Positions 1-64,000 of a DNA stretch of 64,000 nucleotides are shown here, piece after piece. Location: positions 242,110 through 306,109 of the forward strand of contig JACPUC010000001.1 in assembly GCA_016192455.1 (NCBI GenBank), read 5' to 3'. The position numbers and the translations under genes were made by a program. Positions within the stretch are counted from its first letter, which is position 1; the number at the start of each line of letters is the position of its first letter. A model generated the notes under the pieces. It was not told the DNA's origin. It ran no database searches and was given only the letters and a program-made list of their open reading frames with translations. The DNA is from Candidatus Tectimicrobiota bacterium. GTDB taxonomy: Bacteria > JACPUC01.

Positions 1-1018
1 TGTTCGCCGTCACCGTCAGGGAGGCGGCATGGGGGCCGAACACCTGCTTCAGGGCGAGGGTCTCGTTGCGGTCGTTGTAAGGTGTGGAGGTGCCATGGGC
101 GTTGATGTGGGAGACCGCCGAGGGCTCGAGGCCGGCATCGGCCAGGGCGAGCTGCATGGCGGCGGCGGGACCGGCGGCCTCGGGGTCGGGCTGGGTCAGG
201 TGATAAGCGTCGGCGCTGGCGCCATAGCCGAGAAGCTCGGCATACATGGGGGCGCCCCGCCGCCGGGCATGCTCGAGCTCCTCGAGAATGAGCACTCCTG
301 ATCCCTCCGCCATGACAAACCCGTCGCGCTTGCGGTCGAAGGGACGGCTGGCCCCCTGCGGGTTGTCGTTGCGCTGCGAGAGCGCCCGCAAGGCGCAGAA
401 GCCGGCGATGCATACCGGGGTCAACGGCGCTTCGCTGCCACCGGCGACCATCGCCTCCGCGCGGCCGCTGCGCAGGTGCAGGAGCGCCTCGCCGATGGCG
501 TGGGTCCCCGAGGTGCAGGCCGTGGAGTGATTGAGGTTGACGCCGCGGATGCCATGACGGATGGCGATGTGGCCGGCGGCCATGTTCCCCAGCAGCATGG
601 GAATGAAATAGGGGGAGACCTTCTTGTAGCCGCCGGCGTGGAAGCGTTCGTAGGCCGTTTCGATGGCCTGCACGCCGCCGAACGCCGTGCCGATGCAAAC
701 GCCGACGCGCAGGGCGTTCGCCGCTGAGATGCTCAGGCGGGCGTCCTGCAGCGCTTCATCGGCGGCGGCGACGGCGAGCTGGATGAAGCGGTCGGTGTGC
801 CGCGCCTCCTTGGCGTCGAGCACGCGGAGCGGGTCGAAGTCGTGCGCCTCGCCCGCCATCTGACTCGGCAGGGCGGACGGATCGAAGCGCGTCAGGCGCG
901 TGATGCCGGGTTTGCCGGCGAGGAGGTTTTGCCAGGTCGTCGGCACATCAGTCCCCAGCGGCGTGACGAGGCCAAGTCCCGTGACGACCACCCGGCGCTG
1001 AGCAGGCGATGTCGGCAT
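1..1018 (-). CDS. fabF: 3-oxoacyl-ACP synthase II (partial, 3' end off window)
   Basis: Condenses malonyl-ACP with a growing acyl-ACP in cytosolic fatty acid elongation. About 339 codons are visible from the ATG at 1018; the C-terminal part lies beyond base 1. The thiolase-fold signature is clear: the catalytic cysteine is Cys168 in STACTSGTHA, and the first catalytic histidine is in HINAHGTSTP near residue 303. The N-terminus RRVVVTGLGLVTPLG is typical of FabF/KAS II. It is the last visible gene of the leftward fab operon, but 450 bases separate it from acpP, so it may have its own leader. The ribosome binding site is weak (GTAGAGAG just before the ATG). Confidence 0.96.
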   Translation of the reverse strand, partial: MPTSPAQRRVVVTGLGLVTPLGTDVPTTWQNLLAGKPGITRLTRFDPSALPSQMAGEAHDFDPLRVLDAKEARHTDRFIQLAVAAADEALQDARLSISAANALRVGVCIGTAFGGVQAIETAYERFHAGGYKKVSPYFIPMLLGNMAAGHIAIRHGIRGVNLNHSTACTSGTHAIGEALLHLRSGRAEAMVAGGSEAPLTPVCIAGFCALRALSQRNDNPQGASRPFDRKRDGFVMAEGSGVLILEELEHARRRGAPMYAELLGYGASADAYHLTQPDPEAAGPAAAMQLALADAGLEPSAVSHINAHGTSTPYNDRNETLALKQVFGPHAASLTVTAN

Positions 1019-1470
1019 CTCTCTACTTTCGGGTCCACGCGAAGGACCCAGGATGTGTCAAGGGAGCAGGCAGCATCGACAGGGCGGGATGAGCGGGCGG
1101 CGTGCGCGTGGGAGGAAGGGGGAGAGAGGAGCGGCGGCCCGGCGCCTGCGCGCGAGATCCCCCTCCCCTTCCCGGGTCGCGGCTCATCAGCCGGGGTGAG
1201 TCGGGAACTCGCCGGGCCGGGGTAAACGGCCGGGGGCAGCCCGGCTCGAAGAGCTTGAACCCTTGGGAACCGCGGGCCGCGCCCGCCGCCCAGGGAGCCG
1301 CCGACCGAGCAGCCCTGCCGCGACAACCTGAAGGGTTTGCGGCAAGCCCGCCGCGCCGCCGCTGAAGGGACGACAGGGCAACGCCACGGCATCCCTCGCC
1401 CTGGAGGGCCGCGAGCTCCTGCACCAGTCCTCCACCGGGCGACTCCCAGCGTCTCGAAGGAGGCCGCGCC
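1019..1470. other. 450-base gap between acpP and fabF
   Basis: Very GC-rich spacer inside an otherwise tight operon. Open frames exist on both strands but none has a recognisable protein, a good start or family-like composition. I see no clear promoter or terminator. Confidence 0.5.
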
Positions 1471-1713
1471 TCAGGATGCCACATGCTCCTCGATGTACTT
1501 GATGGCGTCGCGCACGTTGAGGATTTTCTCCGCATCGTCATCGGCAATCTCGATATCGAACTCCTCCTCGAAGGCCATGACCAACTCCACGGTGTCCAGG
1601 GAGTCAGCGCCGAGATCCTCCACGAATGATGCCTCGGGCTTGACCTCCGCCGCGTCAACGCCGAGCTGCTCGACAATGATCTTCCTCACCCGCTCTTCGA
1701 CGCTGGAACTCAT
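1471..1713 (-). CDS. acpP: Acyl carrier protein
   Basis: Carries acyl chains on a 4'-phosphopantetheine arm during fatty acid synthesis. The protein is 80 residues, acidic, and has the attachment motif GADSLD with the modified serine at position 38, followed by the helix [11 protein letters not shown]. This is the normal length and layout of AcpP. The ATG at 1713 is chosen because GGAGG lies 8 bases upstream and upstream codons do not look like ACP. It sits between fabG and fabF, the classical order. Confidence 0.98.
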
Positions 1714-1887
1714 TCTCGAACCTCCAGGAACACAGAACTCGATGCCGCGATTGCCCCGCCTGCCGTTGCCACCTCGTCCGCCGCCGCAAACCACATGCCT
1801 GGCCGCCGGCGCGCAGCCGCTTGCGCGCCCGCCAGGGAGAACGTCTCCCGCCTCGGCGATGCCCGCCTGTTCCCCGCGCGGCGGGAA

Positions 1888-2631
1888 TCAGGGCATGAGC
1901 ATGCCGCCATTCACGTGCAGAACCTGCCCTGTAATATACCGAGCCGCCTCGGAGATCAAGAACTTCACGCAGGCCGCGACATCCGCGGGTTCGCCGAGGC
2001 AGCCAAGGGGGATGCGGGCCAGCAGGGCCTCCCGCGTCGCCGCGTCGAGGTTCGCCGTCATGTCGGTCTGAATGTACCCCGGCGCCACGGCGTTCACCCG
2101 GATGTTGCGCGGCGCCAACTCCAGGGCGGCGGCCTTGGTGAGGCCGATGATCCCGGCCTTGGCGGCGACGTAGTTCGCCTGCCCGGGATTGCCGCTGACG
2201 CCGACCACCGAGGTGAGGTTGACGATGCAGCCGCCGCGCTGCTTCATCATCTGCCGGGTGACGGCCCGGATGCCGTTGAAGGCGCCCGTGAGGTTCACCT
2301 CGAGGATGCGCTGCCACTGCTCGGGCCGCATGCGGGCAATGAGGCTATCCTGCGTCGCCCCGGCGTTGTTGACGAGGATATCGAGCCGTCCGTACGCATC
2401 GATGATCTGGTTGACCGCGGCCTGCACCGCGACGGCATCGGCCACGTCGCAAGGGAGGGCCAGAACCTCGACGCCGGCGGCGCGCAGGGCGGCGCAGGTC
2501 TGCTCGAGGCGCGGCGCCTCGCGGGCCACGGCGCCGATGGCGCGCACCTCCCCCGCCAGGGCCTCGGCGATGGCGCGGCCGATGCCTCGGCTGGCGCCGG
2601 TGATGAAGGCCACCCGCTCTGCTCCCGCCAT
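1888..2631 (-). CDS. fabG: 3-oxoacyl-ACP reductase
   Basis: NADPH-dependent reduction of 3-oxoacyl-ACP, the first reductive step of fatty acid elongation. It is a 247-residue short-chain dehydrogenase with the cofactor motif TGASRGIG at residues 11-18, NNAG near 88-91, and the catalytic set Ser141, Tyr154 and Lys158 (YVAAK). The position between fabD and acpP separates it from the many catabolic SDR paralogues. A gap of about 80 bases to fabD and 170 to acpP fits one transcript. Confidence 0.97.
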   Translation of the reverse strand: MAGAERVAFITGASRGIGRAIAEALAGEVRAIGAVAREAPRLEQTCAALRAAGVEVLALPCDVADAVAVQAAVNQIIDAYGRLDILVNNAGATQDSLIARMRPEQWQRILEVNLTGAFNGIRAVTRQMMKQRGGCIVNLTSVVGVSGNPGQANYVAAKAGIIGLTKAAALELAPRNIRVNAVAPGYIQTDMTANLDAATREALLARIPLGCLGEPADVAACVKFLISEAARYITGQVLHVNGGMLMP

Positions 2632-2710
2632 GCCTGCTCCCCATCGAGGGATCGCCCGGCCGCCGCGGCGCGGGGCGGCAAGGTTCCGGCGCGCTCCCCG
2701 CCGTCGCGCC

Positions 2711-3652
2711 TCAACCTTGCAGCGCCGCCAGGGCGCGCTCCAGGCCCTCGGGGTCGCCCGCCGCCTGGCAGCGCAGCGCGCGATCGAGGCGGCGCGCGAG
2801 CTGCGTCAGCACGCTGCCGGGTCCCAGCTCCAGGAACGCCTTCACGCCGTCCGCCAGGATGCGGCGCAGCGAGGCGTCCCAGCGCACCGCGGCGCACACC
2901 TGCTCCTTCAGCGCCTGGCGCACCTCCGCGGCGGCGGTGAGGGGACGGCCCGAGACGTTCACGACCACCGGCCAGCTTGGGTCGCGGAACTCCACGGCAT
3001 CGAGTTCCGGGACCAAGCGTTCCATGGCGGGACGCATCAGGCTGCAGTGGAAGGGAGCGCTGACAGGCAGCATGACGACGCGCTTCGCTCCCCATTCCTT
3101 GGCCAGCGCCGCCGCCGCCTCGACGGCGGCCGTGGCGCCGGCAAGCACCACCTGCTCGCGGCTGTTGTAGTTCGCCGTCTCCACGACGCCGTGCCGCGCC
3201 GCCGTGTCGCGGCACACTTGCTCGACGCGCTCCGGGTCGAGGCCGAGCACCGCGGCCATGGCCCCCTCGCCCTCCGGCACCGCCTCCTGCATGAACCGCC
3301 CCCGCAGGTGGACGAGGCGCACCGCGTCGGCGAAGTCGAGGGCTCCGGCGGTCACCAAGGCCGAGTACTCGCCCAGGCTGTGGCCGGCGGCCACGGCCAC
3401 GTTGAGGCCGCGCGGCGCGGCCAGGCGGTACATCGCCACGCTGTGGGTGAGGATGGCCGGCTGCGTGACGGCGGTGCGCCGCAGCTCCTCCTCGGGACCA
3501 TCGAAGCAGAGGCGCATGAGGTCGAAGCCGAGGACCTCCGAGGCGGTCTCGAAGGCGGCGCGAGCCGCGGGCACGCGCTCGCAGAGCGCCTTCCCCATTC
3601 CAACCGCTTGGGAGCCCTGGCCTGGAAAAAGGAGCGCGAGAGGAGGCGGCAT
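2711..3652 (-). CDS. fabD: Malonyl-CoA:ACP transacylase
   Basis: Loads malonyl groups from CoA onto ACP. The 313-residue protein begins with the family signature LLFPGQGSQAVGMG and carries the nucleophile Ser92 in GHSLGEYSAL; the partner histidine is in the motif APFHCSLM near residue 203. The start at 3652 places the GQGSQ motif at residues 11-15 as in characterised FabD proteins and has an AGGAGG-like site upstream; an open frame continues further upstream but is not FabD-like. Cytosolic, part of the fab operon. Confidence 0.97.
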   Translation of the reverse strand: MPPPLALLFPGQGSQAVGMGKALCERVPAARAAFETASEVLGFDLMRLCFDGPEEELRRTAVTQPAILTHSVAMYRLAAPRGLNVAVAAGHSLGEYSALVTAGALDFADAVRLVHLRGRFMQEAVPEGEGAMAAVLGLDPERVEQVCRDTAARHGVVETANYNSREQVVLAGATAAVEAAAALAKEWGAKRVVMLPVSAPFHCSLMRPAMERLVPELDAVEFRDPSWPVVVNVSGRPLTAAAEVRQALKEQVCAAVRWDASLRRILADGVKAFLELGPGSVLTQLARRLDRALRCQAAGDPEGLERALAALQG

Positions 3653-3807
3653 GGATGATCCGTCGTTGCAGCGTTCAGGCGGCCTGGCCTGGGGCGCCAG
3701 CCGGCACGCGCGCCTTCCCCGCCGGGCGGACGGAGGTGCGGGCCGCTTGCATCCCACGTTGGCGCGGTGGATGACGAGGCGTTCGCAGGTGGTGGAAGGG
3801 CGGCGGC

Positions 3808-4809
3808 CTACCAGCGGACGAGCGAGGCGCCCCAGGCCAGGCCGCCGCCGAACGCCGACAGCATGAGGAGGTCCCCCGGCGCCACCTGGCCGGTCCGCAC
3901 CACCTCGTCGAGGGTAATGGGCACGGTTGCCGACGAGATGTTCCCGTACTTGTGGATGGTCAGGTAGACCTTGCTCATCTGCAGCTTCATGCGCTTCGCC
4001 ACCGCCTCAATCATGCGGAGATTCGCCTGGTGTGGGATGTGCCAGCGCAGGTCGGCCACCGACAGCCCGGTGGCCTCGAGGGTCTCCAGGCAGGCAGTGC
4101 TCCAGGTGCGCACGGCGATCTTGAACGAGTCCGGCCCCTCCATGCGCAGGGTGTGGAGGTCGGCCGAGACGCTCTCGTGCGAGATGGGCGTGGTGCGCGA
4201 GCCGCCGCCCGGAAGCTGCAGTTTCTCGCCGTGGGTGCCGTCGGTGTAGATGTTCGTGGCCAGGATGCCGTGCTTCAGCGGGCTGCCGTCCTCCTCGCCG
4301 TCGGCCGTCAGGATCACCGCCCCCGCGCCATCCCCCCACAGGATGCAGCTCTCGCGGTCGCTCCAGTTCACCGTGCGGGTCATCACCTCGCTGGCAACAA
4401 AGAGGATGGTGCGGGCGCTGCCGGTCTTGATGAACTGTTCGCAGACCGAGAGGCCGAAGATGAAGCCGGCGCAGGCGGCGTTCACATCGAAGGCCACGCC
4501 GTGGGTCATGCCGAGCTTCGACTGCAGCCAGCAAGCGGCCGAGGGGCAGTAGGTGTCGGGCGTGATGGTGGCGACGACGATCATATCGAGGTCGTTGACC
4601 GCGCGGCCGGCCATCGCCAGGGCAGCCCGCGCCGCGTCCAGGGCCAAGTCCGAGGTGGCCTGGTCCTTCGCCGCGCGCCGGCGCTCCACGACGCCGGTGC
4701 GGCTGCGGATCCACTCATCGCTCGTGTCGACGAGGCGCTCGAGGTCAGCGTTGGTGATGACCTCCTGCGGCACGTACGACCCTGTTCCCACGATGCGGAC
4801 ACGTTGCAT
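3808..4809 (-). CDS. fabH: 3-oxoacyl-ACP synthase III
   Basis: Starts fatty acid synthesis by condensing acyl-CoA with malonyl-ACP. The protein is 333 residues. The catalytic triad is visible: Cys113 in NAACAGFIFG, His in HIPHQANLRM near residue 250, and Asn in GNISSATVP near residue 280. The ATG at 4809 is preceded by GAGGAAG about 9 bases upstream; an in-frame codon at 4833 is less likely. In most bacteria plsX lies between rpmF and fabH; here only about 230 bases separate fabH from rpmF and there is no room for plsX. Confidence 0.97.
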   Translation of the reverse strand: MQRVRIVGTGSYVPQEVITNADLERLVDTSDEWIRSRTGVVERRRAAKDQATSDLALDAARAALAMAGRAVNDLDMIVVATITPDTYCPSAACWLQSKLGMTHGVAFDVNAACAGFIFGLSVCEQFIKTGSARTILFVASEVMTRTVNWSDRESCILWGDGAGAVILTADGEEDGSPLKHGILATNIYTDGTHGEKLQLPGGGSRTTPISHESVSADLHTLRMEGPDSFKIAVRTWSTACLETLEATGLSVADLRWHIPHQANLRMIEAVAKRMKLQMSKVYLTIHKYGNISSATVPITLDEVVRTGQVAPGDLLMLSAFGGGLAWGASLVRW

Positions 4810-5041
4810 CCACTGCTTCCTCTTCGCTGCCACCCAGGCTGACGCCGGGCGTCAGCGTCCAGCCGAGAAGGGGGCTGGCCTCCCGCCGGCGCCCGCTCCA
4901 GGTCTCCGCGTCTGAAGCGCGAGTCCGAGGCGCCTGGATAGCTTGCCGCCAGACTGCCGGAGCCCTGCCGTCAACCTGCCCAGAAGCTGCCGGAGGGCTG
5001 CCGAAACGCCGTCCGGGGAGCGCCGGCGCTGAACCGCCGCC

Positions 5042-5224
5042 TCAGGCCTCCGCAACGTCGATGATCTTGCGACCCTTGTAGAAGCCGCAGTGGGGGCAGA
5101 CGCGGTGAGGCGCCTTGTGCTCGCGACACTCGGGGCAGACCGACATGGCCGGAACCTCCAGCTTCCAATGGGTGCGCCGCTTGTCGCGCCGCGCCTTCGA
5201 TGTCCGTCGCTTTGGAACAGGCAT
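5042..5224 (-). CDS. rpmF: Ribosomal protein L32
   Basis: Small basic protein of the large ribosomal subunit, 60 residues. It has the typical N-terminus [17 protein letters not shown] and is of the zinc-binding type: Cys30, Cys33, Cys43 and Cys46 form two CxxC pairs. Linkage yceD-rpmF-fab is a widely conserved gene order. Confidence 0.98.
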
Positions 5225-5466
5225 ACCTCATCACCTATCAGGATTGACACACCGCGTGTCGTCAATGTTGTGACCCCGCGTCTTCTACGGGAGAGCCTCG
5301 GGGTCCATGCAGTCGCCGCGCTCAACACCGGAAAGGGAACGACGTTGCCCCGGAGGGCGCGGGAATCCGGGACTCACCGGGGCCGCCAAGCCTGCTCCGC
5401 GCCGCCGCACCCCCACGCCACGCTTCAGGCTCGGCGCGGCCGCATCGCCCCACGGCGGTGGCACCC

Positions 5467-5994
5467 CTACGTGCGGGTGCGCAGCTTCACCTGTTGGAGG
5501 ATCGCCAGGCGGGGGTCAACCTGCTGCTCGACGCAGGAGCAGCGCTGCGTATTCAGGTTTACACCGCAGTGCGGACAGAGTCCCGCACAGTCCTCCCTGC
5601 AGAGTGGTTTCATGGGGAGCTCAAGCGAGAGGTGGTCGCGCACCAGCAGGCGCAGGTCGATCTCGTCATGCGCATAGGTACGGGTGTCGAGTTCGGCCGG
5701 CTCAAGCTCGAGGGCCTCTTCCACGACCTGCCGCGACCTGGGCCGGTAGTCAGCGAAGACGGTGGTCGTCACCGCGAACGTAAAGGGCTCGAGACACCGG
5801 CTGCACGTAAGGCGGAACGCCGACTGGAGGCCACCGCGAACAATAACCTCCCGGCCGCTCTTCCAGACGTGGCAGTCGAACCTCACCGGCTCCACGAGCT
5901 GAAAATCTTCGCCGCTGAGCTGGAAGTAGTTGGGGCGGTCCTCAAGCTGGAACTCAGAGTTTCCCTCCGGCAACTTCGGGACGTTGAGGAGCAT
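5467..5994 (-). CDS. yceD: YceD family protein (DUF177)
   Basis: A 175-residue protein of the YceD family, which accompanies rpmF in most bacteria and is implicated in 23S rRNA metabolism in plants and bacteria. Visible marks are a CSRC pair near residue 64 in LTCSRCLEPF and the C-terminal CREDCAGLCPHCG followed by a CSC motif, so a metal site is plausible. The start at 5994 (MLLNVPKLPEG) matches the usual family N-terminus; the longer frame upstream runs into the promoter region and is unlikely. First gene of the leftward fab operon. Confidence 0.9.
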   Translation of the reverse strand: MLLNVPKLPEGNSEFQLEDRPNYFQLSGEDFQLVEPVRFDCHVWKSGREVIVRGGLQSAFRLTCSRCLEPFTFAVTTTVFADYRPRSRQVVEEALELEPAELDTRTYAHDEIDLRLLVRDHLSLELPMKPLCREDCAGLCPHCGVNLNTQRCSCVEQQVDPRLAILQQVKLRTRT

Positions 5995-6178
5995 ACGCCG
6001 GAACCTTCGTCGTTCCCAAGCCCAATGGGAGTGCCGGTGATATGACCTCGGCGAAGGAAGGAAGCGGCAAACTCCTGGTACATCACCTCCATCCCCGCGC
6101 AGCCAACCCACCGGCCTGGCACACGCACGGCGCCGCATCTGCGATCGATGGTCATTCCCCTCACGTCAAACAGGTCGC

Positions 6179-6207
6179 AGTATAGGGGCGGTGTTCCGTG
6201 CTGTCAA
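6179..6207 (-). promoter_or_regulatory. Sigma-70-type promoter for the yceD-rpmF-fab operon
   Basis: On the minus strand TTGACA (6207-6202), a 17-base spacer and TATACT (6184-6179) form a near-consensus promoter pointing leftward. The leader to yceD is about 180 bases. Confidence 0.8.
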
Positions 6208-6229
6208 GCAGGGCCGCGATTGCCGCGGC

Positions 6230-6258
6230 TTGACAGCACCCGGCTCGCCGCATAGGAT
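6230..6258 (+). promoter_or_regulatory. Divergent sigma-70-type promoter for the hydrolase gene
   Basis: TTGACA (6230-6235), 17 bases, TAGGAT (6253-6258). The -35 boxes of this and the leftward promoter lie in a perfect 12-base inverted repeat (GTGCTGTCAAGC at 6198-6209 and its complement at 6228-6239). Confidence 0.75.
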
Positions 6259-6329
6259 GCGCGCCACAGCAGGACGGTTCGCCGCATCCCACCGCGCCCG
6301 GGGTTTTGTGACCGTCAGCGCCGCGAGCC

Positions 6330-6989
6330 GTGCCCTCGCTGCGGGAGAGCGCCGTGCCACGCGCCCGTGAGCTTCGCTTGCAGGGCCCCGACTGCGAGCT
6401 CCTCCTCACTGAGTACGAGGCGGAGCCGCCGGACGGAGAGGGGAGCAGCGGCGTCCTCCTCTGCCCGCCGCATCCGGCCTTCGGGGGGACGCGCGACGAT
6501 GTGCGCCTGCGGGCGACGGCGGGTCGGCTCAGGGGCGTCGGCATCACGGCCTGGTGCCTCGACTACAGCGGCTACCACCGGGGCACCCGCGAGGTGGCGG
6601 AGGTCGTCAGCGCGCTCGAGCAGCTCGCTCCCCGCGTCCGGCGGCTCGGCCTGATGGGCTACTCGTATGGCGCCGTGGTGGCCTCGCTGGCCGCCTGTCG
6701 GACGTCGGCGCCACTCGCGGCCCTGGCGCTTCTCGCCCCGCCGCTCGCCGTCGATACTATGGTGACGGATAGTTCAGCACCCTGCCCGAAGCTCTTCATC
6801 TGCGGCCTCGATGATACCATCGCCCCCGCCGAGGCGGTGCGGCAACTCTTCGCCAAGGCGGAGGGCGACAAAGAGTGCCGCTCCTTCGCGGACGGCCATT
6901 TCTTTGAGATCACCGCCGCGGAGGTCGCCCAGGCCATCGCCTCCTTCTTCGTTCGCTACACGCAGCCGCGGCGGGGCACGGGCGCGTAA
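6330..6989 (+). CDS. Alpha/beta hydrolase
   Basis: A 219-residue single-domain alpha/beta hydrolase of unknown substrate. The nucleophile elbow is GYSYG with Ser112; a likely acid is in CGLDDTIAP near residue 159 and the catalytic histidine in DGHFFEIT near residue 187. The HPAFGGTRDD segment near residue 48 resembles the small COG2945-type hydrolases. The start is a GTG at 6330; another GTG at 6354 is possible. It is transcribed from the divergent promoter facing the fab operon. No signal peptide. Confidence 0.85.
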   Translation: MPSLRESAVPRARELRLQGPDCELLLTEYEAEPPDGEGSSGVLLCPPHPAFGGTRDDVRLRATAGRLRGVGITAWCLDYSGYHRGTREVAEVVSALEQLAPRVRRLGLMGYSYGAVVASLAACRTSAPLAALALLAPPLAVDTMVTDSSAPCPKLFICGLDDTIAPAEAVRQLFAKAEGDKECRSFADGHFFEITAAEVAQAIASFFVRYTQPRRGTGA

Positions 6990-7087
6990 GCCTGCCGCTG
7001 CGGCGGTCCGGCGGGGCGTGGGGGTGCAGGCTGCGCGGCGACGTTCCTAGGCGCCCCATCGGCAACTCACCTGCACAGGAGGAAGGG

Positions 7088-8107
7088 ATGGAGGCCGCAG
7101 CCGTAGGCATTGCAGCGATCGGCGTAGGGTACTGGTCCAACGTCCTGGCGGGGGCCCTCGTGAAGAGCCCGAAGCTGGCCCTGCGCACCTGCTTCACGCG
7201 CGACGCCGCCAAGCGCCAGAGCTTTGCCGAGAAGTTCTCCTGCGACCAGGAAGAGAGCTACGCCGCGGTGCTGGGGCGCCGGGATGTCGAGGCGGTGCTC
7301 CTCACCACCCCTGATGACACCCACGCCGACCTCGCCATCGAAGCGGCCGGGGCCGGCAAGCACGTCATCGTGGAGAAGCCGATGGCTCATACCCTGGCGT
7401 CGGGCCGGGCGATGGTGGAGGCCTGCGCCCGGGCGCGCGTGACCCTGGCGGTGGCGCACGGCCATCGCCACTCGCAGGCGATGCGCCGCCTGAAGCAGAT
7501 GCTCGAGTCGGGCGAGCTCGGCACGCCGGTCACCGCCATCGCCAAGTTCACGGCCCCCGGCGGCCAGGACCTGACGCCGCGGCGCTGGCGCTACTACCGC
7601 GCCGCCTGCCCGGCCGGCCCCCTGCAGCCGCTCGGCGTGCACCTCGTCGATAACTTGAACTTCCTCTTCGGCGTCCCCCAGCGCGTCATGGCGGCCTTCG
7701 GCAAGCCTGTCGGCCGAGCCGAGATCGATGACGTCGCGCACGTGACCATCATCTACCCCGGCAACGTCGTCGCCACGCTGGTCAACTCCTTCATCAGCCC
7801 GCGCACCTACGGGCTGCACGTCTACGGCACCAAGGCGAACGCCCTCTTCACCTGCGAGACCATCCTCGAGAACTTCGACGAGACGACCCGCTTCCGAGTG
7901 CAGACGATGCAGGATGCGGACGCCCGGCCGGTGGAGCTGCCGAAGGGGAACATCCTCTTGAGCGAGCTGGAGGACTTTGCGGACGCCGTTCGCCAGGGGC
8001 GCCCCGCCGCCTGCGGCGGCGAGGAGGGGCTGCGCACCGTGGCGGTGCTGGGGGCGGCGGCGCGCTCCGCCGCGGCGGGCGCCTGGGTGAACGTTGCCGA
8101 CCTCTAG
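7088..8107 (+). CDS. Gfo/Idh/MocA family oxidoreductase
   Basis: Predicted NAD(P)-dependent dehydrogenase of 339 residues, probably acting on a sugar, inositol or related polyol. The Rossmann start is AAIGVGYWSN, the cofactor-side lysine motif is VEKPMAH near residue 97, and the catalytic HxxxD motif appears as GVHLVDNLN. Length and two-domain layout are normal for the family. AGGAGG lies about 7 bases before the ATG. It stands alone after the hydrolase, with 100 bases between them, and its substrate cannot be told from context. Confidence 0.9.
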   Translation: MEAAAVGIAAIGVGYWSNVLAGALVKSPKLALRTCFTRDAAKRQSFAEKFSCDQEESYAAVLGRRDVEAVLLTTPDDTHADLAIEAAGAGKHVIVEKPMAHTLASGRAMVEACARARVTLAVAHGHRHSQAMRRLKQMLESGELGTPVTAIAKFTAPGGQDLTPRRWRYYRAACPAGPLQPLGVHLVDNLNFLFGVPQRVMAAFGKPVGRAEIDDVAHVTIIYPGNVVATLVNSFISPRTYGLHVYGTKANALFTCETILENFDETTRFRVQTMQDADARPVELPKGNILLSELEDFADAVRQGRPAACGGEEGLRTVAVLGAAARSAAAGAWVNVADL

Positions 8108-8207
8108 CGGTGCGTTGCAGACGTTCGCAGTAAGAATCGACGGAATGCAGGCGGCATTGAGATGAGGGTAGTTGGGGGGATCGTTGCTCCCCCCCGGCAT
8201 CACTCGT

Positions 8208-8250
8208 TCCCTCTCCTATTGGGAGAGTGGCAAGGGGTGAGGGGTGTGCG
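8208..8250. repeat. Dispersed repeat family F, copy 1
   Basis: Imperfect hairpin with a CCCTCTCC/GGGAGAG core and a trailing GGGGTGAGGGG. The related copy at 63286-63320 is nested inside a family B repeat. The rest of the 8108-8686 gap shows no convincing gene. Confidence 0.6.
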
Positions 8251-8686
8251 CGGAGGCGAGGCTCCTTCGCTTCACCATTGCCGTTGCTTGGCAGCGAGCT
8301 GACTTCTCGTCAAGAAATGGCGCCTCTCACGGGATCGCCCTGCCGCTCCACCCTCCCCCTCGGCCCATCCCTCTCGACCTGGCGCGGTGTCGCGCGCTTG
8401 ATCTTGTCGATCCCGTTTGGCATAGTGGCTGACACCCCAGGTGGGAACGAGCGCCAAAGCCGGCCGCGCGGTCTTGCCGCCGCGACGGGCCTGGAGAGCG
8501 GCGCGCGCCCTTTACCTCGGCGCGCGACTGAGGAGCGAGATCAAGAGGCTGGCGCGTTGCGGCGGACCATACCGGGGATGCCTGAGGCTGCTTCAACCGT
8601 CAACGTCTCCGCAAACTGTCCCAGGTTCTGCGGGGTTGCACCGCGCGGGCCTGGAGCCAAATAAGCGGCATGAGGAGGGAGCGAGG

Positions 8687-9385
8687 GTGGCTCTAACGCC
8701 CCGGGAGTTTTACGACAAGCTCTGCGGCGAGCGCGACGCGATGTGGCAGCGCATCATGGGGAGCCGCGTCACGGACAAGAGCGCCGCCTCGAAGTCAATC
8801 GAGGCGGTTCTCTTTGAAGTCTGCCGCATCTGCTACGCCGAGCTGCGCCAGGCCGAGGGGGTGGCGAACTGGATCACCACGACGCCGGAGTTCGAGATGA
8901 AGCTCGCCTTCCTGCGCCAGGTGGGGGATGAGATCAAGCACTACCAGGCCGAGGCGGCGCTGCTGCGCGAGTTCGGCATCGACATCCGCGAGTACCAGAC
9001 GGTGCCGGAGTGGGTGGACTACTTCAACTGGCTGCAAATCCTCCCCAGCACGGTGGAGCGGGTGGCGACGCACCTGGTGCAGGAGCATTTCGGGGGGGAC
9101 GGCCAGATGCGGCTGAGCCAGATGAGGAACCCCGCCTATGCGCGCATCATGGAGGTCTTCCGCGACGTCGTCGTGCCGGATGAGAAGTTTCACATGACCC
9201 TCGGGCCGAAGGCGATCCTGCAGTACGCCACCGATGAACGCACCCAGGAAATGGCCTACGCCGCCTTCCAGGAGGGGATGCGTCGCGCCATCCGCACCGA
9301 GCTGCGGTTCAAGGAGCGCAAGGAGGCCCTGGCGCGGGCCGGCTGGCCGGAGGGCTGGTGGCGGCTGGTGGGGGAGGTCGAGTGA
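8687..9385 (+). CDS. Ferritin-like di-iron protein
   Basis: A 232-residue helical protein. The metal-ligand pattern of the ferritin-like superfamily is visible: glutamates in IEAVLFEVCR, an ExxH in GDEIKHYQAEA, a glutamate in LVQEHFGGDG and a second ExxH in PDEKFHMTLG. It may be an oxygenase or oxidase; no specific substrate can be named. The start is the GTG at 8687 because GGAGGGAGCGAG stands directly before it and the upstream frame is unlike protein. It ends 87 bases before the first binding-protein gene and may be co-transcribed with it. Confidence 0.8.
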   Translation: MALTPREFYDKLCGERDAMWQRIMGSRVTDKSAASKSIEAVLFEVCRICYAELRQAEGVANWITTTPEFEMKLAFLRQVGDEIKHYQAEAALLREFGIDIREYQTVPEWVDYFNWLQILPSTVERVATHLVQEHFGGDGQMRLSQMRNPAYARIMEVFRDVVVPDEKFHMTLGPKAILQYATDERTQEMAYAAFQEGMRRAIRTELRFKERKEALARAGWPEGWWRLVGEVE

Positions 9386-9471
9386 GGGCAAACGGTGGGG
9401 GGGTGAGGGTTCGCCGCGCCTGCGAGCGTCCGTCGTTCGGCATGTCGGCTGACACCGGCGAGGAGAAACCA

Positions 9472-10461
9472 ATGCATAAGGGGATGCGGCGCCAGGTCGG
9501 ATGCGCGCGCCTGAGCTGGATGCTGGGGCTGGCGAGCGCGCTGCTGCTGGCGGCCTCGGCCACGGCGGCGGCGCAGGTTGAAACGGTCACCTTCACGAGC
9601 ACCGCGGACGGCATGTCCGGGCTCGTCAGCCGCGTCATCGCGCAGCAGAAGCTCGACGCCAAGAACGGCCTACACGTCGACGCGAAGTCGTTCTCGCCGG
9701 ATAAGGCGACGAGCACCCTGGTGATGAAGCAGATGGAGACGGGCTTCATCAGCCCCATGGCGCTGGCCCGCGTCAACCTGCGCGGCAACCAGTTGCGCAT
9801 CTTCGGGCCGCAGCTCTGGAACCACATCTCCATCGTCGTCCAGCCGGACGCGGGCATCTCCACCCTTGGCGGCTTGCAGGGGAAGAAGCTGGCCATCCTG
9901 CCGCGGGTGAGCGGCGCCTACAACACCTGGGCGCTGGTCAACCAGATGCGCGGCATCGACGTGGAGACGTCCTACCAGATGATCTTCGGTCCCCCGCCGG
10001 TGATCCTCGGCCTGTTCTACAAGAAGGAGGTGCAGGCGGCGGCAATCTTCGAGCCCCTGACCACCGGCCTGCTGGCCGCCAAGAAAGGCGTCGAGATTCT
10101 CCGCGTCAAGGACCTCTGGCGCGAGCTGACCGGCGAACCGATGATGCTCACCGGCCTCGCTGCCTACCAGGATTGGCTCGACGCCAACCCGAGCAAGGCG
10201 CGCAAACTCGCCGCCACCTATCTCGACGCGCATCGCTACATCGTGGCGCATGCCGCCGCGGTCATCGAGGCGAATCGCGACTACCTGAAGGTGACGAGCG
10301 AGGCGCACGCCAAGCTCCTGGCCGAGCGCCTCCCCGAGGTGCTGCCGGTGCGCTGGGACGACAAGCTCATCGCCAACGCCGAGCTCATCACGAGCAAGGC
10401 CGCGGAGTTCGGCCTGATCAAAGGGGTGCCGCCGGGGAAGCTCTTCCTGAAGTTCGAGTAA
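9472..10461 (+). CDS. NMT1/SsuA-type ABC substrate-binding protein (copy 1)
   Basis: Predicted periplasmic solute receptor of 329 residues. A Sec signal peptide covers about the first 38 residues (hydrophobic core LASALLLAASATAAAQ). The mature part has the two-lobe NMT1/THI5-like fold, with the segments KLAILPRVSGAYNTWALV and YQMIFGPPPVILGLFYKK. The ATG at 9472 has GAGGAG 8 bases upstream. The ligand is unknown. No permease or ATPase gene is next to it. It is a tandem paralogue of the following gene. Confidence 0.88.
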   Translation: MHKGMRRQVGCARLSWMLGLASALLLAASATAAAQVETVTFTSTADGMSGLVSRVIAQQKLDAKNGLHVDAKSFSPDKATSTLVMKQMETGFISPMALARVNLRGNQLRIFGPQLWNHISIVVQPDAGISTLGGLQGKKLAILPRVSGAYNTWALVNQMRGIDVETSYQMIFGPPPVILGLFYKKEVQAAAIFEPLTTGLLAAKKGVEILRVKDLWRELTGEPMMLTGLAAYQDWLDANPSKARKLAATYLDAHRYIVAHAAAVIEANRDYLKVTSEAHAKLLAERLPEVLPVRWDDKLIANAELITSKAAEFGLIKGVPPGKLFLKFE

Positions 10462-10604
10462 CGGTCGGTCTTCACGAAGCACGGCTGCCGCCAGGCGCTG
10501 CCCGCAGGGGAGGAGGCCGGTGCGCGGCGGGGCAGGGGAGGAGCGTTCCACCACCACAACGCCGTGGGGCTCCCGACCGACAGACAGAAAGGGGGGGGAA
10601 GACG

Positions 10605-11573
10605 ATGCTTAGACAGCGGACGTGGAGGATTGCGGCAGGCGTCCTGGCGCTGCTCCTTCTCCCCGGCTGGGGAGGAGCCGCGGCGCAGGTGGAGAGCGTC
10701 CTGATGGGGACGACGATCGGCGGCGCGGCCGGCTTCATCACCAACATCATCAAGCAGCACAACCTGGATGCGAAGAACGGCCTCAACCTCGACCTGAAAG
10801 CCTTCTCGCCCGACAAGCTGCAGAACGTCCTCATCGCCCGTCAGATCGAGGTCGGGCTCATCAACCCGATCGCCCTGGTGCGCGTCAACCTGCGCGGCAA
10901 CAAGATGCGCCTCTTCGGCCCGCTGCTCTGGAACCATACCTCCCTCGTCGTGCAGCCGGACTCGAAGGTCGCCGCCTTTGCCGACCTGAAGGGGAAGAAG
11001 GTGGCGATCCTGCCGCGCGTCAGCGGCGGCTTCAACACCTGGGCGTTGGCGAACCGCATGCGCGGTCTCGACCCCGAGAAGCCCTACCAGATGATCTTCG
11101 GTCCGCCGCCGGTCATCCTCGGCCTCTTCCACAAGAAAGAGGTGGAGGTCGTCGCCTCCTTCGAGCCGTACACCACGGCGCTGCTGGCCGACAAGGCAGG
11201 CCGGGAGATCACCACCATCAGTGAGCTGTGGCGCGAAAGCACCGGCGAGCCGATGCTGCTCATCGGCCTCGGCGCCTACCAGGAGTGGCTCGACACCCAT
11301 CAACGCCAGGCCAAGAAGACCGTGGCGACGCTGGGCGACGCCGTTGCTACCTTCTTCGCCAATCCGCGCCGGGCAATCGAGGCCAATCTCGACTACTTCA
11401 AGGCCAAGACGAAAGCCCATGCCGATCTCCTCGAGCAGCGCCTGCCGAAGATCTACACCAATCGCTGGGACGGCGAGATCGTGGCGAACCTGCGCCTCAT
11501 CGTGCAGAAGTCGGTGGAGTTCGGCATTCTGGAGCGCGCGCCCGAGGGCGAGCAATTCCTGCAATTGAAGTAA
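10605..11573 (+). CDS. NMT1/SsuA-type ABC substrate-binding protein (copy 2)
   Basis: Second predicted periplasmic receptor, 322 residues, with a signal peptide ending near GWGGAAAQVES. It aligns with the preceding gene over its full length and shares long blocks such as LDAKNGL, SPDK, RVNLRGN, LPRVSG and MIFGPPPVILGLF, so the pair arose by tandem duplication. The ATG at 10605 follows a G-rich site (GGGGGGGGAAGACG). Where the lobes line the ligand cleft the two differ modestly, so they may bind related ligands. No transport partners adjoin. Confidence 0.88.
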   Translation: MLRQRTWRIAAGVLALLLLPGWGGAAAQVESVLMGTTIGGAAGFITNIIKQHNLDAKNGLNLDLKAFSPDKLQNVLIARQIEVGLINPIALVRVNLRGNKMRLFGPLLWNHTSLVVQPDSKVAAFADLKGKKVAILPRVSGGFNTWALANRMRGLDPEKPYQMIFGPPPVILGLFHKKEVEVVASFEPYTTALLADKAGREITTISELWRESTGEPMLLIGLGAYQEWLDTHQRQAKKTVATLGDAVATFFANPRRAIEANLDYFKAKTKAHADLLEQRLPKIYTNRWDGEIVANLRLIVQKSVEFGILERAPEGEQFLQLK

Positions 11574-11618
11574 CGCGGGGCATCCTTCCCCATGCCGCGG
11601 CCGCGGGGGGTGGGTGGC

Positions 11619-11646
11619 GTAGGGGCGGTTCGCGAACCGCCCCTAC
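11619..11646. repeat. Palindromic repeat family D, copy 1
   Basis: Perfect 28-base palindrome with the arm GTAGGGGCGGTTCG. Related copies lie at 16700-16727, 17928-17955 and 28212-28239, all intergenic. Confidence 0.85.
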
Positions 11647-11723
11647 AACCGTCTGCTCCGGTCGCCGTTCGCGGTTCCCGCCACCCTCACCATGGCGCCG
11701 CGCGCCACCGTTGAGGTGTTTCG

Positions 11724-12752
11724 ATGACCCAGCACGATCTTCCCGCGCTCCCCACCAGCGTCGTCGGCAGCCACGCGCTGCCGGGCTGGTTGTGGCTGGC
11801 GCGGGAGGCCATGGACGCCGGGCGCCTGGGCGAGACCGACCTCGCCGAGGTGCAGCGCGACGCCACCCGCCTCGCCATCGACGACATGACGGACGCTGGC
11901 ATCGACATCATCAGCGACGGCGAGATGGGGCGCGTGAACTTCCTCTACGGCTTCTACCAGCACCTCACGAACCTCGAGGTGCTGGAGCCGCGGCGCAAGC
12001 TCGGACGGCCGTTCTTCGACACTGTCCCCCCGTTCCGCGTGGTCGGCAAGATCGCGGCCCCCCGCGGGCTGGGAACCGTGCAGCCGTTCCGCCTGGCGCG
12101 CGCCATGAGCGCCAAGCCGATGAAAGCCACCTGTCCCGGCCCGGCCACCCTCATCATCCCCCTGCGCGGGCATGGCGGCTACAGCTCGCCAGCGGGCGTC
12201 TACGAAGACCTCGCCGCAATCGTCAACGCCGAGTGCAGGGCCCTCGTCGAGGCGGGCGCCGAGTTCATCCAGCTCGACGAGCCGAACTACGCCCAGCATC
12301 CCAGCGGCGACATCGAGTATTTTGTCGAGCTCTTCAACCACGCCGTAGAAGGCGTCGCGGCGAAGATCGCCATCCACATCTGCTTCGGCAACCTCTTCGG
12401 CCGCCCCTGGAGCGGCGGCCGCAGCTACCGGCCCATGTTCCCGGCGCTGCTAAAGGTGAAGGCGCAGCAGATCGTCCTCGAGTTCGGCAGCCGCGAGCTG
12501 GCCGAGCTGGAGCTGTGGAAGGAGTACAAGACCGACGCCTTCGAGCTCGGCTTCGGCTGCATCGACGTGAAAGCCTTCCGGCCGGAGAGCCCCGAGCTGG
12601 TGGCGGCGCGCATCCGGCGGGCGCTCACGGTCTGCCCGCGGCAGCGGCTCTTCATCAACCCCGACTGCGGCCTCTGGGAGACGCCCCGCGGCATCGCCGT
12701 GCAGAAGCTCAAGGCCATGGTCGAGGGGACGAAGATGGTGCGGCGGGGGTAG
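11724..12752 (+). CDS. MetE C-terminal-like (cobalamin-independent methionine synthase family) protein
   Basis: A 342-residue TIM-barrel protein resembling the catalytic C-terminal half of MetE without the N-terminal half. The start LPTSVVGSHALPGW, the DISDGEM-like segment IISDGEMGRVNF, QLDEPNY, the zinc-ligand region IHICFGN and the late cysteine in INPDCGLW are all typical. Stand-alone members act in methyl transfer to or from varied thiols; this one's substrate is unknown. It follows the two binding proteins by 150 bases, with a family D palindrome between them. Confidence 0.85.
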   Translation: MTQHDLPALPTSVVGSHALPGWLWLAREAMDAGRLGETDLAEVQRDATRLAIDDMTDAGIDIISDGEMGRVNFLYGFYQHLTNLEVLEPRRKLGRPFFDTVPPFRVVGKIAAPRGLGTVQPFRLARAMSAKPMKATCPGPATLIIPLRGHGGYSSPAGVYEDLAAIVNAECRALVEAGAEFIQLDEPNYAQHPSGDIEYFVELFNHAVEGVAAKIAIHICFGNLFGRPWSGGRSYRPMFPALLKVKAQQIVLEFGSRELAELELWKEYKTDAFELGFGCIDVKAFRPESPELVAARIRRALTVCPRQRLFINPDCGLWETPRGIAVQKLKAMVEGTKMVRRG

Positions 12753-12965
12753 AGGAGGCAGCTCCGGCACGCCGGCGCGAGGGAATGTGCTGAAGCGGCA
12801 ATTCAGGGCGCGCGAGTTCCGGCACGCTTTCCTGCGGTCTTTTCGTGCGGGTGGTCTCGTCCGGCCGGGGCCGGGGCGGAAAGCGGCGGCGCTCCTCGCA
12901 AATCGCCGGGTGGCGACGGGGGGGTTGGCAACGCCCGCGGATGTTCGCCTCGCCCTTGCGGCCTT

Positions 12966-15299
12966 CTATACCCGCTCGCCGCTCCCTGCCCGCATGAGGC
13001 GGATCAGGCGCTCCGGAGTCAGGGGCAGCCGGGTGATCTTGACGCCGAAGGGGCGCAGGGCGTCCTCCACGGCCGCGGCGATGGCGGCCGGCGCCGCCAC
13101 CACGCCGCTCTCGCCGACCCCCTTGATGCCCTGGGGGTTGCGGGTCGAGAGCGTCTCCAGGTGCTCGATCTCGATGGCGGGGAGGTCGGTGGCAAGCGGC
13201 AGGAGGTAGTCCATCAACGAGCAGGTGAGCGGCTGACCCTGGCGGTCGTACTGCATGTCCTCGAAGAGGGCGCTTCCCACGCCGTGGGCCACGCCGCCGA
13301 TCACCTGGCCCTCGACGATGAGCGGGTTGATCATGCGGCCGCAGTCCTCGGCCACGAGGAAGCGGCGCAGGCGCACCTCGCCGGTGGCGGGATCGACCTC
13401 GACCACAGCCACCTGCGCGCCGCTTGAGTAGGTGGCGGCGCTGGGGTAGAAGTACTCCGTTGCTTCGAGCCCCGGCGTGCCGAGGGTGGCGTAGCCCCGC
13501 GAGCCGCCGCTCACCGCGTTCGCCAGCTCTCCCAGCCGCAGCGCCCGGTCCGGCGCGCCGCGCACGCAGATCACCCCATCGCGCAGCTCCAGGTCCTCGG
13601 CGGCGGCCTCGAGGCTGGCGGCGGCGAGGCTGAAGAGCTTGGCGCGCACGGCGCGCGCCGCTTGCGCGGCGGCGTTGGCCGCAACCACCGCCGTGCGGCT
13701 GGCGAAGGTCCCCACCCCGAAGGGGATGGCGTCGCTCTCTCCCACCACCACCTCGACCGACTCCGGATCAACGCCGAGCTCCTGCGCGCAGACCTGGGCG
13801 AGCGTCGTCACGTGCCCCTGCCCCTGACTGCTTGAGCCGCAGAAGAGGGCAATGCGCCCGGCGCTGTCGATGCGCACCGTGGCGCCTTCGAACGGCCCGA
13901 TCCCCGACGTCTCCACGAAACACGCCAGACCGATGCCGAGGTGGCGCCCGGCCCGCCGCTGCTCCTCCTGGTCGCGCCGCAGCGCCGCATAGTCCACCTT
14001 GTCGAGGGCCGCGCGCAGGCAGGCGGGGTAATCGCCGCTGTCGTAGGTCACCGGCACGCCGTTGTGGACGATGCCGGTGGCATACGGAAATTGATCCGGC
14101 CGCACGAGGTTCCTGAAGCGCATCTCGACGGGGTCGATCCCCAGCTCCGCCGCGGCGCGGTCGAGGAGGCGCTCGATGACGAAGGTGGCCTGCGGCTGCC
14201 CAGCGCCGCGCACCGGGGTCGTCGGCACCTTGTTCGTGTAGACGAGCGAGAAGCCCACCTCGAGGCTGGGCACCCGATACACCGAAGTGAGCGAGGAGAG
14301 CGTCACGAGGGAGACCACCATGCCCCAGGGCACGTAGGCGCCGGCATCGGCCAGGAAGTGATCCCGCAGGGCCAGGATGTTCCCCGCGGCGTCCACCGCC
14401 AGGGCGGCGTCGTGCATCTGCGTGTGCTCGTGCGTGGCGCACATGCTGTGCTCGAGGCGGTCCTCCAGCCAGCGCACCGGCCTCCCCAGCTTCATCGCGG
14501 CGTAGGGGACGAGGAAATCCTCGGGGTAGAACGGCGCCTTCGGGCCGAAGGCCCCGCCGACATCCGGCGCGGCGGTATGGATGCGGTGCTCCGGCAGCTC
14601 CAGCAGCATGGCGAGGAAGCGACGGAGCTGGTGCGGCGCCTGCGTCGAGCTCCACACCCGCAGGTGGCCGCTGGCCGCATCGTAGTCGGCGACGCCGCCG
14701 CGCCCCTCGATGCTCTGCCCGGTGCCGCGGGTGAACGTGAAGCGGTCCTCGACCACCGCCGCGGCGCGCGCAAACGCAGCCGCGCACTCCCCCGCCTCGC
14801 GCGTCACGCGCGCCGCAAGGTTCCCCGGGGCCTCGGCATGGATGGCGGGGGCCGCAGGAGCAAGCCCCGCCTCCAGATCGACGACCGCGGGCAGGGGCTC
14901 GTACTCCACCGTCACCTGCTCCGCCGCGTCCTGCGCCAGGTACGGGTCCGCCGCCACGACGAAGGCGAGCGGCTCGCCGACGTAGCGCACCCGCTCGCCC
15001 GCCAAAAGCGGCGGCGTGCAGGAGCGCAACTGGGGATGCGGCAGGGGCTGCGGGATGACGCGGCGGGGGACCTCGAGGTCAGGCGCGGTATACACCGCCA
15101 GCACACCCGGCAGGCGGGCGGCGGCCGCCACTTGGCAGGCAAGGATCTTGGCGTGTGCGTGGCGGCTGCGCACCACGGCGCCATAGGCCATCCCCGGCAG
15201 GCGGAGGTCGCCCACGTAGCGCCCGCCGCCCGCCAGCAGCCGCGGGTCCTCCTTGCGCTTCAGCCTGGCGCCGATGACTCCCGAGGTCGTGCTGCTCAT
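12966..15299 (-). CDS. Molybdenum hydroxylase large subunit (xanthine dehydrogenase / CoxL family)
   Basis: A 777-residue catalytic subunit that binds the molybdopterin cytosine dinucleotide cofactor. The N-terminal GARLKRKEDPRLLAGGGRYVGD is characteristic. The segment TPVRGAGQPQATFVIER is the AYRGAGR-type active-site loop of form II and general hydroxylases, not the AYRCSFR loop of true CO dehydrogenase. The C-terminal GVGESGVV supplies the catalytic glutamate. The ATG at 15299 has GAGGAT upstream. Medium (FAD) and small (2Fe-2S) subunit genes are not adjacent on either side. Its first 13 codons and leader are duplicated at 16540-16616. Confidence 0.92.
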   Translation of the reverse strand: MSSTTSGVIGARLKRKEDPRLLAGGGRYVGDLRLPGMAYGAVVRSRHAHAKILACQVAAAARLPGVLAVYTAPDLEVPRRVIPQPLPHPQLRSCTPPLLAGERVRYVGEPLAFVVAADPYLAQDAAEQVTVEYEPLPAVVDLEAGLAPAAPAIHAEAPGNLAARVTREAGECAAAFARAAAVVEDRFTFTRGTGQSIEGRGGVADYDAASGHLRVWSSTQAPHQLRRFLAMLLELPEHRIHTAAPDVGGAFGPKAPFYPEDFLVPYAAMKLGRPVRWLEDRLEHSMCATHEHTQMHDAALAVDAAGNILALRDHFLADAGAYVPWGMVVSLVTLSSLTSVYRVPSLEVGFSLVYTNKVPTTPVRGAGQPQATFVIERLLDRAAAELGIDPVEMRFRNLVRPDQFPYATGIVHNGVPVTYDSGDYPACLRAALDKVDYAALRRDQEEQRRAGRHLGIGLACFVETSGIGPFEGATVRIDSAGRIALFCGSSSQGQGHVTTLAQVCAQELGVDPESVEVVVGESDAIPFGVGTFASRTAVVAANAAAQAARAVRAKLFSLAAASLEAAAEDLELRDGVICVRGAPDRALRLGELANAVSGGSRGYATLGTPGLEATEYFYPSAATYSSGAQVAVVEVDPATGEVRLRRFLVAEDCGRMINPLIVEGQVIGGVAHGVGSALFEDMQYDRQGQPLTCSLMDYLLPLATDLPAIEIEHLETLSTRNPQGIKGVGESGVVAAPAAIAAAVEDALRPFGVKITRLPLTPERLIRLMRAGSGERV

Positions 15300-15337
15300 G
15301 GCTCGATCCTCACTGCCATGGCGCCCGAGGCGCCGCG
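15261..15337. repeat. 77-bp direct repeat, left copy
   Basis: Perfectly identical to 16540-16616. It spans the first 13 codons, start and ribosome binding site of the molybdenum hydroxylase gene. Confidence 0.95.
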
Positions 15338-15830
15338 AAGCTCGGCAACTTCGTTGACTCCAAGATCGCCCTGCGCAAGCGTGACCGCAGCGAGCTGGAC
15401 GCGCCCCCGCCGAGGCCCACCAAGAAACAATCCAAGGCGGTGTAAGGAGCGGCCATGTGGTCAACCCTGCTGAGTCTACTGGTGGGTTCGGCGCGGAAGA
15501 CGGCATCGGATGGGCTAATGACGCACTTCGCGGAGAAGGCCAAGCGGCGGAAAGAAGCGGGACTTGAGCGATTTCACCTCAAGGAGGAACTGCGTGCGCA
15601 CTAGCTGGAGAAGCTGAAGGAATTTGAGGCGATGGACGGCGCTCGCTTGGTTAAGCATGTCAAGGCTCGCCGCGGTTTCGGGGTGCGCGGTGAGGCGCGA
15701 GTACGTCTCTGTCCGCATCCCCACAAGGGACAAGGGCTGGGCTTGGCTCACGAAGGACACGCCAGCGCCGTTCGACGGCGTGCTAATCACTTAGGAGGAC
15801 GCGAGGCGGGCGGAAGAGGGGATGGGTGAA
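15338..15830 (+). pseudogene. Remnants of phage lysis-type genes
   Basis: Three decayed pieces. Bases 15338-15440 encode the C-terminus of an unknown protein ending RPTKKQSKAV. An ATG at 15455 opens a 49-residue frame (MWSTLLSLLVGSARKTASDG) with a short membrane anchor and a charged helix, stopped by TAG at 15602, although the reading continues sensibly (LEKLKEFEAMDGARLVKHV). A third piece around 15700-15793 encodes EYVSVRIPTRDKGWAWL and then APFDGVLIT, ending at a TAG. The last motif recurs at 57730-57830. The arrangement resembles small holin/spanin-type phage genes. It is not a working gene as it stands. Confidence 0.6.
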
Positions 15831-15959
15831 AGGCTTAACCCGTAATCAGCTCGGCCGCTCGCGCTTCGATCCCGCCTCGGCGCGCCGCATCCATTTCCTT
15901 CCTCTTATCCCTCGGGGGCGTTGCCATGCTAGCTCCTCCCACTGGTCCCCGAGGAGCAG

Positions 15960-16226
15960 TTATCGGTAAACGTCTCGGCGGTAGCCGATCTCCACGACCA
16001 GCACCACAAGCCGGTCATCCTGTACATCGCAGATGATGCGGTAATCTCCCACGCGATACCGCCATAAGTTGCCTAAGTGCCCCCTCAGCGCCTTGCCGAG
16101 TGTACGGGGGTCGTCGAGAGCGGCAACCTGCTTTTCGAGGTAATCGCGGATGCGGGACCGTGTTTGCGGTTCCAGCTTCCTGACGAACTTCTGAACAGAC
16201 TTGGCATATTCAATCGTCCACGCCAC
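15960..16226 (-). CDS. RelE/ParE-family toxin
   Basis: An 88-residue basic protein of the RelE fold, in which members cleave mRNA on the ribosome or (ParE branch) poison gyrase. Family marks are IEYAKSVQKFVRKLEPQ at the start, GKALRGHLGNLWRYRVGDYRIICDV in the middle and VEIGYRRDVYR at the end; the C-terminal Arg-Asp-Val-Tyr pattern is common in RelE-type toxins. It overlaps the antitoxin gene by 17 bases, so they are translationally coupled. It lies in the 1.2-kb island between 77-bp repeats. Confidence 0.9.
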   Translation of the reverse strand: MAWTIEYAKSVQKFVRKLEPQTRSRIRDYLEKQVAALDDPRTLGKALRGHLGNLWRYRVGDYRIICDVQDDRLVVLVVEIGYRRDVYR

Positions 16227-16431
16227 GCCAGAAGTCCTCGGCGCTCATGACCTCTTCTTCGCCCTTGCGGACGCGCTCCAGCACGGCGGCGGCCAGGTAG
16301 TAGTCCTCCAGGTCTTCCAGGTGGCGCTCGATGAGTTCGCGCAGGTAATACGCCTTGCTGCGCCCGGTCTGGGCGGCAAGGAAGTTCAGCCGCTTTTCCA
16401 CGTCCGGCGAAAGGCGAACCGTCGTGGCCAT
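16210..16431 (-). CDS. Ribbon-helix-helix antitoxin
   Basis: Antitoxin of 73 residues for the adjacent RelE-like toxin. The N-terminal MATTVRLSPDVEKRLNFLA is a ribbon-helix-helix DNA-binding motif; the acidic C-terminal half (EDLEDYYLAAAVLERV) would wrap the toxin. The ATG at 16431 is preferred over 16446, because GGAGG overlaps the upstream codon and sits 8 bases before 16431. It is probably autoregulated through the palindrome just upstream. Confidence 0.88.
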   Translation of the reverse strand: MATTVRLSPDVEKRLNFLAAQTGRSKAYYLRELIERHLEDLEDYYLAAAVLERVRKGEEEVMSAEDFWRGVDD

Positions 16432-16446
16432 CTCTTGACCCTCCAT

Positions 16447-16497
16447 GAATACACGTATTCCCTTTCTTCATATAGCACCGAAGGCGGCTACGGTCAA
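16447..16497 (-). promoter_or_regulatory. Toxin-antitoxin promoter and operator
   Basis: Minus strand TTGACC (16497-16492), 17-base spacer, TATATG (16474-16469). Directly downstream lies the palindrome GAATACACGTATTC (16447-16460, plus-strand reading), well placed as an autoregulatory operator for the ribbon-helix-helix antitoxin. Confidence 0.7.
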
Positions 16498-16578
16498 GCT
16501 CCATGCGATGGCAAGAGCGGCTGGGTGGCTGGCTGCCGACAGCCTGGCGCCGATGACTCCCGAGGTCGTGCTGCTCAT
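16468..16578 (-). pseudogene. Duplicated 5' fragment of the molybdenum hydroxylase gene
   Basis: Within the right 77-bp repeat the first 13 codons (MSSTTSGVIGARL) recur, then run into unrelated sequence and stop at TGA 16468-16470. A duplication scar, not a gene. Confidence 0.85.
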
Positions 16579-16616
16579 GGCTCGATCCTCACTGCCATGG
16601 CGCCCGAGGCGCCGCG
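16540..16616. repeat. 77-bp direct repeat, right copy
   Basis: Identical to 15261-15337; the two bound a 1,202-base island carrying the toxin-antitoxin pair and phage-type remnants. Confidence 0.95.
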
Positions 16617-16699
16617 CGTGTCGTGTCGCTTGATGCGTTCATTCCGTTGCGGAAGGAAACCGTGCCCCTCTCTGGTGGAAGAGGGCGCACCCCCTCGGC

Positions 16700-16727
16700 G
16701 TAGGGGCGCTTCGCGAAGCGCCCCTAC
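16700..16727. repeat. Palindromic repeat family D, copy 2
   Basis: Perfect palindrome with the arm GTAGGGGCGCTTCG. It differs from copy 1 by a G-to-C change matched in the opposite arm, so the dyad is kept. Confidence 0.85.
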
Positions 16728-16789
16728 AATAGTGGGTGCGGGAAGCAAGGGTCCCCCCCACAGAAGGTGCGGCCCCCGCCGCTCAGTTC

Positions 16790-17752
16790 TTACTCAACGT
16801 TCAACACCCACTTCGAGGTGTCCGGGGTCTTGTTCGTCAGCCGCTCCTTCACGAGGTTCACGGCGAGCTGCAGCTCACGCTGGGTGATCTGCGGCTTGAA
16901 GGTGGAGATGGCGATCTTCGCCGCCAGCTCGGGGGTGAGGGCGGTGAACTTCGGCAGAATTTCGGTGCGCGCCTCCTGCTGGTTCTCGTTGGTATAGGCC
17001 ATCCCCTTGCGATAGGCGCGCACGAAGCGTGTCACGAGGTCGCGATGGGCCGCGATCCATTTCTCCTCGGCGACGATGATCCCCACCGCCCCCCCCTCCC
17101 CCTCGGCATCAGGCGAGAGGAGGATCTTCGCCTTGCCGCCATCCTGCAGGAGCGTCAGGAACGGCTCCGGAGTGTAGGCGGCATCCACCTGCTTGTTGAG
17201 GAGCAGCGGCGGCATCTGGGGGAACGGCACCTCGGTGAGCTGCACCTTGTTCGGATCGACCCCCGCTTTGGTCAGCGCGTGCCGCACATAGAACTCCGCC
17301 AGGCCGCCGAAGGTGTTGATCCCCAGCCGCTTGCCGATCAGGTCCTGCGGCGCTTTGATGTCGCCGTCGGTGCGCACCATGATGGCGTTGCCGTAAGGCG
17401 GCTTGGTGTTGAAGAAGGAGCCCGGCACCACGATCTGGAAGGGGAAGCCCTTATCCTTCGCGAAGACGAAGGAGATGAGGTTGCCGCAGCCCAGGTCGAT
17501 GCTGCCGGAGGTCAAGGCCGGGAAGATCACCGCGCCGCCCCCCATCTTGGTCAGCTCCAGCTCAATGCGCTCAGCGTCGAGGAACTTCTTGTGGATCGTG
17601 GTCCAGAGGGGCAGGGATTCGGCGATGGGGATGCAGGTGATCTTGATCTTGTCCGGCTTCTGCGCCTGCGCCGCCGGCGGCGCCAGCGCCAGTCCGAGGC
17701 CGAGCACCAGGAGCAGGGGCACGAGAACGCGACGGCTCATGGCGGTGTTCAT
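16790..17752 (-). CDS. NMT1/TauA-type ABC substrate-binding protein
   Basis: Predicted periplasmic receptor of 320 residues. The signal peptide is clear (VLVPLLLVLGLGLALAPPAAQAQ). The mature part begins KPDKIKITCIPIAESLPLW and contains the family pattern GGGAVIFPALTSGSIDLGCGN, which contacts the ligand in SsuA/TauA relatives, and KQVDAAYTPEPFL. The ATG at 17752 has GGAAGGAG upstream. It is not closely similar to the tandem pair at 9.5-11.6 kb, and no permease or ATPase adjoins. Confidence 0.88.
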   Translation of the reverse strand: MNTAMSRRVLVPLLLVLGLGLALAPPAAQAQKPDKIKITCIPIAESLPLWTTIHKKFLDAERIELELTKMGGGAVIFPALTSGSIDLGCGNLISFVFAKDKGFPFQIVVPGSFFNTKPPYGNAIMVRTDGDIKAPQDLIGKRLGINTFGGLAEFYVRHALTKAGVDPNKVQLTEVPFPQMPPLLLNKQVDAAYTPEPFLTLLQDGGKAKILLSPDAEGEGGAVGIIVAEEKWIAAHRDLVTRFVRAYRKGMAYTNENQQEARTEILPKFTALTPELAAKIAISTFKPQITQRELQLAVNLVKERLTNKTPDTSKWVLNVE

Positions 17753-17927
17753 GGTCACGTCTCCTTCCTCAAGGGGGAGATTGATGCACGGGACCCGCAT
17801 ACCGCGGCCCTGAAGCGGCGGCATCTTGTCCCCGTTTTCTCGCCTGCGGTGCTCAAAGGTACGCGGTCGATTCCGTCGTGCTCCCTGTCAGTGTGTGGAC
17901 AGGCGGATGCCTGCCTGCCCATCGTCC

Positions 17928-18098
17928 GTAAGGGCGGTTCGCGAACCGCCCCTGCAATCGAAATGCAAGGAACCACTAATGAACGCGGCGGCACACGGAC
18001 ATAGGTGTGCATCCCTGTCTATCCGTGGTTCACCCTTCCTCCGCGTCCTCCGCGGCTCTGGGGTGAACAATCAACCGCGGAGACGCCGAGAGCGCAGA
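17928..18098. repeat. Composite intergenic repeat D-B-C, copy 1
   Basis: In order: imperfect family D palindrome (17928-17955); linker reading AATGCAAGGAACCACT; family B hairpin (about 17968-18030) ending ATCCGTGGTT; family C hairpin (about 18035-18098) with CTCCGCGG and CCGCGGAGAC arms. The same modules in opposite orientation are at 28049-28239. No gene is seen between 17753 and 18144. Confidence 0.8.
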
Positions 18099-18144
18099 GT
18101 GTGTGGAACAGGCTTGCAGCCTGTCATCCGCGGCGCCGCGGCGC

Positions 18145-19401
18145 TCAGTGCGCGTGCTCGCGTCCCTGCAAGTCGATGAGAATCCGCGACGAGGTCAGCG
18201 GCCTGCCGTCGAAGCGGTCGCGCAGCCAATCGGCCTCCATGGCGCGGTGGTTCGGTGTGTTCGCCGTCTGCGGCCCGGTGATGCCGTGGCGGGCGCCCTC
18301 GTAGACGATGAGCGTCTTCGGGCAGGTGAGGGTGTCGTAAAGGTCGTAGGCGTACTGCACCGGGCTCAGTTCGTCCGCGCCGCCCAGGATCATCAGGGTT
18401 GGGCAGCGCACCTTGTCGGCGTAGCCCTCCCAGGTGAGGGTCGTGGCGAAGTCGTCGAACTCCGCCTCGTCGTCGATGTTGGCCATGAACATGAAGCGCT
18501 GTTTGAAGGTGGGGGAAGCCTCCTCGAAGATCGTGGAGCCGCCCGGCTCGAGGCAGCCGAGGGTGCCGCTGGCGGCGACGTAGCGCGGCTCGGCGGCGGC
18601 GAAGTGCAAGACCCACAGGGAGCCGTAGCTCATCCCCTTGGCGGCGATGCGCGCCGGGTCGATCTCCGGCCGCGTCAGCAGGTAGTCGAAGCAGGCGCGG
18701 CCGGCGCGCGTGAAGCTGTCGGGCTGCGCGAAGAGCCGGCGCACCAGGCACTCCCCCTGCCCCGGCCCGTCGAAGGCCAGCACCGCCATGCCGCGGGTGA
18801 GGAACTTGTCGCCGTAGATCGGGTGCAGGATTTCCTTGAAGGAGTCCATGCCGTTGATCGAGACGACGCAGGGGAAGCGCTCGGGGGAGCCGCCCTGGCC
18901 GGGGGCCGAGGGCAGGTAGAGGAGCGCCGGCAGCGAGGCGTTGCCGAAGGGGATCTCCACCCGCTCGATGGGGATCGGCGCGGAGGCGATGACTTTGTCG
19001 TAGCAGGCGTTCTTTTTCGCGTAGTAGGCGTGGAGCTCCTCGTTCCCCGCCTCGAAGATGGCCCAGCCGGCGTTGCCGTAGAAGCAGGCGGCAGCCGCGT
19101 AGTTGTCGCGCGCCGTCACCAGGTGGCCGGCCTCCTCGGCGCGCCGCGCCAGCTCCTCACGCTGGCGGGCGATGCGGGCGTACTCGCGCGGGATGTCGTC
19201 GAACTTCTCGACGCGCAGGGAGACCGTCTGCAGGTCGATCTCCCCCTCGATGGCGGCGGGGAGCGAGTAGCGCCGCGGCGAGGTGCTGACCGGCGCGGCG
19301 GCGCCCATGGCCGCCCGCTGCACGGCAATGAGGTTATCCACGATCCAGCGCTGCTCCGCCCACCGGCGGGCGCGTTTCTCGGTCTCCGGCTTCAGCCTCA
19401 T
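18145..19401 (-). CDS. Alpha/beta hydrolase, FrsA / dihydropseudooxynicotine-hydrolase-like
   Basis: A 418-residue hydrolase with a long helical N-terminal part (about residues 1-140) and a C-terminal alpha/beta hydrolase domain, the layout of the 2,6-dihydropseudooxynicotine hydrolase group. Visible elements are FDGPGQGE, the nucleophile elbow KGMSYGSLW, an acid region ILGGADELSPV and the histidine in EGARHGITG. The ATG at 19401 is chosen for AAAGGAG 8 bases upstream. Substrate unknown, probably an amide, ester or carbon-carbon bond of an aromatic or heterocyclic catabolite. Cytosolic. Confidence 0.85.
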   Translation of the reverse strand: MRLKPETEKRARRWAEQRWIVDNLIAVQRAAMGAAAPVSTSPRRYSLPAAIEGEIDLQTVSLRVEKFDDIPREYARIARQREELARRAEEAGHLVTARDNYAAAACFYGNAGWAIFEAGNEELHAYYAKKNACYDKVIASAPIPIERVEIPFGNASLPALLYLPSAPGQGGSPERFPCVVSINGMDSFKEILHPIYGDKFLTRGMAVLAFDGPGQGECLVRRLFAQPDSFTRAGRACFDYLLTRPEIDPARIAAKGMSYGSLWVLHFAAAEPRYVAASGTLGCLEPGGSTIFEEASPTFKQRFMFMANIDDEAEFDDFATTLTWEGYADKVRCPTLMILGGADELSPVQYAYDLYDTLTCPKTLIVYEGARHGITGPQTANTPNHRAMEADWLRDRFDGRPLTSSRILIDLQGREHAH

Positions 19402-19499
19402 CGTTGCCACTCCTTTCGGCAAGGTCCCGCCGCCCCGGCCGGCGCCCGGGGGTGTCTCCCGCTCTTCCTGGCCGCGTGACGAGGGCTCCGCGCCTCCAT

Positions 19500-20258
19500 T
19501 CAGACGACCCCCTGCGGGAACGGCGGCTCCTCGTGCTGGGCCTGGCGCACCTGGGCCGCGATCGACTCCACCACCATCGAGAAGAGCTTCTCCCCCTTCT
19601 CGCGCGTGGCCAGGAGGGGATTGCCGGTGGCCCCGCTGCGGGTGCGGTAGCGCAGGAAGTAGGAGAAGAAGGTGCGCTTCGTCGCCGCCGTCTCATCGCG
19701 GGCTTCCTGCATGCGCACGAGGTCGGGACGCAGGTGGAGGAGCATCGAGGTCTCGGCGTCGTTGGCGTGAAAACCGCCGTTCTCCGTATCGGCGAGGACC
19801 AGGGCGGTGGTGTCGGCGCTGGCGTCCCACCAGCTCATGATACGGAAGCGCATGCCGGGATGCGCCATCATCAGGTTGCCGATGGCGCCGCTCAGGGGTT
19901 GGGGATTGGTCAGGTGGCCGTTCAGGATGAGGACGCGCTCCACCCCGGAACGGTGCAGCCAACCGCCGATCTCCTCGACGACGCGCTGCAAGGTCTCGGG
20001 GCGCAGCGACAGGGTGCCCGGCCAGCCGACGTGGCCCTGCGAATTGCCGTACGCCAGCGGCGGCAGAACGGGGACGCCGGTGCGGGCCGAGACCGCTTTC
20101 GCCACCTCGGTGGCGCAGAGGATATCGACGTTTACCGGCAGGTGGTTGGCATGCTGCTCGATGGAGCCGACCGGGAAAATCACCATGCGCCTGCCGGAGG
20201 CCAGCAGCTCGCTGATCTCCTTCGTGGACAGCTCCTCCCACAAAACTGGCCGCTCCAT
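19500..20258 (-). CDS. Creatininase-family amidohydrolase
   Basis: A 252-residue metal-dependent amidohydrolase. The metal ligands typical of the family are visible: Glu and His in PVGSIEQHANHLP, Asp in NVDILCATE, His in LNGHLTNPQ and the late glutamate in HANDAETSMLL. The family includes creatinine amidohydrolase and formamide hydrolases, so the substrate remains open. It lies 98 bases upstream of the hydrolase gene and 38 bases downstream of an EamA permease, which suggests one catabolic transcript. Confidence 0.88.
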   Translation of the reverse strand: MERPVLWEELSTKEISELLASGRRMVIFPVGSIEQHANHLPVNVDILCATEVAKAVSARTGVPVLPPLAYGNSQGHVGWPGTLSLRPETLQRVVEEIGGWLHRSGVERVLILNGHLTNPQPLSGAIGNLMMAHPGMRFRIMSWWDASADTTALVLADTENGGFHANDAETSMLLHLRPDLVRMQEARDETAATKRTFFSYFLRYRTRSGATGNPLLATREKGEKLFSMVVESIAAQVRQAQHEEPPFPQGVV

Positions 20259-20296
20259 GCGATCCCTCCCGCCGGCGCCGCTCCTCCGCGGCAGGT

Positions 20297-21193
20297 CTAC
20301 GCCCCTTGCAGCCTGCGCAGGATCTCCCCCCCCGCGCCGATCACCACCGCCCCGGCAATGATGAGCATCGCCCCCGCCACGGTGCGCCAGGTGACCACCT
20401 CCGTCTTGCGCAGGAAGAGCAGCGTCAGCCCGATCGTCGCCAGCGGATGCACGCCCACCAGCGGCGTGACGATCACCACCTGGCCCACCGAGAAGGCCGA
20501 GAACATCAGGATGTACGAAGCCGTCACGAGGACCGCGGCGACCACGAAGTAGGGGAGGTTGCGCCGCGACGGGGTGAATCCCCGGAAATCCCTGCTGAGG
20601 CCCTGCCAGCCGAGGAGGATGACGAAGGAGGTGGCGACGCTGAGCGCCGCGGCAAGGACCGGCTCATGGTACTCCCGCAGACCGTACCGCACAATAACGT
20701 CGCGCGAGGCGAAGAGCAGGCCGGCCATGAGCGGCCAGACCATGTCGCGCTTGCGCCAGTTCGAGACGGTTCGGCCGGTGCGCGAGATGATGATGGTGCC
20801 GGTCACCACGCTGACGGTGCCCAGCCCGATCGCCCACGTCAAGCCCTCGCCGAGGACGAGCACCGCCAGGATCGCCGCGAAGAGCGGCGACGCCGCTGCC
20901 AGGGAGACCGCGTTTGCCGGGCCGATGCGCTGAAAGCCGCGGTAGTTGCAGAACCGCGCCGCGCCCGGCGAGCAGAACCCCCCGAGAATGAAGAGCAGAA
21001 CAGGCGCCCACAGCCAGGGAGACCGCATCCCCAGGCGCCAGAAGAAGAGCCACAGGAACAGCCCGTTGAAGAAGACGGAGATGGTCGCCCCCATGGCCGG
21101 GGTGCTGTGCCGCATCCCGATCCCCATGAGGAAGTTGTTGGCGCCGAAGGTGACAGCGGCGCCGAGCGCCAGGAATTCCGCTCGCATCAGCAT
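20297..21193 (-). CDS. EamA-family (DMT superfamily) permease
   Basis: Inner-membrane protein of about 298 residues with roughly ten hydrophobic segments in two repeated halves, the EamA layout. Segments such as LALGAAVTFGANNFLMGIG and SLAAASPLFAAILAVLVLGE are typical. The start is set at 21193, where the first membrane span begins within a few residues; a second ATG follows two codons later. Probably exports or imports a small metabolite; nothing identifies it. Confidence 0.85.
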   Translation of the reverse strand: MLMRAEFLALGAAVTFGANNFLMGIGMRHSTPAMGATISVFFNGLFLWLFFWRLGMRSPWLWAPVLLFILGGFCSPGAARFCNYRGFQRIGPANAVSLAAASPLFAAILAVLVLGEGLTWAIGLGTVSVVTGTIIISRTGRTVSNWRKRDMVWPLMAGLLFASRDVIVRYGLREYHEPVLAAALSVATSFVILLGWQGLSRDFRGFTPSRRNLPYFVVAAVLVTASYILMFSAFSVGQVVIVTPLVGVHPLATIGLTLLFLRKTEVVTWRTVAGAMLIIAGAVVIGAGGEILRRLQGA

Positions 21194-21250
21194 GTCCAGT
21201 GGGGCGTGGGAAAAGGGGCGATCCCCCGCCGGAGGCGCGCGGAGGAGGCA

Positions 21251-21273
21251 GGAGCGCGGGCGTCTCGCCCGCC
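21251..21273. repeat. Dispersed repeat family E, copy 1
   Basis: GGAGCGCGGGCGTCTCGCCC plus GCC, a short hairpin. Related copies lie at 40601-40626 and 42520-42542, and one inside the tape measure gene at about 49634-49656. Confidence 0.6.
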
Positions 21274-21403
21274 AGGCGAGCGGCGCGCGCGAACATCCCT
21301 CGCGCGCCCTGCATCCGAACAGAGCGTGACGCCGTGACGGCGCCAACCGCCGGCGCACCGCCGCAGCCCACCGAGTCTGTTGCCTGCCGGCCGCGCCGCG
21401 CCC

Positions 21404-22675
21404 TCAGCCGCGCTCCCAGAGCTGCGGCGCGGGGAAGCGGAAGGGGACCTCGGCGATGGCTTTCGGCCAGATGGTCCGCGCCCGGCCCTGCAGCACTTGC
21501 ACCATGGCGCTCGCGGCGTTGACGTTGTCGCCGTTCGGCGCGAACTTAATCGGCCCCCCCGCCATGATGCGCGCCTCGAGGTTCGTCGTGCGCAGCGCCG
21601 CGACGATGGCCTCCGGCTTCGTGCCGGCGGCGCGCTCCAGGGCGTCGGCGGAGACGATGATGCCCTCGTAGGCGTAGCCGGAGTTCGTGTCGAGGTGCCT
21701 CCCGTAGCGCTGGTAGAAGGCGTCGCTGACTCGCTTCGTGCGCGGATCGAGGGGGTTGTGCCACGGGACGGCGTCCATGGCGTACTCCGCCAGCTTGCCG
21801 AGCTGGGTGATGAACTCCGCCTCGTAGAGGCCGGGGGCTCCGGGGCTGACGACCCCCAGCAGCTCGACGCGCTGCTTGTAGAGCTCCCGCACCATCAGGA
21901 TGGCGTCCCGCAGGCGGGTGATCGGCGCCAGCACCTCGGGCTTCAGCGCCTTCACCTTCGACACCTCCGTGGAGAGATCGACGGTGGTGAGAGGGTAGGG
22001 GATGACTTCGGTGATCTTCCACGGCGCGTTGAGGTCCTGGCTTTTCTTCACGAAGGCCTTCGCCTGCAGGGAGCCGAACAAATCGTTCGTGTGCATGGCG
22101 ACGATGGTTTTCGGCATCCTGCCGCTGGCCTCGAAGACCTCGCGCATGAAGTTCACGCCGTTCGTGGCCAGGCGGTCGACGGTGGGAAAGATGCGGAAGA
22201 CATGCTGGTAGCCGCGCTGGGTGATCGGGTCCGCGGCGGCGATGTCGATGACGAAGGGGATGCCGCGCTGCTCCGCCACCTGGGCGATGGCCAGGGTGAC
22301 GGCGCTCTGGAAAGCCCCCATGAGGATCACCGCCCCCTCGCGGATGAGGCGCTCGGCCTCGGCGCGCCCCACCGCCGGCTTGCTCTCGCTGTCGCCCAGC
22401 ATGAGCGCGAGCTTGGCGCCACCGAGCGACTTGATCCCGCCGCCGGCGTTGATCTCATCCACGGCGAGCTGCGCGCCCAGGCGCTCGACCTGGCCGATCT
22501 CCGCCAGCGGCCCCGAAACGGGGTGGATGATGCCGATGGGGATGGGGCGCGGCTGCGCCCGCACGACGGCGGGGAACCCCAGCGTCAAGCCGGCGGCCGC
22601 GCCGGCCGCTTTCAGGAACCCGCGGCGGCTCACTCCCCCGCGCAGCCCGTGCTCCTCCTTCTCCTTCTGCTCCAT
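21404..22675 (-). CDS. Branched-chain-amino-acid-type ABC substrate-binding protein (Tat signal)
   Basis: Predicted periplasmic receptor of 423 residues of the LivJ/urea-type family. The N-terminus carries a twin-arginine signal (SRRGFLKAAGAAAGLTLG). The mature start IPIGIIHPVSGPLAEIGQ, INAGGGIKSLGG and LMLGDSESKPAVGRAEAERL match the family. The ATG at 22675 has GGAGG 7 bases upstream. The Tat route suggests folding before export. Ligand unknown; no Liv permease or ATPase genes adjoin. Confidence 0.9.
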   Translation of the reverse strand: MEQKEKEEHGLRGGVSRRGFLKAAGAAAGLTLGFPAVVRAQPRPIPIGIIHPVSGPLAEIGQVERLGAQLAVDEINAGGGIKSLGGAKLALMLGDSESKPAVGRAEAERLIREGAVILMGAFQSAVTLAIAQVAEQRGIPFVIDIAAADPITQRGYQHVFRIFPTVDRLATNGVNFMREVFEASGRMPKTIVAMHTNDLFGSLQAKAFVKKSQDLNAPWKITEVIPYPLTTVDLSTEVSKVKALKPEVLAPITRLRDAILMVRELYKQRVELLGVVSPGAPGLYEAEFITQLGKLAEYAMDAVPWHNPLDPRTKRVSDAFYQRYGRHLDTNSGYAYEGIIVSADALERAAGTKPEAIVAALRTTNLEARIMAGGPIKFAPNGDNVNAASAMVQVLQGRARTIWPKAIAEVPFRFPAPQLWERG

Positions 22676-22781
22676 GCTGCACCTCCTCCGGCCTGGTTCG
22701 CACCACCAGCTCAACAGCGGGTTTGCGTCAGCGTTCCTCGCTCGCCATGCCGCTGTCGGCCGGCGGCACGCCTCTCCACCG

Positions 22782-23885
22782 CTACCTGAAAAGCTTCCCG
22801 ACTTGCGCCTCCGGCGCCGGCGGCAGGGCGGCCAGGGCCAGGTTCTCCTCCACGTGCGCCCGCTGCCGCATGCCGACCAGCGCCACCCGCACCCCCGGCG
22901 CCGAGCGCGTGAACTGGAGCGCCCGCTGCGCATCCGTCTCCAGGCCGGGGAAGGTCTGCGCGACCACCGGCGGCAGGCCGCGCGCCATCTGACCCTGGTG
23001 GATCGAGGCGGAGGCCACGACGGCGAGGCCCAGCTCGCGCGCCGCCTCCAAGGCCGACCGCATGCGGCCTTGCACCGGTTGGTTGCGCTCTCCCAGGGCT
23101 TGCGGCATGCCGAGGTTCAGGGGGAGCTGCACCACCCTGAAGTGGTGCCCCTCGCCGGCGACCTCGCGCGCCGCCTCCACCACCTCCTCGAGGGGGAGGT
23201 AGTCGAGCGCGCTCGGCTTCAACCGGTAGGCGTTCCACGTCGCGCTGCCGTACCGCGCCAGCTTGCCGGCGGCCACATTGGCCTCGAGGGTCTCGAAGGC
23301 GCGCTTCAGGCGGCGGAAGAACTCCTCCTTCGACACCTCCTGAAGCTGCGTCTCCGGGTTATGCAGGTAGTAGATGTCGAGGCAGTCAAGGCCGAGGTTG
23401 CGCCGGCTCGTGTCAATCTGGTGCTGGAGATACGCCGGCGTCATGACGTGGCAGCCGCCGACGATATCCTCGAAGCGCGCCACCCCAGGCGCCACGAAGG
23501 TCTCCTGGAACCAGGCCGCGGCGTCGGCCGGCGGCGCGCCGTCGAAGGGGAGGAAGCCCCCCTTCGTGGCCACGACGAGCTCCTGGCGTCGGAAGCCCCT
23601 GTCGAGGAGCGCCCGCAGGGCCGCGCCGACGGCGCGCTCGCTGCGCTGGAAGCGGTAGTTGATGGCCGTGTCGATGACGTTGCAGCCGAGCTGCACGGCG
23701 CACTGCACGGCATCGGCGTAGAGAGCGTCGGTGGCGTCATCGTGCTCGCCCAGGTAGGTGCCGATGCCGAGCGAGGAGACCGTCAGGTCCGCCAGGGAGC
23801 GGAAGTGCTCCGCCGCCAGGCGCCCCGCGAAGCGCTCCGCGTAGGTCCGCGTGCCGGCAGCCGTGGCGCGGCCTGCGATGCTCAT
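22782..23885 (-). CDS. Aldo/keto reductase
   Basis: A 367-residue NAD(P)H-dependent oxidoreductase with the (beta/alpha)8 fold. The catalytic tetrad is visible: Asp in VIDTAINY, Tyr in the same segment, Lys in VVATKGGFL and His in YYLHNPETQ. It is somewhat longer than average because of an N-terminal extension before the SSLGIGTYLG strand. About 105 bases separate it from the binding-protein gene downstream. Confidence 0.9.
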   Translation of the reverse strand: MSIAGRATAAGTRTYAERFAGRLAAEHFRSLADLTVSSLGIGTYLGEHDDATDALYADAVQCAVQLGCNVIDTAINYRFQRSERAVGAALRALLDRGFRRQELVVATKGGFLPFDGAPPADAAAWFQETFVAPGVARFEDIVGGCHVMTPAYLQHQIDTSRRNLGLDCLDIYYLHNPETQLQEVSKEEFFRRLKRAFETLEANVAAGKLARYGSATWNAYRLKPSALDYLPLEEVVEAAREVAGEGHHFRVVQLPLNLGMPQALGERNQPVQGRMRSALEAARELGLAVVASASIHQGQMARGLPPVVAQTFPGLETDAQRALQFTRSAPGVRVALVGMRQRAHVEENLALAALPPAPEAQVGKLFR

Positions 23886-23993
23886 GCTCTCCTCCCGACG
23901 CCGCCGGCGGGGCGTCGGCTCAGACTACCATAGGCGCGGCGGGGGAGAAAGCTCCTCCGGCACGCGGGCGCCCGCTGCCGTCATCCGTTCCCC

Positions 23994-25067
23994 TCAGCCG
24001 CCGTGGCTGCGCATCACCTCGCGGTTCCAGCACAGCCGGGTATGCTCCATCTCGGCCTGCACGAGTTCCGCGTAGATGGGCAGGACAGCGCGGCCTTCGC
24101 GGCGGGCGCGGGCGATGGCGCGGCCGGCGGCGAGGCCGCTGGTCAAGGCGCTCGCGATGCCCTCCGCGTGGAAGTAGAGGAACCCCGCCGCCTCGCCCAC
24201 GAGGAGGATGTTGCCGTGACCGAGCACGAAGGCGCCGGTGGCGGCCATGCTGTTCTGGAAGAACCCTTCGTCGCGGTGGAAGCCGGTGAGCCGGACGCCG
24301 AAGCGCTTACCGAGGTAGCGCACGAACTCCTCGAAGTGTTCCCGCAGCTTCGTCCCCTTGCGCCCCACCGCCGTGATGACGGCCAGGTCGTCCTTGAAGA
24401 GGACGCCGCCGCGGCGCGGGAAGACGTACCAGCGGTGGCGGTCCAGGCCGCCGGCGTCGTGGAGGTGGAACGCCTGGTAGTGCCCCATTCCCTTCTCGGC
24501 CAGGGCGCGGTAGGCGGCGTCGAGGTGGCTGCGCACCGCCGAGGCGCCGCCGTCCGCTCCCACGAGGTAGGCGCAGGCAAAGCGCCGGTGCGCGCCGTCG
24601 AGAAGGCGGCAGGAGATGGTGATGGGGTCGGCCTTGCGCAGGAAGCCGGCAAAGCCGCAGCCGTCCAGCAGCCGCGCCCCGGAGCGCTCGACGAGCCAGG
24701 CATCGAATTTTTCGCGCCAAAGGTTTAGGTAGGTCGTCGGCAGCTCAAGGCCGGGCCGCGGCAGCTCGAAGGACCAGGGCACGTAGCTGCCGTCGTCGCG
24801 GTAGGCGACGATGTCCTCCGCCGCGATGGTGGGTGGGTCGCAGTAAACTTGAGGCGGAATCTCGCCGAAATGCTCGCGCACGACGAGCTGGGCCTCGCCG
24901 AAGAGGACGCCGCCGCAGCACTTGTAGCGCGGCACCTTCTTTTTCTCGATGAGGAGCGGCTCGATGCCCGCGTCGCGCAGGCTCTTCGCCGTCGCCGCGC
25001 CCGCCGGCCCGGCGCCGATGATGATGACCTCGTGATGCTCGGTGCTCGCGTTGGCCGCGTGCTCCAT
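23994..25067 (-). CDS. FAD-dependent oxidoreductase, geranylgeranyl-reductase-like
   Basis: A 357-residue flavoprotein. The dinucleotide motif is VIIIGAGPAGAATAKSL at about residues 14-30, followed by KKKVPRYKCCGGVL, which matches the PxxKxCGG pattern of geranylgeranyl reductases. The second FAD motif GNILLVGEAAGFLYFHAEGI is near residue 286. It probably reduces isoprenoid double bonds or oxidises a related substrate. Nothing nearby indicates an isoprenoid pathway. Confidence 0.87.
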   Translation of the reverse strand: MEHAANASTEHHEVIIIGAGPAGAATAKSLRDAGIEPLLIEKKKVPRYKCCGGVLFGEAQLVVREHFGEIPPQVYCDPPTIAAEDIVAYRDDGSYVPWSFELPRPGLELPTTYLNLWREKFDAWLVERSGARLLDGCGFAGFLRKADPITISCRLLDGAHRRFACAYLVGADGGASAVRSHLDAAYRALAEKGMGHYQAFHLHDAGGLDRHRWYVFPRRGGVLFKDDLAVITAVGRKGTKLREHFEEFVRYLGKRFGVRLTGFHRDEGFFQNSMAATGAFVLGHGNILLVGEAAGFLYFHAEGIASALTSGLAAGRAIARARREGRAVLPIYAELVQAEMEHTRLCWNREVMRSHGG

Positions 25068-25133
25068 GCCGCCCGCTCCGCCTTCAGCTCAAGCCGCGAG
25101 GCGCGCCCGCGTCGTCCCTGCCGGTGCGGGCGC

Positions 25134-26132
25134 TCAGGCCGCCAGCTCCGCTCCCAGCTCGATGCAGCGCAGCATGTCCTTCTTCAGACGTGTCGGCCGA
25201 TCGACAGGGTAGATGATGGGGTAGACCCCTTCATCGACATATTTCCCCAGCATGGCGCGCATGTCGCGCTCGCTGCCGGTGAGGGTATACGTCGCCAGGA
25301 TGTCGTCCGTGACGAGCTCGGCGGCGCGCTCGAACTCCTTCGCTGCCCAGGCCGCCTGGATGGCCCTGGCGGCGTCCCGATAGCCGGCGCAGGCGAGCAT
25401 CGGCTCGTAGGAGGGCTGCCCGGCGTAGAAGGCGAGCCCCTTGCGCATGGCGTCGATGGCCTCGGGGTCGCTGGAGTCGGGGCAGGTCATGAGGAGGGTG
25501 CAGATTTTGATCGCCGTGACATCGCGCCCCGCCCGCGCCGCCCCGGCGGCCAGGCGCGCGCGCAGGTCGGGCAGGCTGGCGAAGGGCAGCAGGTTGACGA
25601 TGATGCCGTCCACCAGTTCGCCCGCCAGCTCCGTCATCTTCGGCCCCAGGGCCGCCAGGTAGAGGCGCACGTTCGGGCGCGGCCGCGGATCGCGCAGCCG
25701 GAAGCGGCGAATCGTGAAGTGCTCGCTCTCGACGGTGACGCGGTCCCCCTTCAGGAACTCGCGCACGGCGCTCACGTACTCGCGCACCCGGGCGAGAGGC
25801 CGTTCGAAGCGCAGCCCATGCCCCTGCTGCACGAAGCCGGGGCCGCCCGATCCCAGCCCCAGGATCATCGAGCGCTCGCCGAAGCCGTCGAGGGCCGCAA
25901 TGCCCATGGCCATCAGGGTGGGCGTGCGGGTGTAGACGCTGATGATGCCGGTGGCCATGGTGAGCTTCGTGGTGCGCGCCGCCACCGCCGCCAGCACCGC
26001 CATGGCATCCTTGCCGGAGTTCTCGGTCGGCCACAGGGCGTGGTAGCCAAGTTCCTCGGCGCGCTGCCCGTAGGCGATGATCTCCTCCATGCTCAACTCG
26101 CCGGTGTGCGTCTGGACCCCCATCGGAAGCAT
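25134..26132 (-). CDS. LLM-class flavin-dependent oxidoreductase
   Basis: A 332-residue luciferase-like monooxygenase or F420-dependent reductase. It begins MLPMGVQTHTGELS and shows MATGIISVYTRTP, ILGLGSGGPGF and RVREYVSAVREFLKGD, all standard in the family. The ATG at 26132 is favoured by GGGGAGAG 5 bases upstream; 26123 is an alternative. Whether it uses FMN or F420 cannot be told. It is the upstream-most gene of a leftward set with the flavoprotein, aldo/keto reductase and binding protein. Confidence 0.87.
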   Translation of the reverse strand: MLPMGVQTHTGELSMEEIIAYGQRAEELGYHALWPTENSGKDAMAVLAAVAARTTKLTMATGIISVYTRTPTLMAMGIAALDGFGERSMILGLGSGGPGFVQQGHGLRFERPLARVREYVSAVREFLKGDRVTVESEHFTIRRFRLRDPRPRPNVRLYLAALGPKMTELAGELVDGIIVNLLPFASLPDLRARLAAGAARAGRDVTAIKICTLLMTCPDSSDPEAIDAMRKGLAFYAGQPSYEPMLACAGYRDAARAIQAAWAAKEFERAAELVTDDILATYTLTGSERDMRAMLGKYVDEGVYPIIYPVDRPTRLKKDMLRCIELGAELAA

Positions 26133-26373
26133 GGCGGCTCTCCCCTCGGCGTGGCGCGGACCCGATGGCCATCGGGCGCGCGATGGTTTGTCGTCGGTCT
26201 TTGGTGGGACGATTTCAGGCTGAGGATAGCAGAGGGGGAGAGCCTTCGACAAGGCGCGCGGGCGGCCGCGTCAGAATCTGCACGGGGGGCGAGGTGAACC
26301 GCGGGGAAGGGCCTGCTGCGCGGGGAGGCGGCGAGGCGCGGGCGGCCGCGCCGCGTGCCTTCCTGCCGCTCCC

Positions 26374-27867
26374 TCAGCCGGTCAGGGACACCGCCTGCGA
26401 TTGCCTGCCTGCCGCCGCGGGGAGCGGCAGCGACGCGGCGATGCGCTGCACGGCGAGGCTTGCCGGGCAGAGGGGCGAGGCGCTGACGACCGGGCGCAGC
26501 TCGCGCGAGGACTTCACCACCGCCAGATCGTTGGGAATGGAGCCGAGGTGGATGATCGCCAGCCCCGCCATGCGGGAGCAGACCTGCCGGAGGTTCTCCG
26601 CCACCTGATCGGCGTTGGCGTTCCGGCTCATGTTGATGACGCTGAACACCTGGAGCTGGGCGAGGGCGCGGCGGAGGGTCTGCGTGTAGCGGCTGTCGAT
26701 GTGGGCCAGCTCGCGGAGGAGGCCGGTCACCGGCGCCGCGGCGCCGTTCGCCCGCAAGAGCAGGGCGCGCAGCGAGGGCGCCACCCGCGGCGGCGGCGGG
26801 GTCTCCCGCAGGGCGCGCTGGATGCAGCGCAGGGCGCAGACCTTCAAGAAGTGGTAGGCATCAAGGATGCTGGCGGGTTCCGTTGAGGTGACCACGACGC
26901 CGAGGTTGGCGGCCAGGAAGAAATCGATGACCTGGTAGCTTGTGTCGCCGCCGAGATCGAGGATGATGAGGTCCGTGGGAAGCCGCCGGATGCCCTCGAG
27001 AAGGCGCTGTCGGGCGTGGAAGGGCATGCTGGCATTGCCGAGCTTCTCACTGCAGCCGGCCAGGAGCTGGACGCCGGCATAGGGTGTCGCCTCGAGGGCC
27101 TCGGCAAGGCGCCCCGCCACCTTCACCCCGTCCGCGCGCGCCGCCTCGCCGCTGAGATCGCCCTGGTCGAGACCGGCGAGGCTGTCGTGGAGGGTCGTGC
27201 GAGGCTGTTGCATCCCCAGGAGAATGTGCATGTTCGCGCTGCCCAGATCGGCATCCACGAGGACAACCCGCTGGCCGCTGCGTGCCAGGGTGATCGCCAG
27301 GTTCAGGGCGACCATGCTCTTGCCGGTGCCCCCCTTGGCCCCGCCAATCGCGAGCAGGGTGGGGTCGCTCTTTTCCGAGATGGTGGCGGCCTGGAGCGGC
27401 TGCCGCGGCGGAGCGCCGGAGCTGCGTGGAGCGGCGGACACCCCCCGCGCGCCCTCGAGCGGCCGAGGCGCGGCGGCCGGCGCGGCAACAATTTCCGCTT
27501 CGACCGGCAGGTCTTGCTTGCCGGGCGGCAGCGACGGCGCCGGGCCCGGGTTCTCCCGGCGGTCCTGCCGGGGTTTCCTGGGGAGGGGGGTGGCGGCGCA
27601 GGATCGGCGCAGCTCAAGGTAGGCTTCCGTGAGCTTCAAGAACTGCTGCCGCCGCAGCGTCCGAAAGGGCTCCGGCAGCTCGCGGATGACCTCCGGATGG
27701 TACTGGAACGCCTGGCGCTTGAAGAACTTGCGAACTTCGGCGGCATCCAGGGAGGCGAGGCGCGCGGGCGCCTCCTCCGGCATGCAGCCGAAGAGCGCCT
27801 GGCAGTGCCCGAGGAGCGCTGCCGAGGGTGCAAGCGGCGTCTCCGCCGTCTCCGCCATCTCCGTCAT
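26374..27867 (-). CDS. MinD/ParA-family ATPase with N-terminal J-like region
   Basis: A 497-residue protein. Residues about 42-88 resemble a J-domain (FKRQAFQYHPEVIRELPEPF, then FLKLTEAYLELRR), with HPE in place of the canonical HPD. A proline- and alanine-rich linker follows (about 92-165). The C-terminal part is a deviant Walker ATPase: KGGTGKS at residues 178-184, VDADLGSANMHILLG for the second motif and DLIILDLGGD for Walker B. Such ATPases place flagella, chemoreceptors or other machines. The ATG at 27867 has GGAGGAG 6 bases upstream. No partner gene adjoins. Confidence 0.85.
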   Translation of the reverse strand: MTEMAETAETPLAPSAALLGHCQALFGCMPEEAPARLASLDAAEVRKFFKRQAFQYHPEVIRELPEPFRTLRRQQFLKLTEAYLELRRSCAATPLPRKPRQDRRENPGPAPSLPPGKQDLPVEAEIVAAPAAAPRPLEGARGVSAAPRSSGAPPRQPLQAATISEKSDPTLLAIGGAKGGTGKSMVALNLAITLARSGQRVVLVDADLGSANMHILLGMQQPRTTLHDSLAGLDQGDLSGEAARADGVKVAGRLAEALEATPYAGVQLLAGCSEKLGNASMPFHARQRLLEGIRRLPTDLIILDLGGDTSYQVIDFFLAANLGVVVTSTEPASILDAYHFLKVCALRCIQRALRETPPPPRVAPSLRALLLRANGAAAPVTGLLRELAHIDSRYTQTLRRALAQLQVFSVINMSRNANADQVAENLRQVCSRMAGLAIIHLGSIPNDLAVVKSSRELRPVVSASPLCPASLAVQRIAASLPLPAAAGRQSQAVSLTG

Positions 27868-28048
27868 GGCCGCTCCTCCTTCGCACGGTAGTGGTTCCGT
27901 CCTCATTTCTGCAAAGAGCAATGGTCATGCCACGCCGTCCCCGAAGACGGACCGGCTCGAGGCCGCGGGCGCCCCACCCCTCCTGCCTCGAAAATAAGCG
28001 TCTACGTGGTTGATTCCACGCAATGATGGGGTGAACGTTCGTGCGGCC

Positions 28049-28239
28049 GGTGTCCTTCACCTCCGCGCTCTCTGCGCCTCTGCGGTTCAATTGAGCGCAC
28101 CGCGGAGACGAGAGAACGCGGAGAAGGTAGGGGAAGGAACCACAGATGGACGCGGGTTCACAAAAATATCAGTGTCCATCCGTGTTCATCAGTGGTTCCT
28201 TGCATGCCGATGTAGGGGCGGTTCGCGAACCGCCCCTAC
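28049..28239. repeat. Composite intergenic repeat C-B-D, copy 2
   Basis: Inverted version of the unit at 17928-18098. Family C hairpin (about 28049-28120), family B hairpin (about 28136-28200) ending AGTGGTTCCTTGCATG, then the perfect family D palindrome at 28212-28239. It fills most of the gap between 27868 and 28300, where I see no gene. Confidence 0.8.
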
Positions 28240-28332
28240 AGTCGATGGGATGGAAGACCGCTTCGAAGGAAGTGTCCGCTAATTTTCATGACCTTGCGGG
28301 TGGGCCGAGGGCCCATGGGGAACTGCCGCTCG

Positions 28333-28362
28333 TTGACAGCCTTGGAAGCTCTGCCCTACAAT
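28333..28362 (+). promoter_or_regulatory. Promoter upstream of the membrane-protein gene
   Basis: TTGACA (28333-28338), 18-base spacer, TACAAT (28357-28362). The implied leader to the ATG at 28618 is about 250 bases and holds no convincing gene. Confidence 0.6.
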
Positions 28363-28617
28363 CAACTTCGCGCTGCCATGGCGGGCGCTGCCTCGCGGAG
28401 GAGGTGGGGGAACCCTCGTCGGCCGCGCGCCGGGCGGCTGTCGCCCAGCGAGGTGCCGTGCCGCCCCCGGCCGCCGGTTGCTCCCTCAGGCGCCGCACCA
28501 CTCGCCCGCCACCGCCGACGGTGGCGCGCGGTTCCTGCCCCGCACTGTGGCACGTCATCTCTTGCCCGAGCCCGGGTCCCGCCCGATCTTCCCATCCTGG
28601 CGCGAGGTCTTCGGAGC

Positions 28618-29424
28618 ATGCTGCGACCTTACGGCGTCATCGGCTTCCTCGTCATGGCGGCCTCCGAAGCGCTGATGTTCCTTCACGTTGAGCCGGTGGC
28701 CACCTTCCACACCACGATCGCCTGGTGGGGTTATATCCTGTTCATCGACAGCCTGGTGGCGCGGCGCGCGGGGGACTCCCTCCTGACCCGGCGGCGGCGC
28801 GACTTCGTCCTCATGGCGGCGCTCTCCGTCGTCTTCTGGCTCGTCTTCGAGTGGTACAACCTGTACCTGGAGAACTGGGTCTACGCCGGCCTACCGCCGC
28901 AGGCGTGGCTGCGCTGGCTGGGGTACGTGGCGGCCTTCGCCACCATCACGCCGGCTCTCCTGGAGACCGGCGAGCTCCTCGCCACCTTCGGCCCCTTCCA
29001 ACGCCTGCGCGTGCGGCGGCGTCCCCTGTCGCGGGCAACGCTGCGCTGGTCCATGGCGGCGGGCCTCGTCATGGTGGGCTCCCCGGCGCTCTGGCCGAGC
29101 CCCTACCTCTTCGCCCCGGTATGGGTGGGATTCATCTTCCTACTTGACCCTCTCGTCTACTGGATGGGAGGGCGCTCCCTCTGGCGCGACCTCGAGGAGG
29201 GATCGCTGCGCCACGCGGCGGCGCTCTTCGCGGGCGGGCTCTGGTGCGGATTCCTGTGGGAGTTCTGGAACTACTGGGCCCATGCAAAGTGGATGTACAT
29301 CGTGCCGATCATGCAGGGTACGAAGATCTTCGAGATGCCCCTCCTGGGATACCTGGGGTTCATGCCGTTTGCCCTCGAGTGCTTCGTGATGTTCTACTGG
29401 GCCAAGGCCATGCTGCGGTTCTAG
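28618..29424 (+). CDS. Integral membrane protein, unknown function
   Basis: A 268-residue inner-membrane protein with about seven hydrophobic segments, rich in tryptophan and tyrosine (VFWLVFEWYNLYLENWVY, LWCGFLWEFWNYWAHAKW). Two WEFWNYW/FEWYNLY-like segments may be an internal repeat. I do not recognise the family. The ATG at 28618 begins just before the first membrane span. It is 97 bases upstream of the MFS gene on the same strand and may be co-transcribed. Confidence 0.7.
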   Translation: MLRPYGVIGFLVMAASEALMFLHVEPVATFHTTIAWWGYILFIDSLVARRAGDSLLTRRRRDFVLMAALSVVFWLVFEWYNLYLENWVYAGLPPQAWLRWLGYVAAFATITPALLETGELLATFGPFQRLRVRRRPLSRATLRWSMAAGLVMVGSPALWPSPYLFAPVWVGFIFLLDPLVYWMGGRSLWRDLEEGSLRHAAALFAGGLWCGFLWEFWNYWAHAKWMYIVPIMQGTKIFEMPLLGYLGFMPFALECFVMFYWAKAMLRF

Positions 29425-29521
29425 GCGCGACGGCCCGCGCCGCCGCTTCAGCGACTCCGTCGCGGCTCGCCGCCGCGCGCTCTGCTTCCTCTCTTGAAAA
29501 GGCGTCCCGAGGAAACGCGCC

Positions 29522-30829
29522 ATGTTCTATGGCTGGGTCATCGTCGGCGTGGCGTTCCTCACCATCATGTCCTCGATGGGCATGTGGTTCACCTTCTCGG
29601 TCTTCTACGTCGAGATCCTGAAGGAGTTCGGCTGGACGCGCGCCGCCACCGCCGGGGTTTTCCTGATCTACGGCACGGTGCATGGGCTGAGCTCGCCGCT
29701 CGTCGGCCTGGCGGTGCGGCGCTGGGGGGCGCGCTCCGTCATCGTGGCGGGGGGCCTCATCATGTTCGCGGGCCTCGCCCTGAGCAGCCGCACCAGCTCC
29801 GTCTGGCAGCTCTTCCTCTTCCTCGGCTGCATCGTGGCGGCTGGGGGCGCCGCCATGGGCTACCCCCCCAACAGCGCCATCATCGCCAACTGGTTCGAGC
29901 GGCGGCGCGGCCTCGCCATGGGGATCACCTTCGCCGGCAACGGCAGCGGTCTCTTCTTCTTCCCGAAGCTCTCGCAAGTCCTCATCGACGCCGTCGGCTG
30001 GCGCACGGCCTACCTCTACCTGGGACTCCTCGTGCTCCTCCTGGTGCTGCCGATGAACCTTCTCTTCAGTCGCTTCCGGCCGGAGGAGAAGGGCCTCACG
30101 CCGGACGGCCTGCCGCCGGCACCGCGCGCGGCCCGCGGCGCGCCGCCCGCTGCCGCCGCGCCGAAGCCCGTGGTGGAGTGGACGCTGCGGCGGGCGTTCC
30201 GCTCCCTGCCCTTCTGGATGATCAATGCCTCCTACGCGCTGACGGCGGTCTGCCTGCAGATCGTCATGATGCACCAGTTCGCCTTCCTCACCGACCTCGG
30301 CGTGATGCGCAGCCTTGCCGCGGCCCTCATCAGCGCCGTCGGCATCGCCAGCATCGCCGGGCAGCTCCTCGGCGGGAGCATCTGCGACCGCTCCGGCAGC
30401 GAGGTGGCCTTCGGCGTGCACGCCGGCTTCCTCATCCTCGGCCTGCTCGTGCTCATGCTCATCGGCCAGGCGGGGCTCATAAACGGCGTCTACCTCTACC
30501 CCCTCCTCTGGGGGCTGGGGGCGGGCGGCGCCGGCATGATCGTCGTGGTGGCCTCCGCCGAGATCTTCCACGGTCCGAACTTCGCCGCCGTGGCCGGCTA
30601 CCACTCCCTGGCCTGGGGCATCGGCGGCGGCATCGGGCCGATCTTCGCCGGCTGGATCTACGACCTCACCCGCAGCTACCAGAGCGCCTTCCTGGCCGCC
30701 GTGCTCCTTGCGCTCGCCGGCACGGCGGCGGTCTGGCTGGCAGCTCCCCGCAGCTATCGGCAGGCCCGCACCTTGGCTGCCGGGTCCCAAGCGGTGACGC
30801 AGGCGCCTGCCGCTGAGAAGGCGGGGTGA
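29522..30829 (+). CDS. MFS transporter
   Basis: A 435-residue, twelve-span major facilitator of the monocarboxylate / oxalate-formate antiporter type. The first loop-2 motif is seen as GLAVRRWGARSVIVAGG, and NSAIIANWFERRRGLAMGIT is typical of this branch. A cytoplasmic loop rich in alanine and proline separates the halves near residue 205. The ATG at 29522 starts at the first span (MFYGWVIVGVAF). Substrate probably a carboxylate. Confidence 0.9.
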   Translation: MFYGWVIVGVAFLTIMSSMGMWFTFSVFYVEILKEFGWTRAATAGVFLIYGTVHGLSSPLVGLAVRRWGARSVIVAGGLIMFAGLALSSRTSSVWQLFLFLGCIVAAGGAAMGYPPNSAIIANWFERRRGLAMGITFAGNGSGLFFFPKLSQVLIDAVGWRTAYLYLGLLVLLLVLPMNLLFSRFRPEEKGLTPDGLPPAPRAARGAPPAAAAPKPVVEWTLRRAFRSLPFWMINASYALTAVCLQIVMMHQFAFLTDLGVMRSLAAALISAVGIASIAGQLLGGSICDRSGSEVAFGVHAGFLILGLLVLMLIGQAGLINGVYLYPLLWGLGAGGAGMIVVVASAEIFHGPNFAAVAGYHSLAWGIGGGIGPIFAGWIYDLTRSYQSAFLAAVLLALAGTAAVWLAAPRSYRQARTLAAGSQAVTQAPAAEKAG

Positions 30830-30905
30830 GCGTCGGCCCGGGCGCAACGCCCGCGCAGCCTCCCCTGCGACCGAGGCTGGGGAAAGCAGGGAGCGAACAA
30901 CCCTT

Positions 30906-32135
30906 CTACTTGCTTGGTTTCCCCTTCGGCCAGTACTGCTCGATATCCTTGAGGACGTAAATGATGCTGTTGCGCACCTTGCCCTGCGGCGTCCGCACGG
31001 CTTTGAGCACGTACATGTTCGAGGTGGCGTTTTGATACTCATCGAATCGCCAAGGACCCCGGACGCTGTCGTCGAACTTGACGTTGCGGAGCGCCTTCAG
31101 GAAGGCAGGTTTATCTTCGGCGTTGCCGCCGATGGCCTGGAGTGCCGCCAGGATAACCTTTGCCGACAGGTAGCCCTGGGCGGCGAAACCGTTTGGTTCC
31201 ATGCTATAGGTTTCCTGGTATGCTTTGACGAACTGCTTGTTCTTCGGCGAATCAAACGCCAATGAGTAGTTGTAAACGCTGATGGTGCCCTCTGCCGCGT
31301 CCGGGACCTGGTCGAGAATCTCGTCCAGGGTGATGCTGCCAAATCCCAGCAAGGGTAATTTCCCCTTCAAACCGAACTCCTGGTACTGATTCAGCAACTG
31401 GATTGCGGCTTTGCCGGCCCACAGGGCCCACACGGCGTCGGGATTCTGCTCCTTGATTTGTACCAGGTAGGGAGCCATGTCGGGAGTCCCCAAGGGGGCG
31501 AAGATCTGCTTGATGACCGTGCCGCCGCCTTTTTGGCAGCCGCGGGCGAAGTAGTCCGCCTCCTCATGGCCGAACACGCTGTCGAACGCGAACGTCACCA
31601 GCCTCTTGTATCCCAGGTCCTTGCAGACGTACTCAGCAAAGGGGATGGTCATCTGGCCGCTGGAGAAGGAGGTGCGAAACGCATACGGGTGGCGCTGTTC
31701 CTGGGTGATCTCGCGGGCTGCGGACTCGGTGAGCACCAACGGCACTTCCGCCCTCTTCATGTAGTCACTCACCGCCACGCCCGTGGGACTCCAGATGATG
31801 CCCATGATCGCGTGCACGCGATCTTTTTCGACGAGCTTCCGCGCCTTGGTCATCCCCACCGCCACCTTGGGCGACTGGTCGTCCTCGACGATGATCTCGA
31901 TCTTGCGCCCCGCCACCTCATAGTTGGCTTCGCTGAACGCCAGCTTCGCTCCCTGCACGCCGTGCGTCGAGTGGAAGGCGTAGATGCCCGTGAGGCCATA
32001 GAGGATGCCGATCTTAATCGGCGCTTTCTGGGCCCACGCCTGCGTAGTCAATCCGGCAATTGTTGTGAAGGTTAGCGAGCAGAGAATCCAGACTCCGAGC
32101 AGCAGTTCAATCCGCCTCTTGTTCTGTTTCATCAT
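30906..32135 (-). CDS. Branched-chain-amino-acid-type ABC substrate-binding protein
   Basis: Predicted periplasmic receptor of 409 residues with a Sec signal (LLLGVWILCSLTFTTIAGL, ending near TQAWAQ). The mature part starts KAPIKIGILYGLTGIYAF and shows KIEIIVEDDQSPKVAVGMTKA and IMGIIWSPTGVAVSDYM. The ATG at 32135 follows GGGGAGGAG. It is divergently placed to the hydantoinase B gene, and both are less GC-rich than their neighbours, which suggests arrival as one unit. Confidence 0.9.
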   Translation of the reverse strand: MMKQNKRRIELLLGVWILCSLTFTTIAGLTTQAWAQKAPIKIGILYGLTGIYAFHSTHGVQGAKLAFSEANYEVAGRKIEIIVEDDQSPKVAVGMTKARKLVEKDRVHAIMGIIWSPTGVAVSDYMKRAEVPLVLTESAAREITQEQRHPYAFRTSFSSGQMTIPFAEYVCKDLGYKRLVTFAFDSVFGHEEADYFARGCQKGGGTVIKQIFAPLGTPDMAPYLVQIKEQNPDAVWALWAGKAAIQLLNQYQEFGLKGKLPLLGFGSITLDEILDQVPDAAEGTISVYNYSLAFDSPKNKQFVKAYQETYSMEPNGFAAQGYLSAKVILAALQAIGGNAEDKPAFLKALRNVKFDDSVRGPWRFDEYQNATSNMYVLKAVRTPQGKVRNSIIYVLKDIEQYWPKGKPSK

Positions 32136-32203
32136 GTTCTCTCCTCCCCAAGAAGAAAACGTCGTACACTTATTCATTCTAAGTGCAGGGGCGGAACAAA
32201 AAC

Positions 32204-32217
32204 TTGACATTCGTCAA
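32204..32217. promoter_or_regulatory. Palindrome between the divergent binding-protein and hydantoinase genes
   Basis: TTGACATTCGTCAA, an inverted repeat TTGAC-N4-GTCAA in the 227-base divergent spacer. Possible operator; its left half could also serve as a -35 box. Confidence 0.4.
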
Positions 32218-32362
32218 AGTATTAGAACCCAAAGTGAGCGATGCTCGTGGCAAGGGTTTTCGCCTCCCGGATTCCCGCAACGCCACTGTAGGCCGTTGTT
32301 GGGGACAACGGCTTGCTGCTACAGTAAGTAAACAGAGCGCACCTGAATGGAGGCACACGGCT

Positions 32363-34144
32363 ATGGCCACCCGTGGTGTCAATCCAATTACCCTGGCGAC
32401 CGTTTGGCACACCCTGCAAACAGTCTGTCGCGAGATGCGCCATGTCATGGATCGTACCGCGCAGAACTACCTCATGGCACAGTTGCACGATATCTCCGTG
32501 GGCATCTGGGACGGGCAGGGCCGCACCGTTGCCGTGCCGGTGGGCCTGCCCGTGCAGTTCTTGGGGGCCTCGTTCGCGGTGAAATCAATCTTTGAGAAGT
32601 TTAGGAACAATCTCTACCCCGGCGACGTGATCCTGACGAACGATCCCTACCACGGTGGCCACAACTGCCACCTGCCCGACTGGGGGTTCTTCCGCCCCAT
32701 CTTCTTCGATGGCGAGTTGATGTTCATCACCCTGGCGCGCGCTCACCAGGAAGATACCGGCGGCTCTTACCCAGGTGGGTACTTCCCCAATGGTTACGAC
32801 ATCCACGCCGAGGGCCTTTGCATCCCGCCGCTGAAGGTGTACGAGAAGGGTGAAGAGAAGAAAGAGTTGCTCGAACTCATCTGGAACAACGTGCGCTGGC
32901 CTCAAGGTATCCGGGTCGATAACTATTCGATGATTGCTTCGACGGCGGTGTGCGAGAAGCGGCTCGTGGCCATGCTGGAGAAATATGGCAAGGAGACCGT
33001 GAAGGCCTGTGTGGACGAGATGATTGCCCGCACCGAGCGGGCGGTCCGGAACGAGATCAGGAAGATCCCTGATGGCGTCTACTACGGCGAATCGGCCACC
33101 GATGATGACGGGACCGTCCTGGATGAGCCTGTCTGGGTTCGCTTGGAGGTGATCATCAAGGGTGACCGCTTGACGCTGGACTTCTCGAAGAGCGACAAGC
33201 AACGCAAGGGGTTCATCAATCAAATTTACGCCGCCGCTTTCGGACAAGCGATCGGAGCCGCCCTCCTGGTGCTCGATCCGACGCTGGCCGACTACCACAA
33301 CGAAGGGACCATGCGGCCCATCACGATGATCGCGCCGAAAGGCTCGGTGGTGAACTGCGAATACCCGGCCACCGTCGGCGCCTCGCCGGTCAACGTCGGC
33401 CACCAGGTGATGCAGTCGGTGATGATGGCACTCTCCCAGGCAGTCCCCGACCGTGCCCTTGCCGCCTGGGGGCCCCATCGCGGCGACTATACGTTCGGCA
33501 TTGATCCACGCAGCGGCGAGCGCTACGTGCGCACCTCATTCGACTACGACGGCAGCGCGGGCGCCGTGTGGGGTTACGATGGCTACCAGGGCGTGGCGAC
33601 CATCTCGGCCTTGGGCGCGGTGACGCGGGGCAATATCGAGGAGATGGAAATCCGCATCCCGTTCTTCATGCACAAGCTGGAATTAGCCACCGACCTCCAT
33701 GGCGCGGGACGCTGGCGGGGCGGGCCCGGCGTGTACTGGGAGGCGCAGAACCAAGGCAGCGATGCGGGCATGGCCACCGGCAGCTCCGATGGTGATGAGA
33801 CGTTCGGGCCGGGAGCGCAGGGGGGTGAAGCGTGCCCGCCGTCGCGGACGTACATCCAGCGCGGTACGAAACGCATTCGCGTCAAGCCTCATCGCCTCGT
33901 CCAGGTCAAGCACAAGGATGTCGTCATCAAGATCAGCAGCGGCGGCGCCGGGGTGGGCAACCCGGCAGAACGCGATCCGCAGTTGGTGGCCAAGGACGTG
34001 CGCAACGAAATTATCTCGCGCAAGGCGGCCCGCAACGTCTACAAAGTGGTGCTGGATGCCAAAACCTCCGCCGTGGATGTTGCCGCCACGGAAAGACTCC
34101 GCTCGCGCCATGCAGCGCGCCGGAAGGAGCGCCCCGTCCGCTGA
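32363..34144 (+). CDS. Hydantoinase B / oxoprolinase family protein
   Basis: A 593-residue protein of the HyuB (N-methylhydantoinase / acetone carboxylase alpha-like) family. Typical elements are HVMDRTAQNYLMAQLHD, FEKFRNNLYPGDVILTNDPY, the HNCHLPDWGFF segment, and GAGRWRGGPGVYWEA near the end. HyuB normally works with HyuA, which supplies the ATP-using half, but no hyuA lies on either side. The ATG at 32363 has GGAGG 9 bases upstream. Substrate unknown. Confidence 0.9.
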   Translation: MATRGVNPITLATVWHTLQTVCREMRHVMDRTAQNYLMAQLHDISVGIWDGQGRTVAVPVGLPVQFLGASFAVKSIFEKFRNNLYPGDVILTNDPYHGGHNCHLPDWGFFRPIFFDGELMFITLARAHQEDTGGSYPGGYFPNGYDIHAEGLCIPPLKVYEKGEEKKELLELIWNNVRWPQGIRVDNYSMIASTAVCEKRLVAMLEKYGKETVKACVDEMIARTERAVRNEIRKIPDGVYYGESATDDDGTVLDEPVWVRLEVIIKGDRLTLDFSKSDKQRKGFINQIYAAAFGQAIGAALLVLDPTLADYHNEGTMRPITMIAPKGSVVNCEYPATVGASPVNVGHQVMQSVMMALSQAVPDRALAAWGPHRGDYTFGIDPRSGERYVRTSFDYDGSAGAVWGYDGYQGVATISALGAVTRGNIEEMEIRIPFFMHKLELATDLHGAGRWRGGPGVYWEAQNQGSDAGMATGSSDGDETFGPGAQGGEACPPSRTYIQRGTKRIRVKPHRLVQVKHKDVVIKISSGGAGVGNPAERDPQLVAKDVRNEIISRKAARNVYKVVLDAKTSAVDVAATERLRSRHAARRKERPVR

Positions 34145-34544
34145 GCTCTCGGCGCACCGTGCGGCGTAGCTGACGCAGGTATGGCCGGCGGGCGGTCCCG
34201 ACAGCTCCCCAGGCTACGCCGCGCCCGCGCCGTGACGGCTGACGGTGCGGCCGGCTGGGCTGAAAACGTTTGACGAACAAATGGCTTCCTGCTACAGGGA
34301 AACGAGGGATCGAGCCGCGCTCTCCTGTACTCCTTCGCAGGAAGATTGAGGAGGTCAACGCCAGCGGCATGGCCCGCTGCTCGGAGCTCCGCCGATAGCC
34401 CCAGCGGTACGCCACGCACGACACCAACAATGTGACCTGCTATCCGGACATCCTCCACCTCCCCGCCGAGCCGTGCCGCTCCCAACCTGGCGCCTGGGCA
34501 CTTCAGCGATGCGGTCCTCCTCTTTCACCTCGACCCACACCCCG
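34145..34544. other. 400-base gap upstream of recG
   Basis: No convincing gene. The minus strand keeps partly open frames (for example WVEVKEEDRIAEVPRRQVG around 34490-34540, then GEVEDVRIAGHIVGVVRG in a shifted frame), which could be a decayed gene that I cannot name. Confidence 0.35.
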
Positions 34545-36761
34545 ATGCGATTGACGCGCGCTCACCAACCTGCCCAGCAAGCCCGCGACTACTCCTTCGG
34601 CGGTGGCACGGAGCCGCCAGGCCCCGACCGCGCCCTCGCCCAGCCGGTGACGGTGCTGCGCGGCGTCGGGGAGCGGCGCGCCCAGGCCCTGGCGCGGCTC
34701 GGCATCACGACGGTCGAAGACCTCCTCCTGCATGCGCCGCTGCGCTACGAAGACCGGCGGCTGCGCCTGCCGATCGCCGCGCTGCCGCTGGGCGCCTCGG
34801 TGACGGCGGTGGGGAGGATCGGGAACGCAAGCTTCAGCGGCCGCTGGGGACGGCGGCGGTTCTCGGCGCGGGTTGAGGATGAGAGTGGCTGGCTGGAGGC
34901 CGTGTGGCTCAACGGCGCCTGGCGGGGGGTGGCGGCGAAGCTTGCGCCCGGCGCGCGCGTGGCGCTCTACGGCAAGCTGGAGGCGCACCCCAGGCGGCCC
35001 GGCGGGCGGCTCCTCTTCCACCCGGACGTGGAGCTTCTCAAGGAGGGAGATGAGGAACTGCCGCAGCCGGCCATTCTGCCGGTGTACCCCTGCGGCGCCG
35101 GGCTGTCGCAGCGGCTCCTGCGCGGCCTGGTGCGGCAGGCGCTGGCGCGCTGCGCCGCGCTTCTGCCGGAGGTCCTGCCGGAAGGGGTGCGCGCCGCGTA
35201 CGACCTGCCGGGGGCCACGGAGGCGCTCTGGCAGCTCCACGCTCCGGCTCTTGCGGGAGAGGAGCCGCTCGGGGAGGGCTGGCGGCCCGCGGCGGCACGG
35301 CGGTTCCTCATCGAGGAGCTCTTCCTCCTCGTGCTCGGCATCTGCTGGCGGAAGCGGCTGCGGCAGGGCGAGCCGGGCATCTCCCTGCCGCCGTCCACGC
35401 GGCTGGCGCCGGCCCTGCTGGATCGCCTGCCGTTTCGCCTCACGCCGGCGCAGGAGCGCGCCCGCGCCGAGATTGAAGCCGACCTCCGCCAACCCCGCCC
35501 GATGCACCGGCTCCTCCAGGGCGAGGTGGGGAGCGGCAAGACCATCGTCGCCATGCTGGCGATGCTGGCGGCGCTCGAACAGGGGATGCAGGCGGCGCTG
35601 CTGGCGCCCACGGAGGTGCTGGCGGAGCAGTACGCGCGGCGCCTTGAGGAGTGGCTCGGCCCCCTCGAGGTTCCCCATGCCCTGCTCACCGGCGGTGTGC
35701 CGGCGCCGCAGCGTCGCCGCATTCTCCGGCAGCTTGCGTCGGGGGCCTGCCTGCTGCTGGCCGGGACGCACGCCCTGCTCGAAGAAGACGTGGAGTTTGC
35801 GCGTCTGGGGCTGGTGGTCATTGACGAGCAGCACCGCTTCGGCGTAGCGCAGCGCGCCCGGCTCGCCAGGAAGGGGCGTGGCGCGGGTGGCGCAGCCCGG
35901 TTGCCGCATCTCCTCGTGATGACCGCCACGCCGATCCCGCGCAGTCTGGCCCTCACCGTCTACGGCGATCTCGACATCAGCTCCATCGACGCCCTGCCGC
36001 CCGGCCGCCTCGTCCCCGAGACCATCCTCCTGCCGGCCAGCCACCAGAGCAAGGCCTGGCTGCGCCTGCACCGCGCCGTGGCGGCGGGGGGGCAGGCCTA
36101 CGTCGTCTGCCCCCTGCGGGAGGAGCCGGCAGAGGCGAGGTCGCCGCGCCACTCCGCGGCGGCCCGCCAGCTCGTGGAGCACCTGCGCGGCGTGGTCCTG
36201 CGGGACCTGCGGGTGGGGCTGCTGCACGGCAGTCAGCCGAGCAGCGAGAAGCTCGCCACGCTGCACGCCTTCCAGGAGGGGCGCCTGCAGGTGCTCGTGA
36301 GCACGACGGTGGTCGAGGTGGGTCTCGACGTGGCGAATGCAACGTTCATGGCCATCGTTGATGCGGATCGATTCGGCCTGGCGCAGCTTCACCAGCTTCG
36401 CGGGCGCGTCGCGCGGGGCGGCCGCCGAGGCGTCTGCGTGGCCCTGGCGTCCGAGGAGGCCGGGGTGGAGGGCCGGCAGCGCCTCGCCACCTTCGCCCGC
36501 TGCAGCGACGGCTTCGCCATCGCCGAGCACGACCTGGCGCTGCGCGGCGCGGGGGAGGTCCTCGGCCTGCGCCAGGCGGGGCTGCCCGCGCTCGGCTTCG
36601 CCGATCTGCGGCGCGATCTCACCTTGGCGCGCGACCTGCGCGGCTGCGCCGAGGGTCTCCTGGCGCGCGACCCGTCTCTCAGCTCGCCGCAGCACGCCGC
36701 CCTGCGCGAGGCCCTGGGGCGCCGCTGGGGCGACGGCCTCGCCGCGCTGGGGAGCGGCTGA
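34545..36761 (+). CDS. recG: ATP-dependent DNA helicase RecG
   Basis: Branch-migrating helicase that remodels stalled replication forks and Holliday junctions. About 738 residues. The helix-hairpin start VTVLRGVGERRAQALARLGI leads into the wedge/OB domain, followed by motif I LQGEVGSGKTIVA, motif II VIDEQHRFGVAQR (DEQH), motif III TATPIPRSLAL and motif VI QLHQLRGRVARGG. The start is uncertain: 34545 is used, but a GTG at 34650 directly before the conserved N-terminus is possible. Confidence 0.93.
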   Translation: MRLTRAHQPAQQARDYSFGGGTEPPGPDRALAQPVTVLRGVGERRAQALARLGITTVEDLLLHAPLRYEDRRLRLPIAALPLGASVTAVGRIGNASFSGRWGRRRFSARVEDESGWLEAVWLNGAWRGVAAKLAPGARVALYGKLEAHPRRPGGRLLFHPDVELLKEGDEELPQPAILPVYPCGAGLSQRLLRGLVRQALARCAALLPEVLPEGVRAAYDLPGATEALWQLHAPALAGEEPLGEGWRPAAARRFLIEELFLLVLGICWRKRLRQGEPGISLPPSTRLAPALLDRLPFRLTPAQERARAEIEADLRQPRPMHRLLQGEVGSGKTIVAMLAMLAALEQGMQAALLAPTEVLAEQYARRLEEWLGPLEVPHALLTGGVPAPQRRRILRQLASGACLLLAGTHALLEEDVEFARLGLVVIDEQHRFGVAQRARLARKGRGAGGAARLPHLLVMTATPIPRSLALTVYGDLDISSIDALPPGRLVPETILLPASHQSKAWLRLHRAVAAGGQAYVVCPLREEPAEARSPRHSAAARQLVEHLRGVVLRDLRVGLLHGSQPSSEKLATLHAFQEGRLQVLVSTTVVEVGLDVANATFMAIVDADRFGLAQLHQLRGRVARGGRRGVCVALASEEAGVEGRQRLATFARCSDGFAIAEHDLALRGAGEVLGLRQAGLPALGFADLRRDLTLARDLRGCAEGLLARDPSLSSPQHAALREALGRRWGDGLAALGSG

Positions 36762-36882
36762 CCTGCTCGGTCCCCGCGGGAAAATCACGAGGGTGGGCCG
36801 CGGGCAAAGCAGGGGAAACTCGCGAACGCCTGGGCTATATTGTATGATGAGAAACGGACTCCGCGGCGGAAGGAGGTCTGGC

Positions 36883-37086
36883 GTGCTCATCGAAACTCCA
36901 CCGGCAGGGACGGTCGGCTGCGCGCACTGCGGCGAGGGGAGCACGGAACGCACCTTTGCGCTCCTCGACATCCTCCCCCTCTGCCTCGATCATTTCCGAC
37001 TTCTGCAAGAGTGGAATTGCCACGGCTGCGAGCACTACGCGAGCTGGAAGTACTGCTCCCATCACCTCGGCCTTTACGGTATGTAG
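36883..37086 (+). CDS. Small zinc-ribbon-like protein, unknown function
   Basis: A 67-residue protein with paired cysteines: CAHC near the N-terminus, then CLDHF, a CHGC pair and CSHH near the C-terminus (WKYCSHHLGLYGM). The spacing suggests one or two zinc sites. GTG at 36883 is chosen because AGGAGGT sits 6 bases upstream; ATGs at 36844 and 36847 are in frame but lack such a site. Not a family I recognise. Confidence 0.65.
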   Translation: MLIETPPAGTVGCAHCGEGSTERTFALLDILPLCLDHFRLLQEWNCHGCEHYASWKYCSHHLGLYGM

Positions 37087-37175
37087 CGGGGCGTCCGAAA
37101 GCGGCAGAGCGACGCCCCGCCAGGCTCCTCCTCGAGCTGCGAGGTCTCACGCACGTGCCGGCCACGAAGCTGACG

Positions 37176-37661
37176 ATGCAACAGCGGGTGCGGCGGTTCA
37201 TCATCGAATCGCTCTTGCGGCGGCGCTTCCCGTACGTGCGCCTCGTGCGTGAGAAAACCGGCGCGTCGTACCAGGACATCCTGCTCATCCGCAACGACGT
37301 GCTGCGGGACCCACACATCGACGACGACTTGGCCCTCGCCCTCGAGGTGGGGTATCGCCAGGGACTCGCCGACGAGAAGAGCCGCCAGCGCGTCTCCCGC
37401 TACTCGGAGCTCCAGCAGCAGCTCCAACGTTACGTCACCAGGCAGGAGACGGATGACGAGACCTACTACCGCGGCATCCTCCATATTTCCCCGGAGGCGG
37501 AGCTGCACCCCAGCCTCGTGCGCGAGCACTTCAACGACGCGGCGCGCCTCTTTCACCCCGACACGAACCCTAGTGCGAGCGACGCGCGGCTCATCAACCT
37601 CCTCCAAGAAGCCCGCGACTACCTCCTGAAGCGCTGCGCGCAACCGCCGCCAAACCGCTGA
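37176..37661 (+). CDS. Protein with C-terminal J-domain-like motif
   Basis: A 161-residue soluble protein. Residues about 112-155 (VREHFNDAARLFHPDTNPSA, then LINLLQEARDYLL) match helices II and III of a J-domain, with an HPDTNP loop. The N-terminal half, rich in arginine and leucine with YQDILLIRNDVLRDP, is unfamiliar. The start is uncertain: ATG 37176 has only a weak site. It follows the zinc-ribbon gene by 90 bases on the same strand. Confidence 0.6.
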   Translation: MQQRVRRFIIESLLRRRFPYVRLVREKTGASYQDILLIRNDVLRDPHIDDDLALALEVGYRQGLADEKSRQRVSRYSELQQQLQRYVTRQETDDETYYRGILHISPEAELHPSLVREHFNDAARLFHPDTNPSASDARLINLLQEARDYLLKRCAQPPPNR

Positions 37662-37756
37662 GCCCCGGCTCTCGATGACGCGCCCGCGCCGGCGGCGCCA
37701 TCAGCAGCATCGAGACCGTGCCGACGGCCCACGCCAGCCCTTCACGTTCCAGGTCG

Positions 37757-38209
37757 ATGCGATCCCTCCTTCCCTTCCTGCTTGCCCTGGTGCTCCTCGT
37801 CCCCGCGTGCTCACCCACGCCCTCGGAGCGACGGCGCGTGGCATCCGTCGTGGATGGCGACACCGTCGTCCTCGCGGACGGCGAGCGGGTGCGCCTGCTC
37901 GGGGTGAACGCCCCCGAGGTGCGCCGGCGGGCGGGCAGCCGCTGGGTGTATGCTCCCCAGCCCGGCGCCCTGGCCGCCATGCAGTTCGTGCGCCAGCACT
38001 GCGAGGGACGCCCCGCCCGCGTGCAGCTCGACCCACCGCCGTACCGCCGCCGCGACAAGTACGCCCGCCTCCTCGCCTACCTCGCCTGCCAGCAGCCCGA
38101 CGGCAGGTGGGTGGATGTGAATCTGGAGATCATCCGCCACGGCCTCGCCAAGGCGGACCGCTCGCATGCGTATGAGAGGCGGCGAGAGTTTGTGGGATTG
38201 AACGAATAA
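37757..38209 (+). CDS. Secreted thermonuclease-like lipoprotein
   Basis: A 150-residue staphylococcal-nuclease-fold protein. The N-terminus is a lipoprotein signal with lipobox LVPAC. The fold start VASVVDGDTVVLADGERVRLLG carries the calcium-binding aspartate and the first catalytic arginine; NAPEV and RRRDKYARLLAYL carry the glutamate and second arginine regions. It would degrade DNA or RNA outside the inner membrane. Slightly short at the C-terminus compared with full nucleases. Confidence 0.82.
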   Translation: MRSLLPFLLALVLLVPACSPTPSERRRVASVVDGDTVVLADGERVRLLGVNAPEVRRRAGSRWVYAPQPGALAAMQFVRQHCEGRPARVQLDPPPYRRRDKYARLLAYLACQQPDGRWVDVNLEIIRHGLAKADRSHAYERRREFVGLNE

Positions 38210-38226
38210 GATGCGGGGGCTATAAT
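38198..38226 (+). promoter_or_regulatory. Promoter of the hicB-hicA locus
   Basis: TTGAAC (38198-38203), 17 bases, TATAAT (38221-38226), overlapping the end of the nuclease gene and 26 bases before hicB. Confidence 0.75.
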
Positions 38227-38252
38227 CACCAACCAAGAGGGAGGGTACCATC

Positions 38253-38516
38253 ATGGCAGAAAGCGGGAGCACGTTCACGATTACGTTACACGTCTACGAG
38301 GAGGCGGATGGCTTCGTCTCGCACTGTCCCGAGTTCGACATCTGGTCACAAGGCGACACCGAGGAAGAGGCCCTTGCCATGCTGACCGAGGCCGTGGACC
38401 TCCACATTGAAGAGGCACAAGAGCTTGGTTACCTAGCAGAGCTCATTCAGGAAGCGCGGGAAGCGAGCCAACGGCGCCTTCTGAAGACCGAGAGGCGAGA
38501 ACTGCGCGTTGCCTGA
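38253..38516 (+). CDS. HicB-like antitoxin
   Basis: An 87-residue HicB-family protein with the partial RNase H fold (FTITLHVYEEADGFVSHCPE, FDIWSQGDTEEEALAML) that normally binds and neutralises the HicA RNase. GGGAGGG lies about 9 bases before the ATG. No additional C-terminal DNA-binding domain is obvious, although the tail is basic (RRLLKTERRELRVA). The partner toxin gene directly downstream is frameshifted. Confidence 0.85.
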   Translation: MAESGSTFTITLHVYEEADGFVSHCPEFDIWSQGDTEEEALAMLTEAVDLHIEEAQELGYLAELIQEAREASQRRLLKTERRELRVA

Positions 38517-38743
38517 TAGACGGCGGCTGAGGCCTATTTCACCCCACCAGCTCGGCAAGGTCGTTGAGCTGGCGGGGTATGCTTTCTCGGCAGAAGGGTT
38601 CCCACCTGATCTACCGGCGGCCTGAATCACGCTCCATCGTCATCCCCAACCACCGGGAGGTGAAGACGCCGGTCATCCAGAACATCCTCCGCCGCGCCGG
38701 TATCTCGCTCGCTGAGTACTTTGAGTTCCTCGATCGATTATAG
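38509..38743 (+). pseudogene. hicA toxin gene, frameshifted
   Basis: Two frames together give a HicA double-stranded RNA-binding fold. From a TTG at 38509 the first frame reads RPISPHQLGKVVELAGYAF; the second, from about 38582, reads SRQKGSHLIYRRPESRSI, then IPNHREVKTPVIQNILRRAG. The catalytic-type histidine context QKGSH is present, but it is out of frame with the N-terminus: one extra or two missing bases near 38580-38590. It is inactive unless this is a sequencing error. Confidence 0.75.
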
Positions 38744-38793
38744 TAGGTAGCCGCAAGTATAATCCCTCAAACGCATGTCGGGGTGAAACTCCC

Positions 38794-39180
38794 ATGCACA
38801 GACAAATGCAGCCTAATAACCAGCAACTTCTTGAAGCGGCGGTAGCACTGCTGAGTGACCACGTTAATCTCACCGCGCCGTTGAGCCACCCGTTTGATAA
38901 AGCCAGGGCCGTTCATCTGCTGCGCTGGCTGCATCGCCGGAATATCCCATTTACCGGAGCGGAGGTATCGGCGCTTGCACGTACCCATCGGTGGAATCCT
39001 AGCGCAGCGAAAGAACTGGGAGAGATTGCGCAAGGTGTCTTGGAGAGAAGGCGCTTCCAGAGGATCAACCCCAACCCCTGGCGACGGAATCTGCTGACGA
39101 CTCTCCGAACTCGTGCCAGGGACGAACAAGAATCGGATCAAGAGTTAAAGATTGTAGCGTTTCCCTTTCTTCCTTGTTAG
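38794..39180 (+). CDS. Hypothetical protein
   Basis: A 128-residue soluble protein, less GC-rich than most neighbours. The N-terminal part (QQLLEAAVALLSDHVNLTAP, then HPFDKARAVHLLRWL) is helical and ordered; the C-terminus is basic. A TATAAT box lies at 38758-38763 without a clear -35. I do not recognise the family. Confidence 0.55.
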   Translation: MHRQMQPNNQQLLEAAVALLSDHVNLTAPLSHPFDKARAVHLLRWLHRRNIPFTGAEVSALARTHRWNPSAAKELGEIAQGVLERRRFQRINPNPWRRNLLTTLRTRARDEQESDQELKIVAFPFLPC

Positions 39181-39181
39181 C

Positions 39182-39409
39182 TCACTCACCCCCCACCGCC
39201 TTCCTCCCCGCCAGCCAATCGCGCACCACGCAGTCATTGACGATGTAGGCTCCCGGCGCCTCCGGGATCGGTGCGAGGGCGGGGGTGCAGGCGAGCGGCC
39301 GCAGCGCCACCGGCGCGCCCGCCGCCACGCAGCCGCTCAAGAAGAGCGTCCCCAGCAGCAACGCCAGCCGGACCGATCTCCCGTGCCACCTCGCGCTGAA
39401 GCTCCTCAT
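39182..39409 (-). CDS. Rz1-like outer-membrane spanin lipoprotein
   Basis: A 75-residue lipoprotein: signal LALLLGTLFLSGC with lipobox cysteine near residue 27, then a short proline-rich mature part (PIPEAPGAYIVNDC). Its start lies inside the preceding Rz-like gene in another frame, the classical nesting of Rz1 in Rz. AGGAG stands 7 bases before the ATG. It would bridge the envelope with the Rz-like protein in the last step of phage lysis. Confidence 0.72.
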   Translation of the reverse strand: MRSFSARWHGRSVRLALLLGTLFLSGCVAAGAPVALRPLACTPALAPIPEAPGAYIVNDCVVRDWLAGRKAVGGE

Positions 39410-39581
39410 GTCCCAGCTCCTGTAACCGCCGCAGCTCGGCGGCGTAGCGGCGCCGCAGCTCGTCCGCCTGTCGCCGCGCGCCCAGTTCGAGCAAGTCGCC
39501 GCGCTGCCGCTCCTGGCCCCAGAGCTTGGCGACCGCCGCGGCGACGAATTGCATGACGCCTGTCAGCACTGCCGTGATCAT
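39234..39581 (-). CDS. Rz-like inner-membrane spanin
   Basis: A 115-residue protein with one N-terminal membrane anchor (MITAVLTGVMQFVAAAVAKL) and a long charged helix (GARRQADELRRRYAAELRRL) likely to form a coiled coil. It overlaps the holin-like gene by ATGA and contains the start of the Rz1-like gene. Assignment rests on this architecture and position, not on a sequence family. Confidence 0.65.
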   Translation of the reverse strand: MITAVLTGVMQFVAAAVAKLWGQERQRGDLLELGARRQADELRRRYAAELRRLQELGHEELQREVAREIGPAGVAAGDALLERLRGGGRAGGAAAARLHPRPRTDPGGAGSLHRQ

Positions 39582-40000
39582 GCCGCCTTGCGCTCCGTCG
39601 CATCCTGGCCGTTCGGCAAGGGGGGCAACTCGCCGCGCGCCCGCTTGCGCTCCGCGATGATGCCCTCGATGAGCCGCGCCAGGCGCTCGTCGCTCCACTC
39701 CTGCAGGCGGGACGCGGCCCCCAGGCGCTCCAGCTCCGCGCGCATGAAGTCCACCGCGGCGCGCAGTTTCGCCTGCTGCTTGTCGGGATCGTCGTTGGCC
39801 CTCGGCAGCTTGTGGCTTACCCAGTCGATGGCGCGGTTGGCAAGCCGCAGGAGGCGCTCCTCGGAGCGTTGATCGACGTCGAACCCCAAACGCCCCTCGA
39901 GGGAGTGCACAAGAGCCAGCAGCGCGCCCCGCAGGAGCGCCGCGATGAGCAACGCCGCCAGGGGCCACAGCGCAATGGCGAGATCAGCCAGCCAGTCCAT
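39578..40000 (-). CDS. Phage holin, LLH-type
   Basis: A 140-residue protein with an N-terminal membrane segment (LAIALWPLAALLIAALLRGALL) and a charged helical cytoplasmic part (FMRAELERLGAASRLQEWSD), the layout of the LL-H holin family. It would control the timing of endolysin action. AGGAGG precedes the ATG at 40000. It overlaps the Rz-like gene. Confidence 0.65.
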   Translation of the reverse strand: MDWLADLAIALWPLAALLIAALLRGALLALVHSLEGRLGFDVDQRSEERLLRLANRAIDWVSHKLPRANDDPDKQQAKLRAAVDFMRAELERLGAASRLQEWSDERLARLIEGIIAERKRARGELPPLPNGQDATERKAA

Positions 40001-40235
40001 GGTTCCTCCTTGCCTACCGCCCCGCGGGCCTGGCAGGCTGCCGCGGAGAATTCTCGACCCGCCGCAACGGAGGCGGCCCGGTCTCCTGCTCTCCGTGTAT
40101 CGTTCCCGGCCGCGCAACCGGGGTGCGAGGTAGCGGGCGGCATGGCGCCGCGCTGGTCAGGGCAAGCCGCCTGGGTCCGAGCCGCAGGCGCCGGCGATCG
40201 TTGCGCGGGGTCGCCTCGCTCCTCGGTTTTCCTGG

Positions 40236-40532
40236 TCAGCGGGCAAACACATTGAAGGTCACGAACAGCCGCGCCAGGCCAAGGGCGGAGATGATGACCC
40301 CAAGCACCGTGGCGACCCAGGCGCGCGCCCGCATCCTTCCTGTGTACTGTCCCTTCAGGAGGGCGACCTCCCATTCGCTCTGGCGCAGCCGACTGTTCAT
40401 CGCCTCAAGTGTCTCGCGGTGGCAGTCAAGGCGGCGTAGCGTCTCAAGATGCTGCGAGTCATTCACGGCGCGGAACTCGCGCAGCTCGCCGTGGAGATCG
40501 CCAAGCTTCTGCGCCATCGCCTCCCACGCCAT
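40236..40532 (-). CDS. Small phage membrane protein
   Basis: A 98-residue protein: a coiled-coil N-terminal part (KLGDLHGELREFRAVNDSQH) and one C-terminal membrane span (AWVATVLGVIISALGLARLF). The layout resembles XhlA-type lysis-associated proteins. ATG 40532 is chosen for GGAG 6 bases upstream. Its upstream neighbourhood contains a family E hairpin at 40601-40626. Confidence 0.55.
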   Translation of the reverse strand: MAWEAMAQKLGDLHGELREFRAVNDSQHLETLRRLDCHRETLEAMNSRLRQSEWEVALLKGQYTGRMRARAWVATVLGVIISALGLARLFVTFNVFAR

Positions 40533-40671
40533 TCCTATCTCCATTGCCAACCAATCGTTCCTGCCTGCCGCGTCTGCCCGTGCATGGCCGCACGCACCCA
40601 GGAGCGCGGGCATCTTGCCCGCTTGCATGCGGCCGGGACGGCGGCGCTCCTCGCTGCGGCTCGGGCGGGCC

Positions 40672-41043
40672 TTACCTGATCACCACGTCCCGCAAGTCCC
40701 GCAGAACATTCCGCGCCGCCGCCAGGTCGGTGACGGTGGAGAAGTCGAAGGAGCGCAGGTTCTGCCGCAGCGTGGCGAGGCGCGCCGCCTCGGCTTCAGC
40801 GTTCAACTCCGCCTGGGTCTTCACATGCAGAGCGAGGGAGAGCGCCTGGCCGTCCCATAGCGGATCATGCGTGCGCGCCATGATCGGCTCGATCATCTCC
40901 ACCGGCGCCTCCACTTCCAGATAGTCGGCGGCACCCCCGCCGTACCTGGAGGCCACTGATTCCGCCAGCACGCCAGGAGCGGGCCCGGGCGTCTGGAAGT
41001 CAGGGATGGCCGCGTTATCAGCTTTGCGAATGGCGATTCTCAA
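40672..41043 (-). CDS. Phage protein, unknown function
   Basis: A 123-residue soluble protein between the tail fibre and lysis genes. It starts MRIAIRKADNAAIPDF and has a helical C-terminal half (AELNAEAEAARLATLRQNLR). The position suggests a fibre-associated or tail-tip accessory role; no family is recognised. Confidence 0.6.
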   Translation of the reverse strand: MRIAIRKADNAAIPDFQTPGPAPGVLAESVASRYGGGAADYLEVEAPVEMIEPIMARTHDPLWDGQALSLALHVKTQAELNAEAEAARLATLRQNLRSFDFSTVTDLAAARNVLRDLRDVVIR

Positions 41044-41055
41044 CCGGTATCTCCC

Positions 41056-42135
41056 CTAGGCGATGGCGATCCAGTAGTAGGTGTTGCCGCTGGCGTTCGC
41101 GGAGTTCGCGTAGCTCGTAGCGTTGCCAACGTAGAAGCTCGTGGCATCGCGCGCCGTAACGGCGAGCTTTGCGTTCACTGTGTCGCTGATGGCAAAGATG
41201 TTCGCGGTATCACCTGGAATTAGACGGAAAAAGATGATCGCGCCGGTGGTTATCAGAACGATCTTCGGCGCCTGACTCATACCATGCGCGATGGCGCGGT
41301 TGACAGTATCATCGCCATTGTAGTTGCCAGTCGCTACCTCACCGGGCACTCCTGCCCACAGCGGATTCGCCCCCGCGCCCTGGGTCTTGAAGAACTGCCC
41401 GCTCGTCCCCGCCGCCAGGCGCGCCCAATCCGTGCCGTTGTAGAACATCACGTCGCCCTGGGCGTCGCTGCCGAGAGCGATGTGCGTGCCCTTGATGGTG
41501 TTGACGGCGATCATCGTGCCGACGATGCTGCCGCTGGCCCCCACTCCACGGATCGAGGAGGCGGGCGGGCAGGTGGTCCCCTCGACCAGCGTCACGCCGT
41601 CATACTGCGCCGTGGTGTTGCCGGTGAGCAGGTGCAGCTCGGTAAGAATCTGCGTGGCGGCGGCGTCGGCGGTGATGCTGACTGTCAGCCATTCCCACGA
41701 GGAGCCGCCCGTATGGTAGCTACTGGCCTGCGTCGCCACGCCGTCGTCGATGGCGATGCGGGCGCGGCTGGCGACGGTGGCGCGCACCCAGGCGCCAAGG
41801 GTGAACACACGCGAGCGGTAGTATCCCGTACCGCCGATCCAGGGGCCGGCGTCGAGCTGAAGCTGGCAGTCGGTGCCGACACGGGTGACGGCGGCTGAGT
41901 ACGTGCCGATCTTGTAGTTGGTGCCGTCGCGGGCGATGGTGGCCCCGGCGCCACTGAGCGTCCACTGGTCCGGCGCGGAGGACGTGCCGTTGCTCCAGTC
42001 CTCCATGTCGCCGAAGGAGCGCAGCAGGTCGGTGATCGAGCGGTCACGCAGCTCAGTGTCGTTGTCGATGACCGCCGAGGCGAAGCTCTGCTTGGTCGGG
42101 TCGCCGACGGCGGGTTTGGTGGTGGTGAAGGACAT
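41056..42135 (-). CDS. Phage tail fibre / spike-like protein
   Basis: A 359-residue protein rich in Gly, Ala, Ser and Thr with beta-strand patterns. The middle part (YDGVTLVEGTTCPPASSIRG) resembles carbohydrate-binding-type beta sandwiches, and the C-terminal NGTDWARLAAGTSGQFFKTQ with HGMSQAPKIVLITTG is the repeat-like receptor-binding end common in phage fibres. A family A hairpin lies 16 bases upstream of the start. Confidence 0.7.
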   Translation of the reverse strand: MSFTTTKPAVGDPTKQSFASAVIDNDTELRDRSITDLLRSFGDMEDWSNGTSSAPDQWTLSGAGATIARDGTNYKIGTYSAAVTRVGTDCQLQLDAGPWIGGTGYYRSRVFTLGAWVRATVASRARIAIDDGVATQASSYHTGGSSWEWLTVSITADAAATQILTELHLLTGNTTAQYDGVTLVEGTTCPPASSIRGVGASGSIVGTMIAVNTIKGTHIALGSDAQGDVMFYNGTDWARLAAGTSGQFFKTQGAGANPLWAGVPGEVATGNYNGDDTVNRAIAHGMSQAPKIVLITTGAIIFFRLIPGDTANIFAISDTVNAKLAVTARDATSFYVGNATSYANSANASGNTYYWIAIA

Positions 42136-42151
42136 ATCAGTTCCCTTGTCT

Positions 42152-42208
42152 TCCGCAGATTACACAGATTGCACAGATTCAATCTGCGGAATCCGCGTAA
42201 TCTGCGGA
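42152..42208. repeat. Family A hairpin repeat, copy A1
   Basis: Outer arms TCCGCAGATTAC and GTAATCTGCGGA pair perfectly; the inner part repeats CAGATT. It fills the space between two phage genes, followed by AAGGGAA and the start of the fibre gene. Confidence 0.9.
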
Positions 42209-42216
42209 TTCCTTCC

Positions 42217-42414
42217 TTACCCTATCGCCGCGTTCTTCGCCTGCTGCCCGCGCACCCAGAATTGGCAGCACTCCGCCGAGCAGAAGCGCACGTTCTTCCA
42301 CTCCTGGCCGCCGGCCACCTTCACCTCGCGCATCTCAATGTCCGGCCCCTGATGCTTGAACGGCTTCTGGCAGCCGTCGCAGATGAACTTTTCAGGCTTC
42401 ACGGGCATGGTCAT
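42217..42414 (-). CDS. Small phage zinc-finger-like protein
   Basis: A 65-residue protein with CDGCQKPF near the N-terminus and RFCSAECCQFW near the C-terminus, a likely four-cysteine zinc site. The ATG at 42414 has GGAGGAG 5 bases upstream; this site is the edge of a family C repeat. Function unknown. Confidence 0.65.
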   Translation of the reverse strand: MTMPVKPEKFICDGCQKPFKHQGPDIEMREVKVAGGQEWKNVRFCSAECCQFWVRGQQAKNAAIG

Positions 42415-42418
42415 TGAA

Positions 42419-42542
42419 CTCCTCCTCCGCGCCCTCCGCGCCTCGGCGGTTGGTGCCGGCGCGGACGATGCACCGCGGAGACGCGGAGGACGCAGAGAGG
42501 GCGTAGCCTCTCGCATGATGCGGGCGGGACGCCCGCGCTCCT
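42419..42542. repeat. Family C hairpin with adjoining family E hairpin
   Basis: Family C arms CTCCGCGCCTC and CGCGGAGACGCGGAG (about 42424-42500), then a family E hairpin (42520-42542, GCGGGCGGGACGCCCGCGCT plus CC) two bases before the next gene's stop codon. Confidence 0.7.
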
Positions 42543-42543
42543 C

Positions 42544-42819
42544 CTAATCCAGATAGATCAGCGCCGTGCCCCCGCCGATGGTGGTGACGTAAATGCCGGT
42601 CACGGCGACGCCGCCGAGTTCGAAGCACAGAGTCGCGGGGTCGCCGGTGGCCCAGCGGGCTTGGAAGATGACGTTGCCCGCCACGGCGTCGTGGATGACC
42701 AGGGTGTTGCCGTTGGCGGCGCCGTCCCAGACGATGGCCTTGATGCGCGCGTGTTGGGTAGCAACCGAGGCGGCGGCTGTGGTTACGATGATTGGATTGG
42801 TGGTGAGAGTGTTGGCCAT
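42544..42819 (-). CDS. Phage protein, head/tail accessory
   Basis: A 91-residue beta-rich protein (IVWDGAANGNTLVIHDAVAG, GGVAVTGIYVTTIGGGTALI). The ATG at 42819 is chosen because the upstream frame has no family-like composition. Small proteins of this kind often decorate capsids or tails; no family is recognised. Confidence 0.6.
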   Translation of the reverse strand: MANTLTTNPIIVTTAAASVATQHARIKAIVWDGAANGNTLVIHDAVAGNVIFQARWATGDPATLCFELGGVAVTGIYVTTIGGGTALIYLD

Positions 42820-42946
42820 TGGTCGCTCCGGCGAGAGGCTCCGCCCTCGCTCTCCCCGCCAGGAAAGGTTGATCCCTGTAACCTGGCAGGGCGAGCCGCA
42901 CACGGCTCGCGGGAATCAGTGGAGGAGGCGATGCTCCTTCCTTAAA

Positions 42947-43008
42947 ACTACTGATGGACACAAATGAACACGGATATCAGTGTCTATCAGTGTTTATCCG
43001 TGGTTCCT
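42947..43008. repeat. Family B hairpin repeat, copy B3
   Basis: Arms around AACACGGATATCAGTG and TATCCGTGGTT. Lies between the hub gene stop and the 91-residue gene. Confidence 0.75.
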
Positions 43009-43079
43009 TCCGTTACGCCGCCCCCAGGACCGTCCATTCCACGTCCGCGCCCGGGCGTGGGGAGGAGCCCCGCCCATCC

Positions 43080-44687
43080 TCAGAAAAACTTGCTCCCCGG
43101 GAAGGTGGGGACGCCGGTGATCGTGCCGTTGTCCAGCGTCCAGTAGCCGGCCTGCTGCATCTGTTGCAGCGTCGAGGAGGCGGCCACAGGGTGCGAGTCC
43201 TCGACCCAGCGTCCGATGCTCGCCGCCGAGCGCACCGTCAGCGCCGAGAGCCGCACCAGCCGCCGCTTGAACTCGCGCATGGTCTTGCGCGCGTTCGCCA
43301 GCAGGCTGGAGAGCGTGCCCGCGGTGACGCTGATCAAGTCCGCCACCTCGGCGTCGAAATCCGGCGTCTCGAAGCTGACCACCTCCGGCGGCCCGGCAAA
43401 GAGGAGCAACAGGCGCTGCGCCAGGGTCTGCGCGTCGGTGTCGTCGGCGATGATGGTGAACTGCACGCTGCGGGCGACCGTGGCGCCGGCCTCCGTCACC
43501 GCGGCGGAGTCCGTCACCACGCCGCTCTTGCTGAAGTTCTTGGTGCGCGGGTCGTAGGCGTAGGCGTACTGAATCTCGTTCACATACTCCTGGTTGGGAT
43601 CGACCCGCAGCTCGAAAGAGCCGGCGGCGATGTTCACGCCCTCCTCGTAGAGCGCCGCTGTTCCCGGAAACCCAGGCACGAACCAGGTCGGAGTGTAGAG
43701 GTTGTCCGCGATCCGCAGGTCCATCCCCACCTCGTTCGCCAGGCGGGAGATGTAGTACTCGGCGGCGCGCTCCTCGGTGATGTACCAGCGCGCGGCGAGG
43801 TCGGCGAGGTCGGTGTCGAGTTGCGTGAACGCCAAGCTGTCCAGCGCCCCGGCCCCCAGCCCCACGACGTTCGCCAGCAGGTCGTCAAGCACGTCGCTGG
43901 GGTTCATCAGCAGCGTTCCGCCGCCCGCCTTCCCCTCGCACTTCACGTAAACGCGGTCCGTCTCCGGGTCGTAGGCGGTGATGCGGAACGTCGCCGCCGT
44001 CAGGTTCTCGTTGGTGTGGCTGACGTTGGCGATGCCGGTGCCGTTGCCGGGGTCCTTGCCGACCTGCGCGATTGAGAAGATGGCATGATCGGCGATCTTG
44101 AATTCGTTCACGGTGGTGTCGGTGCAGGTGAGCGGTCCCACCCAAACGCTCGACCAGTCGCCGTAGAGGAGCGGGATGCGCCGCGACGCGCCGCCGTCCT
44201 CCAGATTTGGGTAGGTCGTCGTGTTGAAGAGCGTCGGCGGCATCGGCACGCTCAGCTCGCGCGCCCGCCGGTCCTCGATCACCAGCTCCAGCGTGTCGAG
44301 GGTGCGCTTGATGCCGTCCTTCAGCCGGATGCGCCCCTGGAAGACGGTCGAGTACTCAGAGAAGGTCAACCCCTCGCCGGCGCGGATGGTGACGCTGGTG
44401 TTGGGCCAGAAGTTCGAACTGCCGTCGATCGAGGAGTCGAAGAAGCCGGAGGTGGCGTCCGCCTGGATGTTGTCGAGGATGACCGTCACCGTTCCCTGGC
44501 GCTGGATCGGGCGCAGCAGGGTGGAGAGCTCCTCGGTGATCCCCTGCACGCCGGCGACGCGGCCCTCGTAGAAGTTACCGCCGACAAGCGGCGTATCCTC
44601 CGTGGCGTAGCGCAGCGTGCCGCTGGCCAGCTCGATGTCCACGAGCACCACGAGGCCGAGAGCGGTCTTGGTGAAGTCGGTGGCCAT
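43080..44687 (-). CDS. Phage tail protein, hub/baseplate-like
   Basis: A 535-residue protein. The N-terminal part (LVDIELASGTLRYATEDTPL, GITEELSTLLRPIQRQGTVT) resembles distal tail or hub proteins that join the tube to the tip; the C-terminal GRWVEDSHPVAASSTLQQMQ and the ETPDFDAEVADLISV strand region support a large beta-structured tail component. The exact role is inferred from size and position between endolysin and fibre genes. A family A hairpin ends 15 bases upstream of the ATG. Confidence 0.65.
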   Translation of the reverse strand: MATDFTKTALGLVVLVDIELASGTLRYATEDTPLVGGNFYEGRVAGVQGITEELSTLLRPIQRQGTVTVILDNIQADATSGFFDSSIDGSSNFWPNTSVTIRAGEGLTFSEYSTVFQGRIRLKDGIKRTLDTLELVIEDRRARELSVPMPPTLFNTTTYPNLEDGGASRRIPLLYGDWSSVWVGPLTCTDTTVNEFKIADHAIFSIAQVGKDPGNGTGIANVSHTNENLTAATFRITAYDPETDRVYVKCEGKAGGGTLLMNPSDVLDDLLANVVGLGAGALDSLAFTQLDTDLADLAARWYITEERAAEYYISRLANEVGMDLRIADNLYTPTWFVPGFPGTAALYEEGVNIAAGSFELRVDPNQEYVNEIQYAYAYDPRTKNFSKSGVVTDSAAVTEAGATVARSVQFTIIADDTDAQTLAQRLLLLFAGPPEVVSFETPDFDAEVADLISVTAGTLSSLLANARKTMREFKRRLVRLSALTVRSAASIGRWVEDSHPVAASSTLQQMQQAGYWTLDNGTITGVPTFPGSKFF

Positions 44688-44702
44688 TGGAGCCCTTGCT
44701 TC

Positions 44703-44759
44703 TCCGCAGATGACGCAGATTTCACAGATTCAATCCGCGTCATCTGAGTAATCTGCGGA
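44703..44759. repeat. Family A hairpin repeat, copy A2
   Basis: Arms TCCGCAGATGAC and GTAATCTGCGGA; followed by GCAAGGGCTCC and the hub-like gene start. Confidence 0.9.
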
Positions 44760-44884
44760 TTTCCTCGTGATCCCCTGCACGCAGGCAGGAGGCGCCGAGC
44801 GGATCATCGCCGCCGCGTTCTCCGCCTGCCTACCGCCTCAAGCGGAGCAGCGCAGGCAGGCGCCGCCGCGGTGGAGCCGAAGCG

Positions 44885-45316
44885 CTACGGCACGCCGGCG
44901 TAGAAGACGTGGCGGCCGAAGCGCAGGGTCGGCTCGCGGCCGCGCGCCCACTTGGGTCTGCGTCCGGCGGCATGGTAATGCGTCGCCCCGCCGATGAAAT
45001 CGCGCACCTCGCCGGCGAGGACGAGGCTGGCGGCATCGCGGCAGTCGGCCCAGACCAGCTCGGCGTCATGGAGCCAGGGATCAACGAGCAGAACGAATCC
45101 AGACGACTTGGGGTTGAAACAGGAGTACTGCGCTGGTTTGAGCATGATCTCGCGCAGGCTGTCTCCCCACCAGCGGTGCTGACCTGGCGGCGGGACGCGG
45201 TTGATCACGGAGAGGGCCACCGCGAGCTTGCCGCGCATCGACTCGCCGCGGGCTTCGCCCCAAATGAGGCGCGCCAGTAGGGTGGCGTCATCATCGCGGT
45301 CGAAGGGGCTGGTCAT
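44885..45316 (-). CDS. SleB/CwlJ-type cell-wall hydrolase (phage endolysin)
   Basis: A 143-residue Hydrolase_2 family protein. The signature LLARLIWGEARGESMRGKLA with the catalytic glutamate (Glu21), AVALSVINRV, and GATHYHA near residue 109 are characteristic. It would cleave peptidoglycan glycan strands during lysis. ACAGGAGAG stands before the ATG. No signal peptide, so release depends on the holin. Confidence 0.85.
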   Translation of the reverse strand: MTSPFDRDDDATLLARLIWGEARGESMRGKLAVALSVINRVPPPGQHRWWGDSLREIMLKPAQYSCFNPKSSGFVLLVDPWLHDAELVWADCRDAASLVLAGEVRDFIGGATHYHAAGRRPKWARGREPTLRFGRHVFYAGVP

Positions 45317-45397
45317 CCACTCTCCTGTGAGGCGCCGCCATGAGCTTCCTCCGGAAGCTGGGAGGCGAAGGTTGAAAGGAGAAAGGTGTGAAAACGA

Positions 45398-45455
45398 TCC
45401 GCAGATTTCGCGGATTGCGCAGATTCAATCTGTGTAAATCAGCGTAATCGGCGGA
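45398..45455. repeat. Family A hairpin repeat, copy A3
   Basis: Arms TCCGCAGATTTC and GTAATCGGCGGA. This copy lies 81 bases upstream of the endolysin start. The remaining gap to 45582 holds a pyrimidine-rich CTCTCC tract (45478-45560) and no gene. Confidence 0.85.
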
Positions 45456-45582
45456 CACTCAGAGAACAGAAGTCTTCATGCTCTCCTTCATGCTCTCCTT
45501 TCTCCTCTCTCCTCTCCTGAATCCGGCGGATTCGTGTCTGCTCTCTCCTCTCCCCTTACTCCTCTTCGGCCGCCATAGGCCG

Positions 45583-46452
45583 CTACGCCGCCTCCAGCAC
45601 GGTCCACTCGATGTCGGCGTAGTCGGCGACCTTCTTGCGCACCACCATATTTCCCTCGAGCTTGCCGTAGATCAGCTCGTTGAGGTCGCTCTCGGGGCGC
45701 GGGTTGATGAGGAGCTCTTGGTTGTTGCCGACGTTGAGGAACATCTCGCGGTGGTTCGCTAGGTCGGCGGCGGCAATGTTGCGAAAGCCGAGGGCGTAGC
45801 GATGAGCGCGGCGCTGCGTGCGGCGCATGGTCTGCACCACGCCTTCGAGCTGCACCTCCTCGCCGGGGTCGAGAATGTCGGCGGCGTAGTTGGCGAGGAG
45901 GAACCGCGTCGGCTCGACGTAGACGCCGCCGACCACGCGCCCCAGCTCGATGTAGCCGGCCGGGTTCGCGGCGTCGGCGATGTGAAAGAACCACCACTGG
46001 AACGACTGCGCGAAGTAGGCGACGCCGTTGAGATGGCGCGGCGGCAGTTCGGAGGCGGCTGCGCCGCTGGTGATGAGGCCGGCGGTGATGAAGGACGCGC
46101 CCGAGGCGCCGCCGCCGGTGTTGTTGTGAGTGAAGGTCGCCACCAGCGTCGCCACGCCGTTCCAGTCGCCGGCCGTATCGCCGAGGTTCGACGTGTGACC
46201 CCACAGCCGCACCGTCGCCGCGCTGGTGAGGTTGTGATGCAGGAAGGCCCAGGCTTTGAGCTGCGTGGCCGCGCCGAAATCGAACTTCAGCCAGGCCGCC
46301 GACTCATCGGCGAGGCGCGTCACCTTGCGGATGCGGGCATCTCGCACGTTCGCCACCGGGTACTGTGTGGCGTCGGTCGGGGTGGCTCCGGTCAGCGTGA
46401 CGCCGCCGGCGTCGGTGAGGAAGTTATGCAGGATGCGGATGTTCGTCGCCAT
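45583..46452 (-). CDS. Phage distal tail / carbohydrate-binding-like protein
   Basis: A 289-residue beta-rich protein. The N-terminal half (WLKFDFGAATQLKAWAFLHH, SAATVRLWG) resembles an F5/8 type C discoidin-like fold; the C-terminal half (VEPTRFLLANYAADILDPGE, ADIEWTVLEAA) is typical of distal tail proteins that follow the tape measure gene. Position between tape measure and endolysin supports a tail-tip role. A family A repeat ends 16 bases before the ATG. Confidence 0.65.
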   Translation of the reverse strand: MATNIRILHNFLTDAGGVTLTGATPTDATQYPVANVRDARIRKVTRLADESAAWLKFDFGAATQLKAWAFLHHNLTSAATVRLWGHTSNLGDTAGDWNGVATLVATFTHNNTGGGASGASFITAGLITSGAAASELPPRHLNGVAYFAQSFQWWFFHIADAANPAGYIELGRVVGGVYVEPTRFLLANYAADILDPGEEVQLEGVVQTMRRTQRRAHRYALGFRNIAAADLANHREMFLNVGNNQELLINPRPESDLNELIYGKLEGNMVVRKKVADYADIEWTVLEAA

Positions 46453-46468
46453 TATAAGTCCTTGAGTA

Positions 46469-46525
46469 TCCGCTGATTACACAGATTACGCAGATTCAAT
46501 CTGCGGCATCAGCGCAATCTGCGGA
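46469..46525. repeat. Family A hairpin repeat, copy A4
   Basis: Arms TCCGCTGATTAC and GCAATCTGCGGA. Fills the gap between two phage genes; followed by TCAAGGAC and the start. Confidence 0.88.
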
Positions 46526-46544
46526 TTCTCCTTCGTCCCTGCAT

Positions 46545-47038
46545 TCAACCGTTCTGCGGGCCTCGGCGGTGAACCTTGCCGCAGCATGGGCAGCGGGGCA
46601 CGTCGATCTTGCGCAGTTCGACGAGCAACTCCTGGCCGGCCCTGCGGCAATCGAGCTTCTCGAACCGGGCCCAGGTGTAGTGGGGGTATTTTTCGCCGAA
46701 GTACGTGCCGGGAATGCAGAAATCGAGCGTCTGCTCGGTCGGGAACCGTCTGTGCGTCGGGTCGGTGAAGCTGTTTTCCGTTTGCCAGAACCCGGTGCGG
46801 ACGTGCAGCAGGGCGCGCGGTTTCAGGAGCGATGGCACTCCTCGATGAAGGGCCAGAAGGCGCGCGGCGCGAGGTGCTCGATGATGTCGAGCGCCCACAT
46901 CTCCTCGGCTCGCTCGTCCGCGAAGGGCCAGGGGAACGATTCGAGGTCGAGGATGAGATCGGCGGCGCCGCACTGGCGGAAATCGACGCCCAGAGCGCCG
47001 GGGATCGCCAGGTTTCCGCAGCCGAGGTTGAGGTTCAT
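46545..47038 (-). pseudogene. Class I SAM-dependent methyltransferase, frameshifted
   Basis: Two overlapping frames together give one methyltransferase of about 160 residues. The first (from 47038) has the SAM-binding start NLGCGNLAIPGALGVDF and WALDIIEHLAPRAFWPFIEE. It ends in TGA right after CHRS, while the next frame continues LLKPRALLHVRTGFWQTEN, then DRRAGQELLVELRKIDVPRC-like sequence to 46545. One base appears to be missing near 46826. Phage-borne decoration or DNA-modifying methyltransferase; broken, or an assembly error. Confidence 0.7.
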
Positions 47039-47054
47039 GGCAAGCTCTTGGTTA

Positions 47055-47112
47055 TCCGCAGATTACACAGATTCCGCAGATTGAATCTGTGAAAATCGGC
47101 GCAATCTGCGGA
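47055..47112. repeat. Family A hairpin repeat, copy A5
   Basis: Arms TCCGCAGATTAC and GCAATCTGCGGA; ends 16 bases upstream of the methyltransferase start. Confidence 0.88.
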
Positions 47113-47198
47113 TCGTCTCCTACGAGCCATCGAGGCGCCGGTCGTCGCGGACAAAGAACTCGCCGCGGCTAGCTTCGCCCCTCACCCCCGCGAATTTA

Positions 47199-47262
47199 GA
47201 ACCACAGATGAACACGGATAAACACGGATAATCAGTGTCCATCAGTGTTTATCCGTGGTTCC
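47199..47262. repeat. Family B hairpin repeat, copy B4
   Basis: Arms GAACCACAGATGAACACGG and ATCCGTGGTTC; abuts the stop codon of the tape measure gene. Confidence 0.8.
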
Positions 47263-47263
47263 C

Positions 47264-50263
47264 TCATGACCCGTTGATCCGGCCGTCGGCGTCGACGAAG
47301 AGTTCGCCGCGGCGGCCCATCTCGATGATCAGGCGCTTCATGTGGTCGCGCGTCACCTCGGCGATGACTCGGCCGTCGGTGACGAGCTGGATCGTTTGGC
47401 GGTCGTTGATCTCGACATTGATGGGCGCGGGGCGTGAACCATTGCCGGCGGGCGTCACCTGCTCGCCGGCGTGGAGAAAGGCCAGGCCGGTGCGCGGCAT
47501 CACGCCGCCTTCCTGGAAGGAGGGGATGCCGCTGAATCCGAGGCTCTGCTGGCGAATGCGGATGAATGTGCCGATCACGTCGGCTCCGGCTCCCTGCGTC
47601 AGGAGGTTGCGGGCCTCGTTCTGAATTTGCTCCCAGATGGCTTGGTCGCGGGCCGAAAGGCCGCCCTGCGCTCCCTGCGCCGCGGCGAGCGATTGCGGCG
47701 ACGGCAGCCGCGCCTGGGCGGCGAGGTCGAGGACGCGGCTGAGCTCGGTAGGGAATCCGGCCAGCGCTCCGAGAGCGAGGGTGAGCTGGCTGAAATCGGG
47801 CAGCTCCGCGCGGGCGGCCTGTGCGATCTCCGCCGCCGTGGGCGGCTCGCGGCGCCCGGCGAAGAGCGTGTTCAGCTCGCCCAGGCGCGTCTCGATGAGG
47901 CCGAGCTGAGCCAACCTCTCCGTGTTCGTGTCGATGGCGCGCAGCAAGTCCGCCTGCTCGTTGAACCCCGCCGCGGCGATGGCCCGCACCTCCTCCAGCT
48001 TCGATTCCAGCGCCGCCCGCACGGCCTCCTGGGCCGCCACGAAAGAGCCGCCCATGCCCAGCTCGGCGAGGACCGCTTGGTTCGCGTCGATGATTTCCTG
48101 CTGCGCGCCGATTTGGGCCGCGAACGCGGCGTCGCTGATGTCGGCGAGGCCCTTCAGCTCGGCCACCATCTGATTCCGGCCTTCGCTGAACTCGTCGATG
48201 GTCAGGTCGGCGTTTTGCGATTGCAGTTCGAGGAGCTGCTGAAGAACATTGCGGCCCTGGCCGACGAGGGCGAGGGCGGTGTCCGGCTGGAGGTTTGGCG
48301 CGGCGAGGCGGACGGCGATGTCGGCGCGCTGGCCCATCAGGCGGGCCAGGCGGGCGGCGCGGGCCTCCTCCGGAAGCAGGCCGCGCAGGGACGCCTCGAA
48401 GGCTTGTTCCTCGATATCGGCGCGGGCGAGGCGCTGCTGACGGGTGAGGTCCTCGACGGCGCGGGAGGCGGCGGTGTTCTCCTGACGCAGGCGGTCGAGG
48501 ACGGAGGCGAAGCGCGTCGCGGCGCTGGTCAGACCCTCGAAGATGTTTTGCAGCCCCTCCGGCCCGGCGCCCGCGCCGCCCTCGGCAAGGACGCGGCTAA
48601 AGGCGGCGAAGCTCTCAAGGGCGCCCTTGATCTGCGCCTGGGCGGTGGGCGGGCGAAGCTGGAAGAGCGTGGCGCTCACTTCCTCGATGACTCCGGCGAA
48701 GCCCTGGGCCTGCGCGAAGGTGCGCGCCGTGAACCCCTCGGCGGCTTTCTGGAGGGTTTCAAGAAACTGCGCGAACTCCTCGTTAAAGGCCCGCACGCGG
48801 TCAAGGTCGCCGGGCGAGGCGAAGACGCGGAAAAGCTCGGCGATCTGTTCGAGGCCCTGGACAACCACGCTTCCAGCGCCCAGGGACTCCGCCGTCAGCC
48901 CATGCTCCGGCGCCTCGCGCCCGAAAGGAGTCGCGCCCGTGACCTCGAACCCGGCGCCGGCGAGGCGAGACAAGAAGAGCGAGCGCTGGAGGTCGGCGCG
49001 CTTGCCAAGTTGGGCGTCGCTGAAGATGCCCTCGTTGCCCACCGGCAGCTCGAAGCGGCGGTTCACCACGCCGGAGAAGAAGCTGGCGGGAAAGGCTCCG
49101 CTGGTCGCCACGGCGCGCACACCAGCCTCGCCGCCAAGAAGGCTCACCACCCCCTCGGCCACCGTGCCCGCCAACTCCCGCGTCGGGCCGAACAGACGGA
49201 GACGGTTGCGGGTGACGCCGGAGAAGCGCTCGATGCTGGCGGGCAGGCCTGCGAGGCCGCCCGCCAGGCTGCCCGCGGCGGCTCCGCCGAGTGGTCCCTG
49301 GGCGAGGGCGGCGAGGCCGGCGTTGACGCCCTGCAGCGTGCCGCGCAGGCCGGCGAAGGACTCCTCGAGGAGCTTCGCCTGGCGCTCCAGCTCCTTGGCG
49401 CGGCCGGACTTGCCAAAGAACGAGAACGCCAGGGCGCCGAGGCCGACAGCGATGCCGATGGGGCCGAGGATCGAGGCGGCGCCGGCGGCTCCCGCGCCCG
49501 CCGAAAGCGCCGCGTCCGCGGCCAGGCCGGAGGCGAATGCTGGCGTGGCGCCCAGCGCGGCGGAGGAAACGGCGGCGCCGCCGCCGATCCCCAGCAGCGA
49601 GCCGACGCTGCGCCCGAGGCCGAGGAGGTTAAAGGCCGGCGAGACGCCCGCGCTCCCGCCGCCGCCGGAGCCGAATGCGGGTGAGGCGCCCGTGCCCCCA
49701 AGGCGGCCGATGGCGCCGAAAATCCCTTGCACGCTGGAGAGCGATCCGAGAACCCGTCCAACGCCGCCGCCCACGTTGATGCCGAAGTTGCGCAGCAGAT
49801 TGACGATGTTGCCCAGCAGGCTCTGCATTGCTCCAAGCAGGCCAAGGCCGCGTTCCTGCTCGTCGTTGAGTTGCCGCATTTCGATGCTCGCCATTGCGGC
49901 GGCGCCCGCATACGTTCGCGTCCCCTCCTCAACCCCTTCAATGCTCTGCTGCAGCTCGTCGAACCGCTGAGCCGCCTGCTGGGGGGCGCGCATCGCCGCC
50001 AAGCGCTGCTCATATGCTCCGAGGGCGTCGCGCTGTTTCGTCACCTGCTGCGCCACCGCCGCCGCAGTCCTCCCCAGGAGTTCCTGTTGCTGCTGCATGG
50101 GAACGAGTGCGCTGGCGGCCTGCTCGCCGCGACCCGTCACGCGCTCGAGCGCCCGCTCCAGCGCCTCGAACGAGGCGCGCAAGCGCTGCACCGCCGGCTC
50201 CAAAGCCTGCGCCGCTCTGACAGCATCGTCGGTGGGGAAGTCACGGCTCGCTTCAGTATCCAT
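47264..50263 (-). CDS. Phage tail tape measure protein
   Basis: A 999-residue protein that sets tail length and is threaded through the tube. It is helical and Ala/Gln/Glu-rich with coiled-coil stretches (ALEPAVQRLRASFEALERAL, MQQQQELLGRTAAAVAQQVT), and has glycine/alanine-rich hydrophobic segments around residues 230-300 (LLGIGGGAAVSSAALGATPA, ILGPIGIAVGLGALAFSFFG), typical of tape measures. The ATG at 50263 is used; the frame is open to 50335. Tail assembly chaperone genes, which normally precede it, are not adjacent but 9.5 kb away at 59857-60620. Confidence 0.85.
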   Translation of the reverse strand: MDTEASRDFPTDDAVRAAQALEPAVQRLRASFEALERALERVTGRGEQAASALVPMQQQQELLGRTAAAVAQQVTKQRDALGAYEQRLAAMRAPQQAAQRFDELQQSIEGVEEGTRTYAGAAAMASIEMRQLNDEQERGLGLLGAMQSLLGNIVNLLRNFGINVGGGVGRVLGSLSSVQGIFGAIGRLGGTGASPAFGSGGGGSAGVSPAFNLLGLGRSVGSLLGIGGGAAVSSAALGATPAFASGLAADAALSAGAGAAGAASILGPIGIAVGLGALAFSFFGKSGRAKELERQAKLLEESFAGLRGTLQGVNAGLAALAQGPLGGAAAGSLAGGLAGLPASIERFSGVTRNRLRLFGPTRELAGTVAEGVVSLLGGEAGVRAVATSGAFPASFFSGVVNRRFELPVGNEGIFSDAQLGKRADLQRSLFLSRLAGAGFEVTGATPFGREAPEHGLTAESLGAGSVVVQGLEQIAELFRVFASPGDLDRVRAFNEEFAQFLETLQKAAEGFTARTFAQAQGFAGVIEEVSATLFQLRPPTAQAQIKGALESFAAFSRVLAEGGAGAGPEGLQNIFEGLTSAATRFASVLDRLRQENTAASRAVEDLTRQQRLARADIEEQAFEASLRGLLPEEARAARLARLMGQRADIAVRLAAPNLQPDTALALVGQGRNVLQQLLELQSQNADLTIDEFSEGRNQMVAELKGLADISDAAFAAQIGAQQEIIDANQAVLAELGMGGSFVAAQEAVRAALESKLEEVRAIAAAGFNEQADLLRAIDTNTERLAQLGLIETRLGELNTLFAGRREPPTAAEIAQAARAELPDFSQLTLALGALAGFPTELSRVLDLAAQARLPSPQSLAAAQGAQGGLSARDQAIWEQIQNEARNLLTQGAGADVIGTFIRIRQQSLGFSGIPSFQEGGVMPRTGLAFLHAGEQVTPAGNGSRPAPINVEINDRQTIQLVTDGRVIAEVTRDHMKRLIIEMGRRGELFVDADGRINGS

Positions 50264-50616
50264 ACCCTTGCCACTCGTTGCAGTCTGGGGTGAGGCCCGG
50301 AGTTCAAGCGTGCCCCGCTTCGCGCCCTCCACCACGCTGGCGGAGAGCTTTCGGTCCCCCGCGGGGCGGGCGCAGCATGGCGAGACATTGCCCTCCGGCT
50401 TGCGGCGTCGCTGTCAGTTGCTGTCCCGGCCGAAGGGAGAGGAAGGGTGCAATGCCGCACGTGCCAGCAGAGGGAGCGCCTGGCATCGAGGCGGAGGAGG
50501 CGAGGAACAAGCGTGGTCCCCGGAGCAGGCGCATCAGCGCGCGGCGGCTCTCACTCCCCCCTCACTTAGGGGTTGCAAGTGAACCTCCCGCGACGCGCCG
50601 CCGGCGCTCCTTTCAT

Positions 50617-50645
50617 TTGACAGGTGGGGTCCGCTGGCGTAGGCT
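50617..50645 (+). promoter_or_regulatory. Promoter of the MoxR-VWA genes
   Basis: TTGACA (50617-50622), 17 bases, TAGGCT (50640-50645), about 110 bases upstream of the MoxR gene. The gap 50264-50757 holds no recognised gene. Confidence 0.7.
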
Positions 50646-50757
50646 ACCGGCGAGGCAAAGAGCCGTGACGGGGACCGCGCAGGGTGAGCTGCGCCGGGCG
50701 CGCTTGGGTGTTGGTATGTCGAAGCCCTGAGCGTCTTGGAACAGGGCGGAGGATGGC

Positions 50758-51615
50758 ATGGATCACACGAATGGGTTCGACCAATTCACGGGCACGAAGA
50801 AATACATCGTCTCCCAAGAGCTGCGGCATGCGGTCAACGTCTCCATCGCCCTTGGTCGGCCACTCCTCGTCAAGGGTGAGCCGGGCACCGGGAAGACGCT
50901 GCTGGCCCACAACATCGCGCACGGGCTCACCAAGCCGCTGCTGGTGTGGAACATCAAGTCCACGACGAAGGCGCGCGAGGGCCTCTACGTCTACGACACG
51001 GTGCAGCGCCTGAACGACAGCCGCTTCGGCGACAAGGATGTCTCCGACATCCGGCAGTACATCAAGCTCGGCCAGCTCGGCCAGGCCTTCGCAGCCCAGG
51101 AGCAAGGCGTGCTCCTGATCGACGAGGTGGACAAGGCGGACCTCGAGTTCCCCAATGACCTCCTCAACGAGCTGGACGAAATGGCCTTCCACGTCGCGGA
51201 GACGGGGGAGACGATCAGGGCGAAGCAGCGGCCCATCGTCATCATCACCAGCAACTCCGAGAAGGAACTGCCGGACGCCTTCCTGCGGCGCTGCATCTTC
51301 CACTACATCGAGTTCCCCGCCCCGGAGATGATGGAGCGCATCGTCAAGGTGCACGTGCCGGACCTCACCCAGAGCCTCATGCGCGAGTGCCTGAAGAAGT
51401 TCTACTGGCTGCGCGAGATCGATGAGTTCCGCAAGAAACCGTCCACGAGCGAGCTGATCGACTGGATCATTGCGCTGCGGCGCGGCGGCATCACTGAAGA
51501 GGCCCTGGCGGAGGAGTTTCCCTTCCTCGGCGTGCTGTTGAAGAACGAAATTGATGTCGAACTGTTCCATGGCCGCCGCAAGGGCATTTCGGGGTACCAG
51601 CATCGGTATAATTAA
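50758..51615 (+). CDS. MoxR-family AAA+ ATPase
   Basis: A 285-residue MoxR-type chaperone ATPase. Walker A is GEPGTGKT at residues 40-47, Walker B is VLLIDEVDKAD near 118-128, and the sensor region includes IIITSNSEKELPDAFLRRC. These proteins work with VWA-domain partners to activate or insert metal centres of oxidoreductases. GGAGG lies 6 bases before the ATG. Its VWA partner follows at 52820 after an AT-rich insert. Confidence 0.93.
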   Translation: MDHTNGFDQFTGTKKYIVSQELRHAVNVSIALGRPLLVKGEPGTGKTLLAHNIAHGLTKPLLVWNIKSTTKAREGLYVYDTVQRLNDSRFGDKDVSDIRQYIKLGQLGQAFAAQEQGVLLIDEVDKADLEFPNDLLNELDEMAFHVAETGETIRAKQRPIVIITSNSEKELPDAFLRRCIFHYIEFPAPEMMERIVKVHVPDLTQSLMRECLKKFYWLREIDEFRKKPSTSELIDWIIALRRGGITEEALAEEFPFLGVLLKNEIDVELFHGRRKGISGYQHRYN

Positions 51616-51726
51616 CGAATGTCTACAGGATATGAAATTCGCATTGCCAAGCCGGGAAACAGTTGAGGACCCAACCTCGAGAGAAGATCGTGAAGCTGTT
51701 GGTTGCCGTTACTCGGTGCCTTGATC

Positions 51727-51741
51727 ACAGCTCGTGAGGTA
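51727..51741. repeat. Short direct repeat flanking an insert, left copy
   Basis: ACAGCTCGTGAGGTA; matched with one mismatch by ACAGCCCGTGAGGTA at 52782-52796. Confidence 0.6.
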
Positions 51742-51763
51742 ACGAAAGGAGTACGAAAACCAG

Positions 51764-52216
51764 ATGGGCACCTGTAGCCGCTTAGCAACCATGCTGGATG
51801 CTGAGATGTTGGCACGTCATGGGGTTAGTATTGCTCCTCCAGGAACGCCCGATGCGTCGTTGCCCTCAAAATCAGGTCGTCGTGTTGCGTGGGAACTAGG
51901 TGTCCGCTATTTGCTTAAGTACGTGTTTGATTGGCAAATCGACGTCATTACGAAAGGGACTGAGAAGAAGCAGTACGTCACACCAACTCCCTATTCCCCT
52001 GAAGACGTGATGACCTGGCTTGCGCTTCCCGCGCCTAATCAACCTCGGAAGTACGTTCTCGTTCTCAAGGCGGAAGCGGTAAGGGATATTAAGGGGCGTC
52101 GCTGGATCCGCTTTGGCGGGGGAATTGAATTCATTCTCCCGGCTGGTTTTTCCGCGGATGCGATCGCGGATGTCGGCACATCCCCAGGAACCCAATGGCC
52201 CCTTCTCGTCAGCTAG
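51764..52216 (+). CDS. Unknown protein in the MoxR-VWA insert (1)
   Basis: A 150-residue protein, AT-richer than both flanking genes. The C-terminal half (KYVLVLKAEAVRDIKGRRWI, then RFGGGIEFILPAGF) has a GGGxEFxLP pattern faintly like the end of TNT-type toxin domains; this is weak and from memory only. No signal peptide or membrane span. The start is uncertain (GGAG is 12 bases upstream of 51764; an in-frame ATG at 51791 is possible). It overlaps the next gene's upstream region. Confidence 0.55.
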   Translation: MGTCSRLATMLDAEMLARHGVSIAPPGTPDASLPSKSGRRVAWELGVRYLLKYVFDWQIDVITKGTEKKQYVTPTPYSPEDVMTWLALPAPNQPRKYVLVLKAEAVRDIKGRRWIRFGGGIEFILPAGFSADAIADVGTSPGTQWPLLVS

Positions 52217-52227
52217 GAAGTCGGTGT

Positions 52228-52683
52228 ATGCCGTTATACAATCTGCTCACTGAGCTTGCTGATATATTTGATTCCGTGTTGCGACAACAGGAATACGTGA
52301 AGTTTGAAGACCCTGGAGAGAGACATGGCAGTTTAGAAACAACATGGGTACTTCGGGACAAGCAAAGTATCTCCCGGTATATCACCTTAGCTATCACAGA
52401 AGAAAATGCTGGTGAAATTCCTTCACTGCCCCGCATTGAAATTTGGATAGGAGTCGATGATCATACGTCCTATGTTCGACAGCTTGTGAGTAGTTTTCTC
52501 TTGTGGTTTTGGCCTCCACCGAGCTCTGAATTCAAACACGTTCTTCAAGAAAAGGCTGAACATGCGCTCAACCGAGTCAACAGCTTAAGCACCGGCGACC
52601 TTACAGAATCCTATGCCTATTTGACACCTGTAGCTAAAGTGCCCAAACGTATCCAAGAATGCGATGAACCGGGAAGGGAATAA
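52228..52683 (+). CDS. Unknown protein in the MoxR-VWA insert (2)
   Basis: A 151-residue acidic soluble protein, AT-rich. The ATG at 52228 has AGGAAG 8 bases upstream and lies 11 bases after the stop of the preceding gene, so the two are co-transcribed. Segments such as TWVLRDKQSISRYITLAITE and FLLWFWPPPSSEFKHVLQEK give no recognised family. A toxin-immunity pair is one possibility suggested only by size, pairing and foreign composition. Confidence 0.55.
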   Translation: MPLYNLLTELADIFDSVLRQQEYVKFEDPGERHGSLETTWVLRDKQSISRYITLAITEENAGEIPSLPRIEIWIGVDDHTSYVRQLVSSFLLWFWPPPSSEFKHVLQEKAEHALNRVNSLSTGDLTESYAYLTPVAKVPKRIQECDEPGRE

Positions 52684-52781
52684 GTAAAGTTGAGACACTG
52701 CATCTTACGCGCCTGGATGTTGGGAGCTTCGGCGCGGGAATTATAGTATTCCTACACCGTCCTCTCCCATCAAAGTAAACA

Positions 52782-52796
52782 ACAGCCCGTGAGGTA
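52782..52796. repeat. Short direct repeat flanking an insert, right copy
   Basis: ACAGCCCGTGAGGTA, 23 bases before the VWA gene; partner of 51727-51741. Confidence 0.6.
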
Positions 52797-52819
52797 CTGC
52801 GGGCGAGGAATCATCTCCT

Positions 52820-53995
52820 ATGTTCATCGACTTCTTCAGCACCCTTCGGAAGTACCGCGTGCCGGTCAGCCTGACGGAATGGTTGACCCTGATGGAGGCG
52901 CTGCGCCAGGGGCATGCGCTCTCCAGCCTCTACGTCTTCTACCACTTGGCGCGCTCCATCCTGGTCAAGGACATCGCGTACTACGATGCCTACGACCTTG
53001 CCTTTCAGGACTACTTCGAGGGGATCGAGTCGCCGGAAGAGGTGGCGCAGGATGTCCTGGAGTGGCTGGCGAACCCCAACAACGTCCTGCCGCCTCTCAG
53101 CCCCGAGGAGCTGGAGCAGCTTCGCGAGCTTGACCTCGACAAGATGCGGGAGTCGATGGAGGACCGCCTGGCTCAGGCGCGCTTGAATCGCCGCGAGCAG
53201 CAGGCGCGCAACGGCCAGGGGGAGGAGCGGCGTCGCGGCCGGGGCGGCCGCCAGGGCGGCGGGCAGGCCGAGGCCGAGGGCGAGGGGGGCCGGAGCGCCC
53301 TGCGCGCCGCCTCCGAGCGCCGCTTCAAGAACTACCGCGGCGACATCACCCTCGATGTGCGGCAGTACCGCCTGGCGCTGAAGCAGCTCCGCCTGTTCCA
53401 CCGCATCGGCCCGCAGGACGAGCTTGACCTCGACGGCACCATCGACGCCACCTGCCGCAACGGCGGGGATATCGACCTCGTCTGGCAGCGCGAGCGCAAG
53501 AACACCATCAAGCTCCTCCTGCTGATGGACAGCGGCGGATCGATGCTGCCCCATGGCCGGCTGCTGAACCGGCTCTTTACGGCGGCGAAGACCGCCACGC
53601 ACCTGAAGGAGTTTCAGCACTACTACTTCCACAACTGCATCTACGACTGGGTGTACAAGGACATCGCGCAGCGCGAGACGGTGAGCACCCTGCAGCTCTT
53701 CCGCACCCTGTCGGCGGATTACAAGGTCATCCTGGTGAGCGACGCCATGATGGCCCCCGAGGAGCTCCTCATGCCCTATGGCTCCATCGACTACTACCAG
53801 CAGAACGAGCTGCCGGGCATCGAGTGGTTGAAACGCCTGGCGCGCCACTTCACGCACACGGTCTGGCTCAACCCCGAGGAGACGAACTACTGGGTGCATC
53901 CGACGGTCACCCTCATCAAGCGGGTGTTCCCGATGTTCCCGCTGACGCTCGACGGGCTTAGCCGCGGCTTCAAGAAACTCATCGTGCGGAGCTGA
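52820..53995 (+). CDS. VWA-domain protein, CoxE-like
   Basis: A 391-residue partner of the MoxR ATPase. The N-terminal region (FSTLRKYRVPVSLTEWLTLM) is typical of CoxE-like proteins; residues about 125-165 are a charged, glycine-rich linker (RRRGRGGRQGGGQAEAEGEG); the C-terminal von Willebrand A domain has the metal site as LLLLMDSGGSM (Asp237). Such pairs mature molybdenum hydroxylases or other metal enzymes. Separated from moxR by two AT-rich genes, an unusual interruption. Confidence 0.9.
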   Translation: MFIDFFSTLRKYRVPVSLTEWLTLMEALRQGHALSSLYVFYHLARSILVKDIAYYDAYDLAFQDYFEGIESPEEVAQDVLEWLANPNNVLPPLSPEELEQLRELDLDKMRESMEDRLAQARLNRREQQARNGQGEERRRGRGGRQGGGQAEAEGEGGRSALRAASERRFKNYRGDITLDVRQYRLALKQLRLFHRIGPQDELDLDGTIDATCRNGGDIDLVWQRERKNTIKLLLLMDSGGSMLPHGRLLNRLFTAAKTATHLKEFQHYYFHNCIYDWVYKDIAQRETVSTLQLFRTLSADYKVILVSDAMMAPEELLMPYGSIDYYQQNELPGIEWLKRLARHFTHTVWLNPEETNYWVHPTVTLIKRVFPMFPLTLDGLSRGFKKLIVRS

Positions 53996-54236
53996 TCCAC
54001 CTGCTCCCAGGCGGCGGCGGTCCTGGCGCTGGGCTGCCCGCGGGCGTCACCGTGGTTGACGAACCGGCGGGCGCGCTCACAGGGGGGGCATTCCCGCGGC
54101 GGTCGACGTGCCGCTTGGTCGGGGGGAATGTGCTCGACCGAGCGTGCCGGCTCCTTGTCCCGCCACCGCTGCTCAACCCCTCCGCCGGTCCGGTAAAACG
54201 CCAACGTCGCGACAGGCGGCAGGAAGGACGAGCCCC

Positions 54237-54674
54237 ATGGATCGACGCTTCACGCACGAGGTGCGGGTGCGCTGGCGGGATACCGACACGGCCTCGGAGG
54301 TCTTCTACCCGAACTACTTCGCCTTCGTGACCGATGCCGAGACCGAGTTCTTCCGCAGCCGCGGCCTGCCCCAGCAAGAGCTGATCCGCCGCTGCGGCAT
54401 TTACCTGCCGCGCGTCACCGTGCACGCGAGCTTTCGCGCCCGCACCCACTGGGATGATCTTCTGCAGGTGGCCATCTGGGTGGAGGAGCTGGCGGAGAAG
54501 CGCTACAAGCTGGGGTTCGAGATCACCCGGCAGGCGACGGGCGAGCTGGTCTCCGACGGCTACATCGTCAACGTTTGCGTGGATGCCGAGAAGCGCAAGA
54601 GCCGCCCCATCCCGGCTGAGATTCGCGACATCCTGCAGCCGCTCTGTCGGCCTCACGCGGTGCGGGCGAGCTGA
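54237..54674 (+). CDS. Acyl-CoA thioesterase, YbgC/FadM type
   Basis: A 145-residue hotdog-fold thioesterase. The signature VRWRDTDTASEVFYPNYFAF with the catalytic aspartate (Asp15 or Asp17) is near the N-terminus, and RARTHWDDLLQVAIWVEELA follows. Hydrolyses acyl- or aryl-CoA esters in the cytosol. AGGAAGG stands about 9 bases before the ATG. Confidence 0.9.
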   Translation: MDRRFTHEVRVRWRDTDTASEVFYPNYFAFVTDAETEFFRSRGLPQQELIRRCGIYLPRVTVHASFRARTHWDDLLQVAIWVEELAEKRYKLGFEITRQATGELVSDGYIVNVCVDAEKRKSRPIPAEIRDILQPLCRPHAVRAS

Positions 54675-54808
54675 GCCGGCATGATCGATGGGCAGACCTG
54701 GAGGGGCTGTGCTATCCTAGCCCGGCGCTGGGCCCGGCGCTGGAGAGGAGGGGTACGGCATGCTGCGTCGGCAAGCCGGCGCGCCACCGCCCGAGGATAG
54801 GCAGGCTG

Positions 54809-55846
54809 ATGAGTAGCCAGGCTCCCTTGATCAGGAAGATCGATCACCTCGGTATCGCCGTTGCCGATCGGGAGGCCGCCCTGCGTCTGTTTCACGACTG
54901 CCTGGGCTTGCCCGTGGGCGGCGAGGAGGAAGTGGCGCAGGACCGGGTGCGAACCACCTTCATCTCAGCCGGCGAGGTGAACCTGGAGCTGCTCGAAGCC
55001 ACCGACGCCGAGAGCCCGGTGGCGAAGTTCCTGGCCAAACGGGGCGGCGGCGTGCACCACCTGACCTTCCTCGTCGATGATCTGCAGGCGGCCCTCGAAC
55101 ACTGCCGCAGCCGAGGCGTGCGCCTCATCGACGAGACGCCACGCCGCGGCGCCCACAACGCCTGGGTGGCGTTCCTGCACCCGAAGGATACCGCCGGGGT
55201 GCTCGTGGAGCTGAAGCAGGGCGAAGCCGCTGCCGCCGAGATCGGCACGCCGGCGACACGACGCATCGCCTGGGATCGCCTGGCCGCCAGGCCCGCCGGG
55301 CTGGTGCGCCGGCAGACGAGCGCCCTCGCGGTGATCGACGTGCAGGAGAAGATGCTTCCCGCCCTCGAACCGCAGCAGCGCTTCCTGATGATGAAGAATC
55401 TGCGGCTCCTGCTGCGCTCCGCGCCGGTCCTCACGCTGCCGGTGCTGGCGACGGAGCAGTATCCCAAGGGCCTGGGGAGAACCGCCGCGGAGCTCCAGGG
55501 TCTCCTTGCCGGCTATCCCTGCGTAGAGAAGGTGAGCTTCAGCGCCTGCGGGGTGGAGGCGTTCCAGACGCACCTGGCGGCGACGCGGGCCACGCAGATC
55601 GTCCTGACGGGGGTGGAGACGCATGTCTGCGTCCTGCAGACGGGCCTGGGGCTGCTGCACGCGGGCTTCGAGGTGCACGTGGCGGCCGATGCCGTCTGCT
55701 CGCGCACGTCGCGCAACCACGAGGCGGGGTTGGCGCTCCTGGCTCGGCAGGGCGCCGTGATCACGACGAGCGAGGCGGTGCTCTTCGCCCTGCTGGAGCA
55801 GGCGGGGACCGACGAGTTCAAGGCGATCTCGCCGCTGCTCAAGTAG
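54809..55846 (+). CDS. Fusion of methylmalonyl-CoA-epimerase-like and isochorismatase-like domains
   Basis: A 345-residue two-domain protein. Residues 1-140 form a vicinal-oxygen-chelate (glyoxalase) domain with epimerase-type metal ligands His13 (KIDHLGIAV), Glu60, His83 or His84 (GVHHLTF) and Glu134. Residues about 168-345 form a cysteine hydrolase: Asp177 in AVIDVQEKM, Lys241 in VEKVSFSAC and the nucleophile Cys274 in GVETHVCVLQ. A continuous frame with no stop joins them. The pairing of these activities is unusual, and the substrate link is unknown. Confidence 0.88.
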   Translation: MSSQAPLIRKIDHLGIAVADREAALRLFHDCLGLPVGGEEEVAQDRVRTTFISAGEVNLELLEATDAESPVAKFLAKRGGGVHHLTFLVDDLQAALEHCRSRGVRLIDETPRRGAHNAWVAFLHPKDTAGVLVELKQGEAAAAEIGTPATRRIAWDRLAARPAGLVRRQTSALAVIDVQEKMLPALEPQQRFLMMKNLRLLLRSAPVLTLPVLATEQYPKGLGRTAAELQGLLAGYPCVEKVSFSACGVEAFQTHLAATRATQIVLTGVETHVCVLQTGLGLLHAGFEVHVAADAVCSRTSRNHEAGLALLARQGAVITTSEAVLFALLEQAGTDEFKAISPLLK

Positions 55847-55947
55847 GTGCAGGGACGGGCCCAGACCCTCGCCGCGGCCGCGATTCCGCCCACCCAGCCG
55901 CCGCGGTTCGCTTGCAGGAGCGGCTCTGCCGCTCACACTGGGAACCC

Positions 55948-57687
55948 ATGCAGCCCCGCCATCATCGCACCGTCGAATGGGTGGTCCGCCGGCCCGACGC
56001 GGCGGTGGTGCAGCGTCTGACGCGAAGCCTGAAGATTCCCCCCTTGCTCGCCCTCCTCCTGCACAACCGCGACCTCGCCGACCTGAGCGAGGCGCGGCAC
56101 TTCCTTGCAGCCTCCCTCGATCACCTGCACAGCGCCGAGGAGCTGCCGGGCATGGAGCGCGCGGCGCAACGCCTCGCCGACGCGGTGCAGGGCGGCGAGC
56201 GCCTGGCGGTGTACGGCGACTACGACGTCGACGGCACCAGCGGCACCGCGCTCCTGGTGCGCTTCTTCCGCGAGCTCGGCGCGCCGGTGACCTACCACAT
56301 CCCAAGCCGCTTCGAGGCGGGGTATGGCCTCAACCTCGACGACGTGGAGCGGCTCATCAACGATGGCGCCCGGGTCCTCATCACCGTCGATTGCGGCACG
56401 ACCAACTACGCCGAGGTCGATCATGCCCAGGGCCGAGGGGTGGACGTCATCGTCGTCGATCACCACCACACCCCGAACCAGCCCCTGCGGGTGACGGCGC
56501 TCGTCAACCCCAAGCTCGCCGGCTGCAGCTACCCCTGGCCGCACCTCGCCAGCGTGGGCCTCTGCTTCAAGCTTGCCCACGCGGTGCGGCGCCTGCTCCA
56601 CCAGCGCGGCGTGAGCAAGCTGCCGAACCTGAAGCGCTCCCTCGACCTCGTGGCGCTCGGCACCATCGCCGACCTGGTGCCGTTGCGCGGGGAGAATCAC
56701 ACGCTCGTCCGGCATGGCCTGGAGGAGCTGACGCAGACAAAGAAGGTTGGCGTGCAGGCTCTCAAGGAGGTCAGCTTCCTCAGCGGCGAGACGATCAACA
56801 CCGGCCACGTCGGCTTCCGCCTGGCGCCGCGCCTGAATGCCGCGGGCCGCATGGAAGACGCGCGGCTGGCCGTCGAACTCATGCTCACCGAGGACCGCCG
56901 CCGCGCCGCCGAGCTGGCGGGGCAGCTTGACGCCTTGAATCGCAGCCGCCAGGAGACCCAGGAACAGATCGTCGAGGAGGCGCTCGTCCTCGCCGAGCAG
57001 CAGCTTGCGGCAACGGGCGGGCCGGGGCTCGTGGTGGCCTCGCAGGGCTGGCACATCGGCATCGTGGGGATCGTCGCGGCGCGCCTCGCGGAGACGTTCC
57101 ACCAGCCGACGCTCGTCATCGCCGTCGAGGGGGCGGAATGCCGCGGCTCCGGGCGCAGCGTCCAGGGGGTGGACCTCTACCGTGCCCTGAAAGAGTGCGA
57201 CGACCTCTTCACGAAGTTCGGCGGCCACACCCACGCGGTCGGCTTCTCGATGCCCGCCGGCTACCTCGACGGCTTGCAGCGGCGGTTCCGCAAAGCTGTC
57301 CTGGCGCAGGTGGGGGAGCAGCCGCCGGGCCCGAAGCTCGTCATCGACGCCGAGGTGGAGCTGGCGGCGCTCGACTTCGCCTTCGTCTCCTCCCTCGACC
57401 GCATGGCGCCGTTCGGCATCGACAACCCGGCGCCCGTCTTTTGCGCCCGCGGCGTGACGGTTCTCGGCGAGCCCCGCCTCATGGGCCGGGAGAAGCAGCA
57501 CGTGCGCCTGCAGGTCAAGCAGAACGCCACGGTCTCCGCCGCCGTCGGCTTCAACCTGGCGTCAAGCCTGCGGGGGTTTGACTGGCGCGGCCGTCGGGCC
57601 GATATCGTCTTTCGCCCCAACCTCAACACCTGGAACGGCACCACTCAGGTGCAGCTCCAGCTCCAGGATCTGCGGCCCGCGGAGTAA
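55948..57687 (+). CDS. recJ: Single-stranded-DNA exonuclease RecJ
   Basis: A 579-residue 5'-3' exonuclease used in recombination and mismatch repair. The DHH phosphoesterase motifs are visible: DYDVDGTSGT at residues 91-100, VDCGTTNY near 148 and DHHHTPNQP at 171-179. The DHHA1 domain shows GRSVQGVDLYRALKECDDLF with GGHTHAVGFSM. An OB-type C-terminal part follows. The ATG at 55948 is chosen; a TTG at 55912 is a less likely alternative. Confidence 0.95.
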   Translation: MQPRHHRTVEWVVRRPDAAVVQRLTRSLKIPPLLALLLHNRDLADLSEARHFLAASLDHLHSAEELPGMERAAQRLADAVQGGERLAVYGDYDVDGTSGTALLVRFFRELGAPVTYHIPSRFEAGYGLNLDDVERLINDGARVLITVDCGTTNYAEVDHAQGRGVDVIVVDHHHTPNQPLRVTALVNPKLAGCSYPWPHLASVGLCFKLAHAVRRLLHQRGVSKLPNLKRSLDLVALGTIADLVPLRGENHTLVRHGLEELTQTKKVGVQALKEVSFLSGETINTGHVGFRLAPRLNAAGRMEDARLAVELMLTEDRRRAAELAGQLDALNRSRQETQEQIVEEALVLAEQQLAATGGPGLVVASQGWHIGIVGIVAARLAETFHQPTLVIAVEGAECRGSGRSVQGVDLYRALKECDDLFTKFGGHTHAVGFSMPAGYLDGLQRRFRKAVLAQVGEQPPGPKLVIDAEVELAALDFAFVSSLDRMAPFGIDNPAPVFCARGVTVLGEPRLMGREKQHVRLQVKQNATVSAAVGFNLASSLRGFDWRGRRADIVFRPNLNTWNGTTQVQLQLQDLRPAE

Positions 57688-57756
57688 CCGCGCCGGCAGG
57701 CTATCCCCCGGACCTTCACCCACCGTTCACAGCTTATCTCCTACGTCCACATTCCT

Positions 57757-57987
57757 GTGAGCGACAAGGGCTCGGCCTGGCTCAGGAAGGACACCTGCGC
57801 GCCCTTCGACGGCGTGCTCACGACAGAGGGCGATGCGAAGTGGGCCGAGGCGGCATCAGAGGTAATAACGAAGCGGAGGTGGCAAGTACATGTTAGCCCA
57901 TCGGTAGATTCCTACGAGGAGGCATTCCTTCGAGAGGTGACGAGTAGGGCGCTCTGCCGATTGTATTTGCCCCAGGGGGGGTATTAG
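57757..57987 (+). CDS. Small ORF with phage-lysis-type motif (remnant?)
   Basis: A GTG-started 76-residue frame. It carries DKGSAWLRKDTCAPFDGVL, closely matching DKGWAWLTKDTPAPFDGVL in the remnant at 15.7 kb, and the upstream frame also reads ISYVHIPV against EYVSVRIPT there. Proteins with an APFDGVL-type motif occur in phage lysis modules (recollection). It lies between recJ and an AT-rich protease operon, away from other lysis genes. Probably a relic. The rest of the gap to 58133 shows no gene. Confidence 0.5.
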   Translation: MSDKGSAWLRKDTCAPFDGVLTTEGDAKWAEAASEVITKRRWQVHVSPSVDSYEEAFLREVTSRALCRLYLPQGGY

Positions 57988-58133
57988 GATGGCGCCCCCT
58001 GTATTTTTTGGTCTACTTTTGTGGCGTGGGGGGGGTGAAAACCCCGATTAGCCTCCACCCCAACCCAAGACCGATGAACACCGCCCGAATGACTATTTTT
58101 TCTCTGGATCGGCGCTTAATAACAAGGAGGCGA

Positions 58134-59132
58134 TTAACGGTGACGCTTTTTCCCCTTGGATTTTGATTTACTGCCACCTGTTCTAGGTCCATGTTGTTGG
58201 ACCATTATGCGAGCGAGTTTAATAAAAGCCTTTCCTTCATGATTTTCTATGATCTTCACCGCGTTCGTTCCTTGAAAGGTGTGTGTTGTGGCATGAAATA
58301 TTGAAAGGAAAATATCTTGCATGACTTGATCTTGTTCAAGATGTTCGATTTTCAGTCCCTGCTGTTCAAGCTCAGATCGTGGAATGTGTCTACTGTGAGT
58401 TTTCCAGTGACCATGGGAAGATAACCATTGTGCTATTTCTGCGGGTTTTGTTGTATACCTCTCTTCCGGAACATTCCGGAACATGTATGATGTTAGCCAA
58501 CGCTTAACTAATTCCTTGGAAAGTTCTATGGCTCGCTCGCATTGCAATAAGAGGTCCGGTCCATATTGTCCTAGCATCGGATACCAAGCTGCAAGGCTTG
58601 ACTGGTCGGTTGCACCTGAAAGAGCCTTATCAAATTGGTCGAGAATCGCTTGGGCAGGGACCATGCGCAATCCCAGCGGGGTGGGCAGGAGTAACTGTGG
58701 GTCAATCGGCCCCAAGAAAGAATGCTTGCCCATTACAATTATATCAGCAGCACAAGCAATCATGGTCGCCGCCGACATTGCAAGACTCGGAACAATAACC
58801 TTGATGTGATCAAACTTTGAACGTAAGTATGAGACTATTGCTTCCGCTACTGTCGGCGAGCCTCCCGGACTATGTAAAATAAGGTCGAGCTGAGTACCAG
58901 AAAGGCCGTGAAGAACCTCCATAAAGCCCTGTAAATCTTCCTCTGCTATAGATATAACATCAGGATCGATATGTGGATCTGGTTGCGTCCATTTGGTTGC
59001 GTAAAGAATAGTATTACGTTGGGAGTGCTCTTTTGCGCTTACAAGGTATCTTCGCCTCACTAGATCAAATTCGCTTCCGTCCCCTTTGTGGTTTTTTTGC
59101 AGCTCATTAAGTATCTCAGACCATGTTGGCAT
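58134..59132 (-). CDS. SDH/SppA-type serine protease (ClpP fold)
   Basis: A 332-residue protein of the serine dehydrogenase proteinase family. It shows LDLILHSPGGSPTVAEAIV for the oxyanion region, then VIVPSLAMSAATMIACAADI with the likely nucleophile serine (SAAT where SAGT is usual) and MGKHSFLGPIDPQL. The C-terminus is basic (GGSKSKSKGKKRHR), perhaps for nucleic-acid or membrane contact. Clearly AT-richer than its surroundings, which suggests transfer. It follows the small gene at 59147-59374 by 14 bases. Confidence 0.85.
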   Translation of the reverse strand: MPTWSEILNELQKNHKGDGSEFDLVRRRYLVSAKEHSQRNTILYATKWTQPDPHIDPDVISIAEEDLQGFMEVLHGLSGTQLDLILHSPGGSPTVAEAIVSYLRSKFDHIKVIVPSLAMSAATMIACAADIIVMGKHSFLGPIDPQLLLPTPLGLRMVPAQAILDQFDKALSGATDQSSLAAWYPMLGQYGPDLLLQCERAIELSKELVKRWLTSYMFRNVPEERYTTKPAEIAQWLSSHGHWKTHSRHIPRSELEQQGLKIEHLEQDQVMQDIFLSIFHATTHTFQGTNAVKIIENHEGKAFIKLARIMVQQHGPRTGGSKSKSKGKKRHR

Positions 59133-59146
59133 ACCTCCCCCTATGG

Positions 59147-59374
59147 CTATATGGGGTTAACCTGTGGTCCGGAAGAGCTTGAAGACGAGATATGTTGTTT
59201 TAGCCCAGAGACGCGACGATGCGTCATGGCAGCCGATTCTAGGGCTTGATATTGTCCATATACTTCAATCATCTCCTTTATCCCTGGTTGTTGCAGTGCC
59301 CGCCTGAGAATTTCGTTGGCCTTCTTTGCCCTCTCCCTCGGGGGAATTGTTCTTTCTTCAATGTCGCTTGCCAT
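59147..59374 (-). CDS. Small protein upstream of the serine protease
   Basis: A 75-residue helical protein (ERAKKANEILRRALQQPGIK) with a serine-rich tail. ATG 59374 is chosen for GGGGGA 8 bases upstream; 59431 and 59383 are alternatives. It is the first gene of a two-gene AT-rich operon with the protease and could be its regulator or substrate adaptor; that is conjecture. Confidence 0.55.
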   Translation of the reverse strand: MASDIEERTIPPRERAKKANEILRRALQQPGIKEMIEVYGQYQALESAAMTHRRVSGLKQHISSSSSSGPQVNPI

Positions 59375-59504
59375 TTTACGCATCCCCCTTTCACTGGGCA
59401 ATTTCTGCATCGCCAGGACACCCGCCCCCATCCACTGTGGTTCTCAGTCGCGCATCCAGCCTCCGCGCTCTTCGACTATGGACTGCCTCTACCACAAATC
59501 TGTG

Positions 59505-59673
59505 ACAATGTAAAGGCAATGTCAATGCCAGGCCCCCTCCACCGCGGTCCGCCAGCAGGAGCTATACTGCGTTACATAGCCAATCCGTTGAAATACTGGT
59601 GGTTACGGTCAGATCCTCATCTCGAGCGGGGAACCGTTTACATGCCGCCAACCACCCATTGTCTTTACATTGT
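59505..59673. repeat. Inverted-repeat pair, possible insertion-sequence remnant
   Basis: ACAATGTAAAGGCAATG (59505-59521) is matched with one mismatch by the complement of 59657-59673. The 135 bases between hold further TTACAT motifs and no gene. The pattern resembles terminal repeats of a deleted insertion sequence. Confidence 0.45.
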
Positions 59674-59856
59674 ACGCCTCCAACATCCTCTTGACTACCT
59701 CAATGACCGTGGCGCGTATTCTTGGAGGGGCTCATTGCAATTCCCGCACCATCTGGTAGAGCTGCCCATCCTCCTCCCGCCGGACCACCACCTGCTCCTC
59801 GCGGTGCTTCTTCTGCTCCTTAGGATAGAGCCTCAGCTCCCGCGTCCTTCGTTCCC

Positions 59857-60294
59857 CTACCGCCCCATCAACGCCTCACGACGGATCAGGCCAGGATTCG
59901 GTGAGCCAAACGCGCCGCAGCCCGCGCCGTCGCCAATGGCGCTCCCCTGCAAGCGACTCGTCTGCAGCCGGTGCATCTCCGCGATGAGGCGGAAACGCTG
60001 CGCCAGCACCCAGGCCTCGTCCTCGCCGAGGTCCAGGGGGTCGAGGGCGGTGGCCAGCTCGACGCCGAGGTGGTGGATGAGGTCGTAGCGCTCCCAGGCC
60101 TCCTGGTTGTCGTGGCTGAGGCGGACGATGCCGCGCGGCCCGAACTGAGCTTCGCATCCCTCGCAGTCGCGGAACCGGCCTCCCATCTGACGATCCAGCT
60201 CCTCGTCGGCCCGGCAGGCGGCGCAGCCGGCGAAGGCGGGGAAATCAAGACGGAAGGAGAGGTAGTCGGCCAGGTTGCGAAGCTCGGCGGCTAG
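59857..60294 (-). CDS. Tail assembly chaperone, frameshift extension (GpT-like part)
   Basis: A 145-codon frame in the -1 register relative to the upstream chaperone gene, with no start codon of its own near its beginning. It is entered at the slippery site 60300-60294 and reads LAAELRNLADYLSFRLDFPA, then a cysteine-rich part (AGCAACRADEELD, RDCEGCEAQFG) suggestive of a zinc site, and a helical C-terminus (AWVLAQRFRLIAEMHRLQTS). The fused product would be about 254 residues. An internal ATG at 60186 is possible but would lose the first third. Confidence 0.8.
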   Translation of the reverse strand, partial: LAAELRNLADYLSFRLDFPAFAGCAACRADEELDRQMGGRFRDCEGCEAQFGPRGIVRLSHDNQEAWERYDLIHHLGVELATALDPLDLGEDEAWVLAQRFRLIAEMHRLQTSRLQGSAIGDGAGCGAFGSPNPGLIRREALMGR

Positions 60295-60620
60295 TTTTTT
60301 TCCGCGCCCACCTCCGCCGCGTCGGTGGCCGAGATGGCGGTGATGACGCGCGTCACGGTGTCCGGCGGCAGATCGAGGAGCAGCTCGATGTTGAACGGCA
60401 CGGTCTCGCCGCGCTCATCAACAAAGCCGTACCAGTCCACCACGCAGGCGCGCAGGGTGTTCTCGGCCACCTGCGCCCAGTCGCAGACGCCGTTGCGGTC
60501 GGTGGCGCGGCGGATGAAGGCGTGCTGCTGCTTCTGGCTGAGGCGGCGATAGTAGACGCCCGCGTCGGACGCGAGGCTGAGCCTGAAGCGCTCGGTATCT
60601 TTGCGAATCGTGATCGGCAT
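60291..60620 (-). CDS. Tail assembly chaperone (GpG-like)
   Basis: A 109-residue protein between the tail tube gene and the frameshift extension, the lambda G / G-T position. It begins MPITIRKDTERFRLSLASDA and ends EVGAEKN followed by TAG. GGAGGAG lies 8 bases before the ATG at 60620. The last codons GAA AAA AAC form the slippery site. It binds the tape measure protein during tail assembly in known phages. Confidence 0.82.
   Translation of the reverse strand: MPITIRKDTERFRLSLASDAGVYYRRLSQKQQHAFIRRATDRNGVCDWAQVAENTLRACVVDWYGFVDERGETVPFNIELLLDLPPDTVTRVITAISATDAAEVGAEKN
60294..60300 (-). promoter_or_regulatory. -1 ribosomal frameshift site A-AAA-AAC
   Basis: Minus strand, in the chaperone frame: GAA AAA AAC TAG. 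The heptamer A-AAA-AAC fits X-XXY-YYZ; slipping back one base turns AAC TAG into CTA GCC and opens the 145-codon extension. Confidence 0.8.
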
Positions 60621-60643
60621 TGGATTCTCCTCCACCTGGATGG

Positions 60644-60702
60644 TCCGCGGATTACACAGATGACGCAGATGAGGAATCGGCGCAATCGGCGCAATCCGCG
60701 GA
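60644..60702. repeat. Family A hairpin repeat, copy A6
   Basis: Arms TCCGCGGATTAC and GCAATCCGCGGA; fills the gap between tail tube and chaperone genes. Confidence 0.88.
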
Positions 60703-60710
60703 CCCCTCGC

Positions 60711-61814
60711 TTACGCCGGGTTGGTCTGCACGCTGTTCAGGCGGTAGATGTATGGCGTTGCGGAGCTGGCGACCCGTGTGTTGCCAGCGTAGGCGCCGGC
60801 GTTGAATCGTTCGTCGAGGTTCGCCGGGGTGATGGCGGTGGCCGAGGCGGTGCAGATGAAGTCGAAGGGGTTGACGATGCGCCCCTGGCCGGCGGCGCGG
60901 GCGGCCTCGGTGGTGATCTGAAGCTGCGGGATGAGGAAGGCGACGGCGAGGTTCTCCGCGCCGATGGCGGCGCCGGTGAACCAGACGCTCATCATCATCA
61001 GGGTCTTGTTCAGGAAGGCGGTGCGGGTGTCGAGGGCGGAGGCGCCCTCCTCGGCGCCGCCCTGGCTGTAGACCGGGAAGCCGATGGAGCCGGTGACGCG
61101 GAACCGTCCGTCGCGGTGCGGCTCGTCGGTCAGGGTGGAGCGGCGGGTGGTGATGTCGCCGCGGAGGTTGTTCTCGATGCGCAGGGTGAACGAGTTGGGG
61201 TAGATGCGGTCGTCGGTGTCGAGCGGGCTGCCGGTGAGGGTTTGGGCGGCCATGCGCACGTCGAGGTGGCTGGCGAGGGCGAGGGTGGCCGCGTAGGTGG
61301 GGACGGCGCCGGTGGTTGGGAAGGCGGTGGAGCTGAGGGTGAGGTCGTCGCAGATGAGGCCCCAGGAGCAGCGCGGGCGCTGGCCGGCCTGCCAGGAGAG
61401 GTCGAGGGAGTTGACCTTGACGGAGGCATAGCTGTCGCGGTTGGCGCCTTTCTCGATGATGAGGGTGCCGAACAGGCCGTCGAGGTCGTCGAGGAGGACG
61501 AACTCGTTGTAGTAGACGCCGCTGGCGATGGCGCCGGGTGTGTTGGCGGTGCCCATGAGGAGATTGAAGAGGAGGTCGAGTCCCTCATAGGTGAGGTGGG
61601 TGTCGATGGTTCCCTCGAATCGTTCCTCGCCGATGTCGCCGCGGCGCTGCATGGCGCTGCCGGTAAGGGCCTCGTCCTCGAGGAGGGGGGCGGTGGAGGC
61701 GATGTTCTCGCCGGTGAGGTAGAGGGCGTCGGCCAGGGTGGGCGTGACCGCCGTGCCCCAGGTGGCGCCTTTCTTGAGTACGGCTTGCGCTTCAAACCCG
61801 TAGCCGATTGCCAT
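60711..61814 (-). CDS. Phage tail tube protein
   Basis: A 367-residue beta-rich protein with the major-tail-protein outline: MAIGYGFEAQAVLKKGATWG at the start, GSAMQRRGDIGEERFEGTID in the first third and NSFTLRIENNLRGDITTR in the second half. Its place directly upstream of the frameshifting chaperones fixes the role. ACAGGAGAC stands 8 bases before the ATG; a family A element lies just upstream. Confidence 0.78.
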   Translation of the reverse strand: MAIGYGFEAQAVLKKGATWGTAVTPTLADALYLTGENIASTAPLLEDEALTGSAMQRRGDIGEERFEGTIDTHLTYEGLDLLFNLLMGTANTPGAIASGVYYNEFVLLDDLDGLFGTLIIEKGANRDSYASVKVNSLDLSWQAGQRPRCSWGLICDDLTLSSTAFPTTGAVPTYAATLALASHLDVRMAAQTLTGSPLDTDDRIYPNSFTLRIENNLRGDITTRRSTLTDEPHRDGRFRVTGSIGFPVYSQGGAEEGASALDTRTAFLNKTLMMMSVWFTGAAIGAENLAVAFLIPQLQITTEAARAAGQGRIVNPFDFICTASATAITPANLDERFNAGAYAGNTRVASSATPYIYRLNSVQTNPA

Positions 61815-61837
61815 TGGAGTGTCTCCTGTTGAAGGAT

Positions 61838-61905
61838 TTCAATCGGTGTAATCGGCGTAATCTGTGGATGCCGATCTGTCCACAGATTGCGCAGATTGCG
61901 CAGAG
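61838..61905. repeat. Family A element, rearranged copy A7
   Basis: GTAATCTGTGGA (61857-61868) followed by TCCACAGATTGC (61879-61890): the arms are present with their order reversed compared with other copies. It overlaps the 3' end of the 101-residue gene. Confidence 0.75.
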
Positions 61906-62144
61906 GGCGCGGCGGCGGAGCCGCCGAGCGAGGAGAGCGTAGAGAGTGGAGAGGAGGAGTGCTGTTCTCCTTTCTCCTCTCTGCTCGCTCCTTTCTCGTC
62001 GCGCACAGGCGCGACGCGGCCCTGGCGGATGAGCAGTTCGCCGATGTCATCGGGCACCTCCTGGTCGCCGTCGAGGATGCTGATGGTGTGGTTGGTGCCA
62101 GGGATCGGTACGAGGAAGCTGCGGCCGCGGTGGCGGATGCGCAT
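61839..62144 (-). CDS. Small phage head-tail protein with repeat-derived tail
   Basis: A 101-residue protein. The first 45 residues (MRIRHRGRSFLVPIPGTNHT, GDQEVPDDIGELLIRQGRVA) look like a structured small phage protein; the rest (SSSPLSTLSSLGG, APSAQSAQSVDRSASTDYAD) is low-complexity, and its end is encoded by the family A element, so the original stop was probably lost or moved. ACAGGAGAC lies before the ATG. Confidence 0.6.
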   Translation of the reverse strand: MRIRHRGRSFLVPIPGTNHTISILDGDQEVPDDIGELLIRQGRVAPVRDEKGASREEKGEQHSSSPLSTLSSLGGSAAAPSAQSAQSVDRSASTDYADYTD

Positions 62145-62160
62145 GGCGTCTCCTGTTGGG

Positions 62161-62216
62161 TCCGCAGATTACGCAGATTGCGCAGATTCAATCGGCGTCA
62201 TCTGTGCAATCTGTGG
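62161..62216. repeat. Family A hairpin repeat, copy A8
   Basis: Begins TCCGCAGATTACGCAGATTG and ends CAATCTGTGGG. It lies 16 bases upstream of the small gene start and encodes the last codons of the glycosyltransferase (QIAQMTPIESAQSA). Confidence 0.88.
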
Positions 62217-63221
62217 GTCGTTCCAGCCTTGCAGAATCTCGATCAGCCGCAGGGCGGCGTGGTCCCAGGTGAAAGCCCAGCGGGCGAGGGCGGCGGCCTG
62301 GGCGCGCAGCTCGCGGGTGGCGGCGTAGTCTGCATAGGCGCGGCGCATCAGGCGGCGCAGGTGGCGCGGGTCGGGTTCATCGACGACGATGGGGACGCCG
62401 TACTCGGCCTGGCGGCGTCGGGTGCTGACGACGAAGGCGGTGCGCGGCGTGACGAACTCGGCGAGGCCGGTGTGGCTGGGCGCGATGACGAGGCAGCCGC
62501 TGGCCATCGCTTCGAGGGCGGTGAGGCCGAAGCCTTCGCCGCGGGAGGGGAAGACGAACGCCTGGGCGGACTCGTAGAGGAGGCGGATGCTGGATTCGTC
62601 CAGGTTGCGGCCGTCGAAGTGGACCTTGCCGCCGTGGGAGGCGAGGTGCTGGTCCTGGGCGGCGGCGGTGGTCTTGACGTACAGCTCGACCGGCTCCCAG
62701 GGGCGGAACTCGGCCTGAAAGGCGGCAACGGCGATGTCCCAGCCCTTGCGCACGTCGGGCGCGCCGAGCCAGAGGAAGCGGAAGCGAGGGCTGATCCGCA
62801 GATTTCGCCGATTACGCCGATTAAAATCTGTGGCATCTGCGTAATCTGCGGATGCTCTTTCGCGATAGGGGAAGGCGGCGGGGTCGAAGCCGAGGGGGCA
62901 GACCTGCGAGTCGAGGTTGTAGCCGGCGAGGGCGCGCTGGTTGTGGGCGCAGGGGACGATGAGGCGGTCGGCCAGGCGGGCGCCGGCGAGGAACTCGGGC
63001 GGCAGGCGGTCGGCCTCGAACATGGTGAAGAGGACGTTGACCGGGTTCGGGCGGCGCTGGTAGAGGTGCGCCGGGGCGAAGGCGAGGGCGACGGGGGCGT
63101 TGTCGTCATCGCGCAGCTCGGCTCCGGCGCGCAGGACGGCGGCGCGCAGCTCGCGGTTGGCCTTGGCGTAACCGTAGGTCTTGCCGATGCCGCCGATGTC
63201 ATAGGACCAACGAAGCCGCAC
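62169..63221 (-). CDS. Glycosyltransferase (GT4-like), phage-borne
   Basis: A 350-residue retaining glycosyltransferase of the GT-B fold. The acceptor-side N-terminus is WSYDIGGIGKTYGYAKANRE; the donor-binding half shows FRFLWLGAPDVRKGWDIAVA and the ExxxxxxxE motif in SRGEGFGLTALEAMASGC. GTG at 63221 is chosen because GGGAGAA lies 9 bases upstream; an ATG at 63263 lies inside a family B repeat. Two segments are repeat-derived: an internal one (SADYADATDFNRRNRRNLRI) and the C-terminal end. It may glycosylate virion proteins or the host surface. Confidence 0.85.
   Translation of the reverse strand: MRLRWSYDIGGIGKTYGYAKANRELRAAVLRAGAELRDDDNAPVALAFAPAHLYQRRPNPVNVLFTMFEADRLPPEFLAGARLADRLIVPCAHNQRALAGYNLDSQVCPLGFDPAAFPYRERASADYADATDFNRRNRRNLRISPRFRFLWLGAPDVRKGWDIAVAAFQAEFRPWEPVELYVKTTAAAQDQHLASHGGKVHFDGRNLDESSIRLLYESAQAFVFPSRGEGFGLTALEAMASGCLVIAPSHTGLAEFVTPRTAFVVSTRRRQAEYGVPIVVDEPDPRHLRRLMRRAYADYAATRELRAQAAALARWAFTWDHAALRLIEILQGWNDPQIAQMTPIESAQSA
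62795..62852. repeat. Family A hairpin repeat inside the glycosyltransferase gene, copy A9
   Basis: Arms TCCGCAGATTTC and GTAATCTGCGGA. The reading frame stays open through the element, adding about 20 residues between GFDPAAFPYRE and RFRFLWLGA. Confidence 0.88.
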
Positions 63222-63242
63222 GGGTTCAGCTTCTCCCTTTAG

Positions 63243-63356
63243 AAAGGAACCACTGATGGACACGGATGAACACGGATAGCCTTCGGCCCCTCACCCCGGC
63301 CCTCTCCCTGGGGGAGAGGGATGATCAGTGTGTATCGGTGTTCATCTGTGGTTCTC
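63243..63356. repeat. Family B repeat split by a family F repeat
   Basis: Family B left half (GAACCACTGATGGACACGG, 63247-63280), family F hairpin (63286-63320, CCCTCTCCCTGGGGGAGAGG core), then family B right half ending CATCTGTGGTTC (to about 63354). A nested insertion. Confidence 0.75.
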
Positions 63357-63378
63357 CGTTCATCTGTGGTTCTGCCCG

Positions 63379-63831
63379 CTAATTGGGCGCCGCCTGCACG
63401 CGCTCCTCGACGAGGAGTTTCACGCGCGCGTGGTGCACGAGCAGGCCGCTGAACCGTTCGGCATCGAGCTTCTCGAGCTGTGGCGGCTGGACGAGCTCGG
63501 CGACGTTATTGAGCGTCGTTTTGGTGCGAAAGGCGGTCATCACGCTCTCCACCAGGGACTGAAAGGTCTTCTCCGTGGCGGCGCTGTCGTCGATGCCGTA
63601 GTAGCCCCGCAGCAGGTAGGTATGGCGTCGCACGACGTGCTGCACGGCATCCCATCGTTCCGCCGTCTCGCGGCGGGTGATGGTCCAGAAGTTGATGATG
63701 GAGCTCGAGACGAACAGCGTGCTGAAGGAGGCATCGTCCACATTCCAGCGGGCGTAGTCGTGCACCGTTCCGATGCCCGTCACGCCTTGCAGCACCGCCT
63801 TGATCTGCGCCAGTGCGGTTGTGTAGCTCAC
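63379..63831 (-). CDS. Phage tail terminator / head-tail connector-like protein
   Basis: A 150-residue protein at the upstream end of the visible phage module. It begins MSYTTALAQIKAVLQGVTGI and contains FWTITRRETAERWDAVQHVV and FQSLVESVMTAFRTKTTLNN, a pattern I associate with tail terminator or minor tail proteins that precede the tail tube gene. The family match is not certain. The transposase gene beyond it is divergent. Confidence 0.55.
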   Translation of the reverse strand: MSYTTALAQIKAVLQGVTGIGTVHDYARWNVDDASFSTLFVSSSIINFWTITRRETAERWDAVQHVVRRHTYLLRGYYGIDDSAATEKTFQSLVESVMTAFRTKTTLNNVAELVQPPQLEKLDAERFSGLLVHHARVKLLVEERVQAAPN

Positions 63832-63871
63832 AGCTTCGCCTCGCTCACGGGGTTGGGTGCCTAGTACTTAG

Positions 63872-63900
63872 TTGCGTTATTGCACTTTACGTGCTATGAT
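63872..63900 (+). promoter_or_regulatory. Promoter of the transposase gene
   Basis: TTGCGT (63872-63877), 17 bases, TATGAT (63895-63900), ending 6 bases before the ATG. The short leader is typical of insertion sequences. Confidence 0.6.
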
Positions 63901-63906
63901 GGGGGC

Positions 63907-64000
63907 ATGAACACCTCATCCGTCCCCATTACGTTGAGTCAGGAGGAGCGACAGACCCTGGAGCGCTGGCGCCGCACCCCGACGACCGAGCAGCGCCGGG
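63907..64000 (+). mobile_element. IS630-like transposase, N-terminal part (cut by window end)
   Basis: Thirty-one codons from ATG 63907: MNTSSVPITLSQEERQTLER followed by WRRTPTTEQRR. The LSxEERxxLExW start and TxxQR motif match the helix-turn-helix N-terminus of IS630-family transposases. The rest lies beyond the window. It abuts the upstream end of the phage module. Confidence 0.6.

Follow-up and report, generated by a model that had tools for sequence, protein, structure and literature searches.

Inverted-repeat elements built of CRCNGAT units at tail-gene junctions of a phage region in a Candidatus Tectimicrobiota genome

Cultured bacteria are the best-known source of short palindromic repeats; the unit-built type described here recurs in phages and in several bacterial phyla. 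In T4-type phages, PeSL stem-loops are dispersed between phage genes, carry an early promoter and are linked to gene shuffling. The repeats described here resemble PeSLs as stem-loops scattered between phage genes but, unlike them, also occur across host genomes. REP sequences and REPINs are short inverted pairs around a spacer that are mostly intergenic, lie nearer to the 3' end of the upstream gene than to the start of the downstream gene, prefer co-directional and convergent junctions over divergent ones, may supply stop codons and may sit in frame within genes, and our element resembles them in all of these respects (Bertels & Rainey 2011, PMC3116915; Di Nocera et al. 2013, PMC3733652). 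It differs from them in that its ends have no GTAG or CGTC tag, its arms consist of tandem 9- or 10-bp units, and no tyrosine transposase (Y1_Tnp) adjoins its arrays. Like MITEs, it is small and non-coding, with terminal inverted repeats and a variable interior; unlike MITEs, it showed no target-site duplication in our tests, and no autonomous partner was found among the Y1_Tnp genes examined. As far as the description in PMC3733652 goes, Rickettsia palindromic elements are likewise palindromic inserts that are read in frame and add ~20 residues, but on that description their sequence differs from that of our element, which is mostly intergenic.

Among phage repeats placed before genes, the SAS of Cluster K mycobacteriophages is a 13-bp GGGATAGGAGCCC repeat that lies 3-7 bp before starts (Pope et al. 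2011, PMC3203893). It is an asymmetric ribosome-binding-site repeat that is phage-specific, occurs at non-structural genes and is kept with gene families across relatives (PMC3203893). Our element shares with the SAS and extended SAS the inverted repeats, variable spacer and position directly upstream of phage ribosome-binding sites, and with the extended SAS left and right repeats that lack covariation of the RNA-stem type (PMC3203893). In contrast to the SAS, it is found at structural genes and also in host genomes, and it is missing from a related phage. The 13-bp SAS repeat was absent from the spacers before the ATGs in the window, which have only a Shine-Dalgarno-like core in common with one another.

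We analysed a 64,000-nucleotide stretch of DNA (the window) at the end of contig C23 of a 4.46 Mb genome in 31 contigs. The phage tail region of the window contains eight canonical copies of the element and one degenerate copy (Table 1); all nine copies reported in the preliminary description are present, the degenerate one with its arms reversed. In a canonical copy, the first arm comprises three 9-bp units in forward orientation and the second arm three such units inverted. The unit core is CRCNGAT, the outermost unit starts with CC, and the spacer between the arms ranges from 0 to ~150 bp. Copies in the window have the ends TCC[G/A]C...G[C/T]GGA and are up to ~90% identical to one another. 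With up to two mismatches allowed, the arm motif TCCGCAGATTAC gave 27 matches compared to 3.5 expected in shuffles. The two arms face each other head-to-head and bound the element: on viral contigs, arms up to 150 bp apart formed 87 '> <' pairs and 3 '< >' pairs. The earlier statement that the repeat is not random intergenic debris holds, as it is a defined inverted-repeat element. The window copies fold strongly (z -3.5 to -8.8), with stems that reach ~27 bp between co-directional genes. No U-tract follows the hairpins on the sense strand, where the flanks are AGACAAGGG, GAAGCAAGGG and similar, so the hairpin is not a plain intrinsic terminator. No part of the window reached the gathering score of any Rfam 15 family.

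Table 1. Repeat elements and adjoining genes in the window; gaps to an ATG are counts of the intervening bases, and identities are to the related phage.
Feature	Position	Strand	Remarks
Canonical 9-bp element	42152-42208		16 nt to ATG of gene 41056-42135; 8 nt from upstream stop
Canonical 9-bp element	44703-44759		15 nt to ATG of gene 43080-44687
Canonical 9-bp element	45398-45455		Mid-gap, 81 nt from hydrolase gene start; exception to the pattern
Canonical 9-bp element	46469-46525		16 nt to ATG of gene 45583-46452
Canonical 9-bp element	47055-47112		16 nt to ATG at 47038
Canonical 9-bp element	60644-60702		23 nt to ATG at 60620; 8 nt past tail tube stop
Degenerate 9-bp element, arms in reverse order	~61838-61900		Overlaps 3' end of gene 61839-62144; 23 nt to ATG at 61814
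Canonical 9-bp element	62161-62217		16 nt to ATG at 62144; codes last residues and stop of glycosyltransferase
Canonical 9-bp element, 58 bp	62795-62852		Within glycosyltransferase ORF, in frame; exception to the pattern
10-bp element, degenerate	28138-28198		Outside phage modules
10-bp element, left arm degenerate	42946-43006		
10-bp element, complete	47201-47259		Adjoins stop of long tail gene
10-bp arms around spacer with unrelated palindrome	63249-63370		
Gene downstream of element 42152-42208	41056-42135	-	No family match
Phage gene, phrog_8917 (unknown function)	43080-44687	-	86% over 241 aa
Cell wall hydrolase / endolysin	44885-45316	-	Replaces 75-aa gene of relative; elements on both sides
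Phage gene, phrog_8610	45583-46452	-	70%
Frameshifted relative of gene at L293:3027-3527	46545-47038	-	Gene order differs; elements on both sides
Long tail protein resembling a tape measure in size and position	47264-50263	-	~73%
Phage gene downstream of tail tube gene	60291-60620	-	~52%
Phage tail tube protein (Phage_tube_2)	60711-61814	-	51%
Small gene between glycosyltransferase and tail tube	61839-62144	-	3' end overlapped by repeat
Family 4 glycosyltransferase with in-frame element	62169-63221	-	52% aa identity

A sister family of elements has the same CRCNGAT core at a 10-bp spacing, and its arms, too, are paired head-to-head across a spacer of variable length. It is much more common in the genome than the 9-bp family, with 203 two-unit matches compared to 2 for a reversed control.

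The preliminary description placed the repeats 16-17 or 24 bases before start codons. Recounted as intervening bases, these gaps are 15-16 and 23 nt, the earlier figures being ~1 higher through the style of counting. A gap of exactly 15-16 nt was found at five of the eight intergenic 9-bp copies and one of 23 nt at two, including the degenerate copy. The probability of five copies at exactly 15-16 nt was ~2e-6 to 2e-5, in a test picked after the data were seen. Each gap contains a Shine-Dalgarno-like sequence (CAAGG, CAGGAG or GGAGGAG), in agreement with the earlier account. The further claim that the repeats replace almost the entire intergenic space applies to the copies at 42152 and 60644, each 8 nt from a stop, and at 62161, which contains the stop, but not to those at 44703, 46469 and 47055, which lie 125-297 nt from the upstream stop.

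The repeats had been thought to occur only in the two phage modules. This is correct inside the window, but further loci exist in the genome. Strong matches to a model of the 9-bp family were found at ~16 loci, among them C2:309851, which is really a 10-bp copy. Eight of these lie within 21 kb of phage DNA (binomial ~1e-15 for 8/15), and others adjoin ordinary genes of the host, for instance ones encoding a thiolase, LepA, MnmE and AMP-binding enzymes. The host statistics were taken from 33 stretches selected for holding repeats. None of the 27 co-directional host elements had a gap of 15-16 nt; the distances were scattered around a median of 138, and copies were also found at 10 convergent and 3 divergent junctions.

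The three-unit motif was detected in 7 of 59 sampled bacterial genomes compared to 0 for the reversed control, and the strict palindrome was present in metagenome-assembled genomes of Anaerolineaceae and Ardenticatenaceae (Chloroflexota) and of Acidobacteria. A search of the genome's own phylum matched just the genome itself, so the relatives compared are distant ones. More than 100 stretches per family (9-bp and 10-bp) were found in IMG/VR. The 57-bp repeat had no match in named phages and one weak match among plasmids, in Gemmatirosa, and a literature search by the letters of the repeat found no description of the element. Gene starts on the viral contigs were called with a simple self-trained gene finder. 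Of 289 viral elements, 242 were at co-directional junctions, 33 inside genes, 6 at convergent and 8 at divergent junctions. At the co-directional junctions the median distance was 16 nt to the upstream stop compared to 37 nt to the downstream start, and 107 of the 242 elements lay within 12 nt of the stop. In larger gaps, elements near the stop were over-represented (28 vs 11.9 expected), with hardly any excess near the start (21 vs 17.4 expected). A gap of 10-24 nt was seen for 52 of the 242 elements and one of 15-16 nt for 8 (3%), or for 4 of 77 in compact junctions. Distances were no more alike within a contig than between contigs (p = 0.43). In phages L148 and L151, several junctions are hardly more than stop, element and start.

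The viral contig IMGVR_UViG_3300009285_006217 (L046, L293, L294) comes from a relative of the window phage with conserved synteny, and the matching proteins are 51-86% identical. No repeat array was found in this contig. Its matching junctions mostly measure -13 to +9 nt, and the junction between the tail tube gene and the counterpart of gene 60291 measures 58 nt and holds an unrelated GC hairpin. The window glycosyltransferase has a net insert of 17 residues relative to its counterpart, at the site of the 58-bp repeat. Its C-terminus and stop come from the repeat at 62161-62217, where the genes of the relative overlap by 13 nt. Loss at all sites in the relative, together with restored gene overlaps, would be far less likely than gain in the window lineage. 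In this comparison with one relative, the copies were thus most likely gained in the lineage of the window phage after it diverged. The two phages provide a clean comparison of occupied and empty sites, and a testable case of the entry of intergenic palindromes into compact phage operons. They also advise caution, since repeats close to starts should not be called leaders without an outgroup.

To distinguish a selected RNA stem from matching ends, we compared the left and right units of 43 palindromes of the 9-bp family with shuffled pairings. At the N position, the outermost units matched in 36 palindromes compared to 24.9 expected (p < 0.0005), so terminal inverted repeats are present beyond chance. 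The second units showed no excess (22 vs 19.9) and the third units a weak one (21 vs 17.2, p = 0.017). Among the copies of this genome alone there was no left-right covariation; in the alignment of the window copies the invariant columns track the unit (C.C.GAT) rather than base pairs, and a two-sided change was seen in just 1 of 22 pairs. The scarcity of inner covariation argues against a selected RNA hairpin, and the matching of the outermost units fits better with two ends that must match than with such a hairpin. The middle unit is strongly conserved, which is partly circular since three-unit patterns had been used to retrieve the loci. In a small unbiased check the 10-bp family (n = 10) showed the same trend, whereas noise was too high in the 9-bp family (n = 8).

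We consider it probable that the 9-bp family is a dispersed REPIN- or MITE-like inverted-repeat element, gained at compact tail operon junctions and tolerated just outside ribosome-binding sites. Its copies would be spread by an active mobilisation process and would have entered the junctions of the tail operon and, once, the inside of a gene. Insertions that survive would mainly be those that fall beyond the upstream stop, or in the codons just before it, without reaching the Shine-Dalgarno of the next gene. Since neither the reading frame upstream nor the Shine-Dalgarno downstream may be disturbed, copies would end ~10-25 nt before the ATG, as many viral elements do and as most window copies do at 15-25 nt, and the spacing may stem from selection for an intact Shine-Dalgarno and not from a leader role. 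Five gaps of exactly 15-16 nt are not expected from a dispersed element, and this counts against it; the regularity in the window phage is statistically unusual and is the main feature that this explanation leaves over, not fully explained. The exact spacing is also the strongest argument for a selected 5' leader, in which the hairpin, 3-5 nt upstream of the Shine-Dalgarno, would insulate or expose it and so set the translation of late genes. Such a role would suit the strong folds of the hairpins and the junctions of several other phages (L148, L151) that are little but element. However, the relative has the same genes without copies, the spacing is missing from host and other viral copies and does not cluster within contigs, the inner arms do not covary in this genome, and one copy sits within a gene. 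A leader is therefore an unlikely explanation. The preliminary description had recognised a defined element correctly, but its proposal of a conserved 5' leader is unsupported as a general function by the scattered start distances across the genome, the proximity of copies to stops and the empty sites in the relative.

In phage T7, RNase III cuts between early genes. The long, near-perfect stems between co-directional genes, with no U-tract behind them, could likewise be transcript-processing sites at which RNase III separates the tail cistrons, but no compensatory changes uphold pairing at the variable inner positions, copies also lie inside genes and between convergent host genes, and the related phage manages without the repeat, making this improbable. 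We give somewhat less credence to the repeats as recombination linkers, that is, patches of homology for cassette swaps between phages. Between the 43080 gene and the long tail gene, the relative has genes of 132 and 75 aa where the window has 46545-47038 and the hydrolase gene. Both of these differing cassettes in 43080-50263 have elements on each side, and the high identity among copies would serve such a role, but unswapped junctions, from the glycosyltransferase gene to 60291, have elements too, and a single relative was compared. The gene shuffling raised in the preliminary description is thus suggestive only, in that the cassettes 46823-47038 and 44885-45316 are flanked by copies as the unswapped junctions are. 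Least probable of these is that a protein binds the DNA by recognising tandem CRCNGAT units. The constraint on the unit instead of on pairing in the window alignment, a unit spacing near one helical turn and the core common to 9- and 10-bp spacings speak for it; scattered positions, copies within genes and the spread across phyla suit an operator poorly, and the search patterns themselves account for part of the middle-unit conservation.

Returning to a dispersed element, its presence versus absence at orthologous sites and the in-frame insertion lead us to infer that it is mobile. Across 74 palindromes, the longest shared flanks equalled those of letter-shuffled controls, save at one locus with a tandem duplication, giving no target-site duplication; an early signal of this kind faded once base composition was controlled. 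At CCGC ends, a match of 2 bp (AT) may belong to the element itself. No array lay within ~3 kb of the genome's single Y1_Tnp match, and in G040 an array was near 1 of 15 Y1_Tnp places examined. Within the Y1_Tnp family, no candidate mobilising gene was found. The element thus works like a REPIN or a MITE but is assigned to neither class, because the REP tag and RAYT adjacency are absent and neither target duplication nor an autonomous partner was found. Most probably it represents a previously undescribed variant of an established element type. Less probably, an undescribed class of CRCNGAT-unit elements, with 9- or 10-bp spacing, spreads across phyla and phages and in some phages is targeted to the boundary between stop and Shine-Dalgarno, becoming a standard spacer of late operons.

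The Shine-Dalgarno-like AAGG/AGGA sequences that lie 5' of the window copies were first taken for a duplicated leader. This was rejected, as the outer flanks of host copies mirror each other, with Shine-Dalgarno-like sequences on the 5' side in 13 of 24 and anti-Shine-Dalgarno-like sequences on the 3' side in 13 of 24. More probably, the 5' flank extends the end of the element.

An inverted duplicate in L027, one of the stretches that carry the repeats, shows that intergenic blocks are copied whole: a 369-bp block, including an element of the 9-bp family, was found twice at 88% identity. In a second repeat-carrying stretch, L031, an ORF of 916 aa that includes a DNA methylase domain contains three repeat arrays within its open frame. 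The window gene that lies between two 9-bp-family elements, a relative of a gene in L293 from the syntenic phage, is split across two frames and is therefore probably broken.

Further types of repeat were detected. The intergenic palindrome GTAGGGGCGGTTCGCGAACCGCCCCTAC has four copies in the window, and one resembling it lies between genes of the viral contig L148. A third repeat made of tandem units, CGCGGAGGACGCGGAG, is similarly built and located between two phage genes. The palindrome CCCTCACCCCGGCCCTCTCCCTGGGGGAGAGGG was located within the spacer of a 10-bp-family element, so that one repeat is nested in another. Another intergenic type, GAGGAGCGAGAAGC..., fills junctions of L148, and similar text is also present in the window. 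The window's genome is apparently the sole representative of its phylum among the genomes searched.

Coordinates of the repeats and associated genes
Feature	Stretch	Position
Duplicated block	L027	3893-4252; 9655-10022
Methylase-domain ORF	L031	3702-6452
Split gene	window	46545-47038
Relative of split gene	L293	3027-3527
GTAGGGGCGGTTCGCGAACCGCCCCTAC	window	11616-11648; 16697-16729; 17925-17957; 28209-28241
Palindrome resembling GTAGGGGCGGTTCGCGAACCGCCCCTAC	L148	near 9600
CGCGGAGGACGCGGAG	window	42440-42500
CCCTCACCCCGGCCCTCTCCCTGGGGGAGAGGG	window	63275-63325
GAGGAGCGAGAAGC...	L148	1-320; 1608-1754
Text similar to GAGGAGCGAGAAGC...	window	61925-62000

Follow-up and report, generated by a model that had tools for sequence, protein, structure and literature searches.

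The question raised by this locus, which lies within a 64-kb window (the whole stretch of DNA analysed) close to one end of a 306-kb contig from a 4.46-Mb host genome, is whether a phage tail assembly chaperone gene ending in a run of adenines and the open frame that overlaps its 3' end are two genes, one gene split by accident, or a single gene read through by ribosomes that change frame. Taken together, the evidence set out below points to a programmed -1 ribosomal frameshift of the lambda G/G-T type in a siphovirus-type tail assembly chaperone pair, a reading to which a probability of about 0.93 is assigned.

Slip site and reading frames

The relevant features are as follows, L009 being the related viral contig described in a later section.

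60291..60620, minus strand: first tail assembly chaperone frame (G-like, P0001), from translation, 109 aa, with stop TAG at 60293-60291
60294..60300, minus strand: slippery heptamer A_AAA_AAC, from sequence, in phase and with TAG immediately 3'
60311..60315, minus strand: Shine-Dalgarno-like GGAGG, possible stimulator, from duplex energy, with GGAG at equal spacing in L009
59857..60294, minus strand: -1 frame (T-like extension, P0002), 145 aa, with a homologous -1 frame in L009
60711..61814, minus strand: tail tube protein gene, from PF18906, phrog_290 and an L009 homologue
47264..50335, minus strand: tape measure remnant, its match to the L009 tape measure confined to residues 699-1374

The first chaperone frame opens with ATG at 60620, in front of which stands a GGAGGAG ribosome-binding site, and closes on the minus strand at 60302-60291 with GAA AAA AAC TAG, the letters and position given by the initial annotation. 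The heptamer region contains seven consecutive A's, and at 60300-60294 the first A of the heptamer is the third base of the preceding codon, which is the shift-prone phase. A -1 slip at this point opens a frame of 145 codons followed by a stop at 59859-59857, a count that agrees with the one originally proposed. Upstream, the same frame stays open for 40 codons to a stop at 60417-60415 and holds no ATG, GTG or TTG; downstream, none occurs before ATG 60186 (codon 37), in keeping with the earlier statement that the frame has no start near its beginning.

On the proposed mechanism, most ribosomes would stop at the TAG to yield the 109-residue chaperone. A minority, their tRNAs paired with AAA and AAC, would move back by one nucleotide at A_AAA_AAC and continue with CTA GCC GCC..., yielding a fusion of about 254 residues whose C-terminal domain comprises 145 residues. 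If the roles are those known from lambda, the short form would coat the tape measure protein, and recruitment of the tube protein would fall to the long form. We infer the slippage, its efficiency, the boost from GGAGG and the chaperone roles from the arrangement of the locus.

Heptamer frequency and coding signal

The heptamer alone constitutes little evidence, since the window has two copies of AAAAAAC where 1.14 are expected. The other copy (59097-59091) is also in phase; it belongs to a ClpP-like protease gene, and its -1 frame stops after eight codons. Scans for in-phase X_XXY_YYZ motifs (Y = A or T) returned AAAAAAC as the sole example in either phage's chaperone genes and as the only one across eight L009 genes, the eight window genes scanned containing two more, GGGAAAT and CCCAAAT.

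Long open frames are cheap at the 67% GC of the window; coding content is not. Codon log-odds trained on the other phage genes of the window favoured frame 0 up to the heptamer (+15.9 to +31.3) and the -1 frame past it (+6 to +29 over most of that frame), and the stretch of the -1 frame before its first ATG scored +13.0, as against -27.9 for both other frames. The view that the frame codes sensibly from the slip onward is borne out by this switch together with conservation in L009.

Neither frame matched any Pfam or PHROGs family at E < 0.05, nor therefore any named tail assembly chaperone family in those collections, and AlphaFold2 models of both frames (mean pLDDT 47) were too poor for a fold search. 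P0001 gave a weak profile match to the tail assembly chaperone of the Rhodobacter phages RcapMu and RcWaterboi. Among long-tailed phages the frameshift arrangement is kept despite low sequence similarity (PMC5009743).

Conservation in a related phage and alternative explanations

Viral contigs were searched for relatives of both frames, the tube and the tape measure, and genome contigs for relatives of the first frame and the tube. The sole relative obtained was viral contig IMGVR_UViG_3300009285_006217 (L009). No others were found in 59 genomes of the same domain or in the host's phylum, of which the search set held only the host's own genome; in phage records searched with the tube and the L009 second frame; or in plasmids searched with the first frame.

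L009 has the same gene order, with identities of 51% for the tube, 53% for the first frame and 35% for the second frame (BLASTP E 1e-14), and its tape measure lies downstream of the -1 frame with one small reading frame between. Its first frame ends CGA AAA AAC CTG GAG AGC AGC TAG: the heptamer and its phase are those of the window, but the heptamer stands four codons before the stop rather than directly before it, and the A run numbers six. Independent retention of the heptamer at such protein divergence argues, at the level of sequence comparison, for selection. The initial annotation had recommended a search of related prophages for the same heptamer and frame arrangement, and had named separate, independently started genes with no slippery heptamer as the contrary case; the single relative has the heptamer, phase and arrangement of the window and does not show that contrary case.

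The comparison also bears on whether the two frames are instead separate genes, the second being translated from an internal start with no fusion formed. ATG 60186 does open a 109-residue reading frame, and a CTG lies at 60273. The 36 residues that precede this ATG, however, show conservation in L009 for the -1 frame alone: their alignment scores 55, whereas none of 5000 shuffles exceeded 46 and no other pair of frames exceeded 29. The stretch encoding them also uses phage codons. The L009 -1 frame is likewise closed by an upstream stop, with only seven codons between it and the point where the slip site ends; its first start (position 5459) lies past the conserved block. Since no start precedes the block in either phage, its conserved residues are unreachable by ordinary ATG, GTG or TTG initiation, and separate genes are accordingly considered very unlikely.

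An equally slight probability attaches to transcriptional slippage, in which the A run would give rise to a mixed mRNA from which the fusion is made. A run of seven A's in the window is in its favour, but L009, with six A's only, still keeps the phase-correct heptamer, and A runs as short as these slip poorly in RNA polymerase. That an ordinary frameshift mutation or a sequencing error split one gene in a decaying prophage would fit the damaged look of the prophage (tape measure N-terminus gone, host-like genes between chaperone and tape measure), but is barely credible and, on the sequence comparison, largely refuted by the presence of the same split and the same heptamer in L009, a separate assembly whose proteins are only 35-53% identical.

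Possible stimulators and evidence against frameshifting

Programmed ribosomal frameshifting, the preferred reading, must also be set against several unfavourable observations. A_AAA_AAC shifts much less readily than A_AAA_AAG in E. coli (PMC5009743), a weakness that would fit production of little long form relative to short. Efficiencies of 6 and 7% have been measured for two genes with tail-chaperone frameshifts (PMC3711429). Downstream RNA structure was not above shuffles in either phage (z-scores +1.55 and +0.19), and Rfam returned one sub-threshold chance match, elsewhere than the site. Also on the unfavourable side are the single clear relative, the lack of a named-family match and the seemingly disrupted state of the prophage.

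Upstream, GGAGG lies 10 nt from the heptamer in the window and GGAG lies 10 nt from it in L009. For each phage, chance would place a GGAG in this interval at 3.5% of in-phase positions. Pairing energies were computed against the standard anti-Shine-Dalgarno, which may not be that of the host: on this basis the window GGAGG (duplex energy -14.0) falls within the best 0.17% of in-phase positions in the window phage genes, and the L009 GGAG only within the best 14%. These values suggest that the upstream GGAGG is a putative frameshift stimulator. A more extended proposal, offered tentatively and judged somewhat short of an even chance, is that a dnaX-like Shine-Dalgarno 10 nt upstream, and not downstream structure, drives the weak A_AAA_AAC, and that this device is conserved across a divergent, nearly unsampled phage group with a new sequence family of chaperone pairs.

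Gene neighbourhood and state of the prophage

The gene just upstream of the chaperone encodes a tail tube protein (PF18906 Phage_tube_2, E 5.6e-24; also phrog_290), so the upstream half of the claim that the locus occupies exactly the position of lambda G/G-T stands. The downstream half does not: about 9.5 kb separate the chaperone end (59857) from the tape measure (50335-47264). Between 50335 and 59857 the plus strand carries host-like genes for a MoxR-type ATPase, a CoxE-type VWA protein, a thioesterase, a glyoxalase/isochorismatase and RecJ, and the ClpP-like gene also lies between chaperone and tape measure. Nothing in the window tape measure corresponds to the N-terminal half of the L009 protein, and a search of the host genome sequence (88% complete) did not find this half elsewhere.

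The prophage is probably defective or rearranged, or else the contig is chimeric; the judgement that it is probably defective follows from the interposed host-like genes and the truncated tape measure. The slip-site reading is unaffected by this, the site being common to L009, and in the seemingly disrupted window prophage the site may no longer be used.

Several other features of the region were recorded. The ClpP/SDH-type serine protease gene at 58134-59132 (phrog_11747, E 2e-89) lies in a stretch of 46-49% GC, as against 67% for the window. A family 4 glycosyltransferase gene (62169-63263) sits inside the phage structural cluster, upstream of the tube and separated from it by one small frame; a glycosyltransferase with 52% identity occupies the same place in L009. 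Palindrome-like repeats of ~70 bp (TCCGCAGATTACACAGATT...AATCTGCGGA) occur at 42152-42222, 44703-44773, 46469-46539, 47055-47125, 60646-60716 and 62161-62231, in or beside gaps between phage genes, with one between tube and chaperone; one of them also matches sequence elsewhere in the host genome, on other contigs. A related copy of 38 bp lies inside the glycosyltransferase gene at 62795. A second repeat, ATCAGTGTCTATCAGTGTTTATCCGTGGTTC, is found between phage genes at 42976-43010, 47231-47265 and 63324-63358.

Significance and comparison with known systems

The finding extends a well-known frameshift of long-tailed phages to a prophage of a little-sampled bacterium; as such it is ordinary, of low surprise, and leaves general understanding unchanged. 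Its practical consequence is a corrected annotation: what would be listed as one gene and an orphan frame becomes a single fusion gene, of a chaperone family absent from Pfam and PHROGs. The new details are the Shine-Dalgarno-like GGAG(G) 10 nt upstream in both phages and the lack of downstream structure above background.

The lambda heptamer is G_GGA_AAG, whereas that of the window is A_AAA_AAC, and the tape measure gene that follows in lambda is not adjacent in the window. The two systems resemble each other in having a small gene after the tail tube gene and a -1 slip near its 3' end that fuses a second domain (PMC5009743). A phage search with the first frame gave no match to lambda or to any Acinetobacter phage. 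Acinetobacter phage Loki (gp12/gp13) thus differs in having no sequence relationship detectable by that search, but is alike in having AAAAAAC beside the stop of the first chaperone gene (PMC5313236), as has also been reported for the tail chaperone slip site of IME_AB3 (PMC5313236). The same heptamer serves as the tail chaperone slip site in phiCbK-like phages, Colossus having GGGAAAC (PMC3556154), and in the haloarchaeal virus HCTV-2 (PMC5009743).

RcapMu (gene 49/50) and RcWaterboi (gene 47/48) share the order tube, chaperone, -1 frame, tape measure, a stop directly after the heptamer, an upstream AGGAGG, and a weakly similar first frame (for RcapMu, hhalign 81%, E 1.2e-5, over 28 columns around a VDERG..VPF motif). 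They differ in their heptamer, G_GGA_AAC, directly before TGA. The RcapMu site is annotated as a 'potential -1 frameshift', with a DUF1799 frame and then the tape measure downstream; P0002 and P0004 gave no match to this DUF1799 second frame. E. coli dnaX differs in its A_AAA_AAG heptamer, in the nature of the gene and in a downstream hairpin, none being evident in the window, but its A-rich heptamer is preceded by a Shine-Dalgarno-like stimulator (PMC3711429), an arrangement resembling the heptamer and putative stimulator of the window.
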